This document shows, piece by piece, positions 1 through 64,000 of a DNA stretch of 64,000 bases. Source of the DNA: Lactobacillus sp. W8174 (lineage in GTDB: Bacteria; Bacillota; Bacilli; Lactobacillales; Lactobacillaceae); the NCBI RefSeq assembly GCF_016100975.1, contig NZ_JACFRN010000001.1, positions 496,001 to 560,000 of the forward strand, in the 5' to 3' direction. The stretch's first letter is position 1, and the number at the start of each line of letters is the position of its first letter. The position numbers were made by a program, and so were the translations under genes. A model generated the notes under the pieces. That model saw nothing but the letters and a program-made list of their open reading frames with translations, did no database searches and had not been told where the DNA came from.

Positions 1-1311
1 AAAACTAGTTACTGCTTGATCAATCGGAGAATTGAAAGCTATGGTTCCTGGTTGTTCACCGGGTAAGGTTACTCCCGTTTTTTCTCCAATATGAAACTTT
101 TTTAGATACTTTTTCCAGGTCTTAGCACCCATTTGCTGCTCAATATGAACGAAGCCAGTATTGCTTGAACGTGGAAAAGCCTGTGAAAATGGGATACTTC
201 CCCAGCCGTGAGGCTGCCAATCGTGAATTACGGATCCATTAACAGAAACAGATCCTGAATTATAGTATTGGTTAGGATGGTAATTCCCACTATTTACAGA
301 TGATGACAGCGTTAGAACTTTAAAAACAGAACCCGGTTCATAAGTGTCTTGTACCAAAATGTCACGATATGAGTTTTTTAACCCTTTTTTCGTTTGCGGA
401 TTAAAAGTTGGCCTTTGAGAGGCAGCTAAAACTTTTCCCGTTTTAATATCTTCAACGACAGCTGTCATGGAAACAGGATTAAACGCATTTTGAACATAGG
501 AAAGCCTGCTTTCAAGATACTCCTGCAGCTGAGAATCAATGGTTAGATAAATATTGTTACCATCGACTGGTGCCTTATAGGTATGCGTACTATTTGGTGT
601 CTGAAAATTAGAAGCATCTACTGCTGAAACCTGATAACCATTTTTTCCAGTGAGTACGTCATCATACCAAGCTTCAAGTCCCATGGTGCCTTCGAGATTC
701 TGCTGCTTGGTTTTTTTATCATATACTGGTGAAGCCATTCCTATTACATGTGAGGCAAAATTACCATTAGGATAAAGCCGAGACTGAGTTTCAAAGAATT
801 TAATCCCAGGCAAATTCATCTTTTCAATTTTATCTTTTTGCTGTTTGGACAAATTAGAACCTGCAGTACCAAATTGTACCTGAAAAACAGGACGAGCAGG
901 ATTAAGATATTTTAAAATTTCACTCGCTTTAAGAGGTATGACTTGGGCTAATTTATTAGCAGTTTTATTTTTATCAACAACATACTCAGGCTTATTTTTA
1001 TAATTGATAGAAGATTTATCTAAAATAGCATAAATAGTATATAAATGAGAATCTTGAGCAACTGCCAAACCATTGCGATCATAAATTGTACCGCGATTAG
1101 CCTTTAATACCTGATTACGCATGTATAATTGCTCGGTTTTAGCAGTTAAATTTTGACCATTAATAGTCTTGGATATGCCAATATATAAAAATCTTCCTAT
1201 AAATACGAGAAAAACCAAAGCAACAGCTACCTCGAGAAATCTCCCGACTGTAAAACGGTATCCGTGAGCTTTGGAATTAGAGTTACTTATCTTACTAATG
1301 TGCTTTTTCAT
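1..1311 (-). CDS. Penicillin-binding protein (FtsI/PBP2b-like transpeptidase), C-terminus outside window
   Basis: This is a division transpeptidase that cross-links septal peptidoglycan outside the membrane. It is open at the left edge, with 437 codons visible. The ATG at 1311 shares one base with the ftsL stop (TGATG), so translation is probably coupled. Residues 1-24 are cytosolic, 25-45 form one membrane anchor, and RGTIYDRNG near residue 75 is the usual start of the PBP dimerisation domain. The active-site serine motif SVFK is at about 328-331 (context YEPGSVFK) and the second motif SSN at about 382-384. The third (KTG) motif and any PASTA domains lie off the window. Position after mraZ-rsmH-ftsL is that of the dcw-cluster PBP in Firmicutes. 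Family is secure; the exact paralogue name (pbp2B or pbpX) is inferred. Confidence 0.93.
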   Translation of the reverse strand, partial: MKKHISKISNSNSKAHGYRFTVGRFLEVAVALVFLVFIGRFLYIGISKTINGQNLTAKTEQLYMRNQVLKANRGTIYDRNGLAVAQDSHLYTIYAILDKSSINYKNKPEYVVDKNKTANKLAQVIPLKASEILKYLNPARPVFQVQFGTAGSNLSKQQKDKIEKMNLPGIKFFETQSRLYPNGNFASHVIGMASPVYDKKTKQQNLEGTMGLEAWYDDVLTGKNGYQVSAVDASNFQTPNSTHTYKAPVDGNNIYLTIDSQLQEYLESRLSYVQNAFNPVSMTAVVEDIKTGKVLAASQRPTFNPQTKKGLKNSYRDILVQDTYEPGSVFKVLTLSSSVNSGNYHPNQYYNSGSVSVNGSVIHDWQPHGWGSIPFSQAFPRSSNTGFVHIEQQMGAKTWKKYLKKFHIGEKTGVTLPGEQPGTIAFNSPIDQAVTSF

Positions 1312-1673
1312 CAGCGTATAGTCCTAATATTTTTCTCATTCAAGGCTAACCCCTTGCTACGTGCAATTTTGTTCATGCGAGAGCTTGAGGTTAACTCACC
1401 TAATTCTTGATGCAAATCTCCAACTTGACTTTGCCCTTTTGCAACTGCACGTTGCACATTGGTAAGTTCATGCTGAGCTGAAGTAGCAGAAATACTGGAA
1501 GAAACAAGCATTGTCATTAAGCCAATCGTTATTATCGTTCCCAATACAAGCAAGGACTTTTCAAAGCCGGTCCAAGCAACGTTGTGATGATTGAGAACTT
1601 GACGTTGTCTCTTCTTTGGATCTCTTTGCTCATTAGGATTAAACTCTACTTTTCTTGCTAAATTATCAGCCAT
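1311..1673 (-). CDS. ftsL: Cell division protein FtsL
   Basis: Small bitopic divisome protein of 120 residues, a typical FtsL size. It has a basic cytosolic N-terminus (residues 1-38), one transmembrane helix at about 41-60, and a short extracytoplasmic coiled coil (about 66-110) of the kind that pairs with DivIC/FtsB. Sequence conservation in FtsL is poor, so the call rests on topology and on position between rsmH and the PBP gene. The ATG at 1673 follows GAGGAAAA, 13 bp after the rsmH stop. The stop overlaps the PBP start by one base. The Lys/Arg-rich N-terminus is usual for lactobacillar FtsL. Confidence 0.88.
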   Translation of the reverse strand: MADNLARKVEFNPNEQRDPKKRQRQVLNHHNVAWTGFEKSLLVLGTIITIGLMTMLVSSSISATSAQHELTNVQRAVAKGQSQVGDLHQELGELTSSSRMNKIARSKGLALNEKNIRTIR

Positions 1674-1685
1674 TGTTTTTCCTCT

Positions 1686-2633
1686 TTACAATTTTTCTGC
1701 AACTCGCAACTTTGCACTGTGTGAGCGATTATTATTCTTTAACTCTTCAGCTGAAGCAACAATGGGTTTGCGGTTAACTAAACGAAGCATTGGCTTCAAG
1801 CTGTCAGGTATAACAGGCATTCCCCTGGGAACATCAACTTCAGAGTATTTTTTAAAAATGTTTTTTACAATTTTGTCTTCATCAGACTGAAAGGTAATCA
1901 CACTAATTCGACCACCAGGTTTTAACAAATGAACCGCTTCTTCAAGTGACTCACTTAAAACATCAAGCTCGTGATTTACAGCAACACGCAAAGCCTGAAA
2001 GGTCTTTTTTGCTGGATGCCCACCAGTCCTTCTTGCAAACGCAGGAATCGCTTCCTTAATTATATCAACCAGTTCAAATGTTGTTTCAATCGGCTTTTTT
2101 TGTCTTTTTAGGACAATTTTATGGGCAATCTGGCGAGAATATTTTTCCCCACCAAATTTATACAAAATATTTGCCAATTCTTTTTGACTTGAGTTATTCA
2201 CTAGTTGATAAGCATCAAGACTTTGCTCCTGATCCATTCTCATATCTAATCTAGCATCAAAACGGTAAGAAAAACCCCTTTGTGCCTGATCAAATTGTGG
2301 TGAAGAAACTCCCAAATCATAGTAAATTCCATCTATACCATTATGATAACCCAGCTCAACCAGATTCGCTTTTAAATGGCTAAAATTATCGTGTACCAAT
2401 TGTAATTTGGGATCAGCATTTTGAACAAGTAAATCAGCAAAGTTTAACTTAGCCGAATTTATTGCATATTCATCTTGATCAAAGCCAATTAAAGTGCCAC
2501 TAGCAAGTTTGCTCAATAAATATTTTGCATGACCGCCACCGCCAAAAGTTGCGTCTACATAAAGACCACCATTTTTTAGTTTTAAATTATCGATTGTTTG
2601 GTGTAAGAGTACACTGGTGTGTTTGAATTCCAT
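1686..2633 (-). CDS. rsmH: 16S rRNA (cytosine(1402)-N(4))-methyltransferase RsmH
   Basis: SAM-dependent methyltransferase (formerly MraW) that N4-methylates C1402 in the ribosomal P site. At 315 residues it matches the family. The SAM-binding glycine-rich loop is DATFGGGGHAKYLL at about 27-40. The family signature around 105-150 is clear (YDLGVSSPQFD, then RGFSYRFDARLDMRMD). The C-terminal half carries HPAKKTFQALR, another RsmH hallmark. It starts 2 bp after the mraZ stop, so the two are certainly cotranscribed, and lies 12 bp before ftsL. Confidence 0.98.
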   Translation of the reverse strand: MEFKHTSVLLHQTIDNLKLKNGGLYVDATFGGGGHAKYLLSKLASGTLIGFDQDEYAINSAKLNFADLLVQNADPKLQLVHDNFSHLKANLVELGYHNGIDGIYYDLGVSSPQFDQAQRGFSYRFDARLDMRMDQEQSLDAYQLVNNSSQKELANILYKFGGEKYSRQIAHKIVLKRQKKPIETTFELVDIIKEAIPAFARRTGGHPAKKTFQALRVAVNHELDVLSESLEEAVHLLKPGGRISVITFQSDEDKIVKNIFKKYSEVDVPRGMPVIPDSLKPMLRLVNRKPIVASAEELKNNNRSHSAKLRVAEKL

Positions 2634-2635
2634 AA

Positions 2636-3067
2636 TTATAGTTCAATATCGTCCAAATTTTCTGCAATATCATCATAGTTTTCATTGGCTTCATCACTAA
2701 AGCTTTCCCAACGTTCCTTAGACCAAATTTCAATTCGATCAGAAACTCCTACAATGACACATTCTTTGACAAGGGAAGCGTGTTTCTTCAACGTTGTGGT
2801 CAGATTCACACGACCTTGTTTGTCAAATTCGCATTCCATCGCACCAGAGTAAAACAAACGCGTAAAACTGCGCGCATTTCTCTTAGTTAGTGGAAGTTGC
2901 GCTAGTTTAGCTTCAATTTTTTGCCATGCCTCTGTGGTATAGCCAAAAATGCAGCCTTCCATTCCGCGAGTAAATATCATTTTGTCACCAATCTGACTAC
3001 GCAAACGGGCAGGTATAATTAACCGCCCTTTGCTGTCGAGATTGTGATGATATTCACCCATGAACAT
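2636..3067 (-). CDS. mraZ: Transcriptional regulator MraZ
   Basis: First gene of the dcw cluster, 143 residues with two tandem SpoVT/AbrB-like swapped-hairpin domains. The family start MFMGEYHHNLDSKGRLIIPARLR is visible in the first domain, and the second domain has the matching DKQGRVNL segment near residue 82. MraZ forms a ring-shaped oligomer and binds short direct repeats in its own promoter. Such repeats are present directly upstream (see the entry at 3096), so autorepression is likely. The ATG at 3067 keeps the canonical MFMGEY start and follows an AAGGGGG ribosome-binding site. Confidence 0.97.
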   Translation of the reverse strand: MFMGEYHHNLDSKGRLIIPARLRSQIGDKMIFTRGMEGCIFGYTTEAWQKIEAKLAQLPLTKRNARSFTRLFYSGAMECEFDKQGRVNLTTTLKKHASLVKECVIVGVSDRIEIWSKERWESFSDEANENYDDIAENLDDIEL

Positions 3068-3095
3068 GGCTTAGCCCCCTTCCACTAAATAATTT

Positions 3096-3120
3096 ACCAC
3101 AATTCACCACTTCCTACCAC
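3096..3120 (-). promoter_or_regulatory. MraZ operator: three GTGGT direct repeats at 10-bp spacing
   Basis: On the minus strand the pentamer GTGGT occurs three times, at 3120-3116, 3110-3106 and 3100-3096, always 10 bp apart (one helical turn). A fourth weaker GTGG sits at 3085-3082. MraZ proteins are known to bind GTG/TGGG-containing direct repeats at this spacing ahead of mraZ. A TTGACT hexamer at 3131-3126 could be the -35 of the dcw promoter; I could not fix a convincing -10, which would overlap the repeats. The repeats are seen directly; the protein-DNA link is inferred. Confidence 0.78.
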
Positions 3121-3164
3121 TTTTTAGTCAAAAAAGTTAAATATTTATTTTTTAATGACACAAA

Positions 3165-3197
3165 AAGAAAAAATCGCAAACCAATTCAGGTTTGCGA
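3165..3197 (-). terminator. Intrinsic terminator after the DUF3397 gene
   Basis: Perfect 9-bp stem (TCGCAAACC at 3174-3182 with GGTTTGCGA at 3189-3197) and a 6-base loop. On the minus strand it is followed by a T-rich run (TTTTTTCTTTTT). It separates the DUF3397 gene from the mraZ promoter. Confidence 0.88.
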
Positions 3198-3234
3198 CTA
3201 GATTTTTTTAAAAAATTTTTATTAAAAAGTTTGA

Positions 3235-3561
3235 CTATATCATCAAAAATAATAGACCCAGATACCAAAAAATAGTATTCACAGTTAAGTAATCCCAGAT
3301 TTTACGCAGAGTTTGACTTAAAGAGAGATTTTTATTTTTAACAGCATCAGATATTGCTATGACTATAACCAGGAAGAAAAAGACAAAAAAACCAAAAGGC
3401 AGAAACTCAGGCCTTTTTTGGTGCAGGGTAATTAAGTGACAGGCATATATAAAAAAGAAGGGTAATAAATCATATCCCCTAAATTGAGCCTTAGGAAACA
3501 TCTTATTGACAATATATGCTAAAGCAAGACCTAGAACAGGTATCAATATAATTAAAAGCAT
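3235..3561 (-). CDS. DUF3397 family membrane protein
   Basis: A 108-residue, very hydrophobic protein with four predicted membrane segments at about 2-18, 32-47, 54-71 and 92-108, and few charged residues between them. Length, topology and position just upstream of mraZ match the lactobacillar DUF3397 family, whose function is unknown. The ATG at 3561 has an AGAGGATG ribosome-binding site. It is divergent from the small plus-strand gene at 3662 and has its own terminator, so it is a single-gene unit. Confidence 0.72.
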   Translation of the reverse strand: MLLIILIPVLGLALAYIVNKMFPKAQFRGYDLLPFFFIYACHLITLHQKRPEFLPFGFFVFFFLVIVIAISDAVKNKNLSLSQTLRKIWDYLTVNTIFWYLGLLFLMI

Positions 3562-3608
3562 TACTTACATCCTCTATCATTTAATATCTATTTTATCTTA
3601 CTCTGCGA

Positions 3609-3637
3609 TTGAAAAAAACTATTAAGTAGCATAAAAT
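3609..3637 (+). promoter_or_regulatory. Promoter of the DUF4044 small gene
   Basis: A -35 TTGAAA (3609-3614) and a -10 TAAAAT (3632-3637) are separated by exactly 17 bp. They end 24 bp ahead of an ATG with a strong AGGAGGT ribosome-binding site (3649-3655). Confidence 0.72.
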
Positions 3638-3661
3638 ATTGTTCAAGTAGGAGGTCAATCA

Positions 3662-3802
3662 ATGACACGTAGACATAAGAAAAAGAGATCTAAATTTCAA
3701 AAATTAACAATTGCCATGGCTTGGCTAATGGCGATTATTACTTTAGTGGCAATTGTGATGCAGGTTGTTGGTGCATTATCAAGCTTTGGCTTTTTTGAGT
3801 AA
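3662..3802 (+). CDS. Small DUF4044-type membrane protein (46 aa)
   Basis: A 46-codon gene (ATG at 3662, TAA at 3800-3802) with a perfect ribosome-binding site, a good promoter and an immediate terminator. The product starts with a strongly basic segment (MTRRHKKKRSKFQKL) followed by one hydrophobic helix at about 16-40 and ends SFGFFE. Basic head, 'KFxKLT', then a single helix is the pattern of the DUF4044 family of tiny Lactobacillales proteins encoded near mre/dcw genes. Function unknown. The complete expression signals make it a real gene despite its size. Confidence 0.8.
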   Translation: MTRRHKKKRSKFQKLTIAMAWLMAIITLVAIVMQVVGALSSFGFFE

Positions 3803-3832
3803 AAAACGTGAGATACAAATCTCACGTTTTTT
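3802..3832. terminator. Bidirectional terminator between DUF4044 gene and mreD
   Basis: A 13-bp inverted repeat with a 4-base loop (3802-3814 with 3819-3831; core AACGTGAGAT/ATCTCACGTT), flanked by A-rich and T-rich runs. It starts at the stop codon of the small gene and lies 3 bp beyond the mreD stop, so it can serve both converging transcripts. Confidence 0.9.
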
Positions 3833-3834
3833 AT

Positions 3835-4368
3835 TTATTGTCGATAATTGTCTAAGTTAACCATAAAAGGATAGTTAAGAACCAAGTTCCACCATAATTT
3901 ATAGGTAGCACAAACAAATATAAACACCCAGCACAATGTTGGCAAAATACTTTGCACCAACTTTAAGATACCTATGCTTGATAAGCCCGTCATATTTAAA
4001 ATCAGCCATGTGTAGGCCTCAATTAGAACAGAAGCAATTAAAACTGCCAGAAGTTTGGCCCAAAATACCTCAGGCAAAATCCGTGCAGATTTTTGCAATA
4101 ACCATGAAATTATCGGCAGGCTAATTGCGTAAATACCTATAATGCCAAAAAAATAAATGTCACTAACTATCCCTGCACCTAAGGCCAGCCAAACTTCCTT
4201 GCTATTGGTATCATCAAAAAGTGCAATTAGCATCATACTAACAGGTACTAATAAGTTCGAAGCTTTACCAATTGAGAAAAACTGATGCAGGTAAAAAGAT
4301 AAGCTACCACTGATAGCCAAAGCAACGTATAATGCTAAGACAAGAGTAAATTTCCGCAGTGTCTTCAT
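3835..4368 (-). CDS. mreD: Rod shape-determining protein MreD
   Basis: Integral membrane subunit of the elongasome, 177 residues, with about five hydrophobic segments (around 10-30, 38-52, 58-88, 100-125 and 137-158). Sequence conservation in MreD is low; the call rests on topology, the DD(T/S)NS loop after the second helix and its place after mreC. Its ATG shares bases with the mreC stop (TAATG at 4370-4366), so translation is coupled to mreC. A strong bidirectional terminator follows at once. Confidence 0.9.
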   Translation of the reverse strand: MKTLRKFTLVLALYVALAISGSLSFYLHQFFSIGKASNLLVPVSMMLIALFDDTNSKEVWLALGAGIVSDIYFFGIIGIYAISLPIISWLLQKSARILPEVFWAKLLAVLIASVLIEAYTWLILNMTGLSSIGILKLVQSILPTLCWVFIFVCATYKLWWNLVLNYPFMVNLDNYRQ

Positions 4369-5219
4369 TAGTCGCTCACTTTCCTTTTGATAACTGTGAC
4401 AATGGAAGGATCGTTCAACTCGCCAGCCGGATTGATCTTGATCAAATCAGATAAGCCAAAAGAATCATGTGTTGTAGCAGAAATAGTTCCTATCAGCAAA
4501 CCTTTGGGTGAATTACCACCCATTCCACTAGTATATATTTTGGTACCACGCTTGAGCTTTTTACTATCAATTGCCTGGGTAAAAGCTAAAGTTTTGTCGC
4601 CAATTACTGTAATAATTCCATGAACTTTTTTACCATTTATGGCTTGTGCTTGTACTGCAAAGCGGTTTGCTGACTTGTCACTGGTAGTAATTAACTCCAC
4701 TTTTGCCGAAGCTGCACTGACTTCTATTATACGACCGATTACTCCACCGCCTGACATCACAGCCATATTCTTGCGCAAACCAGAGGTAGTTCCTTTGTTG
4801 ATAACTAGAAGGTCTGTCCAGCTGTCAGGCGAACGCGAAATCACGGAGGCTTGAACCATATCATAGTCCGTTAACGTTTCTTTTAACTTTAAAGCGGACT
4901 TAAGTTGTTTGTTTTCAGATTCAAGACTTGAGTTACGAGCCTTTGTTTGTTCCAAATCGGTTATTTGGCTCTTAAGATAGTTATTTTCATCTTGAGTATT
5001 CAGCAAATCATGCACATTATTTAAACTGCCAGACACAAAACTAAGAGGAAAATCAATAACCCTTGACCCTACAGCGACTATATCATTACCAAAGCTTTGA
5101 ATAATTAATGGAGTGTTGCGCTTATTACGCAAGCTTACACTACCACCTAAAACTATAAATACTACAATAACTGCAAGACATGCTGACAACAGTTTTTTAT
5201 TCTGTAAAAATTTCTTCAT
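4368..5219 (-). CDS. mreC: Cell shape-determining protein MreC
   Basis: Bitopic periplasm-facing scaffold of the rod-elongation machinery, 283 residues. A membrane anchor lies at about 13-32, a coiled coil at about 75-115 (ENNYLKSQITDLEQ), then the two-barrel beta domain that polymerises and binds the PBP and RodA (VISRSPDSW at about 127 and VMSGGGVIGR at about 153 are family hallmarks). The ATG at 5219 has an AGGGAC ribosome-binding site. It is separated from mreB by 50 bp containing a hairpin and T-run, so its expression may be set below that of mreB. Confidence 0.96.
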   Translation of the reverse strand: MKKFLQNKKLLSACLAVIVVFIVLGGSVSLRNKRNTPLIIQSFGNDIVAVGSRVIDFPLSFVSGSLNNVHDLLNTQDENNYLKSQITDLEQTKARNSSLESENKQLKSALKLKETLTDYDMVQASVISRSPDSWTDLLVINKGTTSGLRKNMAVMSGGGVIGRIIEVSAASAKVELITTSDKSANRFAVQAQAINGKKVHGIITVIGDKTLAFTQAIDSKKLKRGTKIYTSGMGGNSPKGLLIGTISATTHDSFGLSDLIKINPAGELNDPSIVTVIKRKVSD

Positions 5220-5237
5220 TTGGAAACAGTCCCTAAA

Positions 5238-5260
5238 GAAAAATCGGCAATAATAGCCGA
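5238..5260 (-). terminator. Attenuator-type hairpin between mreB and mreC
   Basis: On the minus strand a TCGGC/GCCGA stem (5260-5256 and 5248-5244) with a 7-base loop is followed directly by TTTTTCTTT. The stem is only 5 perfect pairs, extendable past a mismatch, so partial read-through into mreC-mreD is likely. No separate mreC promoter is evident in the 50-bp gap. Confidence 0.65.
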
Positions 5261-5269
5261 CTTTTTATA

Positions 5270-6274
5270 TTATCTGCGACTTTTACGCATTACTTCAATA
5301 TTTTTCAGAGACTCACCTGTACCAACTGCAACACAATCTAATGGGTCTTGTGCTATAAATACTGGAACTTTAGTAGCTTCTGAAATAACATCTGGTAAAT
5401 TCTTTAGTAAAGCACCACCACCAGTTAGCACAATACCATGATCAATTACATCCGCTGCAATTTCAGGAGAGGTTTGTTCTAGAGTTTCTTTAATAGCAAC
5501 AATAATATCTTGAACGACATCTTGAATTGCTTTTGAAACATCAACTGCTTTAACATCAACTGATTTTGGCAATCCGGTAACTAAATCACGTCCACGAATA
5601 TTGACAGATTCAATTCCTTCTGCCTTTTCAACTGAAGCGGAGCCAATTTGGATTTTTATGTCTTCAGCGGTTCTTTCACCAATCAAAAGATTAAAATTTG
5701 AGTGTACATAATTCACAATTGCGGTATTAAACTTATCACCAGCTTGGCGAATTGATGTAGATGATACAATGCCACCTAGTGAAATAGTAGCGACATCTGT
5801 AGTTCCACCACCAATATCCACGACCATTGAACCAGTAGGATCCATTACTGGCAATCCAGCTCCAATGGCGGCTGCAAAAGGTTCTTCTATTACAAAGGCT
5901 TCACGCGCACCAGCTACACGAGCAGCATCAATAACCGCCCGTTTTTCAACTTCAGTTACTCCCGAAGGTACACAAATCATAGCTGAAGGTTTGGAGTTGC
6001 CTACAGTCTTTTCTATAAAATACTTAAGCATAGAGGCAGTTGTATCATAATCAGCAATTACGCCATCTTTCATTGGCCTGATAGCCACTATGCTTTCCGG
6101 TGTCCTGCCGATCATTTCTCTTGCTTCTGACCCTACCGCAATCACTTTTCCAGTATGGGTGTTTTTAGCCACAACAGAAGGCTCTCTTAAAACAATTCCT
6201 TTACCTTCCATATAAACAAGAGTATTGGCCGTCCCTAAATCGATGCCAATATTTTTTGCTCCTAATCCAAACAC
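5270..6274 (-). CDS. mreB: Rod shape-determining actin homologue MreB
   Basis: Bacterial actin that forms membrane-bound filaments guiding lateral wall synthesis; 334 residues, full length. Phosphate-1 loop [12 protein letters not shown] is at about 10-21, phosphate-2 [12 protein letters not shown] near 158-169 and the adenosine loop VLTGGGALL near 288-296. The N-terminal MFGLG is the usual amphipathic membrane contact. The start is GTG at 6274, with GGAGAG 6 bases upstream. It is the first of a probable mreB-mreC-mreD unit interrupted by a hairpin. It could in principle be an Mbl paralogue, but location with mreCD favours MreB. Confidence 0.97.
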
Positions 6275-6316
6275 GTAAATCTCTCCTTAATTATTGCAGT
6301 CTCTAAATCTTGAATA

Positions 6317-6325
6317 ATTATAGCA
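6317..6325 (-). promoter_or_regulatory. Extended -10 promoter of mreB
   Basis: The minus strand reads TGC-TATAAT (6325-6317), an extended -10, 42 bp ahead of the mreB GTG. The -35 region is only T-rich, as often with extended -10 promoters. Confidence 0.6.
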
Positions 6326-6372
6326 TAAAGTGCAACTTAAAAAAGAAAATGAAATGTAACTTTAAGATGAAT

Positions 6373-6996
6373 TTAAAATAATTGCCGTTCACGCAAACTC
6401 ACATATTGTCCCTTCCCCACAATAAAATGATCAAGAAAGTCAATATGAAATAATTCAGAAGCTGCAAAAAGCATTTTAGTTAGCTCTATATCGCTTTTTG
6501 ATGGAATTAAATTGCCACTTGGATGATTATGAACCACAAAAAAGCCTGCACAGGCATAAATTACTGCCCAACGGAAAATTTCCCGTGGATGAGCAATTGA
6601 TTTATCTAAAGTTCCTTGAAATAATCTTTTTTCAGCAACAATGTGATTACTGTTATCAATATAAACTGCCCACAATTCTTCTTGTTTACGGCCCGCCAAT
6701 TTGTCCAACAGATATGTGCCGACTTCATCACTTGAGGTCATAATGAGTTCACGGTCGGGAACCGCCGACCTTAGTCTTTCAAATAGTCCCTCACAAAGAA
6801 CGGCTAAATTATTATCACATTGACTGCCTGAAATATATTTAAGCAAGTCATTAAAGTTTTCGATTTTTAGCTCTGTGAGTTTTGCAAAAAGTTCATCGAA
6901 TTTCTCTATGCCATGTTCTTTCAACTCATCAAAAAAGTTGCTTAACATTTCCCAGTCAGTTTTCATTAAATAGTGATTAGATTTTATCAATTCCAT
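6373..6996 (-). CDS. radC: RadC-family JAB/MPN metalloprotein
   Basis: 207 residues from the chosen start. The C-terminal half is a JAMM metal-binding fold: HNHPSG at 156-161 followed by PSxxD ending at D169, the zinc-ligand arrangement of RadC. The N-terminal part (about 15-75) resembles the helical region normally in front of it, without an obvious intact helix-hairpin-helix motif. RadC proteins were named for DNA repair, but their biochemical role is unsettled. I place the start at 6996 (MELIKSN) because AAAGGAAGG lies just upstream; the longer frame to 7038 overlaps the HAD gene and has no ribosome-binding site. Probably cotranscribed with the HAD gene 35 bp upstream. Confidence 0.9.
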   Translation of the reverse strand: MELIKSNHYLMKTDWEMLSNFFDELKEHGIEKFDELFAKLTELKIENFNDLLKYISGSQCDNNLAVLCEGLFERLRSAVPDRELIMTSSDEVGTYLLDKLAGRKQEELWAVYIDNSNHIVAEKRLFQGTLDKSIAHPREIFRWAVIYACAGFFVVHNHPSGNLIPSKSDIELTKMLFAASELFHIDFLDHFIVGKGQYVSLRERQLF

Positions 6997-7031
6997 AAAA
7001 CCCTTCCTTTCACTATTAAATACGTTGAAAA

Positions 7032-7712
7032 CTAGCAAACCTTTTTCAGAAATTCATAAAAATCGTGACAGACAAATACAGCATTCTGGTAATCTTTTTT
7101 ACTTGCTGGAATTAAGTCAGGCACCATCACGCATTTCAAGTCGGCATTGACAGCAGCTAAGAGTCCTGGAGAAGAATCTTCGAAAGCTAAAATATTATTT
7201 TGAGGGACCTGTAATTTTTTAGCAGCCAAAAGATAAATATCTGGAGCTGGTTTAGGCTTAACGTTATTCTTTTTAACATCGTCATAATTTAGGTGAAATT
7301 GAAAATAATTGCGGCTGCCAGTTGCCCACAAGTTATGCTCTACCACATCTTCTGTATTGCTGGTAACTACTGCCATCGGCAAACCAGCTTTTTGAAAAAG
7401 ATCAAGAGCTTTTTGCACGCCAGGACGCAATTTTAATTTACCTTCTTCAGTCCACTGCCAGACCAAGTCATCCGTACGCTTAATAAATTGATCCCGCTGC
7501 TTCCTATTTTTAAAGTATTTGAGATAAAAATCGTCCATATCAGTAGTTGTCGAGCCGACTAATTTAAGATAGATATCATCAGGAGTACCTAAATCCGCTT
7601 CTTTTGCTGCCTGAATATTGGCTTCCCAGTATAAATTTTCAGAATTGACCAGCAATCCATCCATATCAAATAAAATTCCCTTAATTTCATCATCAATACC
7701 ATGAACCCGCAT
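7032..7712 (-). CDS. HAD superfamily (subfamily IA) phosphatase/mutase-like protein
   Basis: 226-residue haloacid-dehalogenase hydrolase. Motif I DMDGLL carries the nucleophile D16 and acid D18, motif II is VVTSN near 112-116, motif III lysine lies in KPKPAPDIYLLAA near 152, and motif IV is FEDSSPGL near 175. The sequence after motif I predicts a helical C1 cap, typical of beta-phosphoglucomutase-like or sugar-phosphate phosphatases; substrate cannot be read from sequence. The start at 7712 (MRVHGIDDE) is preferred because GGAG lies 6 bases upstream inside the end of folC, giving a 20-bp overlap and likely translational coupling. Confidence 0.88.
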   Translation of the reverse strand: MRVHGIDDEIKGILFDMDGLLVNSENLYWEANIQAAKEADLGTPDDIYLKLVGSTTTDMDDFYLKYFKNRKQRDQFIKRTDDLVWQWTEEGKLKLRPGVQKALDLFQKAGLPMAVVTSNTEDVVEHNLWATGSRNYFQFHLNYDDVKKNNVKPKPAPDIYLLAAKKLQVPQNNILAFEDSSPGLLAAVNADLKCVMVPDLIPASKKDYQNAVFVCHDFYEFLKKVC

Positions 7713-8979
7713 TTTTTGTCTCCATTTGTAAAATATTACCAACTAAATAAAAAGATCCTGTCACTAGCAGTATATCATTTGTCTGACTCTTCTGCTTTAA
7801 ATTCTCATAAGCTGCCTGCCAATCAGACATATATTGGTATTTTTCCTGAATCCATTTGGGAAAGTCTTTTTTCTTAGCTGCACGAGGGTAATCTATTGTA
7901 GTTAAGTAGACTTCATCAGTAGCTTGGAGCAGGTCAAACACCTGTTCGATATCCTTATCTTTCATCATCATGATTAAAACTCTAACTTGGCCTTGCCTTT
8001 TCTTTTGTTCACAATGAGCATAATTAAGCAGGTTTTGCACAGCTTGAATATTATGTGCGCCGTCAAGAACTATCAAGGGATTGTTTTGCAGTACTTGATA
8101 GCGACCAGGCACAACAGTCCGATTAATTGCGTCACTAATATTATTTTGAGATAGTGGAAGACCTAACATGCTGAAGGCCTCAACTGCAATGCCTACATCG
8201 TAACCTTCAACAATAGGCCTAGGTAAAAAAGAAAGTTTTTGGGTTTGAATTTTCAAAGTTAAGTTTTCATTTTGGCTAATTTTAAAATCCTTTCCCAGTT
8301 GTTTAAGCGGTGCACTTTCTTCTTGGGCTTTTTTCTGAATAATGGACAGCACCTCTTTAGGAACATTGCCGATAATCACAGGACGGTTTTTCTTGATCAC
8401 CCCACTTTTTTCACGCGCAATATCCTGAAGTGTGGGTCCTATAATTTGTTCATGATCTAATCCAATTGTGGTAATTACACTGACTTCAGGTGTAATCACG
8501 TTTGTCTTGTCATGCTCGCCACCTATGCCAACTTCTATGACAGCATAGTCACATTTTTTTCTTGCAAAATAGAGAAAGGCCATTACCACTTCGTACTCAA
8601 AAGTTACTAAAGAAAAAGCCAGATTTTCTCTACGAATTTTTGCCAAAGCTGATTCTATGGCATTAGCTGTCTTTACTAAATCTGCGTCACTAATATTTTG
8701 CCCATTTAACTGAATACGTTCGTTAAATTCAAACACATATGGCGAAACAAAAAGGCCAGTCTTCTGACCGGCCTTTTGCAGCAAACTACTTAAATAATAG
8801 GAAGTAGACCCTTTACCATTAGTGCCCGTAACGTGAACTGTTTTAACTTTATCTTGCGGATTATCCAAAAAAGTCAGCACTTTTTTTATATAAGATAGAT
8901 CTGCTTTTTCGTGTAATTTGGGAAGTGAATATAAATAATTAATCACATCTTGAGCTTTAGTAAAAGTCACATTATTCAC
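7693..8979 (-). CDS. folC: Folylpolyglutamate synthase/dihydrofolate synthase
   Basis: Mur-ligase-family enzyme that adds glutamate to folates (and, where the pathway exists, to dihydropteroate); 428 residues, normal length. The ATP loop TGTNGKGST is at 51-59, the second nucleotide/magnesium region [11 protein letters not shown] near 151-161 and the C-terminal domain signature VLDGAHNIQ near 308. Start is GTG at 8979, overlapping the valS stop by 8 bp, with an AAGAAGAG ribosome-binding site. The HxGG variant (GEHD rather than the common GRLD) is seen in lactobacilli. Part of the valS-folC-HAD-radC run. Confidence 0.96.
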
Positions 8980-11611
8980 TCTTCTTTAATTCTTGAATTC
9001 TTTCCTGAACGCTTTGAAGTTGGTTTTCATAATCAGCCTTTTTAGCTTTTTCCTTATTGATTACCGCCTCTGGTGCGTGAGCTACAAAGCCCTGATTATT
9101 CAGTTTTTTGGTTGAGCGTTCAACTTCAGCTTGGAGATCTTTCTCCTCTTTTGTCATGCGCTTGATTTCATCATCAATATTAACTAAATCGGCTAGTGGA
9201 ACAAAAATTTGTGCTCCTGCAATCACAGCAGTTTTAGCTAATTTCGGTGCTGTAACATCAGTTGCAATGGTCAAATTCTTTGGGTGCAAGAAATTCTTGA
9301 CGTATTCTTCATTTTCGCTCAAAATTCGTTCGTTATTGCTATCTTCCAGTTGAATCATAATGTCAATCGGTGAAGAAAGTGGCGCATTAACTTCCATTCG
9401 AATATTACGTACAGCTTTAATAATTTCAATCAAGAAAGCCATATCGCGCCTTGCTTGGTCATTAACAAATTCAGCATGAGATGTTGGGTATTTCGCAACC
9501 ATGATAGATTTACCTTCATGAGGCATCGACAACCACAGCTTTTCAGTCACAAATGGCATAATTGGATGAAGCAAACGTAAAATTTGATCAAGAATCCAAA
9601 TTAAATTGTCTTGCTTTCTAGTCTTCAGTTCTGTATCCGAACCATTGAGAGCAACTTTGGCCATTTCGATATACCAATCGCAGAAATCATTCCAGATAAA
9701 GTTATAAAGTTCGCGCCCAGCTTCACCAAATTGATAATCATCAAATAAACGAATTACTTCGCTTACAGTATGATTTAAGCGGTCAAAAATCCAGCTGTCT
9801 GACAAATCAAACTTGCTAGTATCAGGCATATGAGCTGCTTGTGCATCTTCTGGTAAATTCATAATCACAAATCTGGCAGCATTCCAAATCTTATTAATGA
9901 AGTTCCATGCAGATGCCAATTGCTTAGGATTATAACGTGTATCTTGTCCCGGCGCTGTCCCATTGAGCAAGAACCAGCGTAAAGCATCTGCACCATATTG
10001 ATCAATAACGTCCATTGGATCAACACCGTTACCCAGAGATTTACTCATCTTGCGACCTTGTTCATCACGAATCAAGCCGTGAAGAACAACATCATTAAAT
10101 GGTCTCTTGTGGGTAAAATGCAGACTCTGGAAAATCATCCGTGAAACCCAGAAAAAGATAATATCATAACCGGTAACTAAGGCATTGGTTGGGAAGTAGC
10201 GTTTGAAATCAGCAGAATCTTCATCAGGCCAGCCTAATGTTGAAAAAGGCCATAAAGCACTTGAAAACCAGGTGTCTAGAACATCTGGGTCCTGTTTCCA
10301 GTTTTCAATGTCTTTTGGTGCTTCTTCGCCAACATACATCTCGCCAGTCTTCTTGTTATACCAAGCTGGAATCCTGTGCCCCCACCATAGTTGACGTGAA
10401 ATTACCCAGTCATGAACATCTTCCATCCAGTGATCTAAAGTTTGTTCAAATCTCTTTGGTACAAAATTGACTTTGCCTGCAGTTTTTTGGTTTTCTAAAA
10501 CTTTATCTGCCAAAGGTTTCATCTTAACAAACCATTGAGTTGACAGGCGCGGTTCAACTTGAACACCAGAACGTTCAGAGTGTCCAACTGAGTGCACAAT
10601 CGGCTTAACTTTAATTAAGTAGCCTTGCTCCTTTAAATCTTTAACCAATGCTTCACGGCAGGCAAAACGGTCCATGCCTTCATACTTACCAGCATTTTCG
10701 TTCATAGTGCCGTCGTCATTCATTACATTGATCCGCTTTAAATTATGACGATTACCGACCAAGAAGTCATTAGGATCGTGAGCCGGAGTAATTTTTACCA
10801 AACCAGTACCAAATTCTGGATCAACGTGTTGATCCTCAATAATCGGAATATGACGTCCAACTATTGGCAAAATTAGTTCTTTGCCCACAATATCCTTGTA
10901 GCGTTCATCCCCAGGAGCCACAGCAACGGCAGTATCACCGAACATAGTCTCAGGACGAGTAGTAGCAATCTCAACAAAACCGGAACCATCAGCAAAAGGA
11001 TATTTAATATGATAAAAAGCACCCTTATCGTCTTGGTGAACAACTTCAATATCACTTAAAGCCGTTTGCAGCTCTGGATCCCAGTTAATAATATATTCAC
11101 CACGGTAAATTAAGCCTTCATTATATAATTGTACAAAAACGCGACGAACTGCTTTAGATAAGCCTTTATCCAACGTGAATCTCTCTCTGGAATAGTCCAG
11201 AGACAGACCTAATTTTGCCCACTGACTCTTGATAATAGCAGCGTATTCATCTTTCCAGTCCCAAACTTGCTTAACAAAAGCTTCACGACCCATTTCATGT
11301 CGGTCTTTGCCTTGTTTGCGTAATTTGGCTTCAACTTTAGCTTGCGTGGCTATTCCTGCATGATCCATCCCTGGAAGATACAAAGTATCGTAACCCTGCA
11401 TTCTTTTAAGTCGAATTAACGTATCTTGAATTGCAGTATCCCAAGCATGTCCTAAGTGAAGTTTGCCCGTAACATTTGGTGGCGGAATAACAATAGAATA
11501 TGGGTGTGCTTTTTTATCCCCGGATGGCTTAAATAAGTCTTGATCAAGCCATTTTTGATATCTGCCTTGTTCAACCTCTTTGGGGTCATATTTTGGTGCT
11601 AAATCTGTCAT
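8972..11611 (-). CDS. valS: Valine--tRNA ligase
   Basis: Class Ia aminoacyl-tRNA synthetase charging tRNA-Val; 879 residues, the usual size. Class I signature [13 protein letters not shown] is at 43-55 (HLGH box 52-55), the editing domain contains [13 protein letters not shown] at about 218-230, and the catalytic KMSKS is at 521-525. The C-terminal coiled-coil arm (about 810-879) characteristic of ValRS is present. The ATG at 11611 has GGGAGGAG upstream. Expression is controlled by the T-box leader immediately upstream; the downstream folC gene overlaps by 8 bp and so shares that control. Confidence 0.98.
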
Positions 11612-11621
11612 AATTCTCCTC

Positions 11622-11860
11622 CCAATAAAAAAGTCCTAGACAAAATGTCTAGGACGATATAATTAACCGCGGTACCACCTAAGGTTAAACAGAATAAATT
11701 CTGCTTCTCTTAAAAATGATAACGGCATATTTGCCGGATTAGCTTACTCTCAGTTCAGCCAACCAGTCCAATCGAGCTACCAATTAACCTTCATTCGGCT
11801 TTTCACCATCAACGAGCCTTTCTCTATCTATAAGGTTAATACCTCTCAATTATTGCTTTG
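11622..11860 (-). promoter_or_regulatory. T-box riboswitch leader of valS
   Basis: The leader carries the invariant T-box antiterminator core GGTGGTACCGCGGTT (minus strand, 11679-11665). It is followed by a competing intrinsic terminator: a 10-bp stem 11655-11646 with 11642-11633, then a T-run. Stem I can be folded from ATTAACCTT/AAGGTTAAT enclosing GGCT...AGCC and the GATGGTG apical element. Below it, the pairing GAG/CTC leaves an internal loop containing GTA at 11780-11778, a plausible Val specifier codon. T-box RNAs bind the cognate uncharged tRNA and open the terminator. The class is certain; the specifier assignment is my own folding by hand. Confidence 0.93.
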
Positions 11861-11865
11861 GGCGT

Positions 11866-11871
11866 ATTATA
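11866..11871 (-). promoter_or_regulatory. Likely -10 of the valS T-box transcript
   Basis: A perfect TATAAT on the minus strand, a few bases upstream of the T-box leader and just after the thiI stop. The best -35 (TTCACT, 16 bp upstream) lies inside the last codons of thiI and is weak. Confidence 0.6.
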
Positions 11872-11880
11872 ACATACTTT

Positions 11881-13098
11881 TTAAAGTAGTGAAGCATCTT
11901 CTTCTGCTTTATCAGCTAAAAACTTATCATTTGGGTAAATTGCAGTTACTTGTATGCCCGCCAGAGCACGTTCAATTAAGCAATCGACATCCAGGCGATT
12001 TTCAAATTCACGTGCTTTTTCAATTTTTGGTTTTGTTTTTGGACGAGGAGGTGCGAAAATTGTACAACAATCTTCAAATGGCTGAATTGACAAGTCAAAT
12101 GTGCCAATCTTTTCTGCTAAATTGATGATTTCGGTTTTATCCATTGTAGCAACTGGTCTGACGACCGGTGTAGTGGTTACATCGTTAATTGCTGCCATTG
12201 ACTCTAAAGTTTGTGAAGCGACTTGCCCAACAGACTCACCATTAAAAATAGCCAATCCTCTTCTTTTAGCCCTGATTTTGTCAGCTAGCTGCAACATAAA
12301 TCTTCTCTGCACAGTCATCAAATAGCCTTCGGGAATTTTTTCCTTAATGGTTTCCTGAATTTCTGCAAACGGTACTGCAATGAAATTAATTTTACCAGCA
12401 TAATTAGCCAAAATACCGGTTAATTCTTTAGCTTTATTCAAAGCTTTTTCGGTAGTATATGGCGGACTGTAAAAATGCACCATATCAATATCGACACCAC
12501 GTTTTAAGGCCAGATAGGAAGCCACTGGCGAATCAATGCCTCCTGATAGCATCATGACAGCTCGACCACCAGTACCAACTGGCATTCCCCCAGCGCCATG
12601 AAGCAGCTGGTTAGAAATGTAAACTGCATCTTTACGCACTTCAATTCTGAGTACAATGTCAGGATGTTTCATTTCTACCTTTAAATCATCCATGTGTGAA
12701 AAAAGGTAGTCACCCACCATTTTATTCAATTCATTAGTATCATATAAAAACTGGTGGTCACTGCGCTTAGTGTTAACTTTGAAAGTCATTCCTTTTTTAA
12801 AAGTTTCCTTCATTAAGGCAAGTGCAGTTTTTTCAATTTCTGCCAGCGTTTTTTCTACTTTAATTGTTGGTGAATAAGTTTGGATGCCAAAAACTTTTTT
12901 TAACCGTTGGTCGACTTCTTCAAAAGGAGCATCGTTTAAAACAATATGCATCCGATCATGGCGTGGGTGAATTTCAACTTGTGGAAATTCACGCAGCACT
13001 TTAGTAACGTTACCGGCTAAGCGACCGATAAAATCTTTCCGGTTCTTTCCTTTTGTTGAAAGCTCACCGTAACGCACCATTATTTCAGTATATTTCAT
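11881..13098 (-). CDS. thiI: tRNA 4-thiouridine synthase ThiI
   Basis: ATP-dependent sulfurtransferase that makes s4U8 in tRNA and can feed sulfur to thiazole synthesis. 405 residues: ferredoxin-like and THUMP domains (about 1-165), then the PP-loop pyrophosphatase domain with SGGIDSPVA at 185-193. The length ends before any rhodanese domain, as in most Firmicutes enzymes, which therefore take persulfide from a partner cysteine desulfurase. That partner is encoded immediately upstream, 5 bp away, and the thiI ribosome-binding site AGGAGAA overlaps its stop codon. Confidence 0.97.
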
Positions 13099-13103
13099 AA
13101 AAT

Positions 13104-14261
13104 CTATTCTCCTAAATGATTAATTGGGGCAAAGTGACGGTAAATTTTGTCAAAAACTTTGATAAACTCATCGGCTTCCGCAAGAGTATTGGATTCATCA
13201 AAACTGAGACGAATTGCACTGGTGGCAATTTTATCATCAACATGCATTGCTACTAACGTGCTGGCTTGATCAACTTTAGTTGAAGAACAGGCCGAAGTAG
13301 TGGAAGTGTAGATGTCATATTCTTCAAGTGTGTGAACTAAAGTTTCTCCCCTGATACCTTCAAGTGCAAAACATAAAATATGGGGCGCAAAATTGTCATT
13401 GACAGGAGAAAATATAGTAATGCCAGGCTTGCCCTGCAAATAATTTACTATTTTTTCTTTAATAGCAGCCTCTCTTGCAGCCTTTTCCTGCTCATTTTCT
13501 AAAAGTAAACGTACAGCCTTAGCCATTCCTGCTATCGCTGGCAAATTTTCTGTGCCAGATCTAAGACCTTTTTCCTGTCCACCACCATCATGCAAAGGAT
13601 CCAGCATTTTGCCCTCTTTTTTATAAAGAACACCGGTACCTCGTGGTGCGTGAAATTTATGGGCGGAAAGGCTGGAGAAATCAACTCGAGGAGTAAAAAC
13701 TCGTGACCAAATATTTTTACCCAGTGCCTGGACATTATCAACGTGAAAACTTACAGTTGGATAGTTAGACAATAGATCACTGATTTCATCAATCGGCTGA
13801 ATTGAACCAATCTCATTATTGACACCCATTATTGAAACTAATGTGGTGTCAGAATCAAGAGCGTTGCGCAAATCATTGACATTGACACGCCCTTCTTTAT
13901 CAACTGGCAAGTGAGTTACGCGAAAGCCGATGTATTCCAGCGCATTAAATGCATTAGCCACAGAAGCGTGTTCAACACTCGATGTAATGAGATGCTTGCC
14001 AAATTGCCGTTTTTGAAATGCTGTGCCTTTTATAGCCCAATTGTTTGATTCTGTACCGCCGGAAGTAAAGAAAATTTCATCCTGCTTTGTTCCCAAAAGA
14101 TTAGCAATCTGTTTACGCGAGCTTTCCAAAAGTTGATAAGCACGGTCTCCCAGTTTATGTAAACTAGATGGATTACCCCAAATAGTTTGTGCTACTTTAT
14201 CATAAGTCGCTAAAACAGCAGGATCAATTTTGGTCGTGGCGCTGTTATCAAAGTAAATCAC
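13104..14261 (-). CDS. Cysteine desulfurase (NifS/IscS-like), ThiI partner
   Basis: PLP enzyme that converts cysteine to alanine and a protein persulfide; 385 residues from the chosen start. Cofactor lysine is K202 in [10 protein letters not shown], the PLP-contacting HVDNVQ is near 173-178, and the persulfide cysteine is C325 in SACSS. The start is taken as GTG at 14261 ([10 protein letters not shown], the canonical family start) with GGAGGA 8 bases upstream; the longer frame to 14282 reads through that ribosome-binding site. Pairing with thiI points to sulfur donation for s4U rather than general Fe-S assembly (this class is often called NifZ or IscS2). Confidence 0.94.
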
Positions 14262-14307
14262 GGAATTTCTCCTCCAATACACTACAAGGTCAGCTATTAA
14301 CTTATAA

Positions 14308-14336
14308 ATTGTAACTTAAAATAAACTCAGCTTCAA
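14308..14336 (-). promoter_or_regulatory. Promoter of the cysteine desulfurase-thiI operon
   Basis: Minus-strand TTGAAG (14336-14331) and TACAAT (14313-14308) are separated by exactly 17 bp. They lie downstream of the ezrA terminator and 46 bp ahead of the GTG start. Confidence 0.7.
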
Positions 14337-14354
14337 TTATTTATTCATTAGCAA

Positions 14355-14390
14355 TAAAAAAGCCTTAAAATCATTTACAAATTTTAAAGC
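14355..14390 (-). terminator. Intrinsic terminator of ezrA
   Basis: The minus strand has a stem GCTTTAAAAT (14390-14381) with ATTTTAAGGC (14371-14362), a 9-base loop and a following TTTTTTATT run. It lies 30 bp past the ezrA stop. Confidence 0.82.
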
Positions 14391-14420
14391 TGAAATCTTT
14401 CAACAAAAAGTTAGCAGTAT

Positions 14421-16139
14421 TTATTCATTGTTTTTCTTATCAGAATAATATAAATTTTCTAAACGCTGATACGAACCCGGTTCCACTTTTTCAATAGCAG
14501 TTGCAATGGTATCAAGAGCATCCTTATAATTATAATCTTGCTCATAAAGATCCATTGCTTTTTTCTGAGCATTTTGTATTGAACCATTGTCAGAATATTT
14601 GTTTGAATACTGCAAGGTTAGTTGAACTAAATCTGCAGAATTAATGATATCATCTGCTTCTCTTTTTAATCTTTCAACGTCATCAGAAATTTGGATTAAT
14701 TCCTGAGAAATTTTTTCCATATTCAGACGAACTTGACCCAATTCTTTTGTTACATGGCCGATTTCATTAACAACTAACGTATACATTTGAACAAAAGCAT
14801 CTGGATTACCCGGCAAATTTTTACGTTCTAACCGCCGGTAAACTAAAGACACTTCTTGTTTAAACCGATTGATTGAATCATTAGCGACATTTTCTGAATC
14901 ATAAAGACCATCGACGTCTTGCGACATTGTCTTTTGCTGGTTGCTAATTTCACGTAGACGGTCGAGCATACTTAGCCATGATGCTTTAATTTGTGAATAA
15001 ACGCCCTTGCCATCAGCAACATTCTGCGTGTCAACTGTATATTGCCGCTCCATGTCGTTGACTTCCTGCTCTAGTTGCCTACTGGTAGCAAGCTCATTAT
15101 GCGTAAGCTCGTAACTCTCATCAATATGACGCAATTTAGCCACCAAGTTTTTGGACTCAACCTGTTCATGAGCAAGCAGTCTTTGGATTTTGTCCTGATT
15201 TTCTTCTACAAAAGGTCTTGCCTTATATTCATTAGCCAAAGTATCGTAAAGAGTAGCAATCTCTTTTTTAATTTTTGCGATTTCTGTGTTCAAATCAGAT
15301 ACTTTTAATTCCGTCAATAATTTGCCTGCATCGGCCACTTGACCGCGAATTTTTTTAATCTCGGCTAAAACGTCAACTTGAGTTATATAATATTTTGAAG
15401 ACATCATCTTTTTATAACTATTAGAAAGTTCATCCAGTTGGTCTTTAAAAACAGTATCAATTTGGTGACGCCCATTTCTAACTTCAGGTAAAACTGAACT
15501 GATATTCGTCAAAGCTACTTTAATCTTTGACAAAATGCGTTTTGCTTCAACCTGGTCTCCTTGAGCAGTCAGACTCTTAGCTTCAGAAAAGTCAGTTTCC
15601 ATATTAGTCAAATCAGTTTCAATTTTATCAAGTGCAGTGCCATATTCGTACGAATTGGCCAAAACACCCTTACGCAATTCTTTAAACTGACTGAATAAGT
15701 CATTATACTGTCTTTGGTTTTCACGGTTGGATTCAAGCAATTCAGTAAAAACTTCCTTTGTGTTTTTAGCGTCTTTATAGGTTGAACCCATGATTTTCTG
15801 AGCCTGTTTGATATTTTGGTGGGCTTTGAATAGCTGATAGTGTGAGGTTTGGTCAGCAGCTTGTTCAAGAAAATTCTGTACAGCAGGAATTTTTTTAGTT
15901 GATGCCTGCTCATAGCTTTTACGCCAAGTAGTCAGTGTGGTCAGACTCTCACCAGCTAAATCCATTTTATCCAGATTAATAATATCTGTTTCTAAATGCA
16001 TTTTATCAATTTTAGTAATCAAATCGTCCAATTCAAGAATCTGCCTTAATTGGCGTCGATTGACTATGATCATAAGTGCTATAATTATAATAATGATTAA
16101 AATTGCAATGATTACAACTATGGATTGAGTCGGTGACAT
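14421..16139 (-). CDS. ezrA: Septation ring formation regulator EzrA
   Basis: Membrane-anchored spectrin-like protein that limits FtsZ ring assembly and links the divisome to PBPs; 572 residues, full length. One N-terminal transmembrane helix at about 5-27 is followed by an almost unbroken run of helical spectrin-type segments rich in Q, E, K and L. The C-terminal motif with YSNKYSDN (near 530) and 'EQDYNYKDAL' fits the conserved QxxNR-patch region. A TGG-TATAAT extended -10 (minus strand, 16171-16163) lies 24 bp upstream of the ATG. It is the first of the minus-strand genes and is divergent from rpsD. Confidence 0.95.
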   Translation of the reverse strand: MSPTQSIVVIIAILIIIIIIALMIIVNRRQLRQILELDDLITKIDKMHLETDIINLDKMDLAGESLTTLTTWRKSYEQASTKKIPAVQNFLEQAADQTSHYQLFKAHQNIKQAQKIMGSTYKDAKNTKEVFTELLESNRENQRQYNDLFSQFKELRKGVLANSYEYGTALDKIETDLTNMETDFSEAKSLTAQGDQVEAKRILSKIKVALTNISSVLPEVRNGRHQIDTVFKDQLDELSNSYKKMMSSKYYITQVDVLAEIKKIRGQVADAGKLLTELKVSDLNTEIAKIKKEIATLYDTLANEYKARPFVEENQDKIQRLLAHEQVESKNLVAKLRHIDESYELTHNELATSRQLEQEVNDMERQYTVDTQNVADGKGVYSQIKASWLSMLDRLREISNQQKTMSQDVDGLYDSENVANDSINRFKQEVSLVYRRLERKNLPGNPDAFVQMYTLVVNEIGHVTKELGQVRLNMEKISQELIQISDDVERLKREADDIINSADLVQLTLQYSNKYSDNGSIQNAQKKAMDLYEQDYNYKDALDTIATAIEKVEPGSYQRLENLYYSDKKNNE

Positions 16140-16162
16140 ATTTTTCCTCCAAAACTACTCCA

Positions 16163-16171
16163 ATTATACCA
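16163..16171 (-). promoter_or_regulatory. Extended -10 promoter of ezrA
   Basis: The minus strand reads TGGTATAAT, an extended -10, 24 bp before the ezrA ATG. No good -35 is present. Confidence 0.55.
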
Positions 16172-16351
16172 AACTTCTACATTATTGTGGGCAAGAGTTT
16201 TTCGAACTAGTTCATTTCATTATTTTATAAGAATTGATATGTAGTATTGATAAATGCTATTTTACTTTTAAACAAATATTGACTTTTATATGTCTTTATA
16301 AACCAAATTTTCTTTTTCTTCCTATAATAATTAAAGCAATCAATGTTTTCC

Positions 16352-16380
16352 TTGCTTTAATAAGTCAATACAACTATAAT
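16352..16380 (+). promoter_or_regulatory. Promoter of rpsD
   Basis: TTGCTT (16352-16357) and a perfect TATAAT (16375-16380) are 17 bp apart, giving a leader of about 175 nt before the rpsD ATG. The remainder of the ezrA-rpsD gap (about 16175-16345) is AT-rich and holds nothing else I can identify. Confidence 0.75.
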
Positions 16381-16386
16381 ATAGAA

Positions 16387-16548
16387 CGTGTAAAATATTT
16401 GCAGCTATAAGTGGCAAGAACGTCAACATCTTAATACGTTTTAGTGAACGAGTAACCGACGCTGCAATAGGCGAAAATGAAAATTAAGATACACGAATGT
16501 TAAGCTTATACGTAATTATTTTACTCCAAAAACTGTTATCAGATTTTA
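16387..16548 (+). promoter_or_regulatory. Structured 5' leader of rpsD, probable S4 autoregulatory RNA
   Basis: The leader is long for a single ribosomal-protein gene and clearly foldable. An 8-bp helix ATCTTAAT (16428-16435) with ATTAAGAT (16483-16490) closes a multi-element loop, and an outer pairing TATAAG (16406-16411) with CTTATA (16505-16510) brackets it. It is G/C-richer than the flanking DNA. In Firmicutes, S4 represses its own mRNA through a leader before rpsD. Structure is seen by inspection; identity as the S4-binding leader is inferred from position. Confidence 0.68.
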
Positions 16549-16560
16549 TTGGAGGATTTT

Positions 16561-17172
16561 ATGTCAAGATATACAGGTCCAAGTTGGAAACGTTCCAGAA
16601 GATTAGGAATCTCACTTTCAGGTACTGGCAAGGAGCTTAGCCGTCGTAACTACGCTCCTGGTCAACACGGTCCTAATTCACGTGGTCGTTTATCAGAATA
16701 CGGCGAGCAATTGCACGAAAAGCAAAAGTTACGTTGGATGTATGGTTTAAACGAGCGTCAATTTAGAACTTTGTTCAAACGTGCTGGTAAGATTCGTGAA
16801 GGTGAACACGGTACTAACTTCATGGCTTTGCTTGAATGCCGTTTAGACAGCATCGTTTACCGTTTAGGTTTTGCTACTACAAGAGAACAAGCAAGACAGT
16901 TGGTTAACCACGGTCACATTACTGTTAACGGCAAGCGTGTTGATATTCCTTCATACGAAGTCAAGGTTGGTGAAACCATTGGCCTCAAGGAAAAGTCAAA
17001 GAACTTGCAACAAGTTAAGGATGCACTGGAAGCAGTTGTATCCCGTCCATCCTTTGTTTCATTCGATGATAACAAAGTAGAAGGTTCACTTGTTCGTCTT
17101 CCAGAACGTGATGAAATGGAACCAGAAATTAACGAAGCTCTAGTTGTTGAATACTACAACAAGTTACTTTAA
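16561..17172 (+). CDS. rpsD: 30S ribosomal protein S4
   Basis: Primary 16S rRNA-binding protein and assembly initiator of the 30S subunit; 203 residues from ATG at 16561 ([16 protein letters not shown]), preceded by a GGAGG ribosome-binding site that lies inside the 12-bp longer frame. The S4 alpha-helical N-domain is followed by the S4 RNA-binding fold at about 93-155 ([28 protein letters not shown]). No zinc-binding cysteine cluster is present in the first 30 residues, so this is a C-minus S4. A strong terminator follows. Confidence 0.98.
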
Positions 17173-17187
17173 TTTCTACATTTTCAC

Positions 17188-17219
17188 AAAACCCCTTTCC
17201 TACTTGGAGAGGGGTTTTT
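17188..17219 (+). terminator. Intrinsic terminator of rpsD
   Basis: AAAACCCCT (17188-17196) pairs with AGGGGTTTT (17210-17218), followed by T residues, 15 bp after the stop. The next gene starts 25 bp later, so read-through probably feeds yueI-rarA, since no clear promoter is visible in between. Confidence 0.88.
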
Positions 17220-17243
17220 GCTACCCGAAAGGAAATCTCATCA

Positions 17244-17711
17244 ATGACTGAAGATTTAAATACCAGAGTCTCAAATGCTGCACAAGGCATTACGCCACAG
17301 ACAAAACCGGATGAACGCAGAAGATTTTTAGGGTCTCTGCGAGAACGAGTTTTGGTTAGAATGACTAATGCTGAAGTGCAGGATCCCAAATTAACCAACC
17401 TTTTTTTACAACATTTCAAGGACTATGCCGGTTACAATATCCTGATAAACGGTAATTTACATGATAATTTTGTTAATCAGGTAGAAACTTATTGTAGCAA
17501 ATACGAAACTTCTTTTACCATTGTTAATAACGAGACAGCTAAAACGGGGCCTGATGATTCAGCAATTTTAGTGGTAGCTTCCAGTGCCATTAATAAAATG
17601 CGCATTGAAATAAGTCAAGTTTATCCACCAGAAATGCCTAAAGCCCAGCTTGCTGATCCAAATCAAAAAAAGGCTGGCTTTTGGCACCGGCTTTTCCACG
17701 GAGACAATTAA
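17244..17711 (+). CDS. yueI: DUF1694 (YueI) family protein
   Basis: 155-residue cytosolic protein of unknown function. The sequence matches the YueI/DUF1694 family: conserved RRRFLGSLRERVLVRMTNAEV (about 26-46), then LINGNLHDNFV (about 68-78) and a C-terminal SQVYPPEMPK. The family fold resembles small ligand-binding or nuclease-associated alpha/beta domains, but no activity is established. AAAGGA lies before the ATG, and rarA begins directly after the stop codon, so the two are cotranslated. Confidence 0.82.
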   Translation: MTEDLNTRVSNAAQGITPQTKPDERRRFLGSLRERVLVRMTNAEVQDPKLTNLFLQHFKDYAGYNILINGNLHDNFVNQVETYCSKYETSFTIVNNETAKTGPDDSAILVVASSAINKMRIEISQVYPPEMPKAQLADPNQKKAGFWHRLFHGDN

Positions 17712-19013
17712 ATGAAGCCATTAGCTTATAGAATGAGACCGCAAAATTTGAATGAAGTTGTTGGTCAACAACATTTAATTGGTCCCGGAAAAATTATTCG
17801 GAGAATGGTCGAAGCCAAAATGCTATCTTCTATGATTCTTTATGGCCCCCCTGGAATCGGCAAAACAAGTATTGCCAGTGCTATTGCCGGCTCCACTAAA
17901 TATGCCTTTCGCCAGCTTAACGCTGCCACTGATAGCAAAAAGCAGTTAGAACAAGTAGCAGCTGAAGGAAAATTAAGTGGAACTGTCATACTGTTACTAG
18001 ACGAAATTCATCGGTTAGATAAAATGAAACAGGATTTTCTCCTGCCACTTTTAGAATCAGGACAAATTATTTTGATAGGAGCGACAACTGAAAACCCCTA
18101 TATTGCTATCTCCCCCGCTATTCGTTCTCGCTGTCAGATTTTTGAACTAAAACCACTGGCAAAAGAAGACGTAAATAAGGCAATTGACCGTGCGCTTATT
18201 GATGATAAAAATGGTTTGGGGAAATACCATGTAAAATTAACTAATGATGCCAAAGAATTATTGGTGCAAAAAGGCAACGGTGATTTACGCGCCACATTAA
18301 ATGGACTGGAACTAGCAGTGCGCTCAACCAAGCAGGAAATGATTGCTGCTGGTAAAAGTGATAAAGATGAAATAACTATTAGTCAGGACGAGATGGCTAA
18401 TTCGATTCAGTTACGCAGTCAAAACTTTGACGCCAAAGGTGACGGTCATTACGATTTAGTATCTGCTTTTCAAAAGTCAATTCGTGGTTCTGATACGGAT
18501 GCAGCTTTGCATTATTTGGCCAGATTAATTGAATCAGGAGATTTAGTCGCAATCTGCCGACGATTAAGTGTAATTGCCTATGAAGATATCGGTCTGGCAA
18601 ACCCTGCTGCCGTGCAACACACACAAATTGCCATTCAAGCAGCAAAGAATCTGGGATTTCCAGAAGCCCGCATCCCCTTAGCTAATGCAGTAATAGAATT
18701 GGCATTATCGCCAAAGAGCAATAGTGCTATTAGTGCCATTGATTCAGCCTTGCAAGATGTAAAAAATAAAGATTATGGCGCAATACCAGCAGACTTAAAA
18801 GATACTCATTACTCTGGTGCCACAAAATTAGGTCATGGCAAAGGTTATATTTACCCTCACTCTTTTGCAAGCGATTGGGTACCACAACAGTATCTACCAG
18901 ATAAACTGGTTGGGAAAAAATATTTTCAACCTAAAGGTAATTCTAAAATTGAAAAAGGATTAAAAAAACAATACGAAACTTTGCATGAAATGCAAAAAAA
19001 TGGTTTAAAATAA
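17712..19013 (+). CDS. rarA: Replication-associated recombination protein A (RarA/MgsA AAA+ ATPase)
   Basis: AAA+ ATPase that acts at stalled forks, 433 residues. Walker A GPPGIGKT at 45-52, Walker B VILLLDEIH at 92-100, sensor 1 GATTENP near 120, and the C-terminal tetramerisation region with AYEDIGLANP near 285-294 and KDYGAIPADLKDTHYSGA. The ATG immediately follows the yueI TAA (TAAATG), with GGAG 8 bases upstream of the start. It is the last housekeeping gene before the surface-protein array. Confidence 0.97.
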   Translation: MKPLAYRMRPQNLNEVVGQQHLIGPGKIIRRMVEAKMLSSMILYGPPGIGKTSIASAIAGSTKYAFRQLNAATDSKKQLEQVAAEGKLSGTVILLLDEIHRLDKMKQDFLLPLLESGQIILIGATTENPYIAISPAIRSRCQIFELKPLAKEDVNKAIDRALIDDKNGLGKYHVKLTNDAKELLVQKGNGDLRATLNGLELAVRSTKQEMIAAGKSDKDEITISQDEMANSIQLRSQNFDAKGDGHYDLVSAFQKSIRGSDTDAALHYLARLIESGDLVAICRRLSVIAYEDIGLANPAAVQHTQIAIQAAKNLGFPEARIPLANAVIELALSPKSNSAISAIDSALQDVKNKDYGAIPADLKDTHYSGATKLGHGKGYIYPHSFASDWVPQQYLPDKLVGKKYFQPKGNSKIEKGLKKQYETLHEMQKNGLK

Positions 19014-19033
19014 TATAATTTTTTCTATAAAAA

Positions 19034-19069
19034 AATGCCGCAATTGTTATCTCAAACAATTGTGGCATT
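19034..19069. terminator. Bidirectional terminator between rarA and surface protein 1
   Basis: A 15-bp near-perfect stem (19034-19048 with 19055-19069; one G-T pair) and a 6-base loop, with A-run and T-run on either side. It serves converging rarA and the first giant gene. Its arm resembles the terminator at 24001 (shared GCCxCAATTGT core). Confidence 0.92.
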
Positions 19070-19090
19070 CTTTTTTAGTTAGGGAATTAA

Positions 19091-22000
19091 CTATCCTTTA
19101 ACATTTGCTTTCTTTATAAATTTACTGGTAGTAACAGTATAATACTTTTTACCTTTAATCCTGACTGGTGTTCCGTAAGTATTTACAGACTTATTCTTCT
19201 TCAGTACTTTCTTACCTAGACGATTACCATATTTACTGTATACATAGGCATTATGCTTCAATTTCAGTTTCTTGGCATCGATATTTCCTGCAGCTATATA
19301 CAAGCCATTTTCTAGTGCATAATATGCTCTCTTATTTATAACTTTTTGGGTCGAAACATCAACCGTGGAACCAGCATTTATTACCAAGCCGTTTGCCCGA
19401 ACACCATTTTCATCATAAAGATAGGCATTGTGCATTACCTTTTTGTTGATAATTACTTGAGATTGATCAGCTGCAGCATCTTCTTTTGCTTTCTTTACAG
19501 TTGTTTTTGCCTTATGACTTGTGAAGTTTGCTGCCTTGACGAAACGATTTTTGGCAACAATATAGTATTTCTTGCCTCGAATCATAACAGAGCTGCCATA
19601 AGTCCTAACTGCCTTACCGGCTTTAAGCTTACCATATTTTCCGACACGTTTGCCGTATTGATTATAAATGTAAGCATTATGATGTAATTGTTTAGCGGTA
19701 CCTTTGACATTGCCAGCCGCAACATAGTATTTCTTACCGTTTGCTCCCTGGTCTACTAAAACATAATATTGTCTATTATTGATTGTCTCAGTACCAATCG
19801 TTTCAAGTATCGAACCAATCCCTAAGATAACTCCATTGGCACGATGAGCGCTATTATCATACAGATAGGCATTGTGGTTTAGAACAACTCTTACTGTCTT
19901 AGCTGTTTCCTTGCCGTTTTCTAGCGTATTAGGAGTCTGGTTGTTTTGATTGTTATCAGGATTAGTATTAGTTATATTCGTGATCTGATTGCTACCGCCA
20001 CCCGAATTAATAATGTTGGTAACATTCACATTTGTATCAGTTGCATCACGATATAGTTGATCTATACCATCATTACGCTTTTGGGTAATGAGTTCGCTTA
20101 CTGCTGGACTTTCTTTTATGCGATTATATGCTTCATCAAAATCTTTTTGAATTTGCTGCTTTATCTTATCCTTAACAGTGGAACTGTAATCAGTATTACT
20201 GTCTACAATATTGTCAGCAGCTGTCTTTGCATCAGATAAAGCTCCGTTAGCAATTAATTTTTCACCAGCGAGTTCAGTTGCTAAATCTGTTGGATTAGAA
20301 TTAAGATCCTTTTTGGCTTCTTCATAATTCTTATCGGTCTGATCATGATTAACATTTGAACCAAATTTTTGTAACTTGTCAATTGCAGACTTATGAGCTT
20401 TAGCAAGACGTTCAAGCAAAACATCCGGATCATGCTGCAGAACATTTTCACCTTCTTGACTATCAGCAATCGATTCACTGATAATCTTGTTGACGGCATC
20501 ATTACGGATAGTATCTATACCTTCTGTATCCGAAGGTTTATCTAATGTACCCGACTGATTTTTAGATCCGTTTGCTTCAAGTACATCTTTTTCAATTTGA
20601 TTCTTTAAAGCCTTCTTTTCATTATCGGTATAATCAGTACCATCCTTATGTTTTAGACTATCAACTCGTGTTTTTGCGTTTGTACCGGTATCACGAACCT
20701 CGCCTTTAGCTAATTCCCTTTCGGCTGCTATTTCTTTTGCGTTAACCTCTTCAACCGATTTACCAGTGATGTCCTTATTAGAGTTAAATGCCTTATCAAC
20801 TTCGGTGGTCGTAGCGCTATCACTGAATTCCTTCTTCAGTCTGGCAACAGCTTCTTTGTATTTTTTCTCAAACTCATCATTTGCATACTTAATAGCATTT
20901 TCTAAGTCTGTCTTTTCACTATCCTGAATTGCTTTTATCTTGTTAATTGCATTTTCAGTAATTTTTTCAATTTTTGCAACAGTTTCTGCGTCTTCAATAT
21001 CACTATTAGCTTGAGTTACAATATCTGTAACGGCAGCTTGTCCCTTAGGACTTAAGACTTTATTTGCCTCTACAGCAGCATCGTGAATCTTATCTTTACC
21101 TGCTATTTTTGCAAAAGAGACCTCGGCATTAGTAGCAATTGTATTGAAATCTTGTTTTGCGTTACTTACTGCAGCATTAATAGCATCTACATTTGTAGCA
21201 TTATCAATTTTATCTTCTGCAGCAATCCTGGCATCATTGATAGCTTTAATAGCAGCATCGTACTCATCTTTTTTAGCAGTTCTTTCAGCTTCGGTTAATT
21301 TTTCATAAGCTTTTTTGACACGATCAAGCGCGGCAGCTGCATCTACTTCAATTGTATCTCTGCCACTGCTTTTAGCATTAGACAAGTCATTATTTTCTTT
21401 ATTGTCAGCTGCATTTTTAATTTGCTTAATTTCGTCGATAATATATTCCTGAATCTTGGTCACATCGTGAATGGTTTTAGCCCAGTCAACGGTTGTCTCC
21501 TTAATAACCTCATCAACAGCATTCCGATCTTTCGGGTCCTTTAAATTCTGTTTGACAATATCACTTATTTGTTGAATAATTTCTTTTGCTGCCTCCTTGG
21601 CAAATTCTAGTGAAGTATCATCTGCTACACCATTAATCTTATCAATTCCGGTTTTAGATATAGTGCTTACAGCATTTTTATCTGTAGCACTTGAAATTGC
21701 TGTTTCAGCATCATTTTTAACTTTTTCAATAGTTTCTAATGCAGTTTCAAGTTTGTCTTTTTCTTTATCTAGGCCATTAGTGTCCAAGTGATTAAATTCA
21801 TCTCCAACTTTATTCTTGGCATTTTCGGCTGCATTTTCAACTCTTATTTTCTCAATAAGTTTAGCCCTTTCAAGATCAGTTAAATAAGCTGCTTGCTCAA
21901 TCGCATCAATAGCAGCTTCTCCGGCTTTTTTAGCCGCATCCACCCTCTCAACAGTAGGTTGCTGTTCAACTATATTTTTGGCATCATCACGAGCCTGACT

Positions 22001-23608
22001 GATTGCATTTTTTGCTTTCTCTTTATCATCTTCTGATAAATTAGAATTATTGATATTTTCAGTTGCTTTTTGTGCATAATCATCAAGTTTATTTTGGTCT
22101 GACGCAATTTTTTTATTCAGATTTTGAGCATCCACTACTACCCTATCCATATTGAAATGACCAGCATTTTCTTCTTTATCAACTTGGGCAAAATCGACAG
22201 CATTTTCTATATTACTGATAGCAGTCTGATAATACAAGTTAACTTTATCTTTTAGAGCACTCTTATTTTCAGCACTAATATTTGGTAAATCATCAATATC
22301 TTTATTATCACAGAACTGTACGTCACCTAACTTTTTACTAGCAGCTAATTTATATTGATTAAGCTTATTTAATGCATCTGATTTGACAGCATCAATATCT
22401 TTTATTGCTTTACGCGTTATTTCAAATACTTTTTGAAGGGAGTCAGCAGTGGCAAAATCTGTATCAGCTTGGCTTAAAATTTCATTAACCAAGTCTTTGT
22501 CAGCTTGACTTGGTAAGCTACCACTAACTTTATCTGCTCCTTCTCCAACTAGGTCCTTGGCAAGTGCAGTGGCAAAAGCAATTTTCGCTTTGTCTACTGT
22601 TTTAAAAAACTTATCCACAGCCGTTCCCACTATATTTGTTATGGAATTGGCGTCATCAGCTTTATCAATTTGATCATTCGCATCTGTTGCAGTTGCCTCA
22701 ATGTCATCAATAGCAGCTGCCCATTTTTTTCCAGTTTCAGTCCTATTAATCGTATTAAGTTTGCTATAAGCATCATTTATCTGATTTTTTGCAGCATTAG
22801 CTGCAGAATTTATATTGGCATGACTATTAGCTTTACTTGCTGCTAATTTAGCTTGTTCGTCAACGTTTGCTTTACTTGTAATAGCATTAGTAGCTTTCTT
22901 TTGGGCAAAATGTAGTTCTGTAGCCGATGCAATATTTAAAAGGTCCCTTATAGCAGTTTCTGCTGTTGAATTTATTTCTTCAACACTTTTACCTGCATTG
23001 AGTTTAGCTAAAGCTTCATTATCAATTTTATCAATCTGAGCCAAATAATCATTTTTAGTGTTCAAGTCGTCTTGATCTTTTGAGGAAGAACTATATGCAT
23101 TATTTACTCTAATTTGTACAGTTTGAACTGTAGATGTTATATCAAATTTTCTATTATTTCGTATTGATTCAATATCACTTTGATCGGATTCATCTTTTTT
23201 TAAGTGTTCTTTAGTAAGACTATTTTTTGCATCCTGATCAGTATCAGCTTTTTTAGCAACGTCTGTTTGAACACCTGAAACAGTATTATCAGATGCAAAC
23301 TTTTGGACAGTAGAAGTGCTTGCGGCATCTTTCTTGTCACCATAAGTCCCAGTATTTTTACTAGAACCAAGTTTGATAACATTATCATTGACATGACGTT
23401 TATCTGAAACTGATTCTATTTTATCATCGGCCTGCTGTGCAGTTGATTCAGTATCAGCTTTAACTGTTTGACTACCAGCTCCGAAAAAAGTGAATCCCAA
23501 TAAAACAGAAGCCACTCCAACTGTTAATTTGCGAATTGAAAAATGATCCTGCTTTGCTTGCAATTCCCTTTTTCTTAATTTCTCATTATAGTTATTTTTA
23601 CTTAGCAT
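19091..23608 (-). CDS. Giant surface protein 1: YSIRK-like signal, DUF1542-like stalk, SLAP wall anchor (1505 aa)
   Basis: Secreted cell-surface protein of about 165 kDa. Residues 1-51 are a YSIRK-type signal (FSIRKLTVG, then a hydrophobic core ending VKAD). Residues 52-160 are Lys/Asp/Ser-rich and probably disordered. About 160-1200 is helical and repetitive, with four copies of the block marked by xELxFAK-type anchors and the Asp/Ala/Ile-rich DUF1542 pattern. About 1239-1505 carries four SLAP-type repeats, each opening HNAYxY. It lacks the beta-helix head and the LSTFSGL motif of its neighbours and has no LPXTG. I start at ATG 23608 (MLSKNN), after AGAAAGGA; the longer frame to 23638 would begin at the transcription start itself. 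Role (adhesion or wall coat) is inferred. Confidence 0.9.
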   Translation of the reverse strand: MLSKNNYNEKLRKRELQAKQDHFSIRKLTVGVASVLLGFTFFGAGSQTVKADTESTAQQADDKIESVSDKRHVNDNVIKLGSSKNTGTYGDKKDAASTSTVQKFASDNTVSGVQTDVAKKADTDQDAKNSLTKEHLKKDESDQSDIESIRNNRKFDITSTVQTVQIRVNNAYSSSSKDQDDLNTKNDYLAQIDKIDNEALAKLNAGKSVEEINSTAETAIRDLLNIASATELHFAQKKATNAITSKANVDEQAKLAASKANSHANINSAANAAKNQINDAYSKLNTINRTETGKKWAAAIDDIEATATDANDQIDKADDANSITNIVGTAVDKFFKTVDKAKIAFATALAKDLVGEGADKVSGSLPSQADKDLVNEILSQADTDFATADSLQKVFEITRKAIKDIDAVKSDALNKLNQYKLAASKKLGDVQFCDNKDIDDLPNISAENKSALKDKVNLYYQTAISNIENAVDFAQVDKEENAGHFNMDRVVVDAQNLNKKIASDQNKLDDYAQKATENINNSNLSEDDKEKAKNAISQARDDAKNIVEQQPTVERVDAAKKAGEAAIDAIEQAAYLTDLERAKLIEKIRVENAAENAKNKVGDEFNHLDTNGLDKEKDKLETALETIEKVKNDAETAISSATDKNAVSTISKTGIDKINGVADDTSLEFAKEAAKEIIQQISDIVKQNLKDPKDRNAVDEVIKETTVDWAKTIHDVTKIQEYIIDEIKQIKNAADNKENNDLSNAKSSGRDTIEVDAAAALDRVKKAYEKLTEAERTAKKDEYDAAIKAINDARIAAEDKIDNATNVDAINAAVSNAKQDFNTIATNAEVSFAKIAGKDKIHDAAVEANKVLSPKGQAAVTDIVTQANSDIEDAETVAKIEKITENAINKIKAIQDSEKTDLENAIKYANDEFEKKYKEAVARLKKEFSDSATTTEVDKAFNSNKDITGKSVEEVNAKEIAAERELAKGEVRDTGTNAKTRVDSLKHKDGTDYTDNEKKALKNQIEKDVLEANGSKNQSGTLDKPSDTEGIDTIRNDAVNKIISESIADSQEGENVLQHDPDVLLERLAKAHKSAIDKLQKFGSNVNHDQTDKNYEEAKKDLNSNPTDLATELAGEKLIANGALSDAKTAADNIVDSNTDYSSTVKDKIKQQIQKDFDEAYNRIKESPAVSELITQKRNDGIDQLYRDATDTNVNVTNIINSGGGSNQITNITNTNPDNNQNNQTPNTLENGKETAKTVRVVLNHNAYLYDNSAHRANGVILGIGSILETIGTETINNRQYYVLVDQGANGKKYYVAAGNVKGTAKQLHHNAYIYNQYGKRVGKYGKLKAGKAVRTYGSSVMIRGKKYYIVAKNRFVKAANFTSHKAKTTVKKAKEDAAADQSQVIINKKVMHNAYLYDENGVRANGLVINAGSTVDVSTQKVINKRAYYALENGLYIAAGNIDAKKLKLKHNAYVYSKYGNRLGKKVLKKNKSVNTYGTPVRIKGKKYYTVTTSKFIKKANVKG

Positions 23609-23642
23609 TATTAGTCCTTTCTTGTTATTTAAGCACATCCAT

Positions 23643-23671
23643 ATTGTATAACAACCGTTATTTGTTGTAAA
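23643..23671 (-). promoter_or_regulatory. Promoter of surface protein 1
   Basis: Minus-strand TTTACA (23671-23666), 17 bp, TACAAT (23648-23643). The -10 lies 34 bp before the ATG and the leader is about 28 nt. Same design as the promoters of genes 2, 3 and 4. Confidence 0.8.
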
Positions 23672-24000
23672 TATAATACATATTTTTTTAGTATTATATT
23701 ATAAAAAATAATTATTTTAATATAAGTAGTACTACATCTGTTATATTTATTTTATCTTTTATATCAAAATTTAAATTAAAGACAGCAGTTTTAATAATCG
23801 TATAAACATGAAAATTTGGTTTTTAATAAATATATTTATACAAAATTTTGTTATAAATTATATTAATATATAGATATATTTAATTTTTATTTTTAAATTT
23901 TTTCAGCTGATTTTTTAGTGTTAAAAAAACCAGCTGAAATAGTGGGTTGTAGTTTTAAGGCGTTATTTATTGCTAAGTAAAAAATAATTAGCAAAAGAAA
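23672..24000. other. AT-rich intergenic spacer between surface genes 1 and 2
   Basis: About 330 bp of very AT-rich DNA without a credible gene. It holds one clear structure, a large imperfect palindrome at 23901-23939 (listed separately); the rest shows only A/T tracts. Confidence 0.7.
23901..23939. repeat. Long inverted repeat in the spacer between surface genes 1 and 2
   Basis: TTTCAGCTG (23901-23909) pairs with CAGCTGAAA (23931-23939), and the stem continues inward through A/T-rich pairs (TTTTTT against AAAAAA, one mismatch) to a 6-base loop, about 16 bp in all. No T-run follows on the minus strand that would make it the terminator of gene 2, which already has one. Function unknown. Confidence 0.7.
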
Positions 24001-24036
24001 AAGTGCCACAATTGTTTTTTTACAATTGTGGCACTT
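24001..24036 (-). terminator. Terminator of surface protein 2
   Basis: A perfect 15-bp stem (24001-24015 with 24022-24036, core GTGCCACAATTGT) followed on the minus strand by TTTTTCTTTT. It lies 22 bp past the stop codon. Confidence 0.93.
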
Positions 24037-24058
24037 CTCTCGTTATCAGCTAGTTAAA

Positions 24059-27000
24059 CTAACCTTTAACATTGGCTTTTTTAACAAATTTACTTGTTTT
24101 TATAGTGTAGTACTTCTTACCTTTAATCTTTACTGGATTACCGTAAGTCTTAATTGATTTACGTTTCTTCAGTACTTTCTTACCTAGGCGATTACCATAT
24201 TTACTGTATACATAAGCATTATGCTTCAATTTCAGTTTCTTGGCATCGATATTTCCTGCAGCTATATACAACCCGTCTTCAAGAATATAATATAGCTTCT
24301 TGTTGACAACTTTTTGCGAAACTACGTCAACCTTTGAACCAGCATTTATTACTAAGCCATTTGCACGAATACCATTTTGATCATAAAGATATGCATTGTG
24401 CATTATCTTTTTATTAATGATGATATGAGATTGGTCTCCTGCTTCAACAGCAGCAGTTTGATTAGCCGTTGCCGTCTTTAAAGGTACATTTTGGCTTGAG
24501 ACATTTGCTGCTTTGACATAACGATTCTTGGCAATGATAAAGTACTTCTTACCACGAATCTTAACGCTACTGCCGTATGTAGCAATGACCTTACCTGACT
24601 TCAGTTTACCTGATTTCTTAACCCGCTTGCCGTATTGGTTGTAAATGTAAGCATTATGTTTCAACTTCTTAGCTGTTTTCTTAACATTGCCGACTGAGAC
24701 ATAGTACTTCTTATTATCGGCAACTTTGTCAACTAAAACATAATATTGTTCACCGTTAATTGTTTCAATACCGTAAGTATCAAGAATTGATCCGGCTCCC
24801 AAAGTAATGCCATTTGCACGTTTACCTTTACTATTGTACAGGTAGGCATTATGCATTAAGATTACTCTTTCAGAGTCTTCAGTCTTCTTATCAGTTTCCT
24901 TATCTTTATCATCAGTCTTATCAGGTTGAGCAGGTGCTATCGGTTGAACTTGCTGTCCGCTACCACCGTTTTCTATAATATTGGTTACATTAACATTAGA
25001 CTCCGTGGCATCGCGTTTTAATTGATCAATACCAAGGTTACGCTGCGCAGAGATTACCTCACTGACTGATGAACATGCATTAATACTGTTCAAAAATTCA
25101 TTGTAATCCTTCACAATATGCTCTTTGATTTGCTTTTTAGCATCAGAATCATAATTAGAATTACCATCAACAAGCTTATTGGCTGCCTTTTGTGCATCAG
25201 CTAAAGCTCCTATGGCAATTAACTTTTCACCTTCAAGTTCAGTTGCTAAATCGGTTGGCTTTGCGTTAAGTTTGGCAAGCGCATCTTCATATCTTTGCTG
25301 AATGGTACTATCATCAGTGTCAGGACCAAACTTCTTATCTTTCAAATATTTTGAAGCAGCTTCACGAGCTGCGGCTAGTCTTTGACTGAGAACGTCTTTA
25401 TCTTGATTTATGATGTTGTTGACTTCCTGACTGTCAGGAACTGTTTCACCAATTATCTTGTCGATTGCATCCTTACGAGCTTTATCCACACCGGCTGAAT
25501 CACTTGTTTGATCAATAGTACCATTCTTATCAATAGCTTCATGAATATCTTTATCAATTTGGTTCTTGATAGCATCTTTTTCAGCCTGAGTATAGTCAGT
25601 ACCATCCTTGTGCTTTAAATCGTCAATTTTATTCTTAGCATTAGTGCCAGTGTCTTGAACTTCGCCTTTAGCCAATTCCCTTTCGGCTGCCAATTCGTGC
25701 TCTTTAACTTCATCAACCGATGTACCAGTGATGTCCTTATTAGTGTTAAATGCCTTATCTACTTCAGTGGTATCTGCATCTTTGCCAAACTTATCCTTCA
25801 GTCTTGCTACTGCATCATCATGCTTTTTACTCAATTCTGCTTTGGCATTTGAGATAGCTTGAGCTAAGTCTTTTTCATCATTACCTTTTAAGGCATTAAT
25901 TTTATCAATAGCGGTTTGCTTAATTCTATCAACATTGGTAACAGTTTCAGCTGAATCAATATCAACACTTGCCTGTTTTGCTATCTCATCTACTCGATCC
26001 TGATTATCTTTACTCAAGCTTGGCTTAGCTGTAGAAGCTGCTTTATTGACTTCATCTTTGGCAGCCACTTTGCTAAAGGCCAATTCAGCTGTTGTCGCCG
26101 CAGAATCAAATTGTCTAGAAGCATTGTCAACTGCTGCTGCAACCGCGTCTGCATTAGTAGCACTGTCTATCTTAGTTTCGGCTGCTTTCTTAGCATCCTC
26201 AATAGCAGCTAGAGCCTTGTTATAATCAGCTTGAGTAGTTGCTTTTTGAGTGATATCAAGCTTGTTATAAGCTTCATCAACACGGTTTTTAGCTTTAGTT
26301 GCTGCCTGGTCAACATTTGTTTTATTAGTTGACTTGATAGCAGCTAAGTTATCTTTATCTGACTGGTCAGCAGAATTCTTAATACCCTTAATTGCAGTAA
26401 TCGCTTGGTCACGAGTGCTATTTACAGAATCAATTGTAGTTGCAGCGTCAATTTCTTTATTAGCTTGAGTAACAAGATCGTCGACCTTGTTCTTATCCTC
26501 TTGTCTATTTAAGGCACTCTTGATATCTTCAGCAACTGCTTTAACTGCGTCCTTAGCTGCAGCTTGAGCAAAGGCTAATTCGGCATCGTTCTTGGCCTTG
26601 TCAATGTCAGTCTTAGCTTTATCAGAAGCATTGTTGACATCTTGCTTGGAAGTTGCTGAATCTATTGCTTTTTCGGCATCAGCTTTAGCCTGATCAATAT
26701 CTGCTTTAGCTTTGTCATACTTATCTTTAACTTCCTTCTGCTCATCAAGAGTCAGCTTATTATAGTCATCATCAAGTTGTTTCTTAGCATTATCTGCCGC
26801 AGCATCGACTTTGGTCTTTTCGGTAAGTTTAGAATTTCCTAAATCTGTATCTGTAGCCGTTTTTTCAGCTGTATCAATTGCACTCTCTCCAACTTTTTCG
26901 GCTGCGTCTGCCTTTTCAACAGTTGGCTGTGAAGCAACAGTCTCTTTAGCATCATCACGAGCTTTATTGATTGATTCAATAGCCTTTCCTTTGTCAGCGT

Positions 27001-30000
27001 CAGATAAATCAGACTTATTAATCTTGTCAATTGCTGCAGAAGCATGATCATCTAATTTCTTTTGATCATTTGCAATAGCTGTGTCTAAGGACTTGACATC
27101 ATCAAGAACTTTGCCCATGTTATCGATGCCTTCTTGTTTAGCATTGTTAACCTGGTCAGAAGTAGTTGTCCCTGCGTCTTTGATCTTATTAACTGCATCT
27201 TGGTAATAGCGATCTACTTTATCTTTTAGAGCAGCCTTGTTTTCATCACTGATGTTTTTCAAGGAGTCGATGCCATTTTTAACTTCAGTTTGTTTGTTAG
27301 TTAAAGCATCAATTGCAGCTTTCTTGTCATTATCAAGCTTAGTAGCAGCAGTTTGATCTGCGGTTGTCTTAACAGTATCAATGTTACTGATGGCTTGATC
27401 TCTAATATCATTGATCTTTTGCACTGTATCAGCTGTATTTAACTGAGTATTAGCTTCGTTGACAATGCCTTCAACTTTAGTCCTATCACTTTCAAGGCTC
27501 AAGCCTTTTTCGATCTTATCTGATTCATTTCTAACATCGTCTTTAGCAACTACCCGTGCAAAAGCGACTTCAGCCTGAGTGGCTGCCTGATCAAAGGCAG
27601 TATTTGCAGTTGAAACAGCTCCAGCTACTGCACTCTTGTCTTTTGCTTGCGCAATAGCATCATTTGCTGCTTTTTGTGCATTTTTAATAGCTGTAATAGC
27701 TGCATCATGATCTGCTTTAGTCTTGGTTTGTTGCTGCGAACTAAGCTTATTATATGCATCTTCAACCCGTTTTGTAGCGGCTGCAGCTGCAGCATCAACA
27801 CTTGCCTGACTGTTGTCTTTAGCTTCTTCTAACTTAGCTTGTTCAGCGGTATCAACAGTATTCTTCACCTTATCAATATCATTGATGGCTTGATCTCTGA
27901 TGTCATTGACCTTTTGCACTGTATCAGTTGAAGCATTGTCAATATTTGTCACTGCATCGTCAGCGATTTTCTGAACTGTTTCCTGATCCTTTTCATCTTT
28001 CAGATTCTTAATCACATTTGCAGCTTCAGCCTGAACCGCATCTTTAGCAGCTGTTTTTGCAAAAGCTACCTCTGCAGTAGTTGCTGCTTCGTTAATCTTG
28101 TTAACTCCCCCATTAGCTGCTGAAGTAATAGCATCTTTGCTTGTTGCTGCATTGACTGCATCAATGGCTGCAGTTTTGGCATTTTCAATTGCAGTAATTG
28201 CATTATCATGATCCAGTTTTGTTGCCGCCTGTTGACTTGAACTTAGTTTTTCATAAGCATCATCAACTTGCTTCTTAGCTGCTTCTGCGACATTAGTGAT
28301 ATTCTGAGTGCTGTCTTTGCGAGCTTGATCTAGCAAAGCCTTGTCTACTGCTGATGCAGTATTTGTAACAGCATTAATGGCATTTATAGCGTTTTCTTTG
28401 ATGCTGTTTACTTTGTCTACCGTATCTGTTGCAACATCATCAAAAGCGGTATCTGCTTGATCAGAAATGTTTTGAACTTTTTGTTTATCATCAGTGTTCT
28501 TTAACTGACTTTGGGCATTAGCGGCTTCTTTGTGAACAGCATCTTTAGCTGCTACTTTTGCGAACGCTACCTCTGCTTTTGTTGCTTCCTGATCAAATTT
28601 TTGGTCTGCTGTTGCTGCTATGGCTACCGCAGCATCTTTAGTTTCAGCATTTTGAATATCGGCAATTGCTTTTTGAAGTGTATTGTCAATGGCAGTAATA
28701 GCATCATCATGAGCCTGCTTAGTTTTTTGTTGTTGATCTTTTTCTAGATCTCCATAAGCTTTTTCTACTCGAGCTTTAGCTGCGTCTGCCGCACTATTCA
28801 CATTACTCTTTTGATTATTCTTAGTTTCTTCTAAGCTTGCTTGTTCATTACCATTAGCTGCGTCTTTAACAGCATCAATATCATCAATTGCTTTATCTCT
28901 AATGCTGTTTACCTCTTGCACTGTATCCGTATCGCTATCGTTAAACTGGATATTAGCTTGGTTAACAATACCATCAACCTTGCTTTTATCAGCTTGAGAC
29001 TTCAGATCATTCTTAATCTTTGTTGCTTCCTTTTGAACAGCAGCTTTAGCTATCACTTTAGCAAAGGCTACTTCAGCTTGGGTTGCAATATCATTAAACT
29101 TGGTCTTAGCATTATCTACTAACCCATTAACTTCGTCAGCAGTTTGGGCTTGACCAATTTGGATATTTGCTGCATCTGCAGCGTTGTCAATTGCAGTAAG
29201 AGCATTTTGATATGCTTGATAATTATCATTCTTTTGGTCAGAATTAAGATTATTATAAGCATTTTCCACACGTTTTTTAGCATCTGCAGCAGCACCGTTA
29301 ACATTGGACTTACCATTATCCTTAGCTTGATCCACAGTTGCCTGGTCAACAGCAATAGCAGTCGCTTTAACAGCATCGATGTCGCTAATTGCTTTATCTC
29401 TTAATTTATTAACAGTTGTTATATCGGCAGCAGCATCAATAGCTGTGTCAGCTTGCTCTGAAATTGCATCTACTTTTTTCTTATCAGTATCTTTACTTAA
29501 ACTGCTCTTAACAGTATTTGCCTCATTTTGAACTGCTTCTTTAGCTGCTGCTTTAGCAAATGCTAATTTAGCGTCTGTTTCGGCCTGTGTGAAAGCCTGA
29601 TCGGCATCTCCCGCAGCCTTACTTACGGCATCCCTATCCGTTGCTTTTTCTATAGCATCTTTAGCTGCAGCTTGAGCATTAGTAATAGCTTGAATTGCCT
29701 TGTCATAATCCGTCTTGGTTGCTGACTGTCCATTTGCACTAAGACTATTATATGCATCATTAATTCTTTGCTTTGCAGCTGCGGCAGCTTGATCAATACT
29801 CTGCTTAGTATCATCCTTAACTTTAGCAAAATCCTTTTGCTCATTTTCTTCAGCAGTATCTTTAACGGCGTCAATGTCTTTAATAGCTTGAGCTGCAATA
29901 GTATTTACATTATCTACGCTTACAGCTGCAGCAAGATCATTTTCTGCTCGTAACACTATGTTATCGACTTTTGTTTGATCAACTTCCTGCTTCAAACCTT

Positions 30001-33000
30001 TTTTGACTTTATCAGCCTCAGCTTGGATTGCAGTCTTAGCTGTCACTCTGGCAAATGCTACTTCAGCTGTTGTAGCAGCCGTATCAAGGGCAGTAGATGC
30101 TGTTCCGACCGCTTTAACAATCGCATCAGCATTTGTAGCGGCACTAATCGCATCATTTGCTGTTGCTTGGGCTTGGGTGATGGCATCCATGGCTTTACTG
30201 TAATCACTTGCAGCCAAAACTTTTTCGTCTTTTCCAAGTTTGTCATAAGCATCTTGAACACGTTTTTTAGCAGCTGTAACTAAATCATCAACACTGGTCT
30301 TATTATTTTCTTTTGTTTTCTCCAGTTCTTTTTGTTCATTATCATCCGCAGTTGCTTTTACATTACTTATATCACTAATCGCTTTATCTCTAATACTGTT
30401 TACCTTATCTACAGTATCTGCTGCAACTCCGTCAATATCTTTATCTGCTTGATCAGAAATAGCTTGTACTTGCTTCTTATCATCAGTTTTATTCAACTGA
30501 TCTATGATAGATTTGGCTTTTTCATGAACTGCATCTTTCGCTGCTACCTTGGCGAAGGCTACTTCTGCTTCGGTTGCTGCTGCATTAATCTTATTAATAC
30601 CCTCAGTTGCTGCCTGAGTAATTTCTGCTTTTGAATTTAATGAAGAAATTGCATCGTTAGCAGCCTTTTGCTCACTTGCAATTGCGCTAAGGGCGTCATC
30701 ATGAGCCTGTTTGGCAACTGCTTGTTCAGTTTCCGTCAGCTTACTATATGCTGCTTCAACTCTCTTCTTAGCTGTTTCAGCTGCTTCATTAATATTCTCT
30801 GAGCTGTCTTTGCGAGTTTCGTCAACAATAGCTTGATCTACTGCATTTGCTGTATTTTTAACAGCCTTAATGGCACTAATTGCGCTATCTTTAATGCTGT
30901 TTACTTTGGCAACAGTATCTGTCGAATTTTGGTCAATTTCTGCAATAGCATTATTAGCGATGTTCTGTACAGAAGTCTTATCGTCTTGACCTTTCAGATC
31001 GGCAATAGTACTTTGCTCTTCAGCCTGAATCGCATCTTTAGCAGCTGTTTTGGCAAATGCTACCTCTGCTTTTGTTGCTTCTTGATCAAGTTCCTGCTCA
31101 GCTGTTGCAGCTATATCGCTTACCGCATCCTTAGTTTCAGCACTGGCAATATCGCTATTTGCTTTAAGGCGCGTATTTTCAATAGCAGCAAGAGCATCAT
31201 TATAGGCCTGCTTTGTTGCATCTTGTTCAGCAGGTGTCAGCTGAGCGTAAGCCGTATCAACCCGGGTTTTAGCATTTGCTGCTGCTTTGTTAACATCACT
31301 AGTCCGATTATTCTTAGTTTCTTCCAGACTGGCTTGTTCACCACCATTAGCTTCAGCTCTAACAGCGTCGATATCTTTAATAGCCTGATCCCTAATACTG
31401 GTTACTTTAGCTACAGTATCAGTATTAGTGCTATTAATACTGGTAGTAGCAGTGGTAGCAATATTGTCAACCCGATTCTTATCAGAATCAGCCTTTAGGT
31501 CTTGTTTAACCTTATTAGCTTCATTCGAAATATCTGCGACAGCTGTTATCTTAGCAAAAGCTACTTCAGCTTTTGTGGCTGCATTATCAAACTGAGCTTT
31601 AGCTGTGTTAACTATCTCCGATATCTGATCACTTGACTGTGCCAGTGCAATTTGGTTATTCGCACTAGTTGCAGCATTGTCAATCGCATCATAGGCGTTT
31701 TGGTAAGTCTGATGATTGGCATTCTTTTGAGAATCATTTAATTTGTTATATGCATCATCGACACGTTTTTTAGCAGCTGCAGCAGCTTCATTAACATTAG
31801 CGGTGTTGTTTTTCTTGTTTTCATTTAGCTGTGCTTCTTTAACAGCATCTGCCACAGCTTTGACACCATTAATATCATTGATAGCCTGGTCCCTAAATCT
31901 AACCACGTCAGTTATAGTAGTAGCACTGTCAATGTTAGAATTTGCTGTAGTTACTATCTCTTGTACCTTTTGCTTTTTTTCATTATCAAGACCGTTAATG
32001 ACAGCATCTGCTGCTGCTTTAACTGCAACTTTAGCTCCCAATTTTGCAAATGATAGTTCAGCTCTGTTGGCAATATCATTAACTGCAGAAATTCCTGTTG
32101 TAGCGGCACTGGTAGCATCATCTACTGTCTTTGCAGCTTGAATTGCCGCATCCGCAGTATTCTTTGCCTCATTAATATCGCTGAGAGCTTTATTATATTC
32201 TGACTTAGCCTGCTCTTTTTCAGGTGCACTTAACTCGTTATAAGCATTCTGAACGCGTTGAGTTGCATCAGCTGCTGCTTTATCAATATTAGCTTTATTA
32301 ACTGTTTGGGAATTGTCAATTGCTGCATCAGCTGCAGCTTTAACATTATCAATATCTTTAATTGCCTGGTCTTTAATGAAGTCAACTTTGGTAACACTGT
32401 CGGCATTGTTCAAATCAGTTTGAGCTCGGCTTACTATACTGTCTACTTTATTAAGATCAGCTGTTTGCTTTAAGCCTTGCTTGACATTGTCCGCTTCATC
32501 TTGAACTGCATCTATCGCAGCCACCTTGGCAAAGGCCAGTTCGGCGTCAGAAGCTGCCTGTGTAAAGGCTTTATTAGCATTATCAACAGCTGTCGTAATT
32601 TCTGAATTAGATTGTGCAGCAGCTATTGCAGTCTCTGCTATAGTCTTAGCTTTATCAATGGCATTATTAGCTGCGTTATAAGCAGTTTGGACTGCCGTTG
32701 TCTTTTGCTCATCAGAAGTGAGCTTATCATAAGCATCTTTGACCCGCTTCTTAGCGGCATCTGCTTGGGCATCAACACTCGCCTTGCTTAATTCTTGTGC
32801 TTTTTGAATCGTTTGCTCGGCATTGCTCTTGACGTTGTCAATTGCCTTGATGGCATTCTCTTTTATTCTGTTTACATTATCAACGTTTTCTGCTGCTCCG
32901 ATATCATCTTTTGCTTGACTAACAATTTCATCTACTTTATTTTGATCTGCGGTTTCTTTGAGATTAGGTTTTACTTTTGCCGCTTCAGCTTGTACCGCAT

Positions 33001-36000
33001 CGTTTGCAGTGATTTTGACAAAGGTTAATTCAGCTGCATCTGCCAGCTTATTAATGTTTGTTGTACCTTCACTAGCTGCGGCAGCAACTTCAGTTTCAGT
33101 AGTTGCGGCTGCAATCTTTGCTTCAGCTGCAGTTTGGGCATTCTTAATATCTGCAACAGCTTGGTCATGTGTGCCCTTATTGGCTGCCTTTTCAGCAGTT
33201 GTTAAGCTGTTGTAAGCAGCATCCACCCGCGCAATCGCTGCTTGAGCTGCTCCATCAATACTAGTCTTATTCAGCTCTTTTGCTTTATCAACTTTTTCCT
33301 TTGCACTTGAATCAGCTGTGGTTTTAACCTGGTCTATATCTCTGATTGCCTGATTTTTGATATTATTAATTGTTGACACATCAGTAGCAGCGTCTATCTT
33401 GCCATTAGCTGCAGTAACAATGCCATCAACCGTTTGTTGATCAGCGGTGCTTAAGCCAGGCTTAATCTTAGCAGCTTCATTTGCGATGGCTTCTTTTGCA
33501 TCAGCTTGAGCAAAAGTAACTTCTGCTTTTGTTTCAATAGCAGCGATTGCCTGTGTGCCTGTTCCAGCTGCAGCTATAATATCTGCCACATTTTGTGCGT
33601 TCTGAATATTGCTTTTAGCAGAGTTTGCAGCTTGGTCTATATCATCTAAAGCTGTCTGTAACGACTGTTGGCAACTAGTTTGATTATTCGCTGACAGTTT
33701 CTGGTAAGCATCACTTACACGCTTTTTAGCTGCTGTGGCTGCCGCATCAATATTAGCTGTCTGAGTATCCTTGTTAGCCTTAATTTCGGTTTGCTTAACT
33801 ACATCAGCAGTAGTTTTAACATTATCAATATCTTTAATTGCCTGATCTTTGATGCTGTTGACCTTGTCGACTGTAGTTGCTTTTTGGAAATCGCTATTAG
33901 CTGTTGCAACGATACCATCAACTGTCTGCTGATCAGTTGCACTTAAATTCGGCTTGACACTGTCAGCTTCTTTCTTGACAGCATCAACAGCTGCTATTTT
34001 GGCAAAAGCAACTTCAGCTGTGGTTGCCGCGTTGTCAAACTTGTCTTTAGCAGCATTAAAGGCATTAATGATTGCATCTTTGGTTGTAGCAGAGTTAATT
34101 GTTTCGGTGGCAGCGTCTTTAGCCTGATTAATAGCTGTAATTGCAGCCGCTTTATCGGCATCAGCTCTTTGCTGCTGACCAGCTTCTGTCAAACTATTAT
34201 AAGCTTTATTCACACGCTCAATTGCGCTATCAGCAGCAGCGTTAAGGTTAGCAGTGTTAGAAGTTTTAATAGCTTCAATGTTGGCTGCATTTGCGTTGTC
34301 TTCAACTGCTTTTATCGCGTTTTCGCCATCATCTGCAGCCTTATCTGCATTTTCAGCCGTTAATTGTTTGCCCACATTTATCTTGGCATCATCACGAGCC
34401 TTGTTAATATCGTTTACCGCTTTTTGCTTGTCTTCATCAGACATGTCCGTCTTATTGATTCGGTCTGCTGCAGCTTGGGCGTAATCATCAAGTTTTTTCT
34501 GGTCAGAAACAATTTCCTTATCAAATGCCGTAGCTTTGTTCCAAACACTGTCAATCTTTCTAATCCCAATGTTCTTCTCAATGTCTACCTGTTCAAGACT
34601 TGATGGCGTCGGATTATTAACTTTGTCAGCAGCATCTTGATAATAATCCTCAACTTCCTTATTTAATGCAGCCTTAGCATCAGTACTGATATTTTTTAAA
34701 TTAGCAATATAATCTTCAACGTTTGCTTGTTCAGCTCCTAATTCTTTCAAAGCATTTTCTTTAGCAGTCTTTAAATCACTTGCAGCTTTATCAATAACTT
34801 GTTGCGCCTTAGCATCTGTTAAAGCTTGATCAATGTTTGCTACACTCTTACCTTGCTCTTTAGTGATTTCATCAAAACTTTCACAGTCATCAATAGCTTT
34901 CTTTGCAGCGTCGTATGCCTTTTGAGCTTGATCTTGATATATCTTAACGTTGTCCTGAGTTAAACCACTGTTTGCTAAATCAGCGATTTGGTTAACCACA
35001 CCCGGCATCCCGGAAGTGCCATTACCATTGAGCTCATTATCAAGTGCTTGTTTAGCAGCTTCTTTGGCTGCAGCTAATTTATTTTGCTCATCTGACTCTT
35101 CATTAGCAATTTGCAAAGCTTTTTTTACAAGGTCAAGAGCCGTTTCTTTACGTCTATTGACCTCGGCAATGGTATCTGCACCATAAACTGTTGTGTCTTT
35201 ATTAGTTTCAGTGACTGAATCTGCCATTGCCAATGCTTTAGCCAGATCATCTTCAAAAGTCTTTGATTGACTTTCTTTTAAATTAGTTGGCTTCTTGCTT
35301 TCGGCATCTTTTACCGCATTTCTAATCGTAGTAGCAGCATCGTCTTGAGCTTCTGACAAAGTAAGAATATCTAAACTCTTTTGCACCGGACGAGCACCCG
35401 CATCAATGAGCGTTGGACTGTACTCAACAAAGTTGGCATCTGGTATTATTTCGACTTTATCACCCTTTTTCATGTTTAGGGTAACATCAGCCGGTATTGT
35501 TACTGCAAAGGTTCCATCTGGATTAATTTCAGAGGAGAATACATTGGGCAACTTGCTAATATTATCTTCAATACTTCCTCGATAGGTATCGGTAGTATTT
35601 ACATAGGGTTTCAAATTTTCATCTTGGAGAATTTGTTTATCATAATTTGGATTGCTACTAATATATTTAACAATGACATACCCCTTAGTACCTTTCGGGA
35701 AATACTTATAAAAGGCATTGACATTACTTGGGCCATCTACCTCTTCACTGTAATTTGATACCTTTCCTGTGATAGTCCTAGAGCCATCATCATTTTTGAT
35801 AACTTGCAAGCCATCTTCATCAATATCCAAGAAGCCGCTTGGGTTTGCCGGAACAAAAGCTATATTATTGTAGCTACTAGTATCTTTACTACTCAAAGCA
35901 CTCTCTAAGGCATTTTTAACAATATTATCTAATGTACTTGTTTCTGGATTTTTAACGGCAGCTTCAGCGGCAGTTAAGAATGAAACAAAGCTCTTGTCAT

Positions 36001-38044
36001 TGACAATGTTTTTTATTTCAGGGTCATTTTTAATCTCATCTAACTGCTCTTGCGATAAAGTTTTGTTCCCATCCAGCATCTCAATCGTGTTTATAGTAAT
36101 ACCGGTATTAGTTTTCTGCATTTGCAAAACATGGAATGGTGGTAAGGTAAAAGCTTTACCCGTACTGTTTTGTAGTTGTTGTCGCACATTGGTAATCGTG
36201 ATCTTGTTATTACCGATAACGCTTGTATTAGTATTTTTGTTATTGTGGGCATCCAAAACAAATGATGTCGGGTTATTAACTTTGAATGTTCCTCCAGAGA
36301 CATCAAGCAAAGTAATGTTTCCAGAACCAGCATTATCTCCCAATCGAATATTAAAGCTACCGTTCTCAACGTCAGCTGTCCCCGTAACATAAACTAAGGT
36401 ACCTGAATAATCACCCATGTCATTTCCCAAAATGTTCATTTCACCATTGGGATTAATAGTCAAATTGCCATTGTCAAAAAATAAATTATTGGTATCGCTA
36501 TCACTGATATTACCATTAGTTTTTATGTTAACTTGACCATTTTGCATAACGTTAAATGTTGAACTAGCATCATTCAAATATACCGCTCTTGATCTGGCAC
36601 CATTCCTCGTGTCTTTATAAGGCATGACTGTGTTATCACCAATGTTAATATTTAAGACGCCGGCAACCTGTATAGTTCCTGCGCCTTCCATATAGATGGC
36701 ACTGTAAGGGAAACCATATTCACCGGTGGTAGCATTGCCATCATATGTTTGAGCAGGAATAAGATTTACTGTGGCGCCTCTATGAATTTTAAGAGTGTTG
36801 CCATTACTTTTCATTTCAATTATGGTTCCGCCATATGTTGAACCAGTAAATTCGCCATCCAGGAAGTCAATACTATTATTTTTTGTGTTTCTAAATTCAA
36901 ACAGCTGTTGCTGATTATTATATGCGTTTGATGTCTTAATATTTTGACAATCATTATTACCCGTGAAGTAAATATGGGTATTATCACCAGAATATATTAA
37001 TTGTGTACCTCTAAAAGTGCAATTGTTAAAAACTATATTAGTATGAAAAGAACCACTTACATATAGTGTATCCCAAACACCGTAAAAGTCGTTACTCTTG
37101 ATATTTATATTTTGAAAAGTAACATTTGCGTTTGTTCCAGCCGTTTGTATAGGTGCATATCCAGTAAAATTCAAAGTATACTTGTTATTAGCATCAGATC
37201 TAATTAATAAATCACGTCCCGGAACGCTAAATGTAGTGTTCCAAATACCTGAAGCTGCACTAATATCATTCATTAAAACAATTTCAGTAATTTTTTGATT
37301 ATACAGTGCATTTTGGAAATCTTGCCAGCTACTTACTTTATATGATATTCCATTACCAGCATCTTTTACTATTGGAATTTTATCATTTGCAACCGCTGTT
37401 TTATCTATATCACCATTTTGTCCGCCCTCAGAACTGGCATCATTATCAGGTTTATCAACACTACTCTGTGAATCTTCTGGCAACTTACTATCACTTGAAA
37501 CATTATTTCCAGCCGTAATATTAGAAACAGTGTCTTTACTAATTGAGTCATTTTTTTCTGGGGCTGTCACGCTTGAATCATTTGCATCAGTTTCCGGTTG
37601 TTCAACAGGATTGGCTTGACCAGCGTCTTTAACATCTTTCTTTTCCTGATCTTTTGCAGTTTCCGTTTTGGTTACACTTTTTGAGGCCTGATCATTACTC
37701 TTCAAAAATGAAGTTAAACCGGAAAAAGTGGACAATTTTGGTTCTTTTTCTGTCCTCTCAGTTTGATTATCAACTTTATTAGATTTAAGTGTAGTTTCTT
37801 CTTTATTATCTGTCGCAGTTGTCTTCAAATCAGATTCGTTTGATTTGGTTTCAACTTTAGACTCTAAATTTTGAGCAGGAGTATCAGTATCGGCCTTTAC
37901 TGTCTGGCTGCTTAAACCAAGAAAAGTGAAGCCGAGCAAAACAGAAGCAGCACCGATTGTCAATTTTCGAATTGAGAAACGGTCTTGCTTTGCCTGCAAC
38001 TCCATTTTTCTTAATCTCTCTTTATAGTTATTTTTACCTAACAT
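24059..38044 (-). CDS. Giant surface protein 2: beta-helix head, 16-repeat DUF1542-like stalk, SLAP anchor (4661 aa)
   Basis: One uninterrupted 14-kb gene for a protein of roughly 500 kDa. Order: YSIRK-like signal (1-52); disordered Asp/Ser/Thr/Lys segment with LSTFSGLTSFLK at 104-115; a beta-helix, pectate-lyase-like adhesive head (about 245-640, short strands rich in N, T, G, V, I); a beta module with PANPSGFLDID near 730; a helical stalk from about 890, including 16 copies of a ~165-residue DUF1542-like unit; a conserved pre-anchor module with HKDGTDYT; and four SLAP repeats in the last 264 residues (HNAYxY each time). No LPXTG. ATG 38044 follows AAGGAAGGAT. Predicted to project the head far from the wall; ligand unknown. 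The intact frame through so many repeats argues for selection. Confidence 0.92.
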   Translation of the reverse strand: MLGKNNYKERLRKMELQAKQDRFSIRKLTIGAASVLLGFTFLGLSSQTVKADTDTPAQNLESKVETKSNESDLKTTATDNKEETTLKSNKVDNQTERTEKEPKLSTFSGLTSFLKSNDQASKSVTKTETAKDQEKKDVKDAGQANPVEQPETDANDSSVTAPEKNDSISKDTVSNITAGNNVSSDSKLPEDSQSSVDKPDNDASSEGGQNGDIDKTAVANDKIPIVKDAGNGISYKVSSWQDFQNALYNQKITEIVLMNDISAASGIWNTTFSVPGRDLLIRSDANNKYTLNFTGYAPIQTAGTNANVTFQNINIKSNDFYGVWDTLYVSGSFHTNIVFNNCTFRGTQLIYSGDNTHIYFTGNNDCQNIKTSNAYNNQQQLFEFRNTKNNSIDFLDGEFTGSTYGGTIIEMKSNGNTLKIHRGATVNLIPAQTYDGNATTGEYGFPYSAIYMEGAGTIQVAGVLNINIGDNTVMPYKDTRNGARSRAVYLNDASSTFNVMQNGQVNIKTNGNISDSDTNNLFFDNGNLTINPNGEMNILGNDMGDYSGTLVYVTGTADVENGSFNIRLGDNAGSGNITLLDVSGGTFKVNNPTSFVLDAHNNKNTNTSVIGNNKITITNVRQQLQNSTGKAFTLPPFHVLQMQKTNTGITINTIEMLDGNKTLSQEQLDEIKNDPEIKNIVNDKSFVSFLTAAEAAVKNPETSTLDNIVKNALESALSSKDTSSYNNIAFVPANPSGFLDIDEDGLQVIKNDDGSRTITGKVSNYSEEVDGPSNVNAFYKYFPKGTKGYVIVKYISSNPNYDKQILQDENLKPYVNTTDTYRGSIEDNISKLPNVFSSEINPDGTFAVTIPADVTLNMKKGDKVEIIPDANFVEYSPTLIDAGARPVQKSLDILTLSEAQDDAATTIRNAVKDAESKKPTNLKESQSKTFEDDLAKALAMADSVTETNKDTTVYGADTIAEVNRRKETALDLVKKALQIANEESDEQNKLAAAKEAAKQALDNELNGNGTSGMPGVVNQIADLANSGLTQDNVKIYQDQAQKAYDAAKKAIDDCESFDEITKEQGKSVANIDQALTDAKAQQVIDKAASDLKTAKENALKELGAEQANVEDYIANLKNISTDAKAALNKEVEDYYQDAADKVNNPTPSSLEQVDIEKNIGIRKIDSVWNKATAFDKEIVSDQKKLDDYAQAAADRINKTDMSDEDKQKAVNDINKARDDAKINVGKQLTAENADKAADDGENAIKAVEDNANAANIEAIKTSNTANLNAAADSAIERVNKAYNSLTEAGQQQRADADKAAAITAINQAKDAATETINSATTKDAIINAFNAAKDKFDNAATTAEVAFAKIAAVDAVKKEADSVKPNLSATDQQTVDGIVATANSDFQKATTVDKVNSIKDQAIKDIDNVKTTADVVKQTEIKANKDTQTANIDAAATAAKKRVSDAYQKLSANNQTSCQQSLQTALDDIDQAANSAKSNIQNAQNVADIIAAAGTGTQAIAAIETKAEVTFAQADAKEAIANEAAKIKPGLSTADQQTVDGIVTAANGKIDAATDVSTINNIKNQAIRDIDQVKTTADSSAKEKVDKAKELNKTSIDGAAQAAIARVDAAYNSLTTAEKAANKGTHDQAVADIKNAQTAAEAKIAAATTETEVAAAASEGTTNINKLADAAELTFVKITANDAVQAEAAKVKPNLKETADQNKVDEIVSQAKDDIGAAENVDNVNRIKENAIKAIDNVKSNAEQTIQKAQELSKASVDAQADAAKKRVKDAYDKLTSDEQKTTAVQTAYNAANNAIDKAKTIAETAIAAAQSNSEITTAVDNANKAFTQAASDAELAFAKVAAIDAVQDEADNVKQGLKQTADLNKVDSIVSRAQTDLNNADSVTKVDFIKDQAIKDIDNVKAAADAAIDNSQTVNKANIDKAAADATQRVQNAYNELSAPEKEQAKSEYNKALSDINEAKNTADAAIQAAKTVDDATSAATTGISAVNDIANRAELSFAKLGAKVAVKAAADAVINGLDNEKKQKVQEIVTTANSNIDSATTITDVVRFRDQAINDINGVKAVADAVKEAQLNENKKNNTANVNEAAAAAKKRVDDAYNKLNDSQKNANHQTYQNAYDAIDNAATSANNQIALAQSSDQISEIVNTAKAQFDNAATKAEVAFAKITAVADISNEANKVKQDLKADSDKNRVDNIATTATTSINSTNTDTVAKVTSIRDQAIKDIDAVRAEANGGEQASLEETKNNRTSDVNKAAANAKTRVDTAYAQLTPAEQDATKQAYNDALAAIENTRLKANSDIASAETKDAVSDIAATAEQELDQEATKAEVAFAKTAAKDAIQAEEQSTIADLKGQDDKTSVQNIANNAIAEIDQNSTDTVAKVNSIKDSAISAIKAVKNTANAVDQAIVDETRKDSSENINEAAETAKKRVEAAYSKLTETEQAVAKQAHDDALSAIASEQKAANDAISSLNSKAEITQAATEGINKINAAATEAEVAFAKVAAKDAVHEKAKSIIDQLNKTDDKKQVQAISDQADKDIDGVAADTVDKVNSIRDKAISDISNVKATADDNEQKELEKTKENNKTSVDDLVTAAKKRVQDAYDKLGKDEKVLAASDYSKAMDAITQAQATANDAISAATNADAIVKAVGTASTALDTAATTAEVAFARVTAKTAIQAEADKVKKGLKQEVDQTKVDNIVLRAENDLAAAVSVDNVNTIAAQAIKDIDAVKDTAEENEQKDFAKVKDDTKQSIDQAAAAAKQRINDAYNSLSANGQSATKTDYDKAIQAITNAQAAAKDAIEKATDRDAVSKAAGDADQAFTQAETDAKLAFAKAAAKEAVQNEANTVKSSLSKDTDKKKVDAISEQADTAIDAAADITTVNKLRDKAISDIDAVKATAIAVDQATVDQAKDNGKSNVNGAAADAKKRVENAYNNLNSDQKNDNYQAYQNALTAIDNAADAANIQIGQAQTADEVNGLVDNAKTKFNDIATQAEVAFAKVIAKAAVQKEATKIKNDLKSQADKSKVDGIVNQANIQFNDSDTDTVQEVNSIRDKAIDDIDAVKDAANGNEQASLEETKNNQKSNVNSAADAAKARVEKAYGDLEKDQQQKTKQAHDDAITAIDNTLQKAIADIQNAETKDAAVAIAATADQKFDQEATKAEVAFAKVAAKDAVHKEAANAQSQLKNTDDKQKVQNISDQADTAFDDVATDTVDKVNSIKENAINAINAVTNTASAVDKALLDQARKDSTQNITNVAEAAKKQVDDAYEKLSSSQQAATKLDHDNAITAIENAKTAAIDAVNAATSKDAITSAANGGVNKINEAATTAEVAFAKTAAKDAVQAEAANVIKNLKDEKDQETVQKIADDAVTNIDNASTDTVQKVNDIRDQAINDIDKVKNTVDTAEQAKLEEAKDNSQASVDAAAAAATKRVEDAYNKLSSQQQTKTKADHDAAITAIKNAQKAANDAIAQAKDKSAVAGAVSTANTAFDQAATQAEVAFARVVAKDDVRNESDKIEKGLSLESDRTKVEGIVNEANTQLNTADTVQKINDIRDQAISNIDTVKTTADQTAATKLDNDKKAAIDALTNKQTEVKNGIDSLKNISDENKAALKDKVDRYYQDAVNKIKDAGTTTSDQVNNAKQEGIDNMGKVLDDVKSLDTAIANDQKKLDDHASAAIDKINKSDLSDADKGKAIESINKARDDAKETVASQPTVEKADAAEKVGESAIDTAEKTATDTDLGNSKLTEKTKVDAAADNAKKQLDDDYNKLTLDEQKEVKDKYDKAKADIDQAKADAEKAIDSATSKQDVNNASDKAKTDIDKAKNDAELAFAQAAAKDAVKAVAEDIKSALNRQEDKNKVDDLVTQANKEIDAATTIDSVNSTRDQAITAIKGIKNSADQSDKDNLAAIKSTNKTNVDQAATKAKNRVDEAYNKLDITQKATTQADYNKALAAIEDAKKAAETKIDSATNADAVAAAVDNASRQFDSAATTAELAFSKVAAKDEVNKAASTAKPSLSKDNQDRVDEIAKQASVDIDSAETVTNVDRIKQTAIDKINALKGNDEKDLAQAISNAKAELSKKHDDAVARLKDKFGKDADTTEVDKAFNTNKDITGTSVDEVKEHELAAERELAKGEVQDTGTNAKNKIDDLKHKDGTDYTQAEKDAIKNQIDKDIHEAIDKNGTIDQTSDSAGVDKARKDAIDKIIGETVPDSQEVNNIINQDKDVLSQRLAAAREAASKYLKDKKFGPDTDDSTIQQRYEDALAKLNAKPTDLATELEGEKLIAIGALADAQKAANKLVDGNSNYDSDAKKQIKEHIVKDYNEFLNSINACSSVSEVISAQRNLGIDQLKRDATESNVNVTNIIENGGSGQQVQPIAPAQPDKTDDKDKETDKKTEDSERVILMHNAYLYNSKGKRANGITLGAGSILDTYGIETINGEQYYVLVDKVADNKKYYVSVGNVKKTAKKLKHNAYIYNQYGKRVKKSGKLKSGKVIATYGSSVKIRGKKYFIIAKNRYVKAANVSSQNVPLKTATANQTAAVEAGDQSHIIINKKIMHNAYLYDQNGIRANGLVINAGSKVDVVSQKVVNKKLYYILEDGLYIAAGNIDAKKLKLKHNAYVYSKYGNRLGKKVLKKRKSIKTYGNPVKIKGKKYYTIKTSKFVKKANVKG
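25880..34270 (-). repeat. Tandem ~495-bp coding repeats (16 copies) in surface gene 2
   Basis: The protein block marked by a TxAEVAFAKxxAKDAV-like anchor occurs 16 times. The first fourteen anchors (about 34010 down to 27560) are evenly spaced at about 495 bp (about 165 residues). Between copies 14 and 15 there is an extra insert of roughly 0.5 kb encoding a DYAQ/HASAAIDKIN-type segment that also occurs near the start of the stalk and in the other paralogues. Copies are visibly diverged rather than identical, so this is an old expansion. Confidence 0.85.
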
Positions 38045-38079
38045 AAGTTATCCTTCCTTGAAAATTTAAATACATTCAA

Positions 38080-38108
38080 ATTTTATAACCATTGTTATTA
38101 ATTGTCAA
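38080..38108 (-). promoter_or_regulatory. Promoter of surface protein 2
   Basis: Minus-strand TTGACA (38108-38103), 17 bp, TAAAAT (38085-38080). The -10 lies 36 bp from the ATG. The -35 is preceded by TACTATA, as in gene 4. Confidence 0.85.
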
Positions 38109-38417
38109 TATAGTACATTAAGTACAATAATCAACTATAAATAACTGTTATTTAAATATCTATTATTTTCAAAAATAAATAACAAATATTCTATAAAATT
38201 ATCCGTTAAATGCAGTATTTTATAGCTATTTAATAAAAATAACTAAAAAGTGATGTATAGATTTATTTTTTTGATTTTTTATTTTTATTACATTTTATAT
38301 ACAAAATTTCGAATTTTATTTTTAATTTAAAATAACATAAAAATAATAAATTAGCTATAATTAATATATCTATTTTATATTTTTATGTTATGTTTAATTG
38401 GATTTATGCTGTGCAAA
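38109..38417. other. AT-rich intergenic spacer between surface genes 2 and 3
   Basis: About 310 bp of A/T-rich DNA with no credible gene, RNA or repeat that I can support. Confidence 0.65.
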
Positions 38418-38443
38418 AAGAAGCATCAATTATGATGCTTCTT
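38418..38443 (-). terminator. Terminator of surface protein 3
   Basis: A perfect 11-bp stem AAGAAGCATCA/TGATGCTTCTT with a 4-base loop; on the minus strand it runs into TTTTTGC. It lies 38 bp past the stop. Unlike the other four terminators it lacks the AAGTGCC-type arm. Confidence 0.88.
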
Positions 38444-38481
38444 TCATCTTATATGAATATATTGTATTTAAGCAAAGTGTA

Positions 38482-41400
38482 TTAGAAGTTTGCCTTCTTG
38501 ATAAACCTTCCTTTAGCTATAATAAAGTACTTTTTATGACCAATTTTAATAGGATTGCCATAAGTCTTAACAGCTTTATGTTTACGCAAAACTTTTTTAC
38601 CTAAACGATGACCATACTTATTGTATATATAGGCATTATGTTTCAGCTTTAATTTCTTGGCATCAATATTGCCGCTATTTACAAGCAATCCATCTGTTAA
38701 AACGTAATAGGTTTTACCGCTAATAGTTTTCTTAGCAACTGTTTCAATTTCTGAACCCAAGTTGATAATTAACTTGTTAGCACGCTTGCCATTTTCATCA
38801 TATAGATAAGCATTATGCATTAGTTTCTTAGTCGTAGTCTCAACAGTTTGAACTGCAGCATTAATAGTTGCTGCAGCAACTTCTTCACCCGCTGATCCCG
38901 TAGCAGTTACTAATTTTACATTTCCTGCTTTGACAAAGCGGTTCTTTGCAATAGTGAAATATCTTTTACCACGAATCTTAACGACTCCACCGAACGTATT
39001 AAGCAGCTGACCCTTCTTGTAAACGCCAGTCTTCTTAACCCGTTTACCTAGCTGGTTATAAATATATGCATTATGGACCACTTTTTGCTTGGTGGCCTGA
39101 CCATTTGTTGCAGCAACATAATACTTCTTGTTATTATCATGTGTGTCAACTAGTACATAGTATTCACGGCCTCCAATAGAAACTGTACCATAAGTAGTAA
39201 GGATTGAACCGGCACCGAGTGTAACTTTGTTAGCACGTTTGGCAGAATTATCATATAGATAAGCATTGTGCATTAAGGTCACATTAGTACTTTCGCCTAA
39301 ATCATTTGGCGCACCATTTGTTCCATTTTGTTTATCAGTTGATGGTTGATTAACAGGGTTAACAGGAATAGATGAAGTACTGCCATTACTATCAGAATTA
39401 GAATTGCTGCCATTGTTGTCAGAATTATTATTGGTATTGTTTCCGTTATTATTGCCATTATTATTGCTGTTGGCACTATCTTTAATAATCTTATCAATGA
39501 CAGTTGAATCTGATGAAGCCTTATTAATCGCTTCAATACCATCGTCACGCTTGCCGTCAATATCAGTTAAAGTATTATTTTGATTAATCTTTTCCTGAGC
39601 ATCAGCTAAAATGCGGTCGATTTCAGTCTTAATTGCAGCTTTTTCATCGTCAGTATAGTTATCACCGTTTTCATGCTTGACCCTGTTATTATCAATTTTC
39701 TTCTTAGCATTAGTAGCAGCATCTGAGACAGCAGCTTTGGCAATCTCCCGTATCCCAGTTATTCTATTATTCAGAACTTCATCATAAGAATTACCAGAGA
39801 TATCTTTATATTTGTCATGCTCACTATTAGTTGCATAAATCAATGCAGACTCACCAAAATATTTTTGGTTCTGGGCAACTGCACCTTTGTATTCAGCCTC
39901 AACATCCCTATTGGCAGAACTCTTAACTGCATATAATGCTTGCTGCATTAACTGATCAATTGCTTGCCTTGCCATGTCTATATCATGGTTCATCTGATTT
40001 GCAATATTCTCGTAAGATGCGTCAGCTTGAGCATCTTGAGTAAGCACACTATCTATACTTCCATGTATGCCATCAAGTCTATTTTTGAAATGATCTCTAT
40101 CCTGAGGAAGTAGACTATCTATATTGTTAAGCTTGTCCTTTGCCTTATTGAACAAATCATTAACTTTTTCTTTACCCATTAGCTCATTATAGGCATTGAT
40201 TCCATTGCTATACGCTTGAGATGTAGAGCCAATGTTGGTCGAATGCTTAATTGCATCAATTGCATCCTGGATAGCTTGAATGTTCCTTTGATAATCAGGA
40301 TTTGCTTTTTGTGCTTCAGTTAAGCCATTGTATCCAGCTTCCAGGCCTGTTATTTCATTTCCAGCACCCTTTAAGGCATTAGCTTGGTTATAATCAAACC
40401 ATTCAGAAGTATTTTGATAAGTATCAGTTAGCTTAGTACCAATTTGATTTTCGTCAGTCGGAATTTTATTGATATCAGTTTGCTGTTCTATGTCTGCTTT
40501 TTCAGTTGCATATAAATCATCAACTATCTTGTTTAATGCTTTCTTTTGATCAGCAGTTAGTTGAGATGACCCAATAATGTTGTGAGTTGTTGAATATTTT
40601 CTTTGTAAAATATCTTCTGCCTTTGCTTTGGCAGCAGCAAGATTAGTATCTTTTTCGACATCAGCAAAGCCAGGAATGTGACTGCCAGAATTGTTATCAG
40701 AATATCCTTGGGTTGCATTGTTAACAATCTGATCAACGTCTTTTTGGATGTCAGCAGTAGAACGATCATTTCCATTCTTATCTGTTGTCGGAACTGCGTT
40801 AATCTTTGCCTTGCTTTGATCGTAAATATCTTGAAGCCTCTGTTTTTGCTTTTGTAAATCAGAGTTTACTAAGCCAGAGCCTTCAAGTTTTTTATCAGCT
40901 TCTGCTTTTTGCTCAAGAAGATTATTAATAGCATTTTGCTTAATTTGATAGATTTCTTCTTTATTTTGGGCTGTTTGGTAAAGCTGGTCGATTCCAGTTT
41001 CACCTAAATTGGTTGAGTGTCCCTCGCTATCCAGACCCTTCTCAATGTTTTGCAATTTTTGTTTAGCATTTTCGAGATCCGTTGTTGTCGGACTGCTTGG
41101 TAAAGCAACTTTACTAATTTCATCCTTAGTCTTTTGAACCAACTGATTAAGTTGATCCTGTAAGTCAGCCTGTTGTTGATCAGTTAAATGACTTGCAACT
41201 TGACCAATACTGCCCTTATCTTTGACATACTTATCAATAGCAGCAATTTGTTTGTTCTTTTCACTTAGTAAATTGGCTGGAATACCTGCTTGATCTATAG
41301 CGGCCTCACCAGCTTTTTCAACTTGACTTAAGTTTGCATTATCATCAGCGCCATATAAGTCGCTAATGCCTTTTTGCATTGCGTCATTTATTGCAGCTTC

Positions 41401-44400
41401 ATTTTGACTTATTTCCGTTGGATCAAGTCCTGAACTTGGCAATTTTGTCTTAGCAGCTTCAGCATATTCTTTCAGAGTATTAATTTGTTTGTTCTTTTCT
41501 TCGAATCGCTGAGTTAAGCCAGTAATTGCATCATTACCAGCTTGTGCCGCTTGATTCATTGCACTATTGGCATCAGTTGCATTGTTTTGAGCAGCTTGAA
41601 TATTTTGAGCAGCTTTATCACGTTCTGACTTGATGCGATCTCTCATCTGATCTGCCAAACTAGGATTATCTTTAGCAATCTTATCTGCAGCTTCATTTGC
41701 TTTATTAACTGCGTCTTGCAACTTAGTCAATGCGTTATTGACAGATTCTGCCTTAACAATTTCATTATTAACTTTATTCAAATCAGCATCATTCTGACCT
41801 TTAGCATCAGACAATTGGTCCTGGCTGGTAGCAGAGTTAACTCTGGTTTCACCAGACTGACGAATTTGATCAATTTTATTCTTCAAATCATTATACTGGT
41901 CTTGACCTAATTTTTTATCGGCCAAATCTTGATCAATTTGCTGTTGTAATTTATTTGTTGAATTATCAAAATCATTTTTAGCAGATGTCTTAGCGTTAGT
42001 GAGGCTGGTATCCTTTGCTGTATCAACAATCGCTTCTATTGCTTTATTACCCTCATCTTGAGCCTTTTGCACATCATCTTGATTTTGAGCTTTATCAATA
42101 TTTTCTTTTGCTTTATCCCGCTCGCTTTCAATCGTAGATTTATCATTAGCGTCACTAGCAATTGAAGTTTGGGCTTTATCATCTAAGGCAGATTTTGCCT
42201 TATTTTTAGCCGCCTGCAGTTTAGCATCAGACAAGGCCTGGTAAATATTGCTTAGACCGGTATTCTTTTCTGTATCAATATTTTCAGATAGAGCGCCACT
42301 GACGCTTGAAACGGCATGATCATAAGCATCCTGTGCTTGCTGTTTAAACTTAGCTAGCTGATCAGGGTTTAGACCAGTTAAACCATTAATTTCTGGTAGA
42401 ACACCGGTATCAGTTGAGCCTTTTCCAAGAGCTTTATCAAGTTCTTTAATTGCTTGATCTCTTTGGTTACGGATATCGTCAGCATCACTCTTACTTGCAT
42501 TAGCAACTACGTTACTAATTCCCTGTAAGGTATTATTTTTGATTTTCTCAACTGTAGCGCTATCATTAGCCGCGCCAATATCTTTAATGCCTAAATCAGC
42601 CACTGCAAAAACCGCATTTTGGTCTCGTGAATCATTTAGTTTAGCTCGAGCCGCGTATGCTGTATTTTTAATCAAATCGGTGGCAACAACTTTATCACTA
42701 GCTAACTTGGCAGCAGATTCAATGTTATTAATTTTATTTAATGTATCTTGATAAATTCCAGTTAGTTGTTCTTTATTTGTGGCAGCGTCAATTTTACTAT
42801 TTGCATCCGTTGGGATTGACTCAAGCTGACTAATTGCATCATCAAATTGCTTTTTTACTTCATTTCTTTGGTCATTCGATAATTTGCTATAAATGTCACT
42901 TAAACGATTCTTGGCACTGCTTGCAGCATTGGCAATATTATTTTTAGTATCAGTTTTAGATGTATTAAAACCATTACCTGCAGCTTCTGCAGCATCAATA
43001 GCTGATTCGCCCTTTTTCTCAGCTATATTAGCATCAGAGACAGCATTTGTAGAATCAATTATTGATTTTGCATTATCGCGTGCAGATGTAATGTTATTAA
43101 TAGTTGTGGTCTTGGCATCATTAGTAATATCTGACGAACTATTAATTCGGTCAATCGCCTTTTGTGCATAATCATCAAGCTTTTGTTTATTAAGGATCTT
43201 ATTAACATTTACGTCACTAATCACATCATCAATTGATGACTTACCATTTTGGACAATTTTATTAAGTTGCTCATTGGTAGTAGTGCTTTTATCATTAATG
43301 CCATTAACACCAATATCATATGTAGCATCCACTTTTGCACGCAATTCATCTTTGTTGGCACTGGTAATCTGATCCATATTGCCAATTTGCTCTTTTACTT
43401 TATTGCGCTCATCCATTAGAGCTGTTAAAGCCTGGTCTTTTGCAGATTGCAAGTTCGCTGCAGCTTGAATGTTTGCTAAATCATTTTTACCTTTAGTTAA
43501 TGCTGCATCTATATCATCTTTACTTGCACCTTGAATGGCAGTTTGAGCCTGATTGAAGGCATTGGTAATCTGATTATAGTAGTCATTCTTTTCGGTTACT
43601 CCTAAATTAGGATCATTAGTAATCTGACTGCTTGCAGAATCACGCGCATCTTTTAATTTTCCAATTGCAGTTTGACGCTGTTGTTCTAAGGCCTGAGCTT
43701 CGAGATCAGGAGAAAGGGAATTAATAACAGAATTAATGGCATCAATTCCTGTTTGAGCATCAGTGTTAATATCAGTTACTGTATGGTCATTAGTGATCGC
43801 CTGGATTGCTTGATCATAACCTGCATCAATCTGATCCTGTTTTGCTTGAACTATTGCCGGATCAAGATGAGAATTTGCAAGAGTATTTTTGGCATTAGCC
43901 TTGGCCTGTTGCAGTTTGCTAATTGCCTGCGCCTTAGTGGCCGTGATTTGAGCAGCACCTAAATCTTTTAGAATATTGTTTTGACCATCTTGCTTAGCCG
44001 AAGTGATATCAGAAACATTTTGAGCTGAAGCAATTTTGGCCTTCGCAGCCTGGGCATCTTGATCAATTTGATCTTCATAATACTTCTTATTTGAAGGACT
44101 AAGTTGACTATCATCAATGCTTTCAATTTTAGCTTTTGCATCATTAACAGCTGTATCAACGTCTTGAGCTGCCTTGGTTCTAGCTTCTTCTACCTCTTTA
44201 TTGGCAGTCCCTTGTGCATCGCTTACAATATTATCTATACTGTTTTTAGCGTTAGTGACTGTCTCAGCGATTTTAGAACTATCGACTTTGTTTAAGGTAT
44301 CAATACTATCATTAACTACCTTGCTGATTTGATCATGATATGCTTTCTTTTGTTCAGTAGTCAGATTGTTGGTTTGATCGATTTGGTTATCAGCGTTTAC

Positions 44401-47400
44401 TTGCTCTTGTCTGATCTGCTTGATAGCATCATCTAAGGACTGGTTACGCTCACCCTTAGCCTTAGCTGAAGCCAGTAAGCTGTTTAAGGCATCGATACCA
44501 TCATTACGTGCTGAATCAATTGCAGTTAAACTGTCTGCCTGATCAATCCGCTGGTTATAGCCAAGAGGAGTGCTTGAATTATTGAGCAGTTTCTGTGCAT
44601 TTGCTACGCTATCGTCAATATCATTTGCTGACAAGCCTGGCAAGCTACGCAATTGGCTTTCAATATTACTTTCAACTTGGGCAAGCTTAATCTTAGAAAG
44701 CTGTCTTAAAATTGACCGCTTAGTTGACTCCTCGGTTGTCGAAACAGTAGCAGAATCGCTTGCTTGATCAATATTGGTTAAACCATCAGTTACTGTTTTT
44801 TCGATTTCAGAGTTTGAAGGGATGCCTAGCGAGCTCTCATTAGCATTTGCATATCCCAAAATTTCAGCTTTTGCAGCATTTTGATCAAAAATAGTTTGTG
44901 CAGCTGCTTCTCTTTGATTGATAACAGTGTTGTCAGAAGTGCCATAAATTGACTTTTGCTCATCATACTTAGCACTTCCTGGTTTAGCAGTTGCAACTTC
45001 TGCTGCTTGATCAATTGCGTCTAGTAAAGGAGTTTGTTGATCTAAACTAATGCCTGAATTCTGTACTCGCTCTTTGGCAGCAGCTGCTGCAGCATTAATT
45101 TTGCTTGCTTCTTGATCAGCATTTATATCCTTAATAGACTCCTTACCCTTAGAACCATCAGGATCATCACCAGTGATAATGTCGTGAACTGCTTTATTAT
45201 AGGAATCCTTTATTTCTGTAGTCTTATCGGCATGGTTTTTAATTTCATCTTGAGCAACAGCTTGTAAGTCTTTCAGTGCTTGAATTGTTTTATTAACTTT
45301 ATCAATTATACCTTGAGCTTCTTTTTGGTGCCCATCTACTGATACTTGGTCAAGATCTTTTTCAATATCGCCTTCTGGTTGAGCGATAGCCTGAGCACGA
45401 GCCAGACGAGTAGGTAAATTAACTATTTCATCCTTCTCTTCTTTACTCAAGTTAGGATCGTTTGCTAGCTTGTAAGCGTCAACATAGACTTGATCAATTT
45501 TTTGCTTAAGATCAGTTTCAATACTCTTCTTATAACCATAAGCAGCTTGATCAATCGCATTTATGCCATTCTTCTCTGCTTCAGTAATATCTTTATCAGC
45601 TTGAATACCTTTAATAGTATTAATTGCTTTATCACGTGCAGCATTAATCGCATCTGTCATTGTAGGAAATCTCTTTGACTGCAACGTGGCTTCATTATTT
45701 AAATTTGTAATTGCATTATTACGAGATGCCTCAATCGTTGAAGAATTTTGCGCCTGACTTACGATATTCTTAATTGCATCAAGGGCAGCCTTCTTACGAT
45801 TGTTAACCTCTGTTAAAGTATTAGCACCTGAAGCATAAACTGAAGTTTTTTCGTTGTCGGAAGTAATTGTCTTAGATGCAGCCGAAGCAATTTTATCTAG
45901 CTGATCATTAAACTCTTTGATCTGTGCATCAGATAAATTATTAGGCCTGTTTATTTTTGCATCACTAATAGCATCAGTGATTGCCTTAGCAGCCTGATCT
46001 TGCGCATCTGTTAAAGTTAGAATATCCAAGTTTTTAATTATTGGACGACGTCCAGCAGCAACACTAGATGGATCATAGCTAACAAAGTTAGCATTTGGAG
46101 TTAATTCTATAGAGTAGCCTTTATCAAACTTAATCGTTTGATCGGCTGGAATAGTAAAACTAAACGAACCGTCATCATTTACAATTGCTGCAAATTGTGT
46201 TGGTAAAGGATTTAAAGAACTGTTGCTTGAATCTCTAGTGGTGTCTTTTGTTTGTGCGTATGGATTGTCGATTATATTTTTACCATTTTGATCCTTTGGT
46301 GTCCATGCAGTTTTTACACCCATACTATCAATTAAATTTGCTATAATATATGCTTTAGTGGCAACAGGTAAAATCAAACTAAACGGGTTTTTCAAATTTT
46401 CTGGATCTGAATCTGGTCCATCAGTAGCAGAATTATAATTAATTACGCTACCTGCCTCACCGGAAATTGTTTGTGAGCCATCATCATTTCTAGTGATTTT
46501 GACCTTTCCAGGATCAATATCTAAAAAGCCACTTGGATTGGCCGGAATAAAACTAATGTTGTTATAGCCAAAATTATTGCTATTATTGAATGCTTTTTGA
46601 ATAATATCCGAAAAGATTTGATCGTAAGTCCAACCGTTCTTAATACCATCAGCTAAGGAATTTTGAACGTCAGCTGGTAATTTATCAAGTGAAATATGAG
46701 CCTTAGCAGCCTGTGCTTTAATTTCTGCTAATTTATCTGCTGTTAGCTTTTCTTGACCATTAAGCAACTCAATATTATCGACTGCAATTGTATTGTCAGT
46801 TTTCCTAACAGTTAAAACGTGAAATGGTGGCAATGTTACTTTACCAACCCCAGTTTGCGTTGAGCTCAAATCAAACTGCTGACGCACATTTGTTAAGGTA
46901 ATCGGCATGGTGCCGATAATACTCGTAGCAGGATTGGTATTGCCCTGGACATTCAAAATTAATGAGGTAGGATTATTAACAAATAATTTTCCGCCTTGCA
47001 CATCTACCAAAAGTATTTGGCCATTACCGCCATCTACGTATCTACCATTTGGACCTGGCTTTCCAAGAATGATGTTAAAACCACCGTTTTCAATATTGGC
47101 CGTACCCCTAATTAGGACCAAAGTACCAGAATAGTCGCCCATATTTGAACCATTAATGTTTAACGATCCCCTTGGCAGAATGTTAAAATTACCACCATCA
47201 TAAATCAGGTTTCTGTTGCCCCAGTTATTAGCTATATCACCATTAGTAGTAATATTGACTTTCGCATCACTATTAATGTTGAAAACGGAGTTGCCATCAT
47301 TGATCAGGATTGCACTGGATTGATCGTTATCATTTGTACCATTATAGTGATCGCTACCAGTTGTGATATTCAGCTCACCATCAACATTAACGGCTTCATT

Positions 47401-48654
47401 ATTGCCTAACATGGCGATAGCTAAAGGAAGCCCGGTATGCTCAGCAGCGTTAGAGCCTAAGCTATTATTAGGAATATAGATCCGCGGTGAAAGTGATACC
47501 TTAGCGTTCTTTTCAATGTTAACAACATTGTTGTTACCCGCCATTTCTATCACATTACCACCAACGGTTTTACCAGTAAAAGTCCCACTAAAATCAAGTG
47601 AATTATTTGAACCAGTAAATTCAAAAAGTTGTTGAACATCACCACTTGAAATGGTAATTCCTGGATAAGGTGTATGCGTTACTTCCCCGTAGTTTGTTCC
47701 TGTAAAGTAAATTTTAGTATTATTTCCACAGTGAACCATTTGCGAACCATGGAAATTAACATTATTGAATGTGATTTTTGAAAAATGACCATCTTGGTTG
47801 TAATCATCAGTCATGATGACGCCCCAGATATCTGCACTCCATAAGTCAAGGTTGTCGTAGGTTATATCTAAATCCTGCGTACTGCCACTATTTAATTGGA
47901 GATGGTTACCTTTCAAATCAACTTTATACCTAGTACTACTGTCACCAGCGGATTTAATGAGCATTTTCCTGCCGTAAAAGTAGAACGCTTGTGATCCATT
48001 CTCTGGTCCGTCAGTAATATCGTTCATAACGTCAATTTCTGAAATACTATCATTTTGAAACGCACCTATAAGCTCATCAAAGGTATGGACCTGTGCTACA
48101 CTAGCATCCCTAGTATTTATTTCTGTGTTTTCAGCAGCATTTGAATCATTAGCCACTGCAGCTGTTGAATCGACAGGCTTTGTTGTATCACCTTTAGCGG
48201 ATGAGTCAGCAGCGGTATCCTGATTATGACTAGACTGTTGATCAGAATTATTCGTCGACTCGGGCATTGTCTTTTCTGATTCTGCTTGACCAGTTGCAAA
48301 ACTGTGACTAGTCTTTGAGTCACTATCTTTTAAAAATGAACTTAAGCCAGAAAAAGTGCTTAAATCGTGCTTCGTATTATCTTGAAATGATTGCTTTTGT
48401 GTAGTTGCAGTTTTTGCCTTAGTCGCAGTTTGTTCAGTATTAGTTGTTTCATTTCCATTAGTTTGGGAATCTACTTCTTCACTTGCTGGATCAACTGTAT
48501 CAGCTTTAACTGTTTGATTGCTTAAGCCAAAGAATGTAAAACCAAGTAAGACAGAAGCAGCACCAATAGTCAATTTACGAATTGAGAAGTGGTCTTGCTT
48601 TGCCTGCATTTCCATTTTACGTATTCTTTCCTTATTATTATTTTTACCTAGCAT
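38482..48654 (-). CDS. Giant surface protein 3: beta-helix head, SEW-type helical stalk, SLAP anchor (3390 aa)
   Basis: Secreted surface protein of about 365 kDa. YSIRK-like signal 1-52, nearly identical to gene 4; disordered segment with LSTFSGLSSFLK at 98-109; beta-helix head about 188-600; PANPSGFLDID module near 701; and a long helical stalk from about 875. The stalk differs from genes 1 and 2: it lacks the regular 165-residue unit and contains a segment with TSEWF (plus-strand 40379-40425) shared with genes 4 and 5. A 35-residue Asn/Ser/Gly linker (about 3060-3097) precedes four SLAP repeats (about 3123-3390). No LPXTG. ATG 48654 follows GAGAAAGGAT. The near-equal length to gene 4 points to a recent duplication. 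Confidence 0.92.
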   Translation of the reverse strand: MLGKNNNKERIRKMEMQAKQDHFSIRKLTIGAASVLLGFTFFGLSNQTVKADTVDPASEEVDSQTNGNETTNTEQTATKAKTATTQKQSFQDNTKHDLSTFSGLSSFLKDSDSKTSHSFATGQAESEKTMPESTNNSDQQSSHNQDTAADSSAKGDTTKPVDSTAAVANDSNAAENTEINTRDASVAQVHTFDELIGAFQNDSISEIDVMNDITDGPENGSQAFYFYGRKMLIKSAGDSSTRYKVDLKGNHLQLNSGSTQDLDITYDNLDLWSADIWGVIMTDDYNQDGHFSKITFNNVNFHGSQMVHCGNNTKIYFTGTNYGEVTHTPYPGITISSGDVQQLFEFTGSNNSLDFSGTFTGKTVGGNVIEMAGNNNVVNIEKNAKVSLSPRIYIPNNSLGSNAAEHTGLPLAIAMLGNNEAVNVDGELNITTGSDHYNGTNDNDQSSAILINDGNSVFNINSDAKVNITTNGDIANNWGNRNLIYDGGNFNILPRGSLNINGSNMGDYSGTLVLIRGTANIENGGFNIILGKPGPNGRYVDGGNGQILLVDVQGGKLFVNNPTSLILNVQGNTNPATSIIGTMPITLTNVRQQFDLSSTQTGVGKVTLPPFHVLTVRKTDNTIAVDNIELLNGQEKLTADKLAEIKAQAAKAHISLDKLPADVQNSLADGIKNGWTYDQIFSDIIQKAFNNSNNFGYNNISFIPANPSGFLDIDPGKVKITRNDDGSQTISGEAGSVINYNSATDGPDSDPENLKNPFSLILPVATKAYIIANLIDSMGVKTAWTPKDQNGKNIIDNPYAQTKDTTRDSSNSSLNPLPTQFAAIVNDDGSFSFTIPADQTIKFDKGYSIELTPNANFVSYDPSSVAAGRRPIIKNLDILTLTDAQDQAAKAITDAISDAKINRPNNLSDAQIKEFNDQLDKIASAASKTITSDNEKTSVYASGANTLTEVNNRKKAALDAIKNIVSQAQNSSTIEASRNNAITNLNNEATLQSKRFPTMTDAINAARDKAINTIKGIQADKDITEAEKNGINAIDQAAYGYKKSIETDLKQKIDQVYVDAYKLANDPNLSKEEKDEIVNLPTRLARAQAIAQPEGDIEKDLDQVSVDGHQKEAQGIIDKVNKTIQALKDLQAVAQDEIKNHADKTTEIKDSYNKAVHDIITGDDPDGSKGKESIKDINADQEASKINAAAAAAKERVQNSGISLDQQTPLLDAIDQAAEVATAKPGSAKYDEQKSIYGTSDNTVINQREAAAQTIFDQNAAKAEILGYANANESSLGIPSNSEIEKTVTDGLTNIDQASDSATVSTTEESTKRSILRQLSKIKLAQVESNIESQLRSLPGLSANDIDDSVANAQKLLNNSSTPLGYNQRIDQADSLTAIDSARNDGIDALNSLLASAKAKGERNQSLDDAIKQIRQEQVNADNQIDQTNNLTTEQKKAYHDQISKVVNDSIDTLNKVDSSKIAETVTNAKNSIDNIVSDAQGTANKEVEEARTKAAQDVDTAVNDAKAKIESIDDSQLSPSNKKYYEDQIDQDAQAAKAKIASAQNVSDITSAKQDGQNNILKDLGAAQITATKAQAISKLQQAKANAKNTLANSHLDPAIVQAKQDQIDAGYDQAIQAITNDHTVTDINTDAQTGIDAINSVINSLSPDLEAQALEQQRQTAIGKLKDARDSASSQITNDPNLGVTEKNDYYNQITNAFNQAQTAIQGASKDDIDAALTKGKNDLANIQAAANLQSAKDQALTALMDERNKVKEQIGNMDQITSANKDELRAKVDATYDIGVNGINDKSTTTNEQLNKIVQNGKSSIDDVISDVNVNKILNKQKLDDYAQKAIDRINSSSDITNDAKTTTINNITSARDNAKSIIDSTNAVSDANIAEKKGESAIDAAEAAGNGFNTSKTDTKNNIANAASSAKNRLSDIYSKLSNDQRNEVKKQFDDAISQLESIPTDANSKIDAATNKEQLTGIYQDTLNKINNIESAAKLASDKVVATDLIKNTAYAARAKLNDSRDQNAVFAVADLGIKDIGAANDSATVEKIKNNTLQGISNVVANASKSDADDIRNQRDQAIKELDKALGKGSTDTGVLPEINGLTGLNPDQLAKFKQQAQDAYDHAVSSVSGALSENIDTEKNTGLSNIYQALSDAKLQAAKNKAKSALDDKAQTSIASDANDKSTIESERDKAKENIDKAQNQDDVQKAQDEGNKAIEAIVDTAKDTSLTNAKTSAKNDFDNSTNKLQQQIDQDLADKKLGQDQYNDLKNKIDQIRQSGETRVNSATSQDQLSDAKGQNDADLNKVNNEIVKAESVNNALTKLQDAVNKANEAADKIAKDNPSLADQMRDRIKSERDKAAQNIQAAQNNATDANSAMNQAAQAGNDAITGLTQRFEEKNKQINTLKEYAEAAKTKLPSSGLDPTEISQNEAAINDAMQKGISDLYGADDNANLSQVEKAGEAAIDQAGIPANLLSEKNKQIAAIDKYVKDKGSIGQVASHLTDQQQADLQDQLNQLVQKTKDEISKVALPSSPTTTDLENAKQKLQNIEKGLDSEGHSTNLGETGIDQLYQTAQNKEEIYQIKQNAINNLLEQKAEADKKLEGSGLVNSDLQKQKQRLQDIYDQSKAKINAVPTTDKNGNDRSTADIQKDVDQIVNNATQGYSDNNSGSHIPGFADVEKDTNLAAAKAKAEDILQRKYSTTHNIIGSSQLTADQKKALNKIVDDLYATEKADIEQQTDINKIPTDENQIGTKLTDTYQNTSEWFDYNQANALKGAGNEITGLEAGYNGLTEAQKANPDYQRNIQAIQDAIDAIKHSTNIGSTSQAYSNGINAYNELMGKEKVNDLFNKAKDKLNNIDSLLPQDRDHFKNRLDGIHGSIDSVLTQDAQADASYENIANQMNHDIDMARQAIDQLMQQALYAVKSSANRDVEAEYKGAVAQNQKYFGESALIYATNSEHDKYKDISGNSYDEVLNNRITGIREIAKAAVSDAATNAKKKIDNNRVKHENGDNYTDDEKAAIKTEIDRILADAQEKINQNNTLTDIDGKRDDGIEAINKASSDSTVIDKIIKDSANSNNNGNNNGNNTNNNSDNNGSNSNSDSNGSTSSIPVNPVNQPSTDKQNGTNGAPNDLGESTNVTLMHNAYLYDNSAKRANKVTLGAGSILTTYGTVSIGGREYYVLVDTHDNNKKYYVAATNGQATKQKVVHNAYIYNQLGKRVKKTGVYKKGQLLNTFGGVVKIRGKRYFTIAKNRFVKAGNVKLVTATGSAGEEVAAATINAAVQTVETTTKKLMHNAYLYDENGKRANKLIINLGSEIETVAKKTISGKTYYVLTDGLLVNSGNIDAKKLKLKHNAYIYNKYGHRLGKKVLRKHKAVKTYGNPIKIGHKKYFIIAKGRFIKKANF
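39365..39477 (-). repeat. Asn/Ser/Gly low-complexity linker in surface gene 3
   Basis: A run of AAT/AAC, GGT and AGT codons coding repeated NNNG and SNSD units between the stalk and the SLAP anchor. Gene 4 has a Gly/Asn/Pro linker at the same place (about 50030-50170) and genes 1 and 2 shorter ones. Confidence 0.75.
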
Positions 48655-48688
48655 AATAATCCTTTCTCGAAATTATGATTACATATTA

Positions 48689-48717
48689 ATTGTAAGTCCT
48701 GTTATTTTTACTGTCAA
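48689..48717 (-). promoter_or_regulatory. Promoter of surface protein 3
   Basis: Minus-strand TTGACA (48717-48712), 17 bp, TACAAT (48694-48689). The -10 lies 35 bp before the ATG. Confidence 0.87.
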
Positions 48718-49117
48718 TTTAGTAACACTATTATGCATTTTAATAGGTAATGAAATTCAAAAAAATATAATATAAAATAACCTTAATTTTAAGTTTTATG
48801 CTGATTCAATAAGTATAATATATATATAAATAACAATAATTTAATCAATAGAAATAAAATGTTTATTTTAAATATAAATTAATTTTACTGTTTTTATAAA
48901 CATATTTATATATAATATACAAAATATAATTTGTACTATATATACATGAATATGTTTGTGATCTGATTAACATAGTCAATTAAGTAAATATAACTTTTTT
49001 CGGACTTGCTTAGATATTTAGATAGTATGGAAGATATGCCTGCTAGAGTTTTTCTCGCAGAAAAAAGGAGGAGACTCAGCCCCTCTTTTTCTAAAACTAT
49101 AGATGATTTGAAAATGC
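48718..49117. other. Spacer between surface genes 3 and 4
   Basis: About 400 bp. The first two thirds (to about 48960) are extremely A/T-rich. From about 48980 to 49110 base composition becomes more balanced, with two hairpin-like elements (TTTTTCT/AGAAAAA around 49052-49068 and a purine-rich/pyrimidine-rich pair at about 49062-49095). A 68-codon minus-strand frame (48936-49142) crosses it, but I do not accept it as a gene. Confidence 0.55.
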
Positions 49118-49149
49118 AAAAGAAGTGCCACAAATGTGACACTTCTTTT
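49118..49149 (-). terminator. Terminator of surface protein 4
   Basis: A 10-bp outer stem AAAAGAAGTG/CACTTCTTTT (49118-49127 with 49140-49149) continues as CAC/GTG inside a mismatch. On the minus strand the 3' arm ends in the T residues of the stem itself and a further TT. It carries the AAGTGCCACA arm also seen at 24001. Confidence 0.82.
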
Positions 49150-49186
49150 GTGATATTTAAGCTGTAAATTCTAGAGTTTTTAATAA

Positions 49187-52100
49187 TTAAAAGTTTGCTT
49201 TCTTAACGAACCTCCCTTTACTTAATGTGTAGTATTTTTTATGACCAATTTTGACTGGATTACCGTATGTATTCACGGATTTACGCTTCTTGAGTACTTT
49301 CTTGCCTAGACGATGACCATACTTATTGTATATATAAGCATTATGCTTCAGCTTTAATTTCTTGGCATCAATATTACCACTAGCTATATAAAGTCCATCA
49401 GGCAAAGCATAGTATTTCTGACCATTGATTGTCTTCTTACCAGTAGTTTCAACAACTGAACCTGCATTGAAGATCAGCTTATTTGCACGCCTGCCGTTTT
49501 CATCATAAAGGTAAGCATTATGCTTTAAGCTCTTAGCAACAGTGACAACAGGTTGTTCAGTAGTATTGGTATTCGTTGGCGCAACTTCTTCATTGGCTGA
49601 TTTTGCAGAAGTTACTATCTTAACATTTGCGGCTTTGACGAAGCGGTTCTTACCAATAGTAAAGTATCTCTTACCACGGATCTTAACGACTGCGCCATAG
49701 GTATTTAGCAGTTGACCCTTCTTGTAAACGCCTGTCTTCTTAACTCGCTTGCCAAATTGATTGTAAATATAAGCATTGTGAGTCAATTTTTGCCTAGTAG
49801 CCAATACATTTGCTGTAGCAACAAAGTACTTCTTATTCTTAGCACCTTGATCAACTAAGACGTAGTATTCTTTACCATTGATCGTTTGTGTGCCATAAAC
49901 AGTAACTATTGAACCAACACCTAAAGTGATCTGGTTAGCACGCTTGCCATTTTCATCATACAGGTATGCATTATGCATCAATTTGACTTGTGATGAATCA
50001 GACAAATCAACATCATCACCATTTTGAGGCTTGTCTTTACCTGCATCAACTGAGCCAGTTCCTGGTTTATTTCCAGGTCCTGGAGTTACTGTAGAACCGC
50101 CACCAGTGTTTCCACCGTTGCTAATGTTTTCATTGTTTCCACCATTACCATTATTATCGCCGCCGTGAATAACCTTATCAATTGTTGTTGGATCGGAGCT
50201 ATCCTGATGAATGACATCTATACCGTTATCACGATTCTTGTCAATATCGTCTCCGCTACCAGCGTGATCTATCTTATCTTTGGCATTATCTTTTTGATGA
50301 TCAATCTCATCCTTGATCTTTTGTTTTTCATCATTAGTTAAATCACTGCCATCTTGGTGCTTGCCCTTATTATTGTCGACATCTTTTTTGGCATTCTTAG
50401 CAGCATCATCAACGGCACCCTTAGCAATTTCTTTTTCGGCTTCAAGCTTATTCTTTTGAATTTCATCATAAGAATTGCCCTCCGTGTTTTTATGTTTATT
50501 AAAAGCATTTTGGATTGAAGAAGTATCAGCGTTATCACCAAATTCTTTATGAATTTTATCGATAGCTTCTATTGCTTTATCAGCAACTTCCTGATCAGCT
50601 TTCTTCTTGCTGGCATCAATTGCCTTATTGACCTCAACTTGAATATCACCTTTAGCTGTGTTAGCAGCCTTGTCAATATTAGTCTTCTTACCGGCAGGAT
50701 CATCACTAGGAGCATTAACTTGATCAATTGCTTCGTTACCTTCTTTAACATGTTCATTAACATTATTAATGAGGTCCAACTTAGTTTGACTATCGATATC
50801 TTTATTATTGATAATCTCAGTTTTAGCCTTATCAGCAGCGTTCTTAATTTCTTCCTTAGCTTTGAGTTTGTTCAAAGCTGTAATGCCTTGATTGTATGCA
50901 GAACTAATATCCGGAATATTGTCAGCTTTGTTGATATCGGCAAGACCTGCAATTATATCTTTAATATAGTCTTGATAGTCTGAATTTGCTCTCTGGTCAC
51001 TAGTTAATTTATCATATTCACTTTGTAAACCATTAGTGCCGACTGTAGCATTCTGTTTATCTTTAACAACCCATTCAGAAGAATTCTGCCAAATCTTATC
51101 AATGCTAGTTCCAACGTGATCCTTATCTTTCGGAACTGTATCAAGGTCAGTAATAGCTTCAATGTTTTTCTTTTCAGTATTATAAGCATCATCGATAGCT
51201 TGGTTAGCTTCCTGCTTTTCGGAATCGGTTAACTGAGATTTGTTAATGATATCATGAGCCTGATTCTGCTTTTCTTTCAAATAACCTTCTGCCTTGGTTT
51301 TAGCACCAGCAAGAGCTGCTTGATCAATAACACTTGAAGTACCAGGCATCTGTTCTCCAGTTGTAGGATCTTTATAGCCATTCTTGGCCTTATTAACTAT
51401 AGCTGCAGCATCTTGTTTGACATCATCAGCGGTCCTGTCTTTACCATCTTTTTTATCAGGAATATTATTAACATCAGTCTTACTCTTGTCAATGATATCC
51501 TTGATCTTTTGTCTTTCAGCTTCTTGATCTGTTCCTGACAAGCCAGAATCTTCAATCTTCTTATTAGCTTGATCCTGGATATCTTGTAACTGCTTAATAG
51601 CATCTTGCTTAGCTTGATAGATATCCGCTCTGTTCTTAGCTACATCGTAAACATTATCTACGCCTGCTTGACCGAAGTTAAGTGCTTCATTATTTTCTGG
51701 AACACCCTGTTCGATATTAGCCAACTTCTTCTTTGCGGCTTCTAAGTCAGACTGAGTTGGGTTATCAGGTAATTTGACACTGCCAATCTTGTCTTTAGTG
51801 TTTTGCACTACTTGATCGAGCTGCTTTTGCAAATCAGCCTTTTGATCATTAGTTAAATTAGTAGCAACTGAACTAATATCACCTTTATTTTTGACATAGT
51901 CATCGATAGCTGCAATCTGCTTGTTCTTTTCAGCTAGCAGATCGCTTGGCAATTTAGCTTGGTCGATGGCCTTTTCTCCGGCTCCTTCAATATCATCTAA
52001 ATTGTCAGTATCTTTAGCACCATAAATGTTGCTGGTTGCATTTTGCAAAGCAGTATTGATAGCACTTTCACCTTGACTAATTTCATTAGCATCAAGATTA

Positions 52101-55100
52101 TTGCCTTGCAGACCCTTCTTTACAGTTTCTGCATAGCCCTTTAACTTATTGATAGCGTCATTCTTAGCTTCATAACGGTCAGTTAAGCCAGTAATCGCTT
52201 TTACACCATCTTGTGCAGCCGTATTCATAGCATTATTAGGGTCTTGTGCATCATTTTTAGCATTTTGAATGATTTGAGCAGCTTTATCACGTTCAGATTT
52301 GATCTGTTCTCTCATTTGCTCAGCCAGATCTTTATTGTCCTTAGCAATTCCGTCTGCCGCAGCAGAAGCCTTATTGACGGCATCTTGCAGCTGAGTTAAA
52401 GCATTGGTCAATGATTCTTCTTTACCAATATCAGTACTGATATTATTGAGATCATTGTTGTTCTGACTCTGGGCACCAGTCAAACTATCCTTATCTTTGG
52501 CTGAGTTTATCCTGGTCTCACCATCTTTACGAGCCTGATCAATTTTTTCTTTTAAATCATCATATTGGTCTTGACCCAGTTTCTTATCAGCTAGGTCTTG
52601 ATCAATCTTTTGTTGTAGCTTGTCTGCAGCATTTTTCAGATCATTTTTTGCTGCAACTTTATCATTGGCAAGTTGAGTATCCTTGCCTGTCTGCTCAATA
52701 CCGTTAATAGCATTTTGGCCTTCATCTTTAGCTTTATTGACTTCATCGGTATTTTTAGCCTGATCAATTTTGTCTTTGGCTTTGTCACGCTCGTTATTGA
52801 TTGAATCCTTGTCGTTAGGATCATTTTTACCAGCATCAGATGCTGCTTGATCCAAATCTGATTTAGCCTTGTTTTTGGCAGCTTGCAGCTTAGCATCTGT
52901 CAATGCCTGATTAATGTTGACTAAGCCCGCATTCTTTTCGTTTTCAATTTGATCTTTAGACGCTCCGCTGACCTTAGCAACAGCACGATTATATGCGTCT
53001 ACAGCTTGTTTTGTGAAAGCAGTCTTTTGATCGTCAGTTAAATCATTCAGTCTATTAATTTGATCACGAACTCCAGCAAGATCGTCCTTCCCGTCTAAAG
53101 TATCCTTTAGCTCTTGCAGTGCTTCATCCCGTTGATTTCTAATCTGATCAGCTTGCTGAGAGGCAGCAATATCAAGAATGTTTTGTATGCTTTGAATAGT
53201 GTTGCCTTTGATCTTATTAACAGTTGCAATATCACTGGCAGCATTAATGTCATTTTGACCAAGATTCGTAACAGCTTTGACTGCGTCCTGATCTTTCTTA
53301 TTTGTTAATTGGGTATTTGCTTTAGTACTTGCTTCATTAATTGCAGTTATTGCGGCAGCTTTGGCAGCAGCTAAGTCTGCACCTGTTTCTGCCTTATTAA
53401 TAGCAGCTATTGCATCTTTAGTATAGCCATCTACCTGATCTTTATTAGTAGCCTTCTTAACGTTTGCAATTGCTGTGGTGGAAGCCTGCTGAATAGCATT
53501 GTTGGCCTGATCAAATACGTCCTTAACTTTTGCCTTATCATCATCGTTAAGTCCATTATAAATTCCTTGCAAACGTGAAGTGGCATTAGCTGCAGCAGTA
53601 GAAATTTGATCAATTGTGCTGTTCTTATATCCTTCAAGGCCATTGCCTTTGGCAGCAGCCGCGTCAATTGCCAGTTCACCATTTTGTTCTGCAAGATTAG
53701 AAGCTGGGATATCTTCTTGCTTATCGACCTTATCGACATTAGCCTTCGCCTCATCACGAGCAGCTTTAATTCCAGCAATAGTGGAATCCTTCACAGCTTG
53801 AGTAATATCGGTTGAGTTGCTAATGCGATCAATAGCTTTTTGAGCATAATCATCAAGTTTTTGCTTGTTAATAACTTTATTAATGTTTAAATCACTGATG
53901 ACATCATCAATAGCTGCTTTGCCTTGTTGAGCTGCTTGGGTAACTTGTTGGATAGAAGATGTACTTGCAGAGTTAATATTCTTGACTGCTTGATTGTATT
54001 GCTCGTCAACTTTAGCTCGTAAATCGTTCTTATTGGCACTTGTAACTTGATCCATATTGCCAATTTGCTCTCTAATTTTGCTTCTCTCAGTAAGCAAGTC
54101 ATTTAGAGCTTGATCCTTGGCAGATTGCAAGTTTGCAGCTTCCTGAATCTCAGTCAGTTTCCTAGTGCCATTGGTAAGAGCAGTATCAATATCGTCTTTG
54201 CCTGCTGCTTGAATAGCCGACTGAGCATTATTAAAGGCATTTGAGATTTGGTTATAGTAATCGTTCTTTTCGGTAACGCTTAAATTAGGATCAGTAGTTA
54301 TTTGGGTATTCGCATTATCGCGAGCTTCTTTTAGTTTATTAATAGCATCCTGACGCTGTTTTGCTAAAGCTTGTGTGGCTTCGTTATCCGAGATACTGTC
54401 AACTATACTTTGGATACTCTTTTTGCCTTTATCCGCATCATTATTAATATCTGAAACATTAAAGTCGCCCGTTACAGCCTGAACAGCTTGATCATAGGCA
54501 TTGTCAATCTGGTCTAATTTATCTACCCAGTCTTTGTCGTTAAGTGATTCTTTATCATGAGCGGTAGAAATGGTCTCTCTGGCTTCATTCTTAGCAGTTT
54601 GTAAATCAGATATTGCTTTGGCACGTGCTGCAGAAACCAGAGCATCGTTCAAGTCCCTGGTAATATTGTTTTCACCGTCCTGAACAACAGATTTGATACT
54701 GTCTTCATCTTGAGCTGCAGCAATCTTATCTTTAGCTGATTGTGCATCCTGATCAATCAAATCTTCATAGTGCTTTTTGTTTGATTGACTGAGTTGACTG
54801 TCAGGTATGCTTTCAATCTTAGCTTTAGCAGCCTTTGCTGCATCATCAACTGCTTGTGAAGCTTTTGCCCGTGCATCTTTGATCACACTGTTACCCTTAT
54901 TTTGGGCATCAGCGACTATACTGTCTATCTTTCCTTTGGCTGTTGTAACAGCATCATCAACCTTTGAAGGGTCAATGCTGTTTAAACCGTTAATACTGTC
55001 ATCTGCAACTTTTTTAATTTGGTTATGATATGAATCCTTTTCGGCGTCACTGAGATTTGTTATAGCATCAATAGCTTTATCAGCATCCTGTTGTTTCTGC

Positions 55101-58100
55101 CTAATCTGTGCGGCAGCATCAGTTAGTTGATTATTGCGTTTACCTAACTCTTGCTGCTTAGTCAACAGATTGTTAAGAGCTGTAATACCATCATTTCTGG
55201 CTCCGTCAATTGCTGCAAGTGAATCAGCTTGATCAACCTTCTGAGTATATCCCAGTGGATTAGTATTATTACTTAAAATCTTCTGAGCCTGCGTTTTAGC
55301 ATCATCAATATTCTGAGCAGTTAAACCAGGAATATTGCTGATTTGATTTTCAACATCTGCTTCAACATCGACTAACTTCTGCTTGGAGATTGCTTTAAGC
55401 ACATTCTTTTTAGCAGTATCCTCTGCAGTTGCAACTGCATTAGAGTCAGCAGAATTATCAATACTTGCCAAACCGTCACTAATTGCTTTGGCGATAGTGG
55501 TGGTTGAATTAACCGACAGACTATCCTCGATAGTAACAGCATATCCTGAAACTTCAGACTTAGCAGCAGCCTTATCAAAAGCAGTTTGCGTTGCTGCTAC
55601 TCTTTGATCGATACCTGTAACATCTGAGGTACCATAAATTGATTTATTAGCATCATAATTTGAATCACCCGGTTTGGCAGTAGCTACTTTAGCAGCATTA
55701 TCAATTGCATTTAAGTAAGCTACTTGATCTGCAGGAGCAAGACCAGAATTTTGGACTCTCTTCTTAGCTGCTGCAGCTGCCTTATTAATAGCGTCTGCTT
55801 CCTGATTTGCGTAAACTTGTTTGATTGCTTCTAGACCATTTGAACCGTCAGGATCGTCACCATTGATGACTTTATGTACGGCATCATTTAAAGAATCCTG
55901 AATATCAGTCGTTTTGTCACTATGCTTGGCAATTTCATCTTTGGCTGCTGCCTGTAATTTCTTAATTGCAGCGATAGTATTCTTAAGAGCGTCAATGGTA
56001 TCTTGAGCTTCTTTTTGGTGATTTTTGACTGAAGCTTCATTAGTATCTTTATCGATGTCACCTTGAGTAGCGACGATTGCATCCGGACGTTTCAACCTGT
56101 CAATTAAGCCATTGACTTCATCTTTTTCTGTATTATTCAGGTTAGCATCTTTAGCAAGGTCAGCTATATCAGATTTTACTTGACCGATTTGCTGGTTAAG
56201 ACCTGTTTTCACGGTGTTCTTATAGTCAAGACCAATCTTGTCAATTGCCTTTATTCCGTCATCCTTAGCTTTAGCAACATCAGTACTATTTTGTGCTGCC
56301 TTAACTTGGCTAATTGCACTATCCCTAGCGCCATTAATTGTCTGCGATTGTGAAGGATAGTATCCAGCTTGCTTGCTTGCTTCGTTATTCAGAGCATTGA
56401 TGGCACTAGTCCTATCAGTTTCAACTTGAGCCGAATTTTGTGCTGCTGTAATGGCATCATTAATAATCTTTAAAGCATCATTTTTGCGTTGATTTACTTT
56501 AGTAATTGAGTCTGCACTAGGGTCATAGACTGAAGTTGACTTGTTAGCACTATTAATGGTCTTGGAAGCAGCAGCAGCAGCCTGAGCCAGCGCATCATTA
56601 AATGCCTTATTCTGATCGGCGGTCAGATTATTTGGCTTATTCGTTTTAGCAGTATTAATTGCATCAGTAATTGCCTTAGCTGCTTGATCACGGACTTCAC
56701 TCAAGGTCAAAATATCCAAATTCTGTCTGACAGGTTTTGAAGTATCAGTTGGATCATAGCCAATGAAGTTAGCACTAGGTGATAATTCAATACCATAATT
56801 TTTATTAAATTTGACAGTTTGATCTGCCGGAATGGTAAAGGTAAATGAACCATCATTGTTGACCTCAGCAGCATACTGGGTTGGCAGCGGATTTAGTGAG
56901 CTATTCTTAGAGTCTCTATACGTATCATCAGTTGCAGCATAAGGATTGGGAACTCCATGATTCTTATCATCCTTATCTGGCCACGGAATTTTTTTGCCCT
57001 TATCGTCAATAATATTGGCGGCAATATAAGCTTTAGTAGCTACCGGCATAACCAAACTAAACGGATTCTTAATGTTTTTTGGATCGCCTTTAAGGTCATC
57101 TGGACCATCTGTATCAGGGTTATAACCTATTACGCTTCCTGCAGCACCTGTAATAGTATTTGATCCATCGTCATTTCTCTTGACAGTCACCTTGCTAGTG
57201 TCAATATCCAGAAAGCCACTTGGGTTGGCAGGAATAAAGGCAATATTGTTATAGCCAAAGTTCTTACTATTATTGAAAGCTCTTTGAATAATATCAATAA
57301 AGAGATCGTCAAAAGTTTTATTGCCCTTAGCAGTTTCAGTTAAAGATTCTTTCACATCGGTTGGTAATTTATCATAATCAATACCAGCATTCGTTACATT
57401 GGTTATTAATTCCTGTAATTTTTCATTATTTAGAGGCATTTTCCCATTCAGCAACTCAAGTTTGTCTACAAGAATGGTTCCTCCCCGTTTTTTTCTAACA
57501 TTTAAAACATGAAATGGCGGTAAAGTGACTTTGTCAATTCCAAGTCCCAAGCCAGTAAGATCAAATTGTTGCCGGACGTTAGTTATAGTAATGTTATTTG
57601 TACCAATAATACTGGTGTCAGGATTTTTGTTAGCCTGCGCATTCAGAATTAATGAAGTAGGGTTATTGACAATTAAGGTACCACCCTGAACGTCTACTAA
57701 TGTAATAGCTCCTTTTCCGGCACCCGTCCCGGCACCTTTTCCAGGACCTGCAGGTTTGGAATCGTCAAGACTGATGTTAAAAGCACCGTTTTCAATATCT
57801 GCTTTACCCTTAACTAAAACTAATGTTCCGCTATAGTCACCCATATCGTTACCAGTGACATTCAAGGTCCCTTTTGGTCTAATTGTGAAATTACCAGCAT
57901 CATAAATAAGGTTACCACTGTCTGCATCACTAATGTTACCGTTAGTAGTGACATTTACTGTACCATTAGTTCCAATATTAAAACTGGAGTCATTATCCTT
58001 TAAAAATATAGCCCTACATTTGTTGCTATTGCGACTACCTTGATATGGATGTGAAGTAGAGTTATCGCCCATAAAAATATTTATCGTACCCGAAACATCT

Positions 58101-59395
58101 ACTTTGCCCTTACCTTTAATGTAAATGACGGAGAATGGATACCAATGTTCACCATATGTTCGAGAAGCGTCATAATTTACAAGGGGCGTGAGATTAACAA
58201 CGGCACCTTGATCAACTTTAACAGAAACATTATCACCTGTCATTTCGATCATACTGCCACCATATGTTGAGCCATTAAATACACCATCTACAAATTCAAC
58301 GCTGCAATTTTTGCCATTGAACTCAAATAATTGTTGGTCGTTAGACTCAGTTGGTCCACCATTATAAGGTGTTTTAATCGTATTTATATGATTTGTACCA
58401 TAAAAGTAGATGTGAGTATTTGCTTGAGCATATATTAACTGTGAACCGTAATAATCAACATTTTTAAATCTAATATTGACATTAACATTTTGGGAACCTC
58501 CCGTTCCAGAAAGTCCATAAGTGGAAAGAACGCCCCAATAGTCTGCACTCCATAACTCTAAATTTTCATAAGTTATGTCTGTTGAATTTCTCTTATCACA
58601 ATCAGGATGATTCTGCTTAAAATCAATTTTATATTTTGTAGTTCCTGCGGATTTGATTAATAATTTCCTTCCCGGAACTGTAGCTAAAGTAGTATGCCAG
58701 CCATTACTGTCGGCAGAAATGTTATTCATGATATCGATTTCGCTGACGCTTGCATCACTATAAGCATTTTTTAGCTGTGTCCAATTTGTGACCTTTGCAA
58801 CTGTACCAGTAGTAGCATCCCTCTTAGCATCTTTATCGACTAATGTGGGAGTCTGAGAATCAGTTTTTCCAGCACTATTTGTTTTTGAATTATCCTGATC
58901 TGTTGCACCATCAGCTTTAGCTGGATCCTTTGTGGCACTTTGATCCTTATCAGGAGTCTTTGCATTGTTATCAGCAGTATTCTCCTTGTCTTTTTGACCA
59001 TCAGTCTTGGAATCAGTAGTTTTAGCTGTAGAATCCTTGGTAGAAGTGGTTGAATTTTCAGTATCCGTACTCTTTAAAAAAGAACTCAGACCGGAAAATG
59101 TACTTAAATTAGCATCTTCCTTCTTCGAACTCGTTTGTTTATTTGCGTTTGCAGAATCTGCTTTGTCTGCAGTCTGATCAGATTCAGTCTGGGACTTATT
59201 CGTTTCAGAACTAATTTCTTCCTTTGCAGGATCAATAGTGTCAGCCTTGGCAGTCTGGCTATTCAGGCCAAAGAATGTAAAACCAAGCAAAACAGAAGCA
59301 GCACCAATTGTCAATTTTCTAATTGAGAAGTGGTCCTGCTTTGCCTGCATTTCCATTTTACGAATTCTTTCCTTATTGTTGTTTTTACCTAACAT
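49187..59395 (-). CDS. Giant surface protein 4: beta-helix head, SEW-type helical stalk, SLAP anchor (3402 aa)
   Basis: Close paralogue of gene 3 with the same domain order. YSIRK-like signal 1-52; disordered, Thr/Lys/Asp-rich segment with LSTFSGLSSFLK at 97-108; beta-helix head about 198-615 (NNITITNVRQQF near its end); PANPSGFLDID module near 720; helical stalk from about 893 with the SSEWV segment near plus-strand 51070; Gly/Asn/Pro-rich linker; four SLAP repeats from about 3135. Each SLAP repeat begins HNAYxY, and the last ends KKANF. ATG 59395 follows GAGAAAGGAT. Non-covalent binding to wall polymers through SLAP repeats is known for S-layer proteins; adhesion by the head is inferred. 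Confidence 0.92.
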   Translation of the reverse strand: MLGKNNNKERIRKMEMQAKQDHFSIRKLTIGAASVLLGFTFFGLNSQTAKADTIDPAKEEISSETNKSQTESDQTADKADSANANKQTSSKKEDANLSTFSGLSSFLKSTDTENSTTSTKDSTAKTTDSKTDGQKDKENTADNNAKTPDKDQSATKDPAKADGATDQDNSKTNSAGKTDSQTPTLVDKDAKRDATTGTVAKVTNWTQLKNAYSDASVSEIDIMNNISADSNGWHTTLATVPGRKLLIKSAGTTKYKIDFKQNHPDCDKRNSTDITYENLELWSADYWGVLSTYGLSGTGGSQNVNVNIRFKNVDYYGSQLIYAQANTHIYFYGTNHINTIKTPYNGGPTESNDQQLFEFNGKNCSVEFVDGVFNGSTYGGSMIEMTGDNVSVKVDQGAVVNLTPLVNYDASRTYGEHWYPFSVIYIKGKGKVDVSGTINIFMGDNSTSHPYQGSRNSNKCRAIFLKDNDSSFNIGTNGTVNVTTNGNISDADSGNLIYDAGNFTIRPKGTLNVTGNDMGDYSGTLVLVKGKADIENGAFNISLDDSKPAGPGKGAGTGAGKGAITLVDVQGGTLIVNNPTSLILNAQANKNPDTSIIGTNNITITNVRQQFDLTGLGLGIDKVTLPPFHVLNVRKKRGGTILVDKLELLNGKMPLNNEKLQELITNVTNAGIDYDKLPTDVKESLTETAKGNKTFDDLFIDIIQRAFNNSKNFGYNNIAFIPANPSGFLDIDTSKVTVKRNDDGSNTITGAAGSVIGYNPDTDGPDDLKGDPKNIKNPFSLVMPVATKAYIAANIIDDKGKKIPWPDKDDKNHGVPNPYAATDDTYRDSKNSSLNPLPTQYAAEVNNDGSFTFTIPADQTVKFNKNYGIELSPSANFIGYDPTDTSKPVRQNLDILTLSEVRDQAAKAITDAINTAKTNKPNNLTADQNKAFNDALAQAAAAASKTINSANKSTSVYDPSADSITKVNQRKNDALKIINDAITAAQNSAQVETDRTSAINALNNEASKQAGYYPSQSQTINGARDSAISQVKAAQNSTDVAKAKDDGIKAIDKIGLDYKNTVKTGLNQQIGQVKSDIADLAKDANLNNTEKDEVNGLIDRLKRPDAIVATQGDIDKDTNEASVKNHQKEAQDTIDALKNTIAAIKKLQAAAKDEIAKHSDKTTDIQDSLNDAVHKVINGDDPDGSNGLEAIKQVYANQEADAINKAAAAAKKRVQNSGLAPADQVAYLNAIDNAAKVATAKPGDSNYDANKSIYGTSDVTGIDQRVAATQTAFDKAAAKSEVSGYAVTIEDSLSVNSTTTIAKAISDGLASIDNSADSNAVATAEDTAKKNVLKAISKQKLVDVEADVENQISNIPGLTAQNIDDAKTQAQKILSNNTNPLGYTQKVDQADSLAAIDGARNDGITALNNLLTKQQELGKRNNQLTDAAAQIRQKQQDADKAIDAITNLSDAEKDSYHNQIKKVADDSINGLNSIDPSKVDDAVTTAKGKIDSIVADAQNKGNSVIKDARAKASQAVDDAAKAAKAKIESIPDSQLSQSNKKHYEDLIDQDAQSAKDKIAAAQDEDSIKSVVQDGENNITRDLNDALVSAARAKAISDLQTAKNEARETISTAHDKESLNDKDWVDKLDQIDNAYDQAVQAVTGDFNVSDINNDADKGKKSIQSIVDSISDNEATQALAKQRQDAINKLKEARDNANTQITTDPNLSVTEKNDYYNQISNAFNNAQSAIQAAGKDDIDTALTNGTRKLTEIQEAANLQSAKDQALNDLLTERSKIREQIGNMDQVTSANKNDLRAKVDEQYNQAVKNINSASTSSIQQVTQAAQQGKAAIDDVISDLNINKVINKQKLDDYAQKAIDRISNSTDITQAVKDSTIAGIKAARDEAKANVDKVDKQEDIPASNLAEQNGELAIDAAAAKGNGLEGYKNSTIDQISTAAANATSRLQGIYNGLNDDDKAKVKDVFDQANNAIQQASTTAIANVKKATNKDQVDGYTKDAIAAINKAETGADLAAAKAAAITAINEASTKANTQLTNKKDQDAVKAVTNLGQNDINAASDIATVNKIKGNTIQSIQNILDIAASQQADQIRNQRDEALQELKDTLDGKDDLAGVRDQINRLNDLTDDQKTAFTKQAVDAYNRAVAKVSGASKDQIENEKNAGLVNINQALTDAKLQAAKNKAKSDLDQAASDAGKNDPNDKDSINNERDKAKDKIDQAKNTDEVNKAKDEGQNAINGIEQTGKDTQLANDKVAAKNDLKNAADKLQQKIDQDLADKKLGQDQYDDLKEKIDQARKDGETRINSAKDKDSLTGAQSQNNNDLNNISTDIGKEESLTNALTQLQDAVNKASAAADGIAKDNKDLAEQMREQIKSERDKAAQIIQNAKNDAQDPNNAMNTAAQDGVKAITGLTDRYEAKNDAINKLKGYAETVKKGLQGNNLDANEISQGESAINTALQNATSNIYGAKDTDNLDDIEGAGEKAIDQAKLPSDLLAEKNKQIAAIDDYVKNKGDISSVATNLTNDQKADLQKQLDQVVQNTKDKIGSVKLPDNPTQSDLEAAKKKLANIEQGVPENNEALNFGQAGVDNVYDVAKNRADIYQAKQDAIKQLQDIQDQANKKIEDSGLSGTDQEAERQKIKDIIDKSKTDVNNIPDKKDGKDRTADDVKQDAAAIVNKAKNGYKDPTTGEQMPGTSSVIDQAALAGAKTKAEGYLKEKQNQAHDIINKSQLTDSEKQEANQAIDDAYNTEKKNIEAITDLDTVPKDKDHVGTSIDKIWQNSSEWVVKDKQNATVGTNGLQSEYDKLTSDQRANSDYQDYIKDIIAGLADINKADNIPDISSAYNQGITALNKLKAKEEIKNAADKAKTEIINNKDIDSQTKLDLINNVNEHVKEGNEAIDQVNAPSDDPAGKKTNIDKAANTAKGDIQVEVNKAIDASKKKADQEVADKAIEAIDKIHKEFGDNADTSSIQNAFNKHKNTEGNSYDEIQKNKLEAEKEIAKGAVDDAAKNAKKDVDNNKGKHQDGSDLTNDEKQKIKDEIDHQKDNAKDKIDHAGSGDDIDKNRDNGIDVIHQDSSDPTTIDKVIHGGDNNGNGGNNENISNGGNTGGGSTVTPGPGNKPGTGSVDAGKDKPQNGDDVDLSDSSQVKLMHNAYLYDENGKRANQITLGVGSIVTVYGTQTINGKEYYVLVDQGAKNKKYFVATANVLATRQKLTHNAYIYNQFGKRVKKTGVYKKGQLLNTYGAVVKIRGKRYFTIGKNRFVKAANVKIVTSAKSANEEVAPTNTNTTEQPVVTVAKSLKHNAYLYDENGRRANKLIFNAGSVVETTGKKTINGQKYYALPDGLYIASGNIDAKKLKLKHNAYIYNKYGHRLGKKVLKKRKSVNTYGNPVKIGHKKYYTLSKGRFVKKANF

Positions 59396-59432
59396 AAATT
59401 AATCCTTTCTCAAAAATCATATTTACAGCAAT

Positions 59433-59461
59433 ATTCTAGTTCCAGGCATTTTTATTGTCAA
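59433..59461 (-). promoter_or_regulatory. Promoter of surface protein 4
   Basis: Minus-strand TTGACA (59461-59456), 17 bp, TAGAAT (59438-59433). The -10 lies 38 bp before the ATG. TACTATA precedes the -35, as at gene 2. Confidence 0.85.
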
Positions 59462-59825
59462 TATAGTATTTGATATTTACTTGTTGCAAATAACTTATAT
59501 TTAAAAAATAAACTATTTAATTTATAAAATAACTTATATTTTATTATAAAATACACTTATATCATATTTAATTAGGATATAAAATAACATTAATAAGTTT
59601 TAAAAAAACAATAATTTTTGAATATTTATGTATATAAGAAATATTTCCAATAATTAATCTTTTCATATATTTTTATATACTATACAGTAGTTAAAACACT
59701 TTTTACTATATATGAATATTTTTATAAACCTTATACTAACTTGATTTGTGGGATTAATTTTAATATTTGAAAAAACACTATATAAAAGAATAGTTATATA
59801 CTATGAGTTTTAAAAAAGCGCAAAA
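59462..59825. other. AT-rich intergenic spacer between surface genes 4 and 5
   Basis: About 360 bp, almost wholly A and T with short TATA-like tracts. No gene, RNA or well-formed repeat is visible before the gene 5 terminator. Confidence 0.65.
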
Positions 59826-59867
59826 AAAGTGCCGGAAAATGTTAGAAATAACATTTTCCGGCACTTT
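59826..59867 (-). terminator. Terminator of surface protein 5
   Basis: A perfect 19-bp stem (59826-59844 with 59849-59867; outer arm AAAGTGCCGG) with a GAAA-type 4-base loop. On the minus strand it is followed by TTTTGCGC. The strongest hairpin in the window. Confidence 0.94.
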
Positions 59868-59884
59868 ATTTAAGCTATTTCAAT

Positions 59885-62800
59885 TTAAAAGTTAGCTTTT
59901 TTAACGAAACGTCCTTTTGAAATAATGAAATATCTCTTGCCGTTTATCTTGACTGAATTACCATAAGTCTTAACTGACTTACGTTTCTTCAATACTTTCT
60001 TGTTTGCACGATGACCATATTGGTTGTAAACATAGGCATTGTGCTTTAACTTCAACTTCTTGGCATCGATATTGCCGGCTGCAATAAACATACCATCTGG
60101 AAGTTCGTAGCAAACCTTACCGTTGACTGTCTTCTTACCAACAGTTCCAACTTGAGAACCTGCTTGGAAGATCAACTTGTTAGCACGGTTACCATTCTTA
60201 TCATAGAGGTAAGCATTGTGCATCAAAGTCTTTTCAACAGTAACTTGAGGCTTTTCAGCAACTGCACTGGTTGGAACTACTTCAGCCTTTGCAGTACCTA
60301 CAGCTACGACACCTTTAGCAAAATTAGCAGCTTTAACAAAGCGATTCTTGCCAATGATGAAGTACTTCTTGCCACGAATCTTGACAACTGCACCAAAGGT
60401 CTTAATTAGTTTGCCCTTCTTGTATACACCAGTCTTCTTTACCCGTTTGCCAAATTGATTGTAAATATATGCATTATGCTTCAGCTTACGAGTTGAGTGA
60501 TCAATGTTACCAGCAGCAACATAGTAGACCTTGTTCTTAGCACCTTTATCAACAAGGATGTAGTAGACTTTACCATTGATGGTCTTAGTACCATAAGTAG
60601 TCAAGACTGAACCAGCTCCAAGAGTAATCTTGTTAGCACGTTTACCAGTTTCATCATAGAGGTAAGCATTGTGCATCAGAGTTACATCTGAAGGGTCGCC
60701 AATAACACCTTTTCCACCATCATCCTTATTCGTGTTAGAAGTGTTGTCTACAGTTGGGTTCTTTGCTGGTATTACTGGTTGAATTGGAGTAGCTATTCCA
60801 CCACCATTATTGTTGTTATCACCATGAAGAATCTTATCGATTGTAGAAGTGTCAGAGCAATCTTGGTGGATTTGGTGGATGCCATTATCACGAATATTAT
60901 CAATATCAGTTACATTCTCAGCTTTATCGATCTTATCCTTGGCATCTTTAGCGTCCTTATCAATCTGCTCATTAATCTTATTCTTATCAGCATCAGTGTA
61001 ATCAGTGCCGTCGTCATGCTTCAGATGGTTGACTTTATCTTTAGCAATATCAACTGCATCGTCAATTGCGCCTTTAGAAATTTCCTTATCAGCGTTGGTC
61101 TTATCAGAGTTGATACCATCTTGCGATGAACTATGAACATGCTTGTTCTTTTCATAAGCATCATCAGTCTTAGGCGTCTTGCTGTCATCACCAAACTCAT
61201 TGTGAATCGTATCTACCGCATCACTATGGTTCTGGGAAATTTCGCTGTTAGCGTGAGAAACATTCGGATCACTTTCAGCATCAGCATCATTAATTACAAC
61301 ATTGATATCATTATGAGCATCTTTGTTAATCTGATCAATCTTATCTTGGTTAGATGCGGCTGTACCATTAGAAGAATCGATCTGGTTGAGCTTGTCCTTG
61401 GTGTCTTCAACAACCTTATCAACGTCACCCTTTAGACGATCCTTGGTATTTTCATCCAACTTATCATTCTTATCAATCTTATCTTTAGCCGTATTAGCTT
61501 CGTTCTTAACTTTTTGAAGAGCATTCAACTTATTAAGAGAAGTCATACCCTTGTCGTAAGCTGAACTTGCATCCTTAATGTTCTCAGCTTTATTAATTGC
61601 TGCAATAGCATTATTAATATCGTCGAGGTAGTCTTTGTAATCAGGATCAGCCTTTTGACCAGAGGTTAATTTATTAAGACCAGCTTGTAAACCAGCTACA
61701 TCGTCTTTACCTGACAAAGCATTCTTTTGTTCATCATCGAACCATTCACTAGGTTTAGTGCAGATATCATTGATTGCTTTACCAATCTCGTCCTTATTAG
61801 TTGGAACATCCTTAATGTTAGTCTTACCATCAATTTCAGACTTCTCATCGGTAAAGGCCTTATCAATTGCTTCAGTGGCTTTTTGCTTCTGATCTGCAGT
61901 TAACTGTGAGCCCTTAATAATATCATGAGCTTGAGCACGTTTATCATTAAGTATGGTTTCAGCTGTTGTCTGAGCACCCTTAAGTTTAGCGTTATCGACA
62001 ATATTGTTAATTCCTGGTACTTCTTTACCATCATTGTCTTGATCTTTAAAGCCATCAACAGTATTGTTAATAATTGTTTCAGCTTCTTCTTTTACCTGCT
62101 CAGGAGTCTTAACATTACCGTTATCATCTGTGTCAGAGATATTAATAATCTGATCCTTAGCTTTATCAACGAGCTTTTGTACTTGATCCTTCAAAGGTCC
62201 TTGATCAGCAGGAGACATGCCAGAGTTTTCGATATCGTTATTGGCATCTTTCTCTTTCTGCTCAAGTTCAGCAATTGCGTCATTCTTAGCCTTAATAATA
62301 TCGGCTTTTTGCTGAGCAAGTTTCGTAACTTTGTCAATTCCAGCTTCACCAAAGTCAACTGTTTCGTTACTTTCAGCAACACCTTTTTCAGCCTTATCAA
62401 CCTTGTCCTTAGCTTTGTCAAAGTTATCTTGGCTTGCGCCTTCAGCTAAAGTAACACCATTAATCTTAGAAATAGCCTTTTTCTTGGCAGCTTCAACTTG
62501 CGCCTTAAGTTCTGCGATAGTGTCAGCTGGTAGACCATCCTTATTCTGATCGGTTTGAGCAAATTTATCAATATCACTTTCAGCAGCAGTAGCATACTTG
62601 TTGATAGCATCAATCTGTTTGTTCTTTTCTGCAAGAAGCTTAGTTGGTAATTTAGCTAATTCAACAGCGTGTTCGGCATCCTTTTCAATTTTATCTAGAT
62701 CATCGTCAGCAGATGCTTGATAAATATTGCTAATTCCATTTTGAACTGCATTGTCGATATCAGTTTCACCTTGAGCAAGTTCGTTTTCATCAAGGACATC

Positions 62801-64000
62801 ATTGCCATTTTCATCCGTCTTAAGTTTGTTAAGGTCATCCTTAGCTTTATTAGCAGCATCCTTCAAAGTCTTGATGTGGTCAACCTTATTGCCGTAATTA
62901 TCAGTCAGACCGGTAATAGCGTTGACACCGTCTTGCGCAGCATTTTCAATTGCTTTTATTGGATCTTTAGCATCATTTTGAGCATTTTGAATGTTCTTAG
63001 CTGCTTTAGCACGCTCTTTTTCGATTGCGTCCTTCATTTGTTTAGCAAGATCTTTATCATTCTTGCTTAGTTCGTCAGCTTTTCCATTAGCTACGTTAAC
63101 TGCATCTGTTAGCTTGCCCAAAGCCTTGTTAACGGCTTCCGTCTTTTCTACATCTGAAGTGATTTCGTTTAAAGCATTATTACCATCATTTTGGGCTTTG
63201 TTAATAGTAGTTGGATCTCCAGCTTGGGAAATAGCTCCTTTGGCTTTATCAACAGCCTCTGTTACCTTATCCTTAAGAGCTTTGGCTTGATCGTGATTTA
63301 ACTTACCATCTTTTTCATCTTTATCTATACGATCGTTGATCTTATCGGCAGCAGTCTGAATTTTGTCTTTAGCAGTTTGCTTGTCTTTAGCTATCTCTTT
63401 ATCAGTATCTGTACCATTGTCACCGTTGTCACCGTGATGATTGATTTCTTTATTGATATCATCTTTACCATTTTGTTGAGCATTGTTGATATCGTCAGGC
63501 GTTTCGGCATGATCAATCTTGTCTTTAGTATTGTCACGATCTTTGTTGATATTAATAATAATATTATCTTTATCATCTTTACTAATAGTATTGTCTTTAT
63601 TAACTTGATCAATGGCATCATCGGCAGTCTTGTCAACGTCTGCTTTAGCAACATTCTTAGCAACTTGTAGTTTCGCATCTGAAAGAGCTTTATCAATATT
63701 ATTCTTGCCAGTGACTTTTTCAGAATTGATTTGATCTTCAGTAGCACCTTCAATTCTGATATGTGCTCTATCGTGAGCAGCTTGAGCTTGATCTTTAAAT
63801 TGCTTCTTTTGATCAGAAGTTAGATCAGTCAGTTTGTCAATAGCAGAGTCAATATCGGCAAGTTCTTGAGCAAGTTCCTTATTAGCAGCATTCTTTTTAT
63901 CCCAGAGAGCATTATCTTTATCTGTATCACCAGTACCAGAATCTTTGATGTTCTTAATGCTGTTAAGAGCATTATCTTTGATGTCAAGTACTGTTGAACT
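59885..64000 (-). CDS. Giant surface protein 5, C-terminal part only (N-terminus beyond right edge)
   Basis: The frame is open to base 64000 with no stop, so the visible 1371 codons are the C-terminal part of a longer protein. No ATG, GTG or TTG occurs in frame between 64000 and the TTG at 63121; that TTG is simply an internal leucine. The visible part is helical stalk of the gene 3/4 type (LAEKNKQI, QAHDII...SQL and PSEWFD segments in the same order as in gene 4), the HDDGTDYT pre-anchor module, and four SLAP repeats from about base 60685, ending KKANF. No LPXTG. By analogy the missing part should hold more stalk, a beta-helix head and the signal peptide, at least 6 kb further right. Confidence 0.9.
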   Translation of the reverse strand, partial: SSTVLDIKDNALNSIKNIKDSGTGDTDKDNALWDKKNAANKELAQELADIDSAIDKLTDLTSDQKKQFKDQAQAAHDRAHIRIEGATEDQINSEKVTGKNNIDKALSDAKLQVAKNVAKADVDKTADDAIDQVNKDNTISKDDKDNIIININKDRDNTKDKIDHAETPDDINNAQQNGKDDINKEINHHGDNGDNGTDTDKEIAKDKQTAKDKIQTAADKINDRIDKDEKDGKLNHDQAKALKDKVTEAVDKAKGAISQAGDPTTINKAQNDGNNALNEITSDVEKTEAVNKALGKLTDAVNVANGKADELSKNDKDLAKQMKDAIEKERAKAAKNIQNAQNDAKDPIKAIENAAQDGVNAITGLTDNYGNKVDHIKTLKDAANKAKDDLNKLKTDENGNDVLDENELAQGETDIDNAVQNGISNIYQASADDDLDKIEKDAEHAVELAKLPTKLLAEKNKQIDAINKYATAAESDIDKFAQTDQNKDGLPADTIAELKAQVEAAKKKAISKINGVTLAEGASQDNFDKAKDKVDKAEKGVAESNETVDFGEAGIDKVTKLAQQKADIIKAKNDAIAELEQKEKDANNDIENSGMSPADQGPLKDQVQKLVDKAKDQIINISDTDDNGNVKTPEQVKEEAETIINNTVDGFKDQDNDGKEVPGINNIVDNAKLKGAQTTAETILNDKRAQAHDIIKGSQLTADQKQKATEAIDKAFTDEKSEIDGKTNIKDVPTNKDEIGKAINDICTKPSEWFDDEQKNALSGKDDVAGLQAGLNKLTSGQKADPDYKDYLDDINNAIAAINKAENIKDASSAYDKGMTSLNKLNALQKVKNEANTAKDKIDKNDKLDENTKDRLKGDVDKVVEDTKDKLNQIDSSNGTAASNQDKIDQINKDAHNDINVVINDADAESDPNVSHANSEISQNHSDAVDTIHNEFGDDSKTPKTDDAYEKNKHVHSSSQDGINSDKTNADKEISKGAIDDAVDIAKDKVNHLKHDDGTDYTDADKNKINEQIDKDAKDAKDKIDKAENVTDIDNIRDNGIHQIHQDCSDTSTIDKILHGDNNNNGGGIATPIQPVIPAKNPTVDNTSNTNKDDGGKGVIGDPSDVTLMHNAYLYDETGKRANKITLGAGSVLTTYGTKTINGKVYYILVDKGAKNKVYYVAAGNIDHSTRKLKHNAYIYNQFGKRVKKTGVYKKGKLIKTFGAVVKIRGKKYFIIGKNRFVKAANFAKGVVAVGTAKAEVVPTSAVAEKPQVTVEKTLMHNAYLYDKNGNRANKLIFQAGSQVGTVGKKTVNGKVCYELPDGMFIAAGNIDAKKLKLKHNAYVYNQYGHRANKKVLKKRKSVKTYGNSVKINGKRYFIISKGRFVKKANF

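Follow-up and report, generated by a model that had tools for sequence, protein, structure and literature searches.

Tandem giant genes and their shared N-terminal peptide

The window, the whole stretch of 64,000 nucleotides of Lactobacillus sp. W8174 DNA that was analysed, contains genes 1–4 and the C-terminal portion of a fifth paralog in tandem, all on the minus strand. Gene 4 (49187..59395; 3402 aa) encodes a YSIRK signal (59267..59341), a disordered linker bearing a short motif, a beta-helix head (residues 199-740; 57176..58801), a DUF1542-type stalk and C-terminal SLAP domains (PF03217; 49199..49813). The same architecture was recognized in gene 3 (38482..48654; 3390 aa) by Pfam and similarity, with a YSIRK signal at 48526..48600 and a head, similar to that of gene 4, at 46489..48102 (residues 185-722). 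It was also recognized in gene 2 (24059..38044; 4661 aa), which has its YSIRK signal at 37916..37990 and a head (residues 233-745; 35810..37348) recognized from its likeness to gene 4 (phmmer E 1.2e-128), its SLAP region being assigned by frame. The fifth paralog occupies 59885..64000 and belongs to a frame of 3529 aa that runs past the window, its motif copy lying outside. Gene 1 (19091..23638; 1515 aa) was described from its sequence and Pfam; it has a YSIRK signal (23480..23554), DUF1542 and SLAP. The original prediction that it lacks both head and motif is borne out, as Pfam gives YSIRK, DUF1542 and SlpA only and the sequence shows neither a head nor a motif copy.

Membership of the YSIRK-signal class is based on PF04650/TIGR01168 matches at the N-terminus (PF04650 for each of the four signals), and a C-terminal PF03217 domain was found by Pfam in genes 1, 3 and 4 and by frame in all six YSIRK frames of this genome. 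The pectate-lyase-like adhesive domain PF20585 gave no Pfam match for genes 3 and 4 (P0003 and P0004) at E 0.001. The AlphaFold2 model of the gene 4 head is a confident, mostly-strand solenoid, for which the best solved structure in Foldseek is the beta-solenoid binding region of the L. reuteri SRRP (5nxk, 5ny0; E 6.1e-5); identity is 14% and the TM scores only 0.24/0.50, and this match is uninformative on the motif. The ten neighbouring genes scanned in the window are housekeeping-like, one being without an assigned function, with no SecA2/SecY2/Asp gene among them, and Rfam gave no match within the window.

Genes 2–4 carry the 12-residue peptide LSTFSGL(T/S)SFLK in their N-terminal segments. 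Re-derived from the sequence, the copies are LSTFSGLTSFLK at residues 104-115 of gene 2 (37700..37735, minus strand; profile match E 6.8e-8) and LSTFSGLSSFLK at residues 98-109 of gene 3 (48328..48363, minus strand; E 1.7e-7) and residues 97-108 of gene 4 (59072..59107, minus strand; E 4.5e-7), in agreement with the residues originally predicted. Beyond the window, LSTFSGLSSFLK recurs in the fifth tandem gene and LATFSGLSSFLR is found in a sixth gene on a different contig of the same genome.

Form and conservation of the motif

The general form of the motif is L-x-T-[YF]-x-G-L-x-x-F-L-[KR]. A relaxed pattern matches 122 of 215 YSIRK N-termini (a non-random sample in which some genes are counted twice via different sources) against 0.01 expected after shuffling, with no match in the 100,295 residues farther downstream in the same set, and the motif is thus not due to chance. 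In a motif-anchored alignment of 67 of the 122 sequences, from which similar flanks had been removed, the information content is 4.2–6.1 bits at L1, [YF]4, L7, F10 and L11 and 2.4–3.7 bits at T3, G6 and [KR]12, whereas the flanks average 0.26 bits. In a de novo comparison of 12-mers, 1600 of 2701 pairs among 74 carriers share a 12-mer above the threshold and the most shared ones are the motif, versus 106 of 2485 pairs and no common 12-mer among 71 non-carriers.

Between paralog pairs of genes 2–4, synonymous differences affect 6, 6 and 7 of the 12 motif codons and non-synonymous ones 1, 1 and 0 (same order of pairs), so the motif is conserved as protein. The notion of an isolated short motif, selectively kept within a drifting linker at a fairly constant distance after the signal peptide and absent from headless gene 1, is supported. 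A relic without present function, inherited from an ancestral N-terminal module fused to many heads, would be in keeping with a motif limited to one part of the genus and with a signal and linker resembling a shared module. This nevertheless seems scarcely credible, given that the motif was kept as its flanks drifted down to background level, that synonymous changes pile up in it with hardly any non-synonymous ones, and that the residues retained are hydrophobic ones, whose loss would be expected if a polar linker were simply drifting. A processing site, at or after which a protease would cleave at [KR]12 and trim the N-terminus, appears unlikely. Position 12 is K or R in 91% of the 67 sequences, the next residue is D, S or E in roughly three quarters of them, and the distance from the signal is fairly constant, but single carriers replace K/R12 with S, A, N, M, H, T, Q or D, the strongest conservation lies at L1, Y/F4, L7, F10 and L11, the motif is long for a cleavage site, and there is no candidate protease.

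Seven segments without YSIRK were compared with Pfam-A/NCBIfam, and the five holding the motif gave no above-cut-off match over it; PavB_Nterm scored only 20 bits, its cut-off being 225. The motif profile matched PDB sequences only at E above 1, and a 24-residue tandem query gave no match, which shows only the weakness of a short single query. Text searches of the literature found no paper covering the motif and returned none on S-layer-associated N-terminal motifs; the metal-inducible-autocleavage (MIIA) literature, consulted because of a weak NCBIfam match elsewhere in one protein, had nothing on the motif among the entries listed.

Distribution across genomes, heads and anchors

The motif profile gave 132 matches, distributed over 25 of 75 Lactobacillus genomes; the other 50, of which 45 have YSIRK matches (379 in total), gave none. 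By valyl-tRNA synthetase identity, the motif genomes G053, G049 and G002 were not separable from motif-less genomes. Two family-level matches (E 0.004 and 0.008), in frames of only 33 and 77 aa, were taken as chance. Within the 25 motif genomes, 117 of 127 YSIRK frames carry the motif, nearly always 21–88 residues past the signal profile, with two second copies at 177–179. It is carried by all 74 frames with a beta-helix head of the genes 2–4 type and by 43 of the 53 without one; DUF285/leucine-rich-repeat heads occur in nine of the carriers among 20 proteins given to Pfam, and one genome (G053) has 25 motif frames with differing heads. The presence of the motif on different head types points to a common tag rather than a piece of one kind of head. 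Nor is the signal fixed: the carriers L260 and L266 have a confirmed KxYKxGKxW signal (PF19258/TIGR03715) in place of YSIRK, and L274 looks alike by eye. In the KxYKxGKxW carriers a DUF1542-like module precedes the motif, which lies far from the signal.

The motif is, in short, real and, in the motif genomes, shared by almost every headed YSIRK protein that was read, whatever the head. One headed protein, L194, lacks it, and another, L199, has only the variant LSQYSQLDAFLK. Six YSIRK frames judged headless, mostly by eye, lack the motif: gene 1 (P0001), L217, L224, L225, L227 and L228. In the motif genomes, co-occurrence holds for a head of some kind and is not confined to the beta-helix head.

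The carriers are giant adhesins, most of them apparently SLAP-anchored, from one part of the genus. Eight motif genomes contain 66 YSIRK frames no shorter than 300 aa; at least 36 of these carry SLAP and none carries LPXTG (PF00746), with no SLAP domain among the matches listed for the other 30. In 16 motif-less genomes, LPXTG is present on 55 of 87 such frames among the matches listed. The SLAP counts cover motif genomes only and a YSIRK protein with a SLAP-type anchor is cited for L. crispatus in the portion of the source consulted (PMC11181022); together with the 30 frames without a listed SLAP, this means that the link between motif and anchor type may reflect ancestry alone.

The anchor data also bear on surface docking, in which the motif would bind something outside the cell, whether the S-layer lattice, a component of the wall or the stalk of a neighbour, so that the N-terminal tips of C-terminally anchored fibres would be tied down or together. 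This is possible but doubtful. Frequent SLAP anchoring without LPXTG, the lack of the motif in frames judged headless, its expected place at the far tip adjoining the head, and the two copies in each L. acetotolerans protein, which would suit avidity, are all consistent with it; however, no partner was found, and gene 1 shares the stalk type and anchor but not the motif, such that the partner need not be the protein's own stalk or SLAP.

Structure predictions and the beta-helix head

The original prediction had also raised, as one option, contact between motif and beta-helix, with the motif capping the head of the chain it belongs to or docking there. All frames with that head in motif genomes carry the motif and gene 1 has neither, but most frames without it carry the motif too, several of them with leucine-rich-repeat heads, which is the very occurrence named beforehand as refuting contact, and the head profile has 35 matches across 21 genomes without a motif match. 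In an AlphaFold2 model from 27 sequences (low power), residues 1–142 of the segment are below pLDDT 50, and the two motif-holding blocks reach 37 and 34 (25–33 elsewhere), with a three-residue helix turn and no docking of the motif on the head. As a general role, own-head contact is refuted, and even in a restricted sense it is very improbable.

A likeness to the helix at the head start (V-x-[ST]-W-x-x-[LF]-x-x-A-[LY]), which shares spacing with the motif and might have suggested cap-helix mimicry, was judged not real: the motif profile ranks that helix first in only one of 46 proteins, and all 12 printed scores are negative. For an L. acetotolerans two-copy protein with a different head, the single-sequence model is poor (mean pLDDT 45.7) and was set aside; in it a helix of low confidence begins inside the second motif copy and none at the first. 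An amphipathic alpha-helix was not retained, as the hydrophobic moment at 100 degrees is reached by 11.7% of column permutations (not significant); that at 120 degrees, reached by 3.8%, is merely suggestive. This hydrophobic, partly periodic character could fit an adhesive or host-acting peptide, with direct binding of the motif to a host surface or membrane, although such an activity is improbable: the motif accompanies differing heads in G053 and occurs both in L. acetotolerans and in bee-gut species, which favours a common cell-side role.

Candidate roles and known systems

The export and arrangement of very large surface proteins with non-covalent anchors are poorly understood. The best explanation, advanced tentatively, is that the peptide is a short linear motif of headed adhesins, bound in trans by a putative common factor, most likely during biogenesis. 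Unfolded alone, the motif would be bound by one factor common to all carriers, probably through L1, Y4, L7, F10 and L11. The factor would meet the N-terminal segment as it comes out and might aid the head-first protein in export, in folding its head, often a solenoid, or in transfer to the wall, a step that would precede binding by the C-terminal SLAP domains.

A role in biogenesis is favoured by the independence of the motif from head and signal type, its lineage-wide occurrence, its position after the signal, the anchor counts, the 12-mer sharing among carriers, and its lack in YSIRK proteins judged headless. Against it, no partner has been found, the helix model is weak, the anchor link is perhaps one of ancestry, and headed L194 and L199 depart from the rule. 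Gene 1 does without the motif although it matches the others in signal, stalk type and anchor, so that neither YSIRK export nor SLAP anchoring in itself needs the motif; and the distance of the motif from the KxYKxGKxW signal implies that it is not strictly the first segment out. A bolder version, which we consider rather unlikely, is that the motif is a second address label beside the signal peptide, read by a putative export or assembly factor for headed, SLAP-anchored adhesins and replacing the sortase route of YSIRK proteins elsewhere in the genus.

The role proposed would resemble that of the accessory-Sec-transport (AST) segment behind the signal peptide of serine-rich-repeat adhesins, without being one. 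According to the portion of the source cited, the AST segment is required if targeting to the accessory Sec system is to be efficient and, like the motif, has an unusual signal peptide on one side and an adhesive head on the other (PMC6973325). It is, however, typically 30–40 residues long, rich in Ala/Ser/Thr and directly behind the signal peptide, whereas the motif has 12 residues with fixed hydrophobic positions, 21–88 residues after the signal profile; and AST proteins are LPXTG-anchored glycoproteins with their own SecA2/Y2 cluster, unlike the motif proteins, which are mostly YSIRK proteins with no LPXTG among those tested.

A motif common to 25 frames of one genome and to bee-gut symbionts offers a concrete handle, as a peptide bait for the partner, and the contrasts between 25 motif and 50 motif-less genomes, and between gene 1 and genes 2–5, could guide a comparative partner search. 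Among known giant proteins, Giant1 of Apilactobacillus kunkeei (Giant1-5), as far as the source was consulted, is described as combining a beta-solenoid head and a long helical rod with an N-terminus that is disordered, the C-terminal domains being different (DUF5776); the words 'motif', 'SLAP' and 'YSIRK' are absent from the main text (PMC12863079). The giant surface proteins of Firm-5 are of the same kind by description, with tandem genes, YSIRK, DUF1542, two SLAP domains and lengths of 1500–4600 aa, and neither head nor motif is described in the part of the source consulted (Ellegaard et al., 2015; PMC4449606). The motif itself occurs beyond Firm-5.

Conservation of the motif in a disordered linker

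The four complete giant YSIRK surface-protein genes of the window all lie on the minus strand. As first noted, a 12-residue peptide in the linker behind the signal was found at residues 104–115, 98–109 and 97–108 of genes 2, 3 and 4, respectively (LSTFSGLTSFLK in gene 2, LSTFSGLSSFLK in genes 3 and 4), and gene 1 has neither this motif nor the head, its signal, DUF1542 stalk and SLAP domains being present. The motif also occurs in the fifth tandem giant paralog (59885–64000 and beyond), a frame of 3529 aa cut by the window end, of which the listed 1078-aa ORF is the C-terminal part only, and in a sixth gene on another contig. Five of the six YSIRK proteins of this genome thus carry it, and a search of the genome with a motif profile yielded no other convincing copy (two leftover matches, E 0.4 and 1). 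When the three window genes are compared, synonymous changes affect 6–7 of the 12 codons of the motif and non-synonymous changes no more than one, so the peptide itself is under selection and is not a recent DNA copy.

An alignment of 67 motif-anchored sequences revealed strong constraint at L1, T3, [YF]4, G6, L7, F10, L11 and [KR]12 and low constraint elsewhere, with lesser-constrained positions (-3, -1, 8, 9 and 13) at 1.1–1.5 bits. In an unguided comparison of the linkers of 74 carriers, the motif was the most shared 12-mer (1600 of 2701 pairs above threshold); the linkers of 71 non-carriers had no common 12-mer, with 106 of 2485 pairs passing and every top window recurring in two others. 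The eight constrained positions, the low flanks and the unguided comparison bear out the earlier view of an isolated, conserved short motif. In an AlphaFold2 model, the flanks are disordered and the motif only slightly less so; the window's head is modelled with confidence, mostly as strands of a solenoid, and its best match among solved structures is the binding region of the L. reuteri SRRP. Conservation amid a drifting, disordered linker is characteristic of short linear motifs, and the peptide, judging from alignment and model, would fold, if at all, upon a partner. No Pfam or NCBIfam model spans the motif in the segments tested, and ten peptide strings of it are absent from the open-licence PubMed Central papers searched. 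Proteins of this kind in Firm-5 have been described as combining YSIRK and DUF1542 with two SLAP domains, in a section that mentions neither the motif nor the head (Ellegaard et al., 2015).

Distribution, signals and anchors

The motif profile, built from 56 motif peptides and applied at E 0.01 or better, gave 132 matches, all of them within 25 of the 75 Lactobacillus genomes. The other 50 had no match; 45 of these together hold 379 YSIRK matches. Across a family-wide sample (397 genomes, 40 genera), it matched in only five Lactobacillus genomes and in two marginal cases that are probably due to chance. YSIRK frames are present in 23 motif genomes (G075 and G002, whose matches coincide, being counted as one), and 117 of these 127 frames have a profile match. 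Most of the matches (119/132) lie behind a YSIRK signal, at 21–179 residues (median 51; all except two at no more than 88).

Of the other 13, five were read for their signals, the remaining eight lying in G074 (six), G064 (one) and G032 (one). Three proteins have a KxYKxGKxW-like signal, confirmed by Pfam and NCBIfam in L260 and L266 and recognized by eye in L274, and two further matches are in one protein with a partly readable start, beginning like YSIRK. Genome G074 lacks any YSIRK match; its six motif matches lie within frames of 2102–5044 aa. In the giant proteins L260 and L266, a DUF1542-like helical module sits between signal and motif.

Named genomes were also scanned with an alignment of four N-termini; the patterns were drawn from the signal peptide only, so the hits were not selected by the motif. 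Of 38 loci obtained, 36 have an N-terminus longer than 90 residues, those of L041 and L044 being interrupted after residues 85 and 48, respectively; a relaxed motif pattern matched in 34 of the 36. L043 is a relative of the headless gene 1. Named carriers are the bee-gut species L. kullabergensis, L. helsingborgensis, L. kimbladii, L. laiwuensis, L. huangpiensis, L. apis and L. bombicola, together with L. acetotolerans; L. melliventris, also a bee-gut species, has a variant with one deviating position (L017, LTAFSGLSSFLR), and several Lactobacillus isolates are carriers too.

Anchor domains were assigned to YSIRK frames by frame length, the SLAP search covering motif genomes. In eight of these, none of the 66 YSIRK frames of at least 300 aa has an LPXTG anchor and, among the matches listed, at least 36 have a SLAP domain; in 16 motif-less genomes, LPXTG was found in 55 of 87 such frames among the matches listed. 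Teichoic acid binding has been described for the SlpA domain (PMC11181022). Eight LPXTG matches without YSIRK signals are clustered on contig C8 of the W8174 genome (3445–31973), apart from the SLAP-anchored giants.

Motif, head type and possible role

An L. acetotolerans protein with two motif copies and leucine-rich-repeat units visible in its sequence prompted the retrieval of 190 regions, the N-termini of which were read. In this species, L040/L251, L259 and one further protein have two copies about 90–95 residues apart. In genome G053, 25 of 27 YSIRK proteins match the motif pattern, with a variant in one more (L199), although that genome yielded a single match to the window's head. A Pfam head search (E 0.001) of 20 hand-chosen proteins, including three that lack the strict motif (L194, L199 and L217), identified DUF285/LRR heads in nine carriers (L123, L185, L187, L191, L200, L193, L202, L214 and L218), pectate-lyase-like domains in a further three (L212, L220 and L230), and no head in L117, L092, L196, L203 and L210.

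When frames of the motif genomes were paired by genome and frame length, the motif was present in 74 of 74 YSIRK frames with the window's head type and in 43 of 53 without it (Fisher's test, p 9e-5, overstated because the proteins are related). The ten motif-less frames are gene 1 and four relatives (in G029, G030 and, twice, G063), the headless L217, L229 (glycosidase-like by eye), L194, which has a pectate-lyase-like domain but no motif, L199 and one fragment. The motif-less genomes hold 35 head-profile matches, in 21 of them. These 35 matches and the 43 carriers lacking the window's head speak against the contact to the beta-helix that had been proposed; the motif accompanies a head of some kind in the motif-bearing lineage, not the beta-helix specifically.

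Since proteins judged to have no head lack the motif, its role probably concerns the head end of the fibre rather than the stalk or anchor. The motif follows two signal types and precedes several head folds. This diversity accords poorly with a role bound to a host ligand, to a single head or to a single signal peptide, and a factor common to all these proteins is favoured. From the observed distribution and conservation we infer binding, a partner and a stage of action: our first choice, held tentatively, is a biogenesis factor acting in export, head folding and wall transfer, in the course of which one factor would meet all motif-bearing proteins. A partner acting outside the cell, at the S-layer or between fibres, would fit as well but is the less likely alternative.

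Two irregular gene forms were also observed. L208, a 156-aa ORF in G053, has no head and comprises only a YSIRK-like signal, polar linker and the motif; either the gene is truncated or its product is a small secreted protein. Some giant genes of G041 and G017 are each interrupted, giving two successive frames (172 and 1384 aa; 572 and 2990 aa), through either decay or assembly error.
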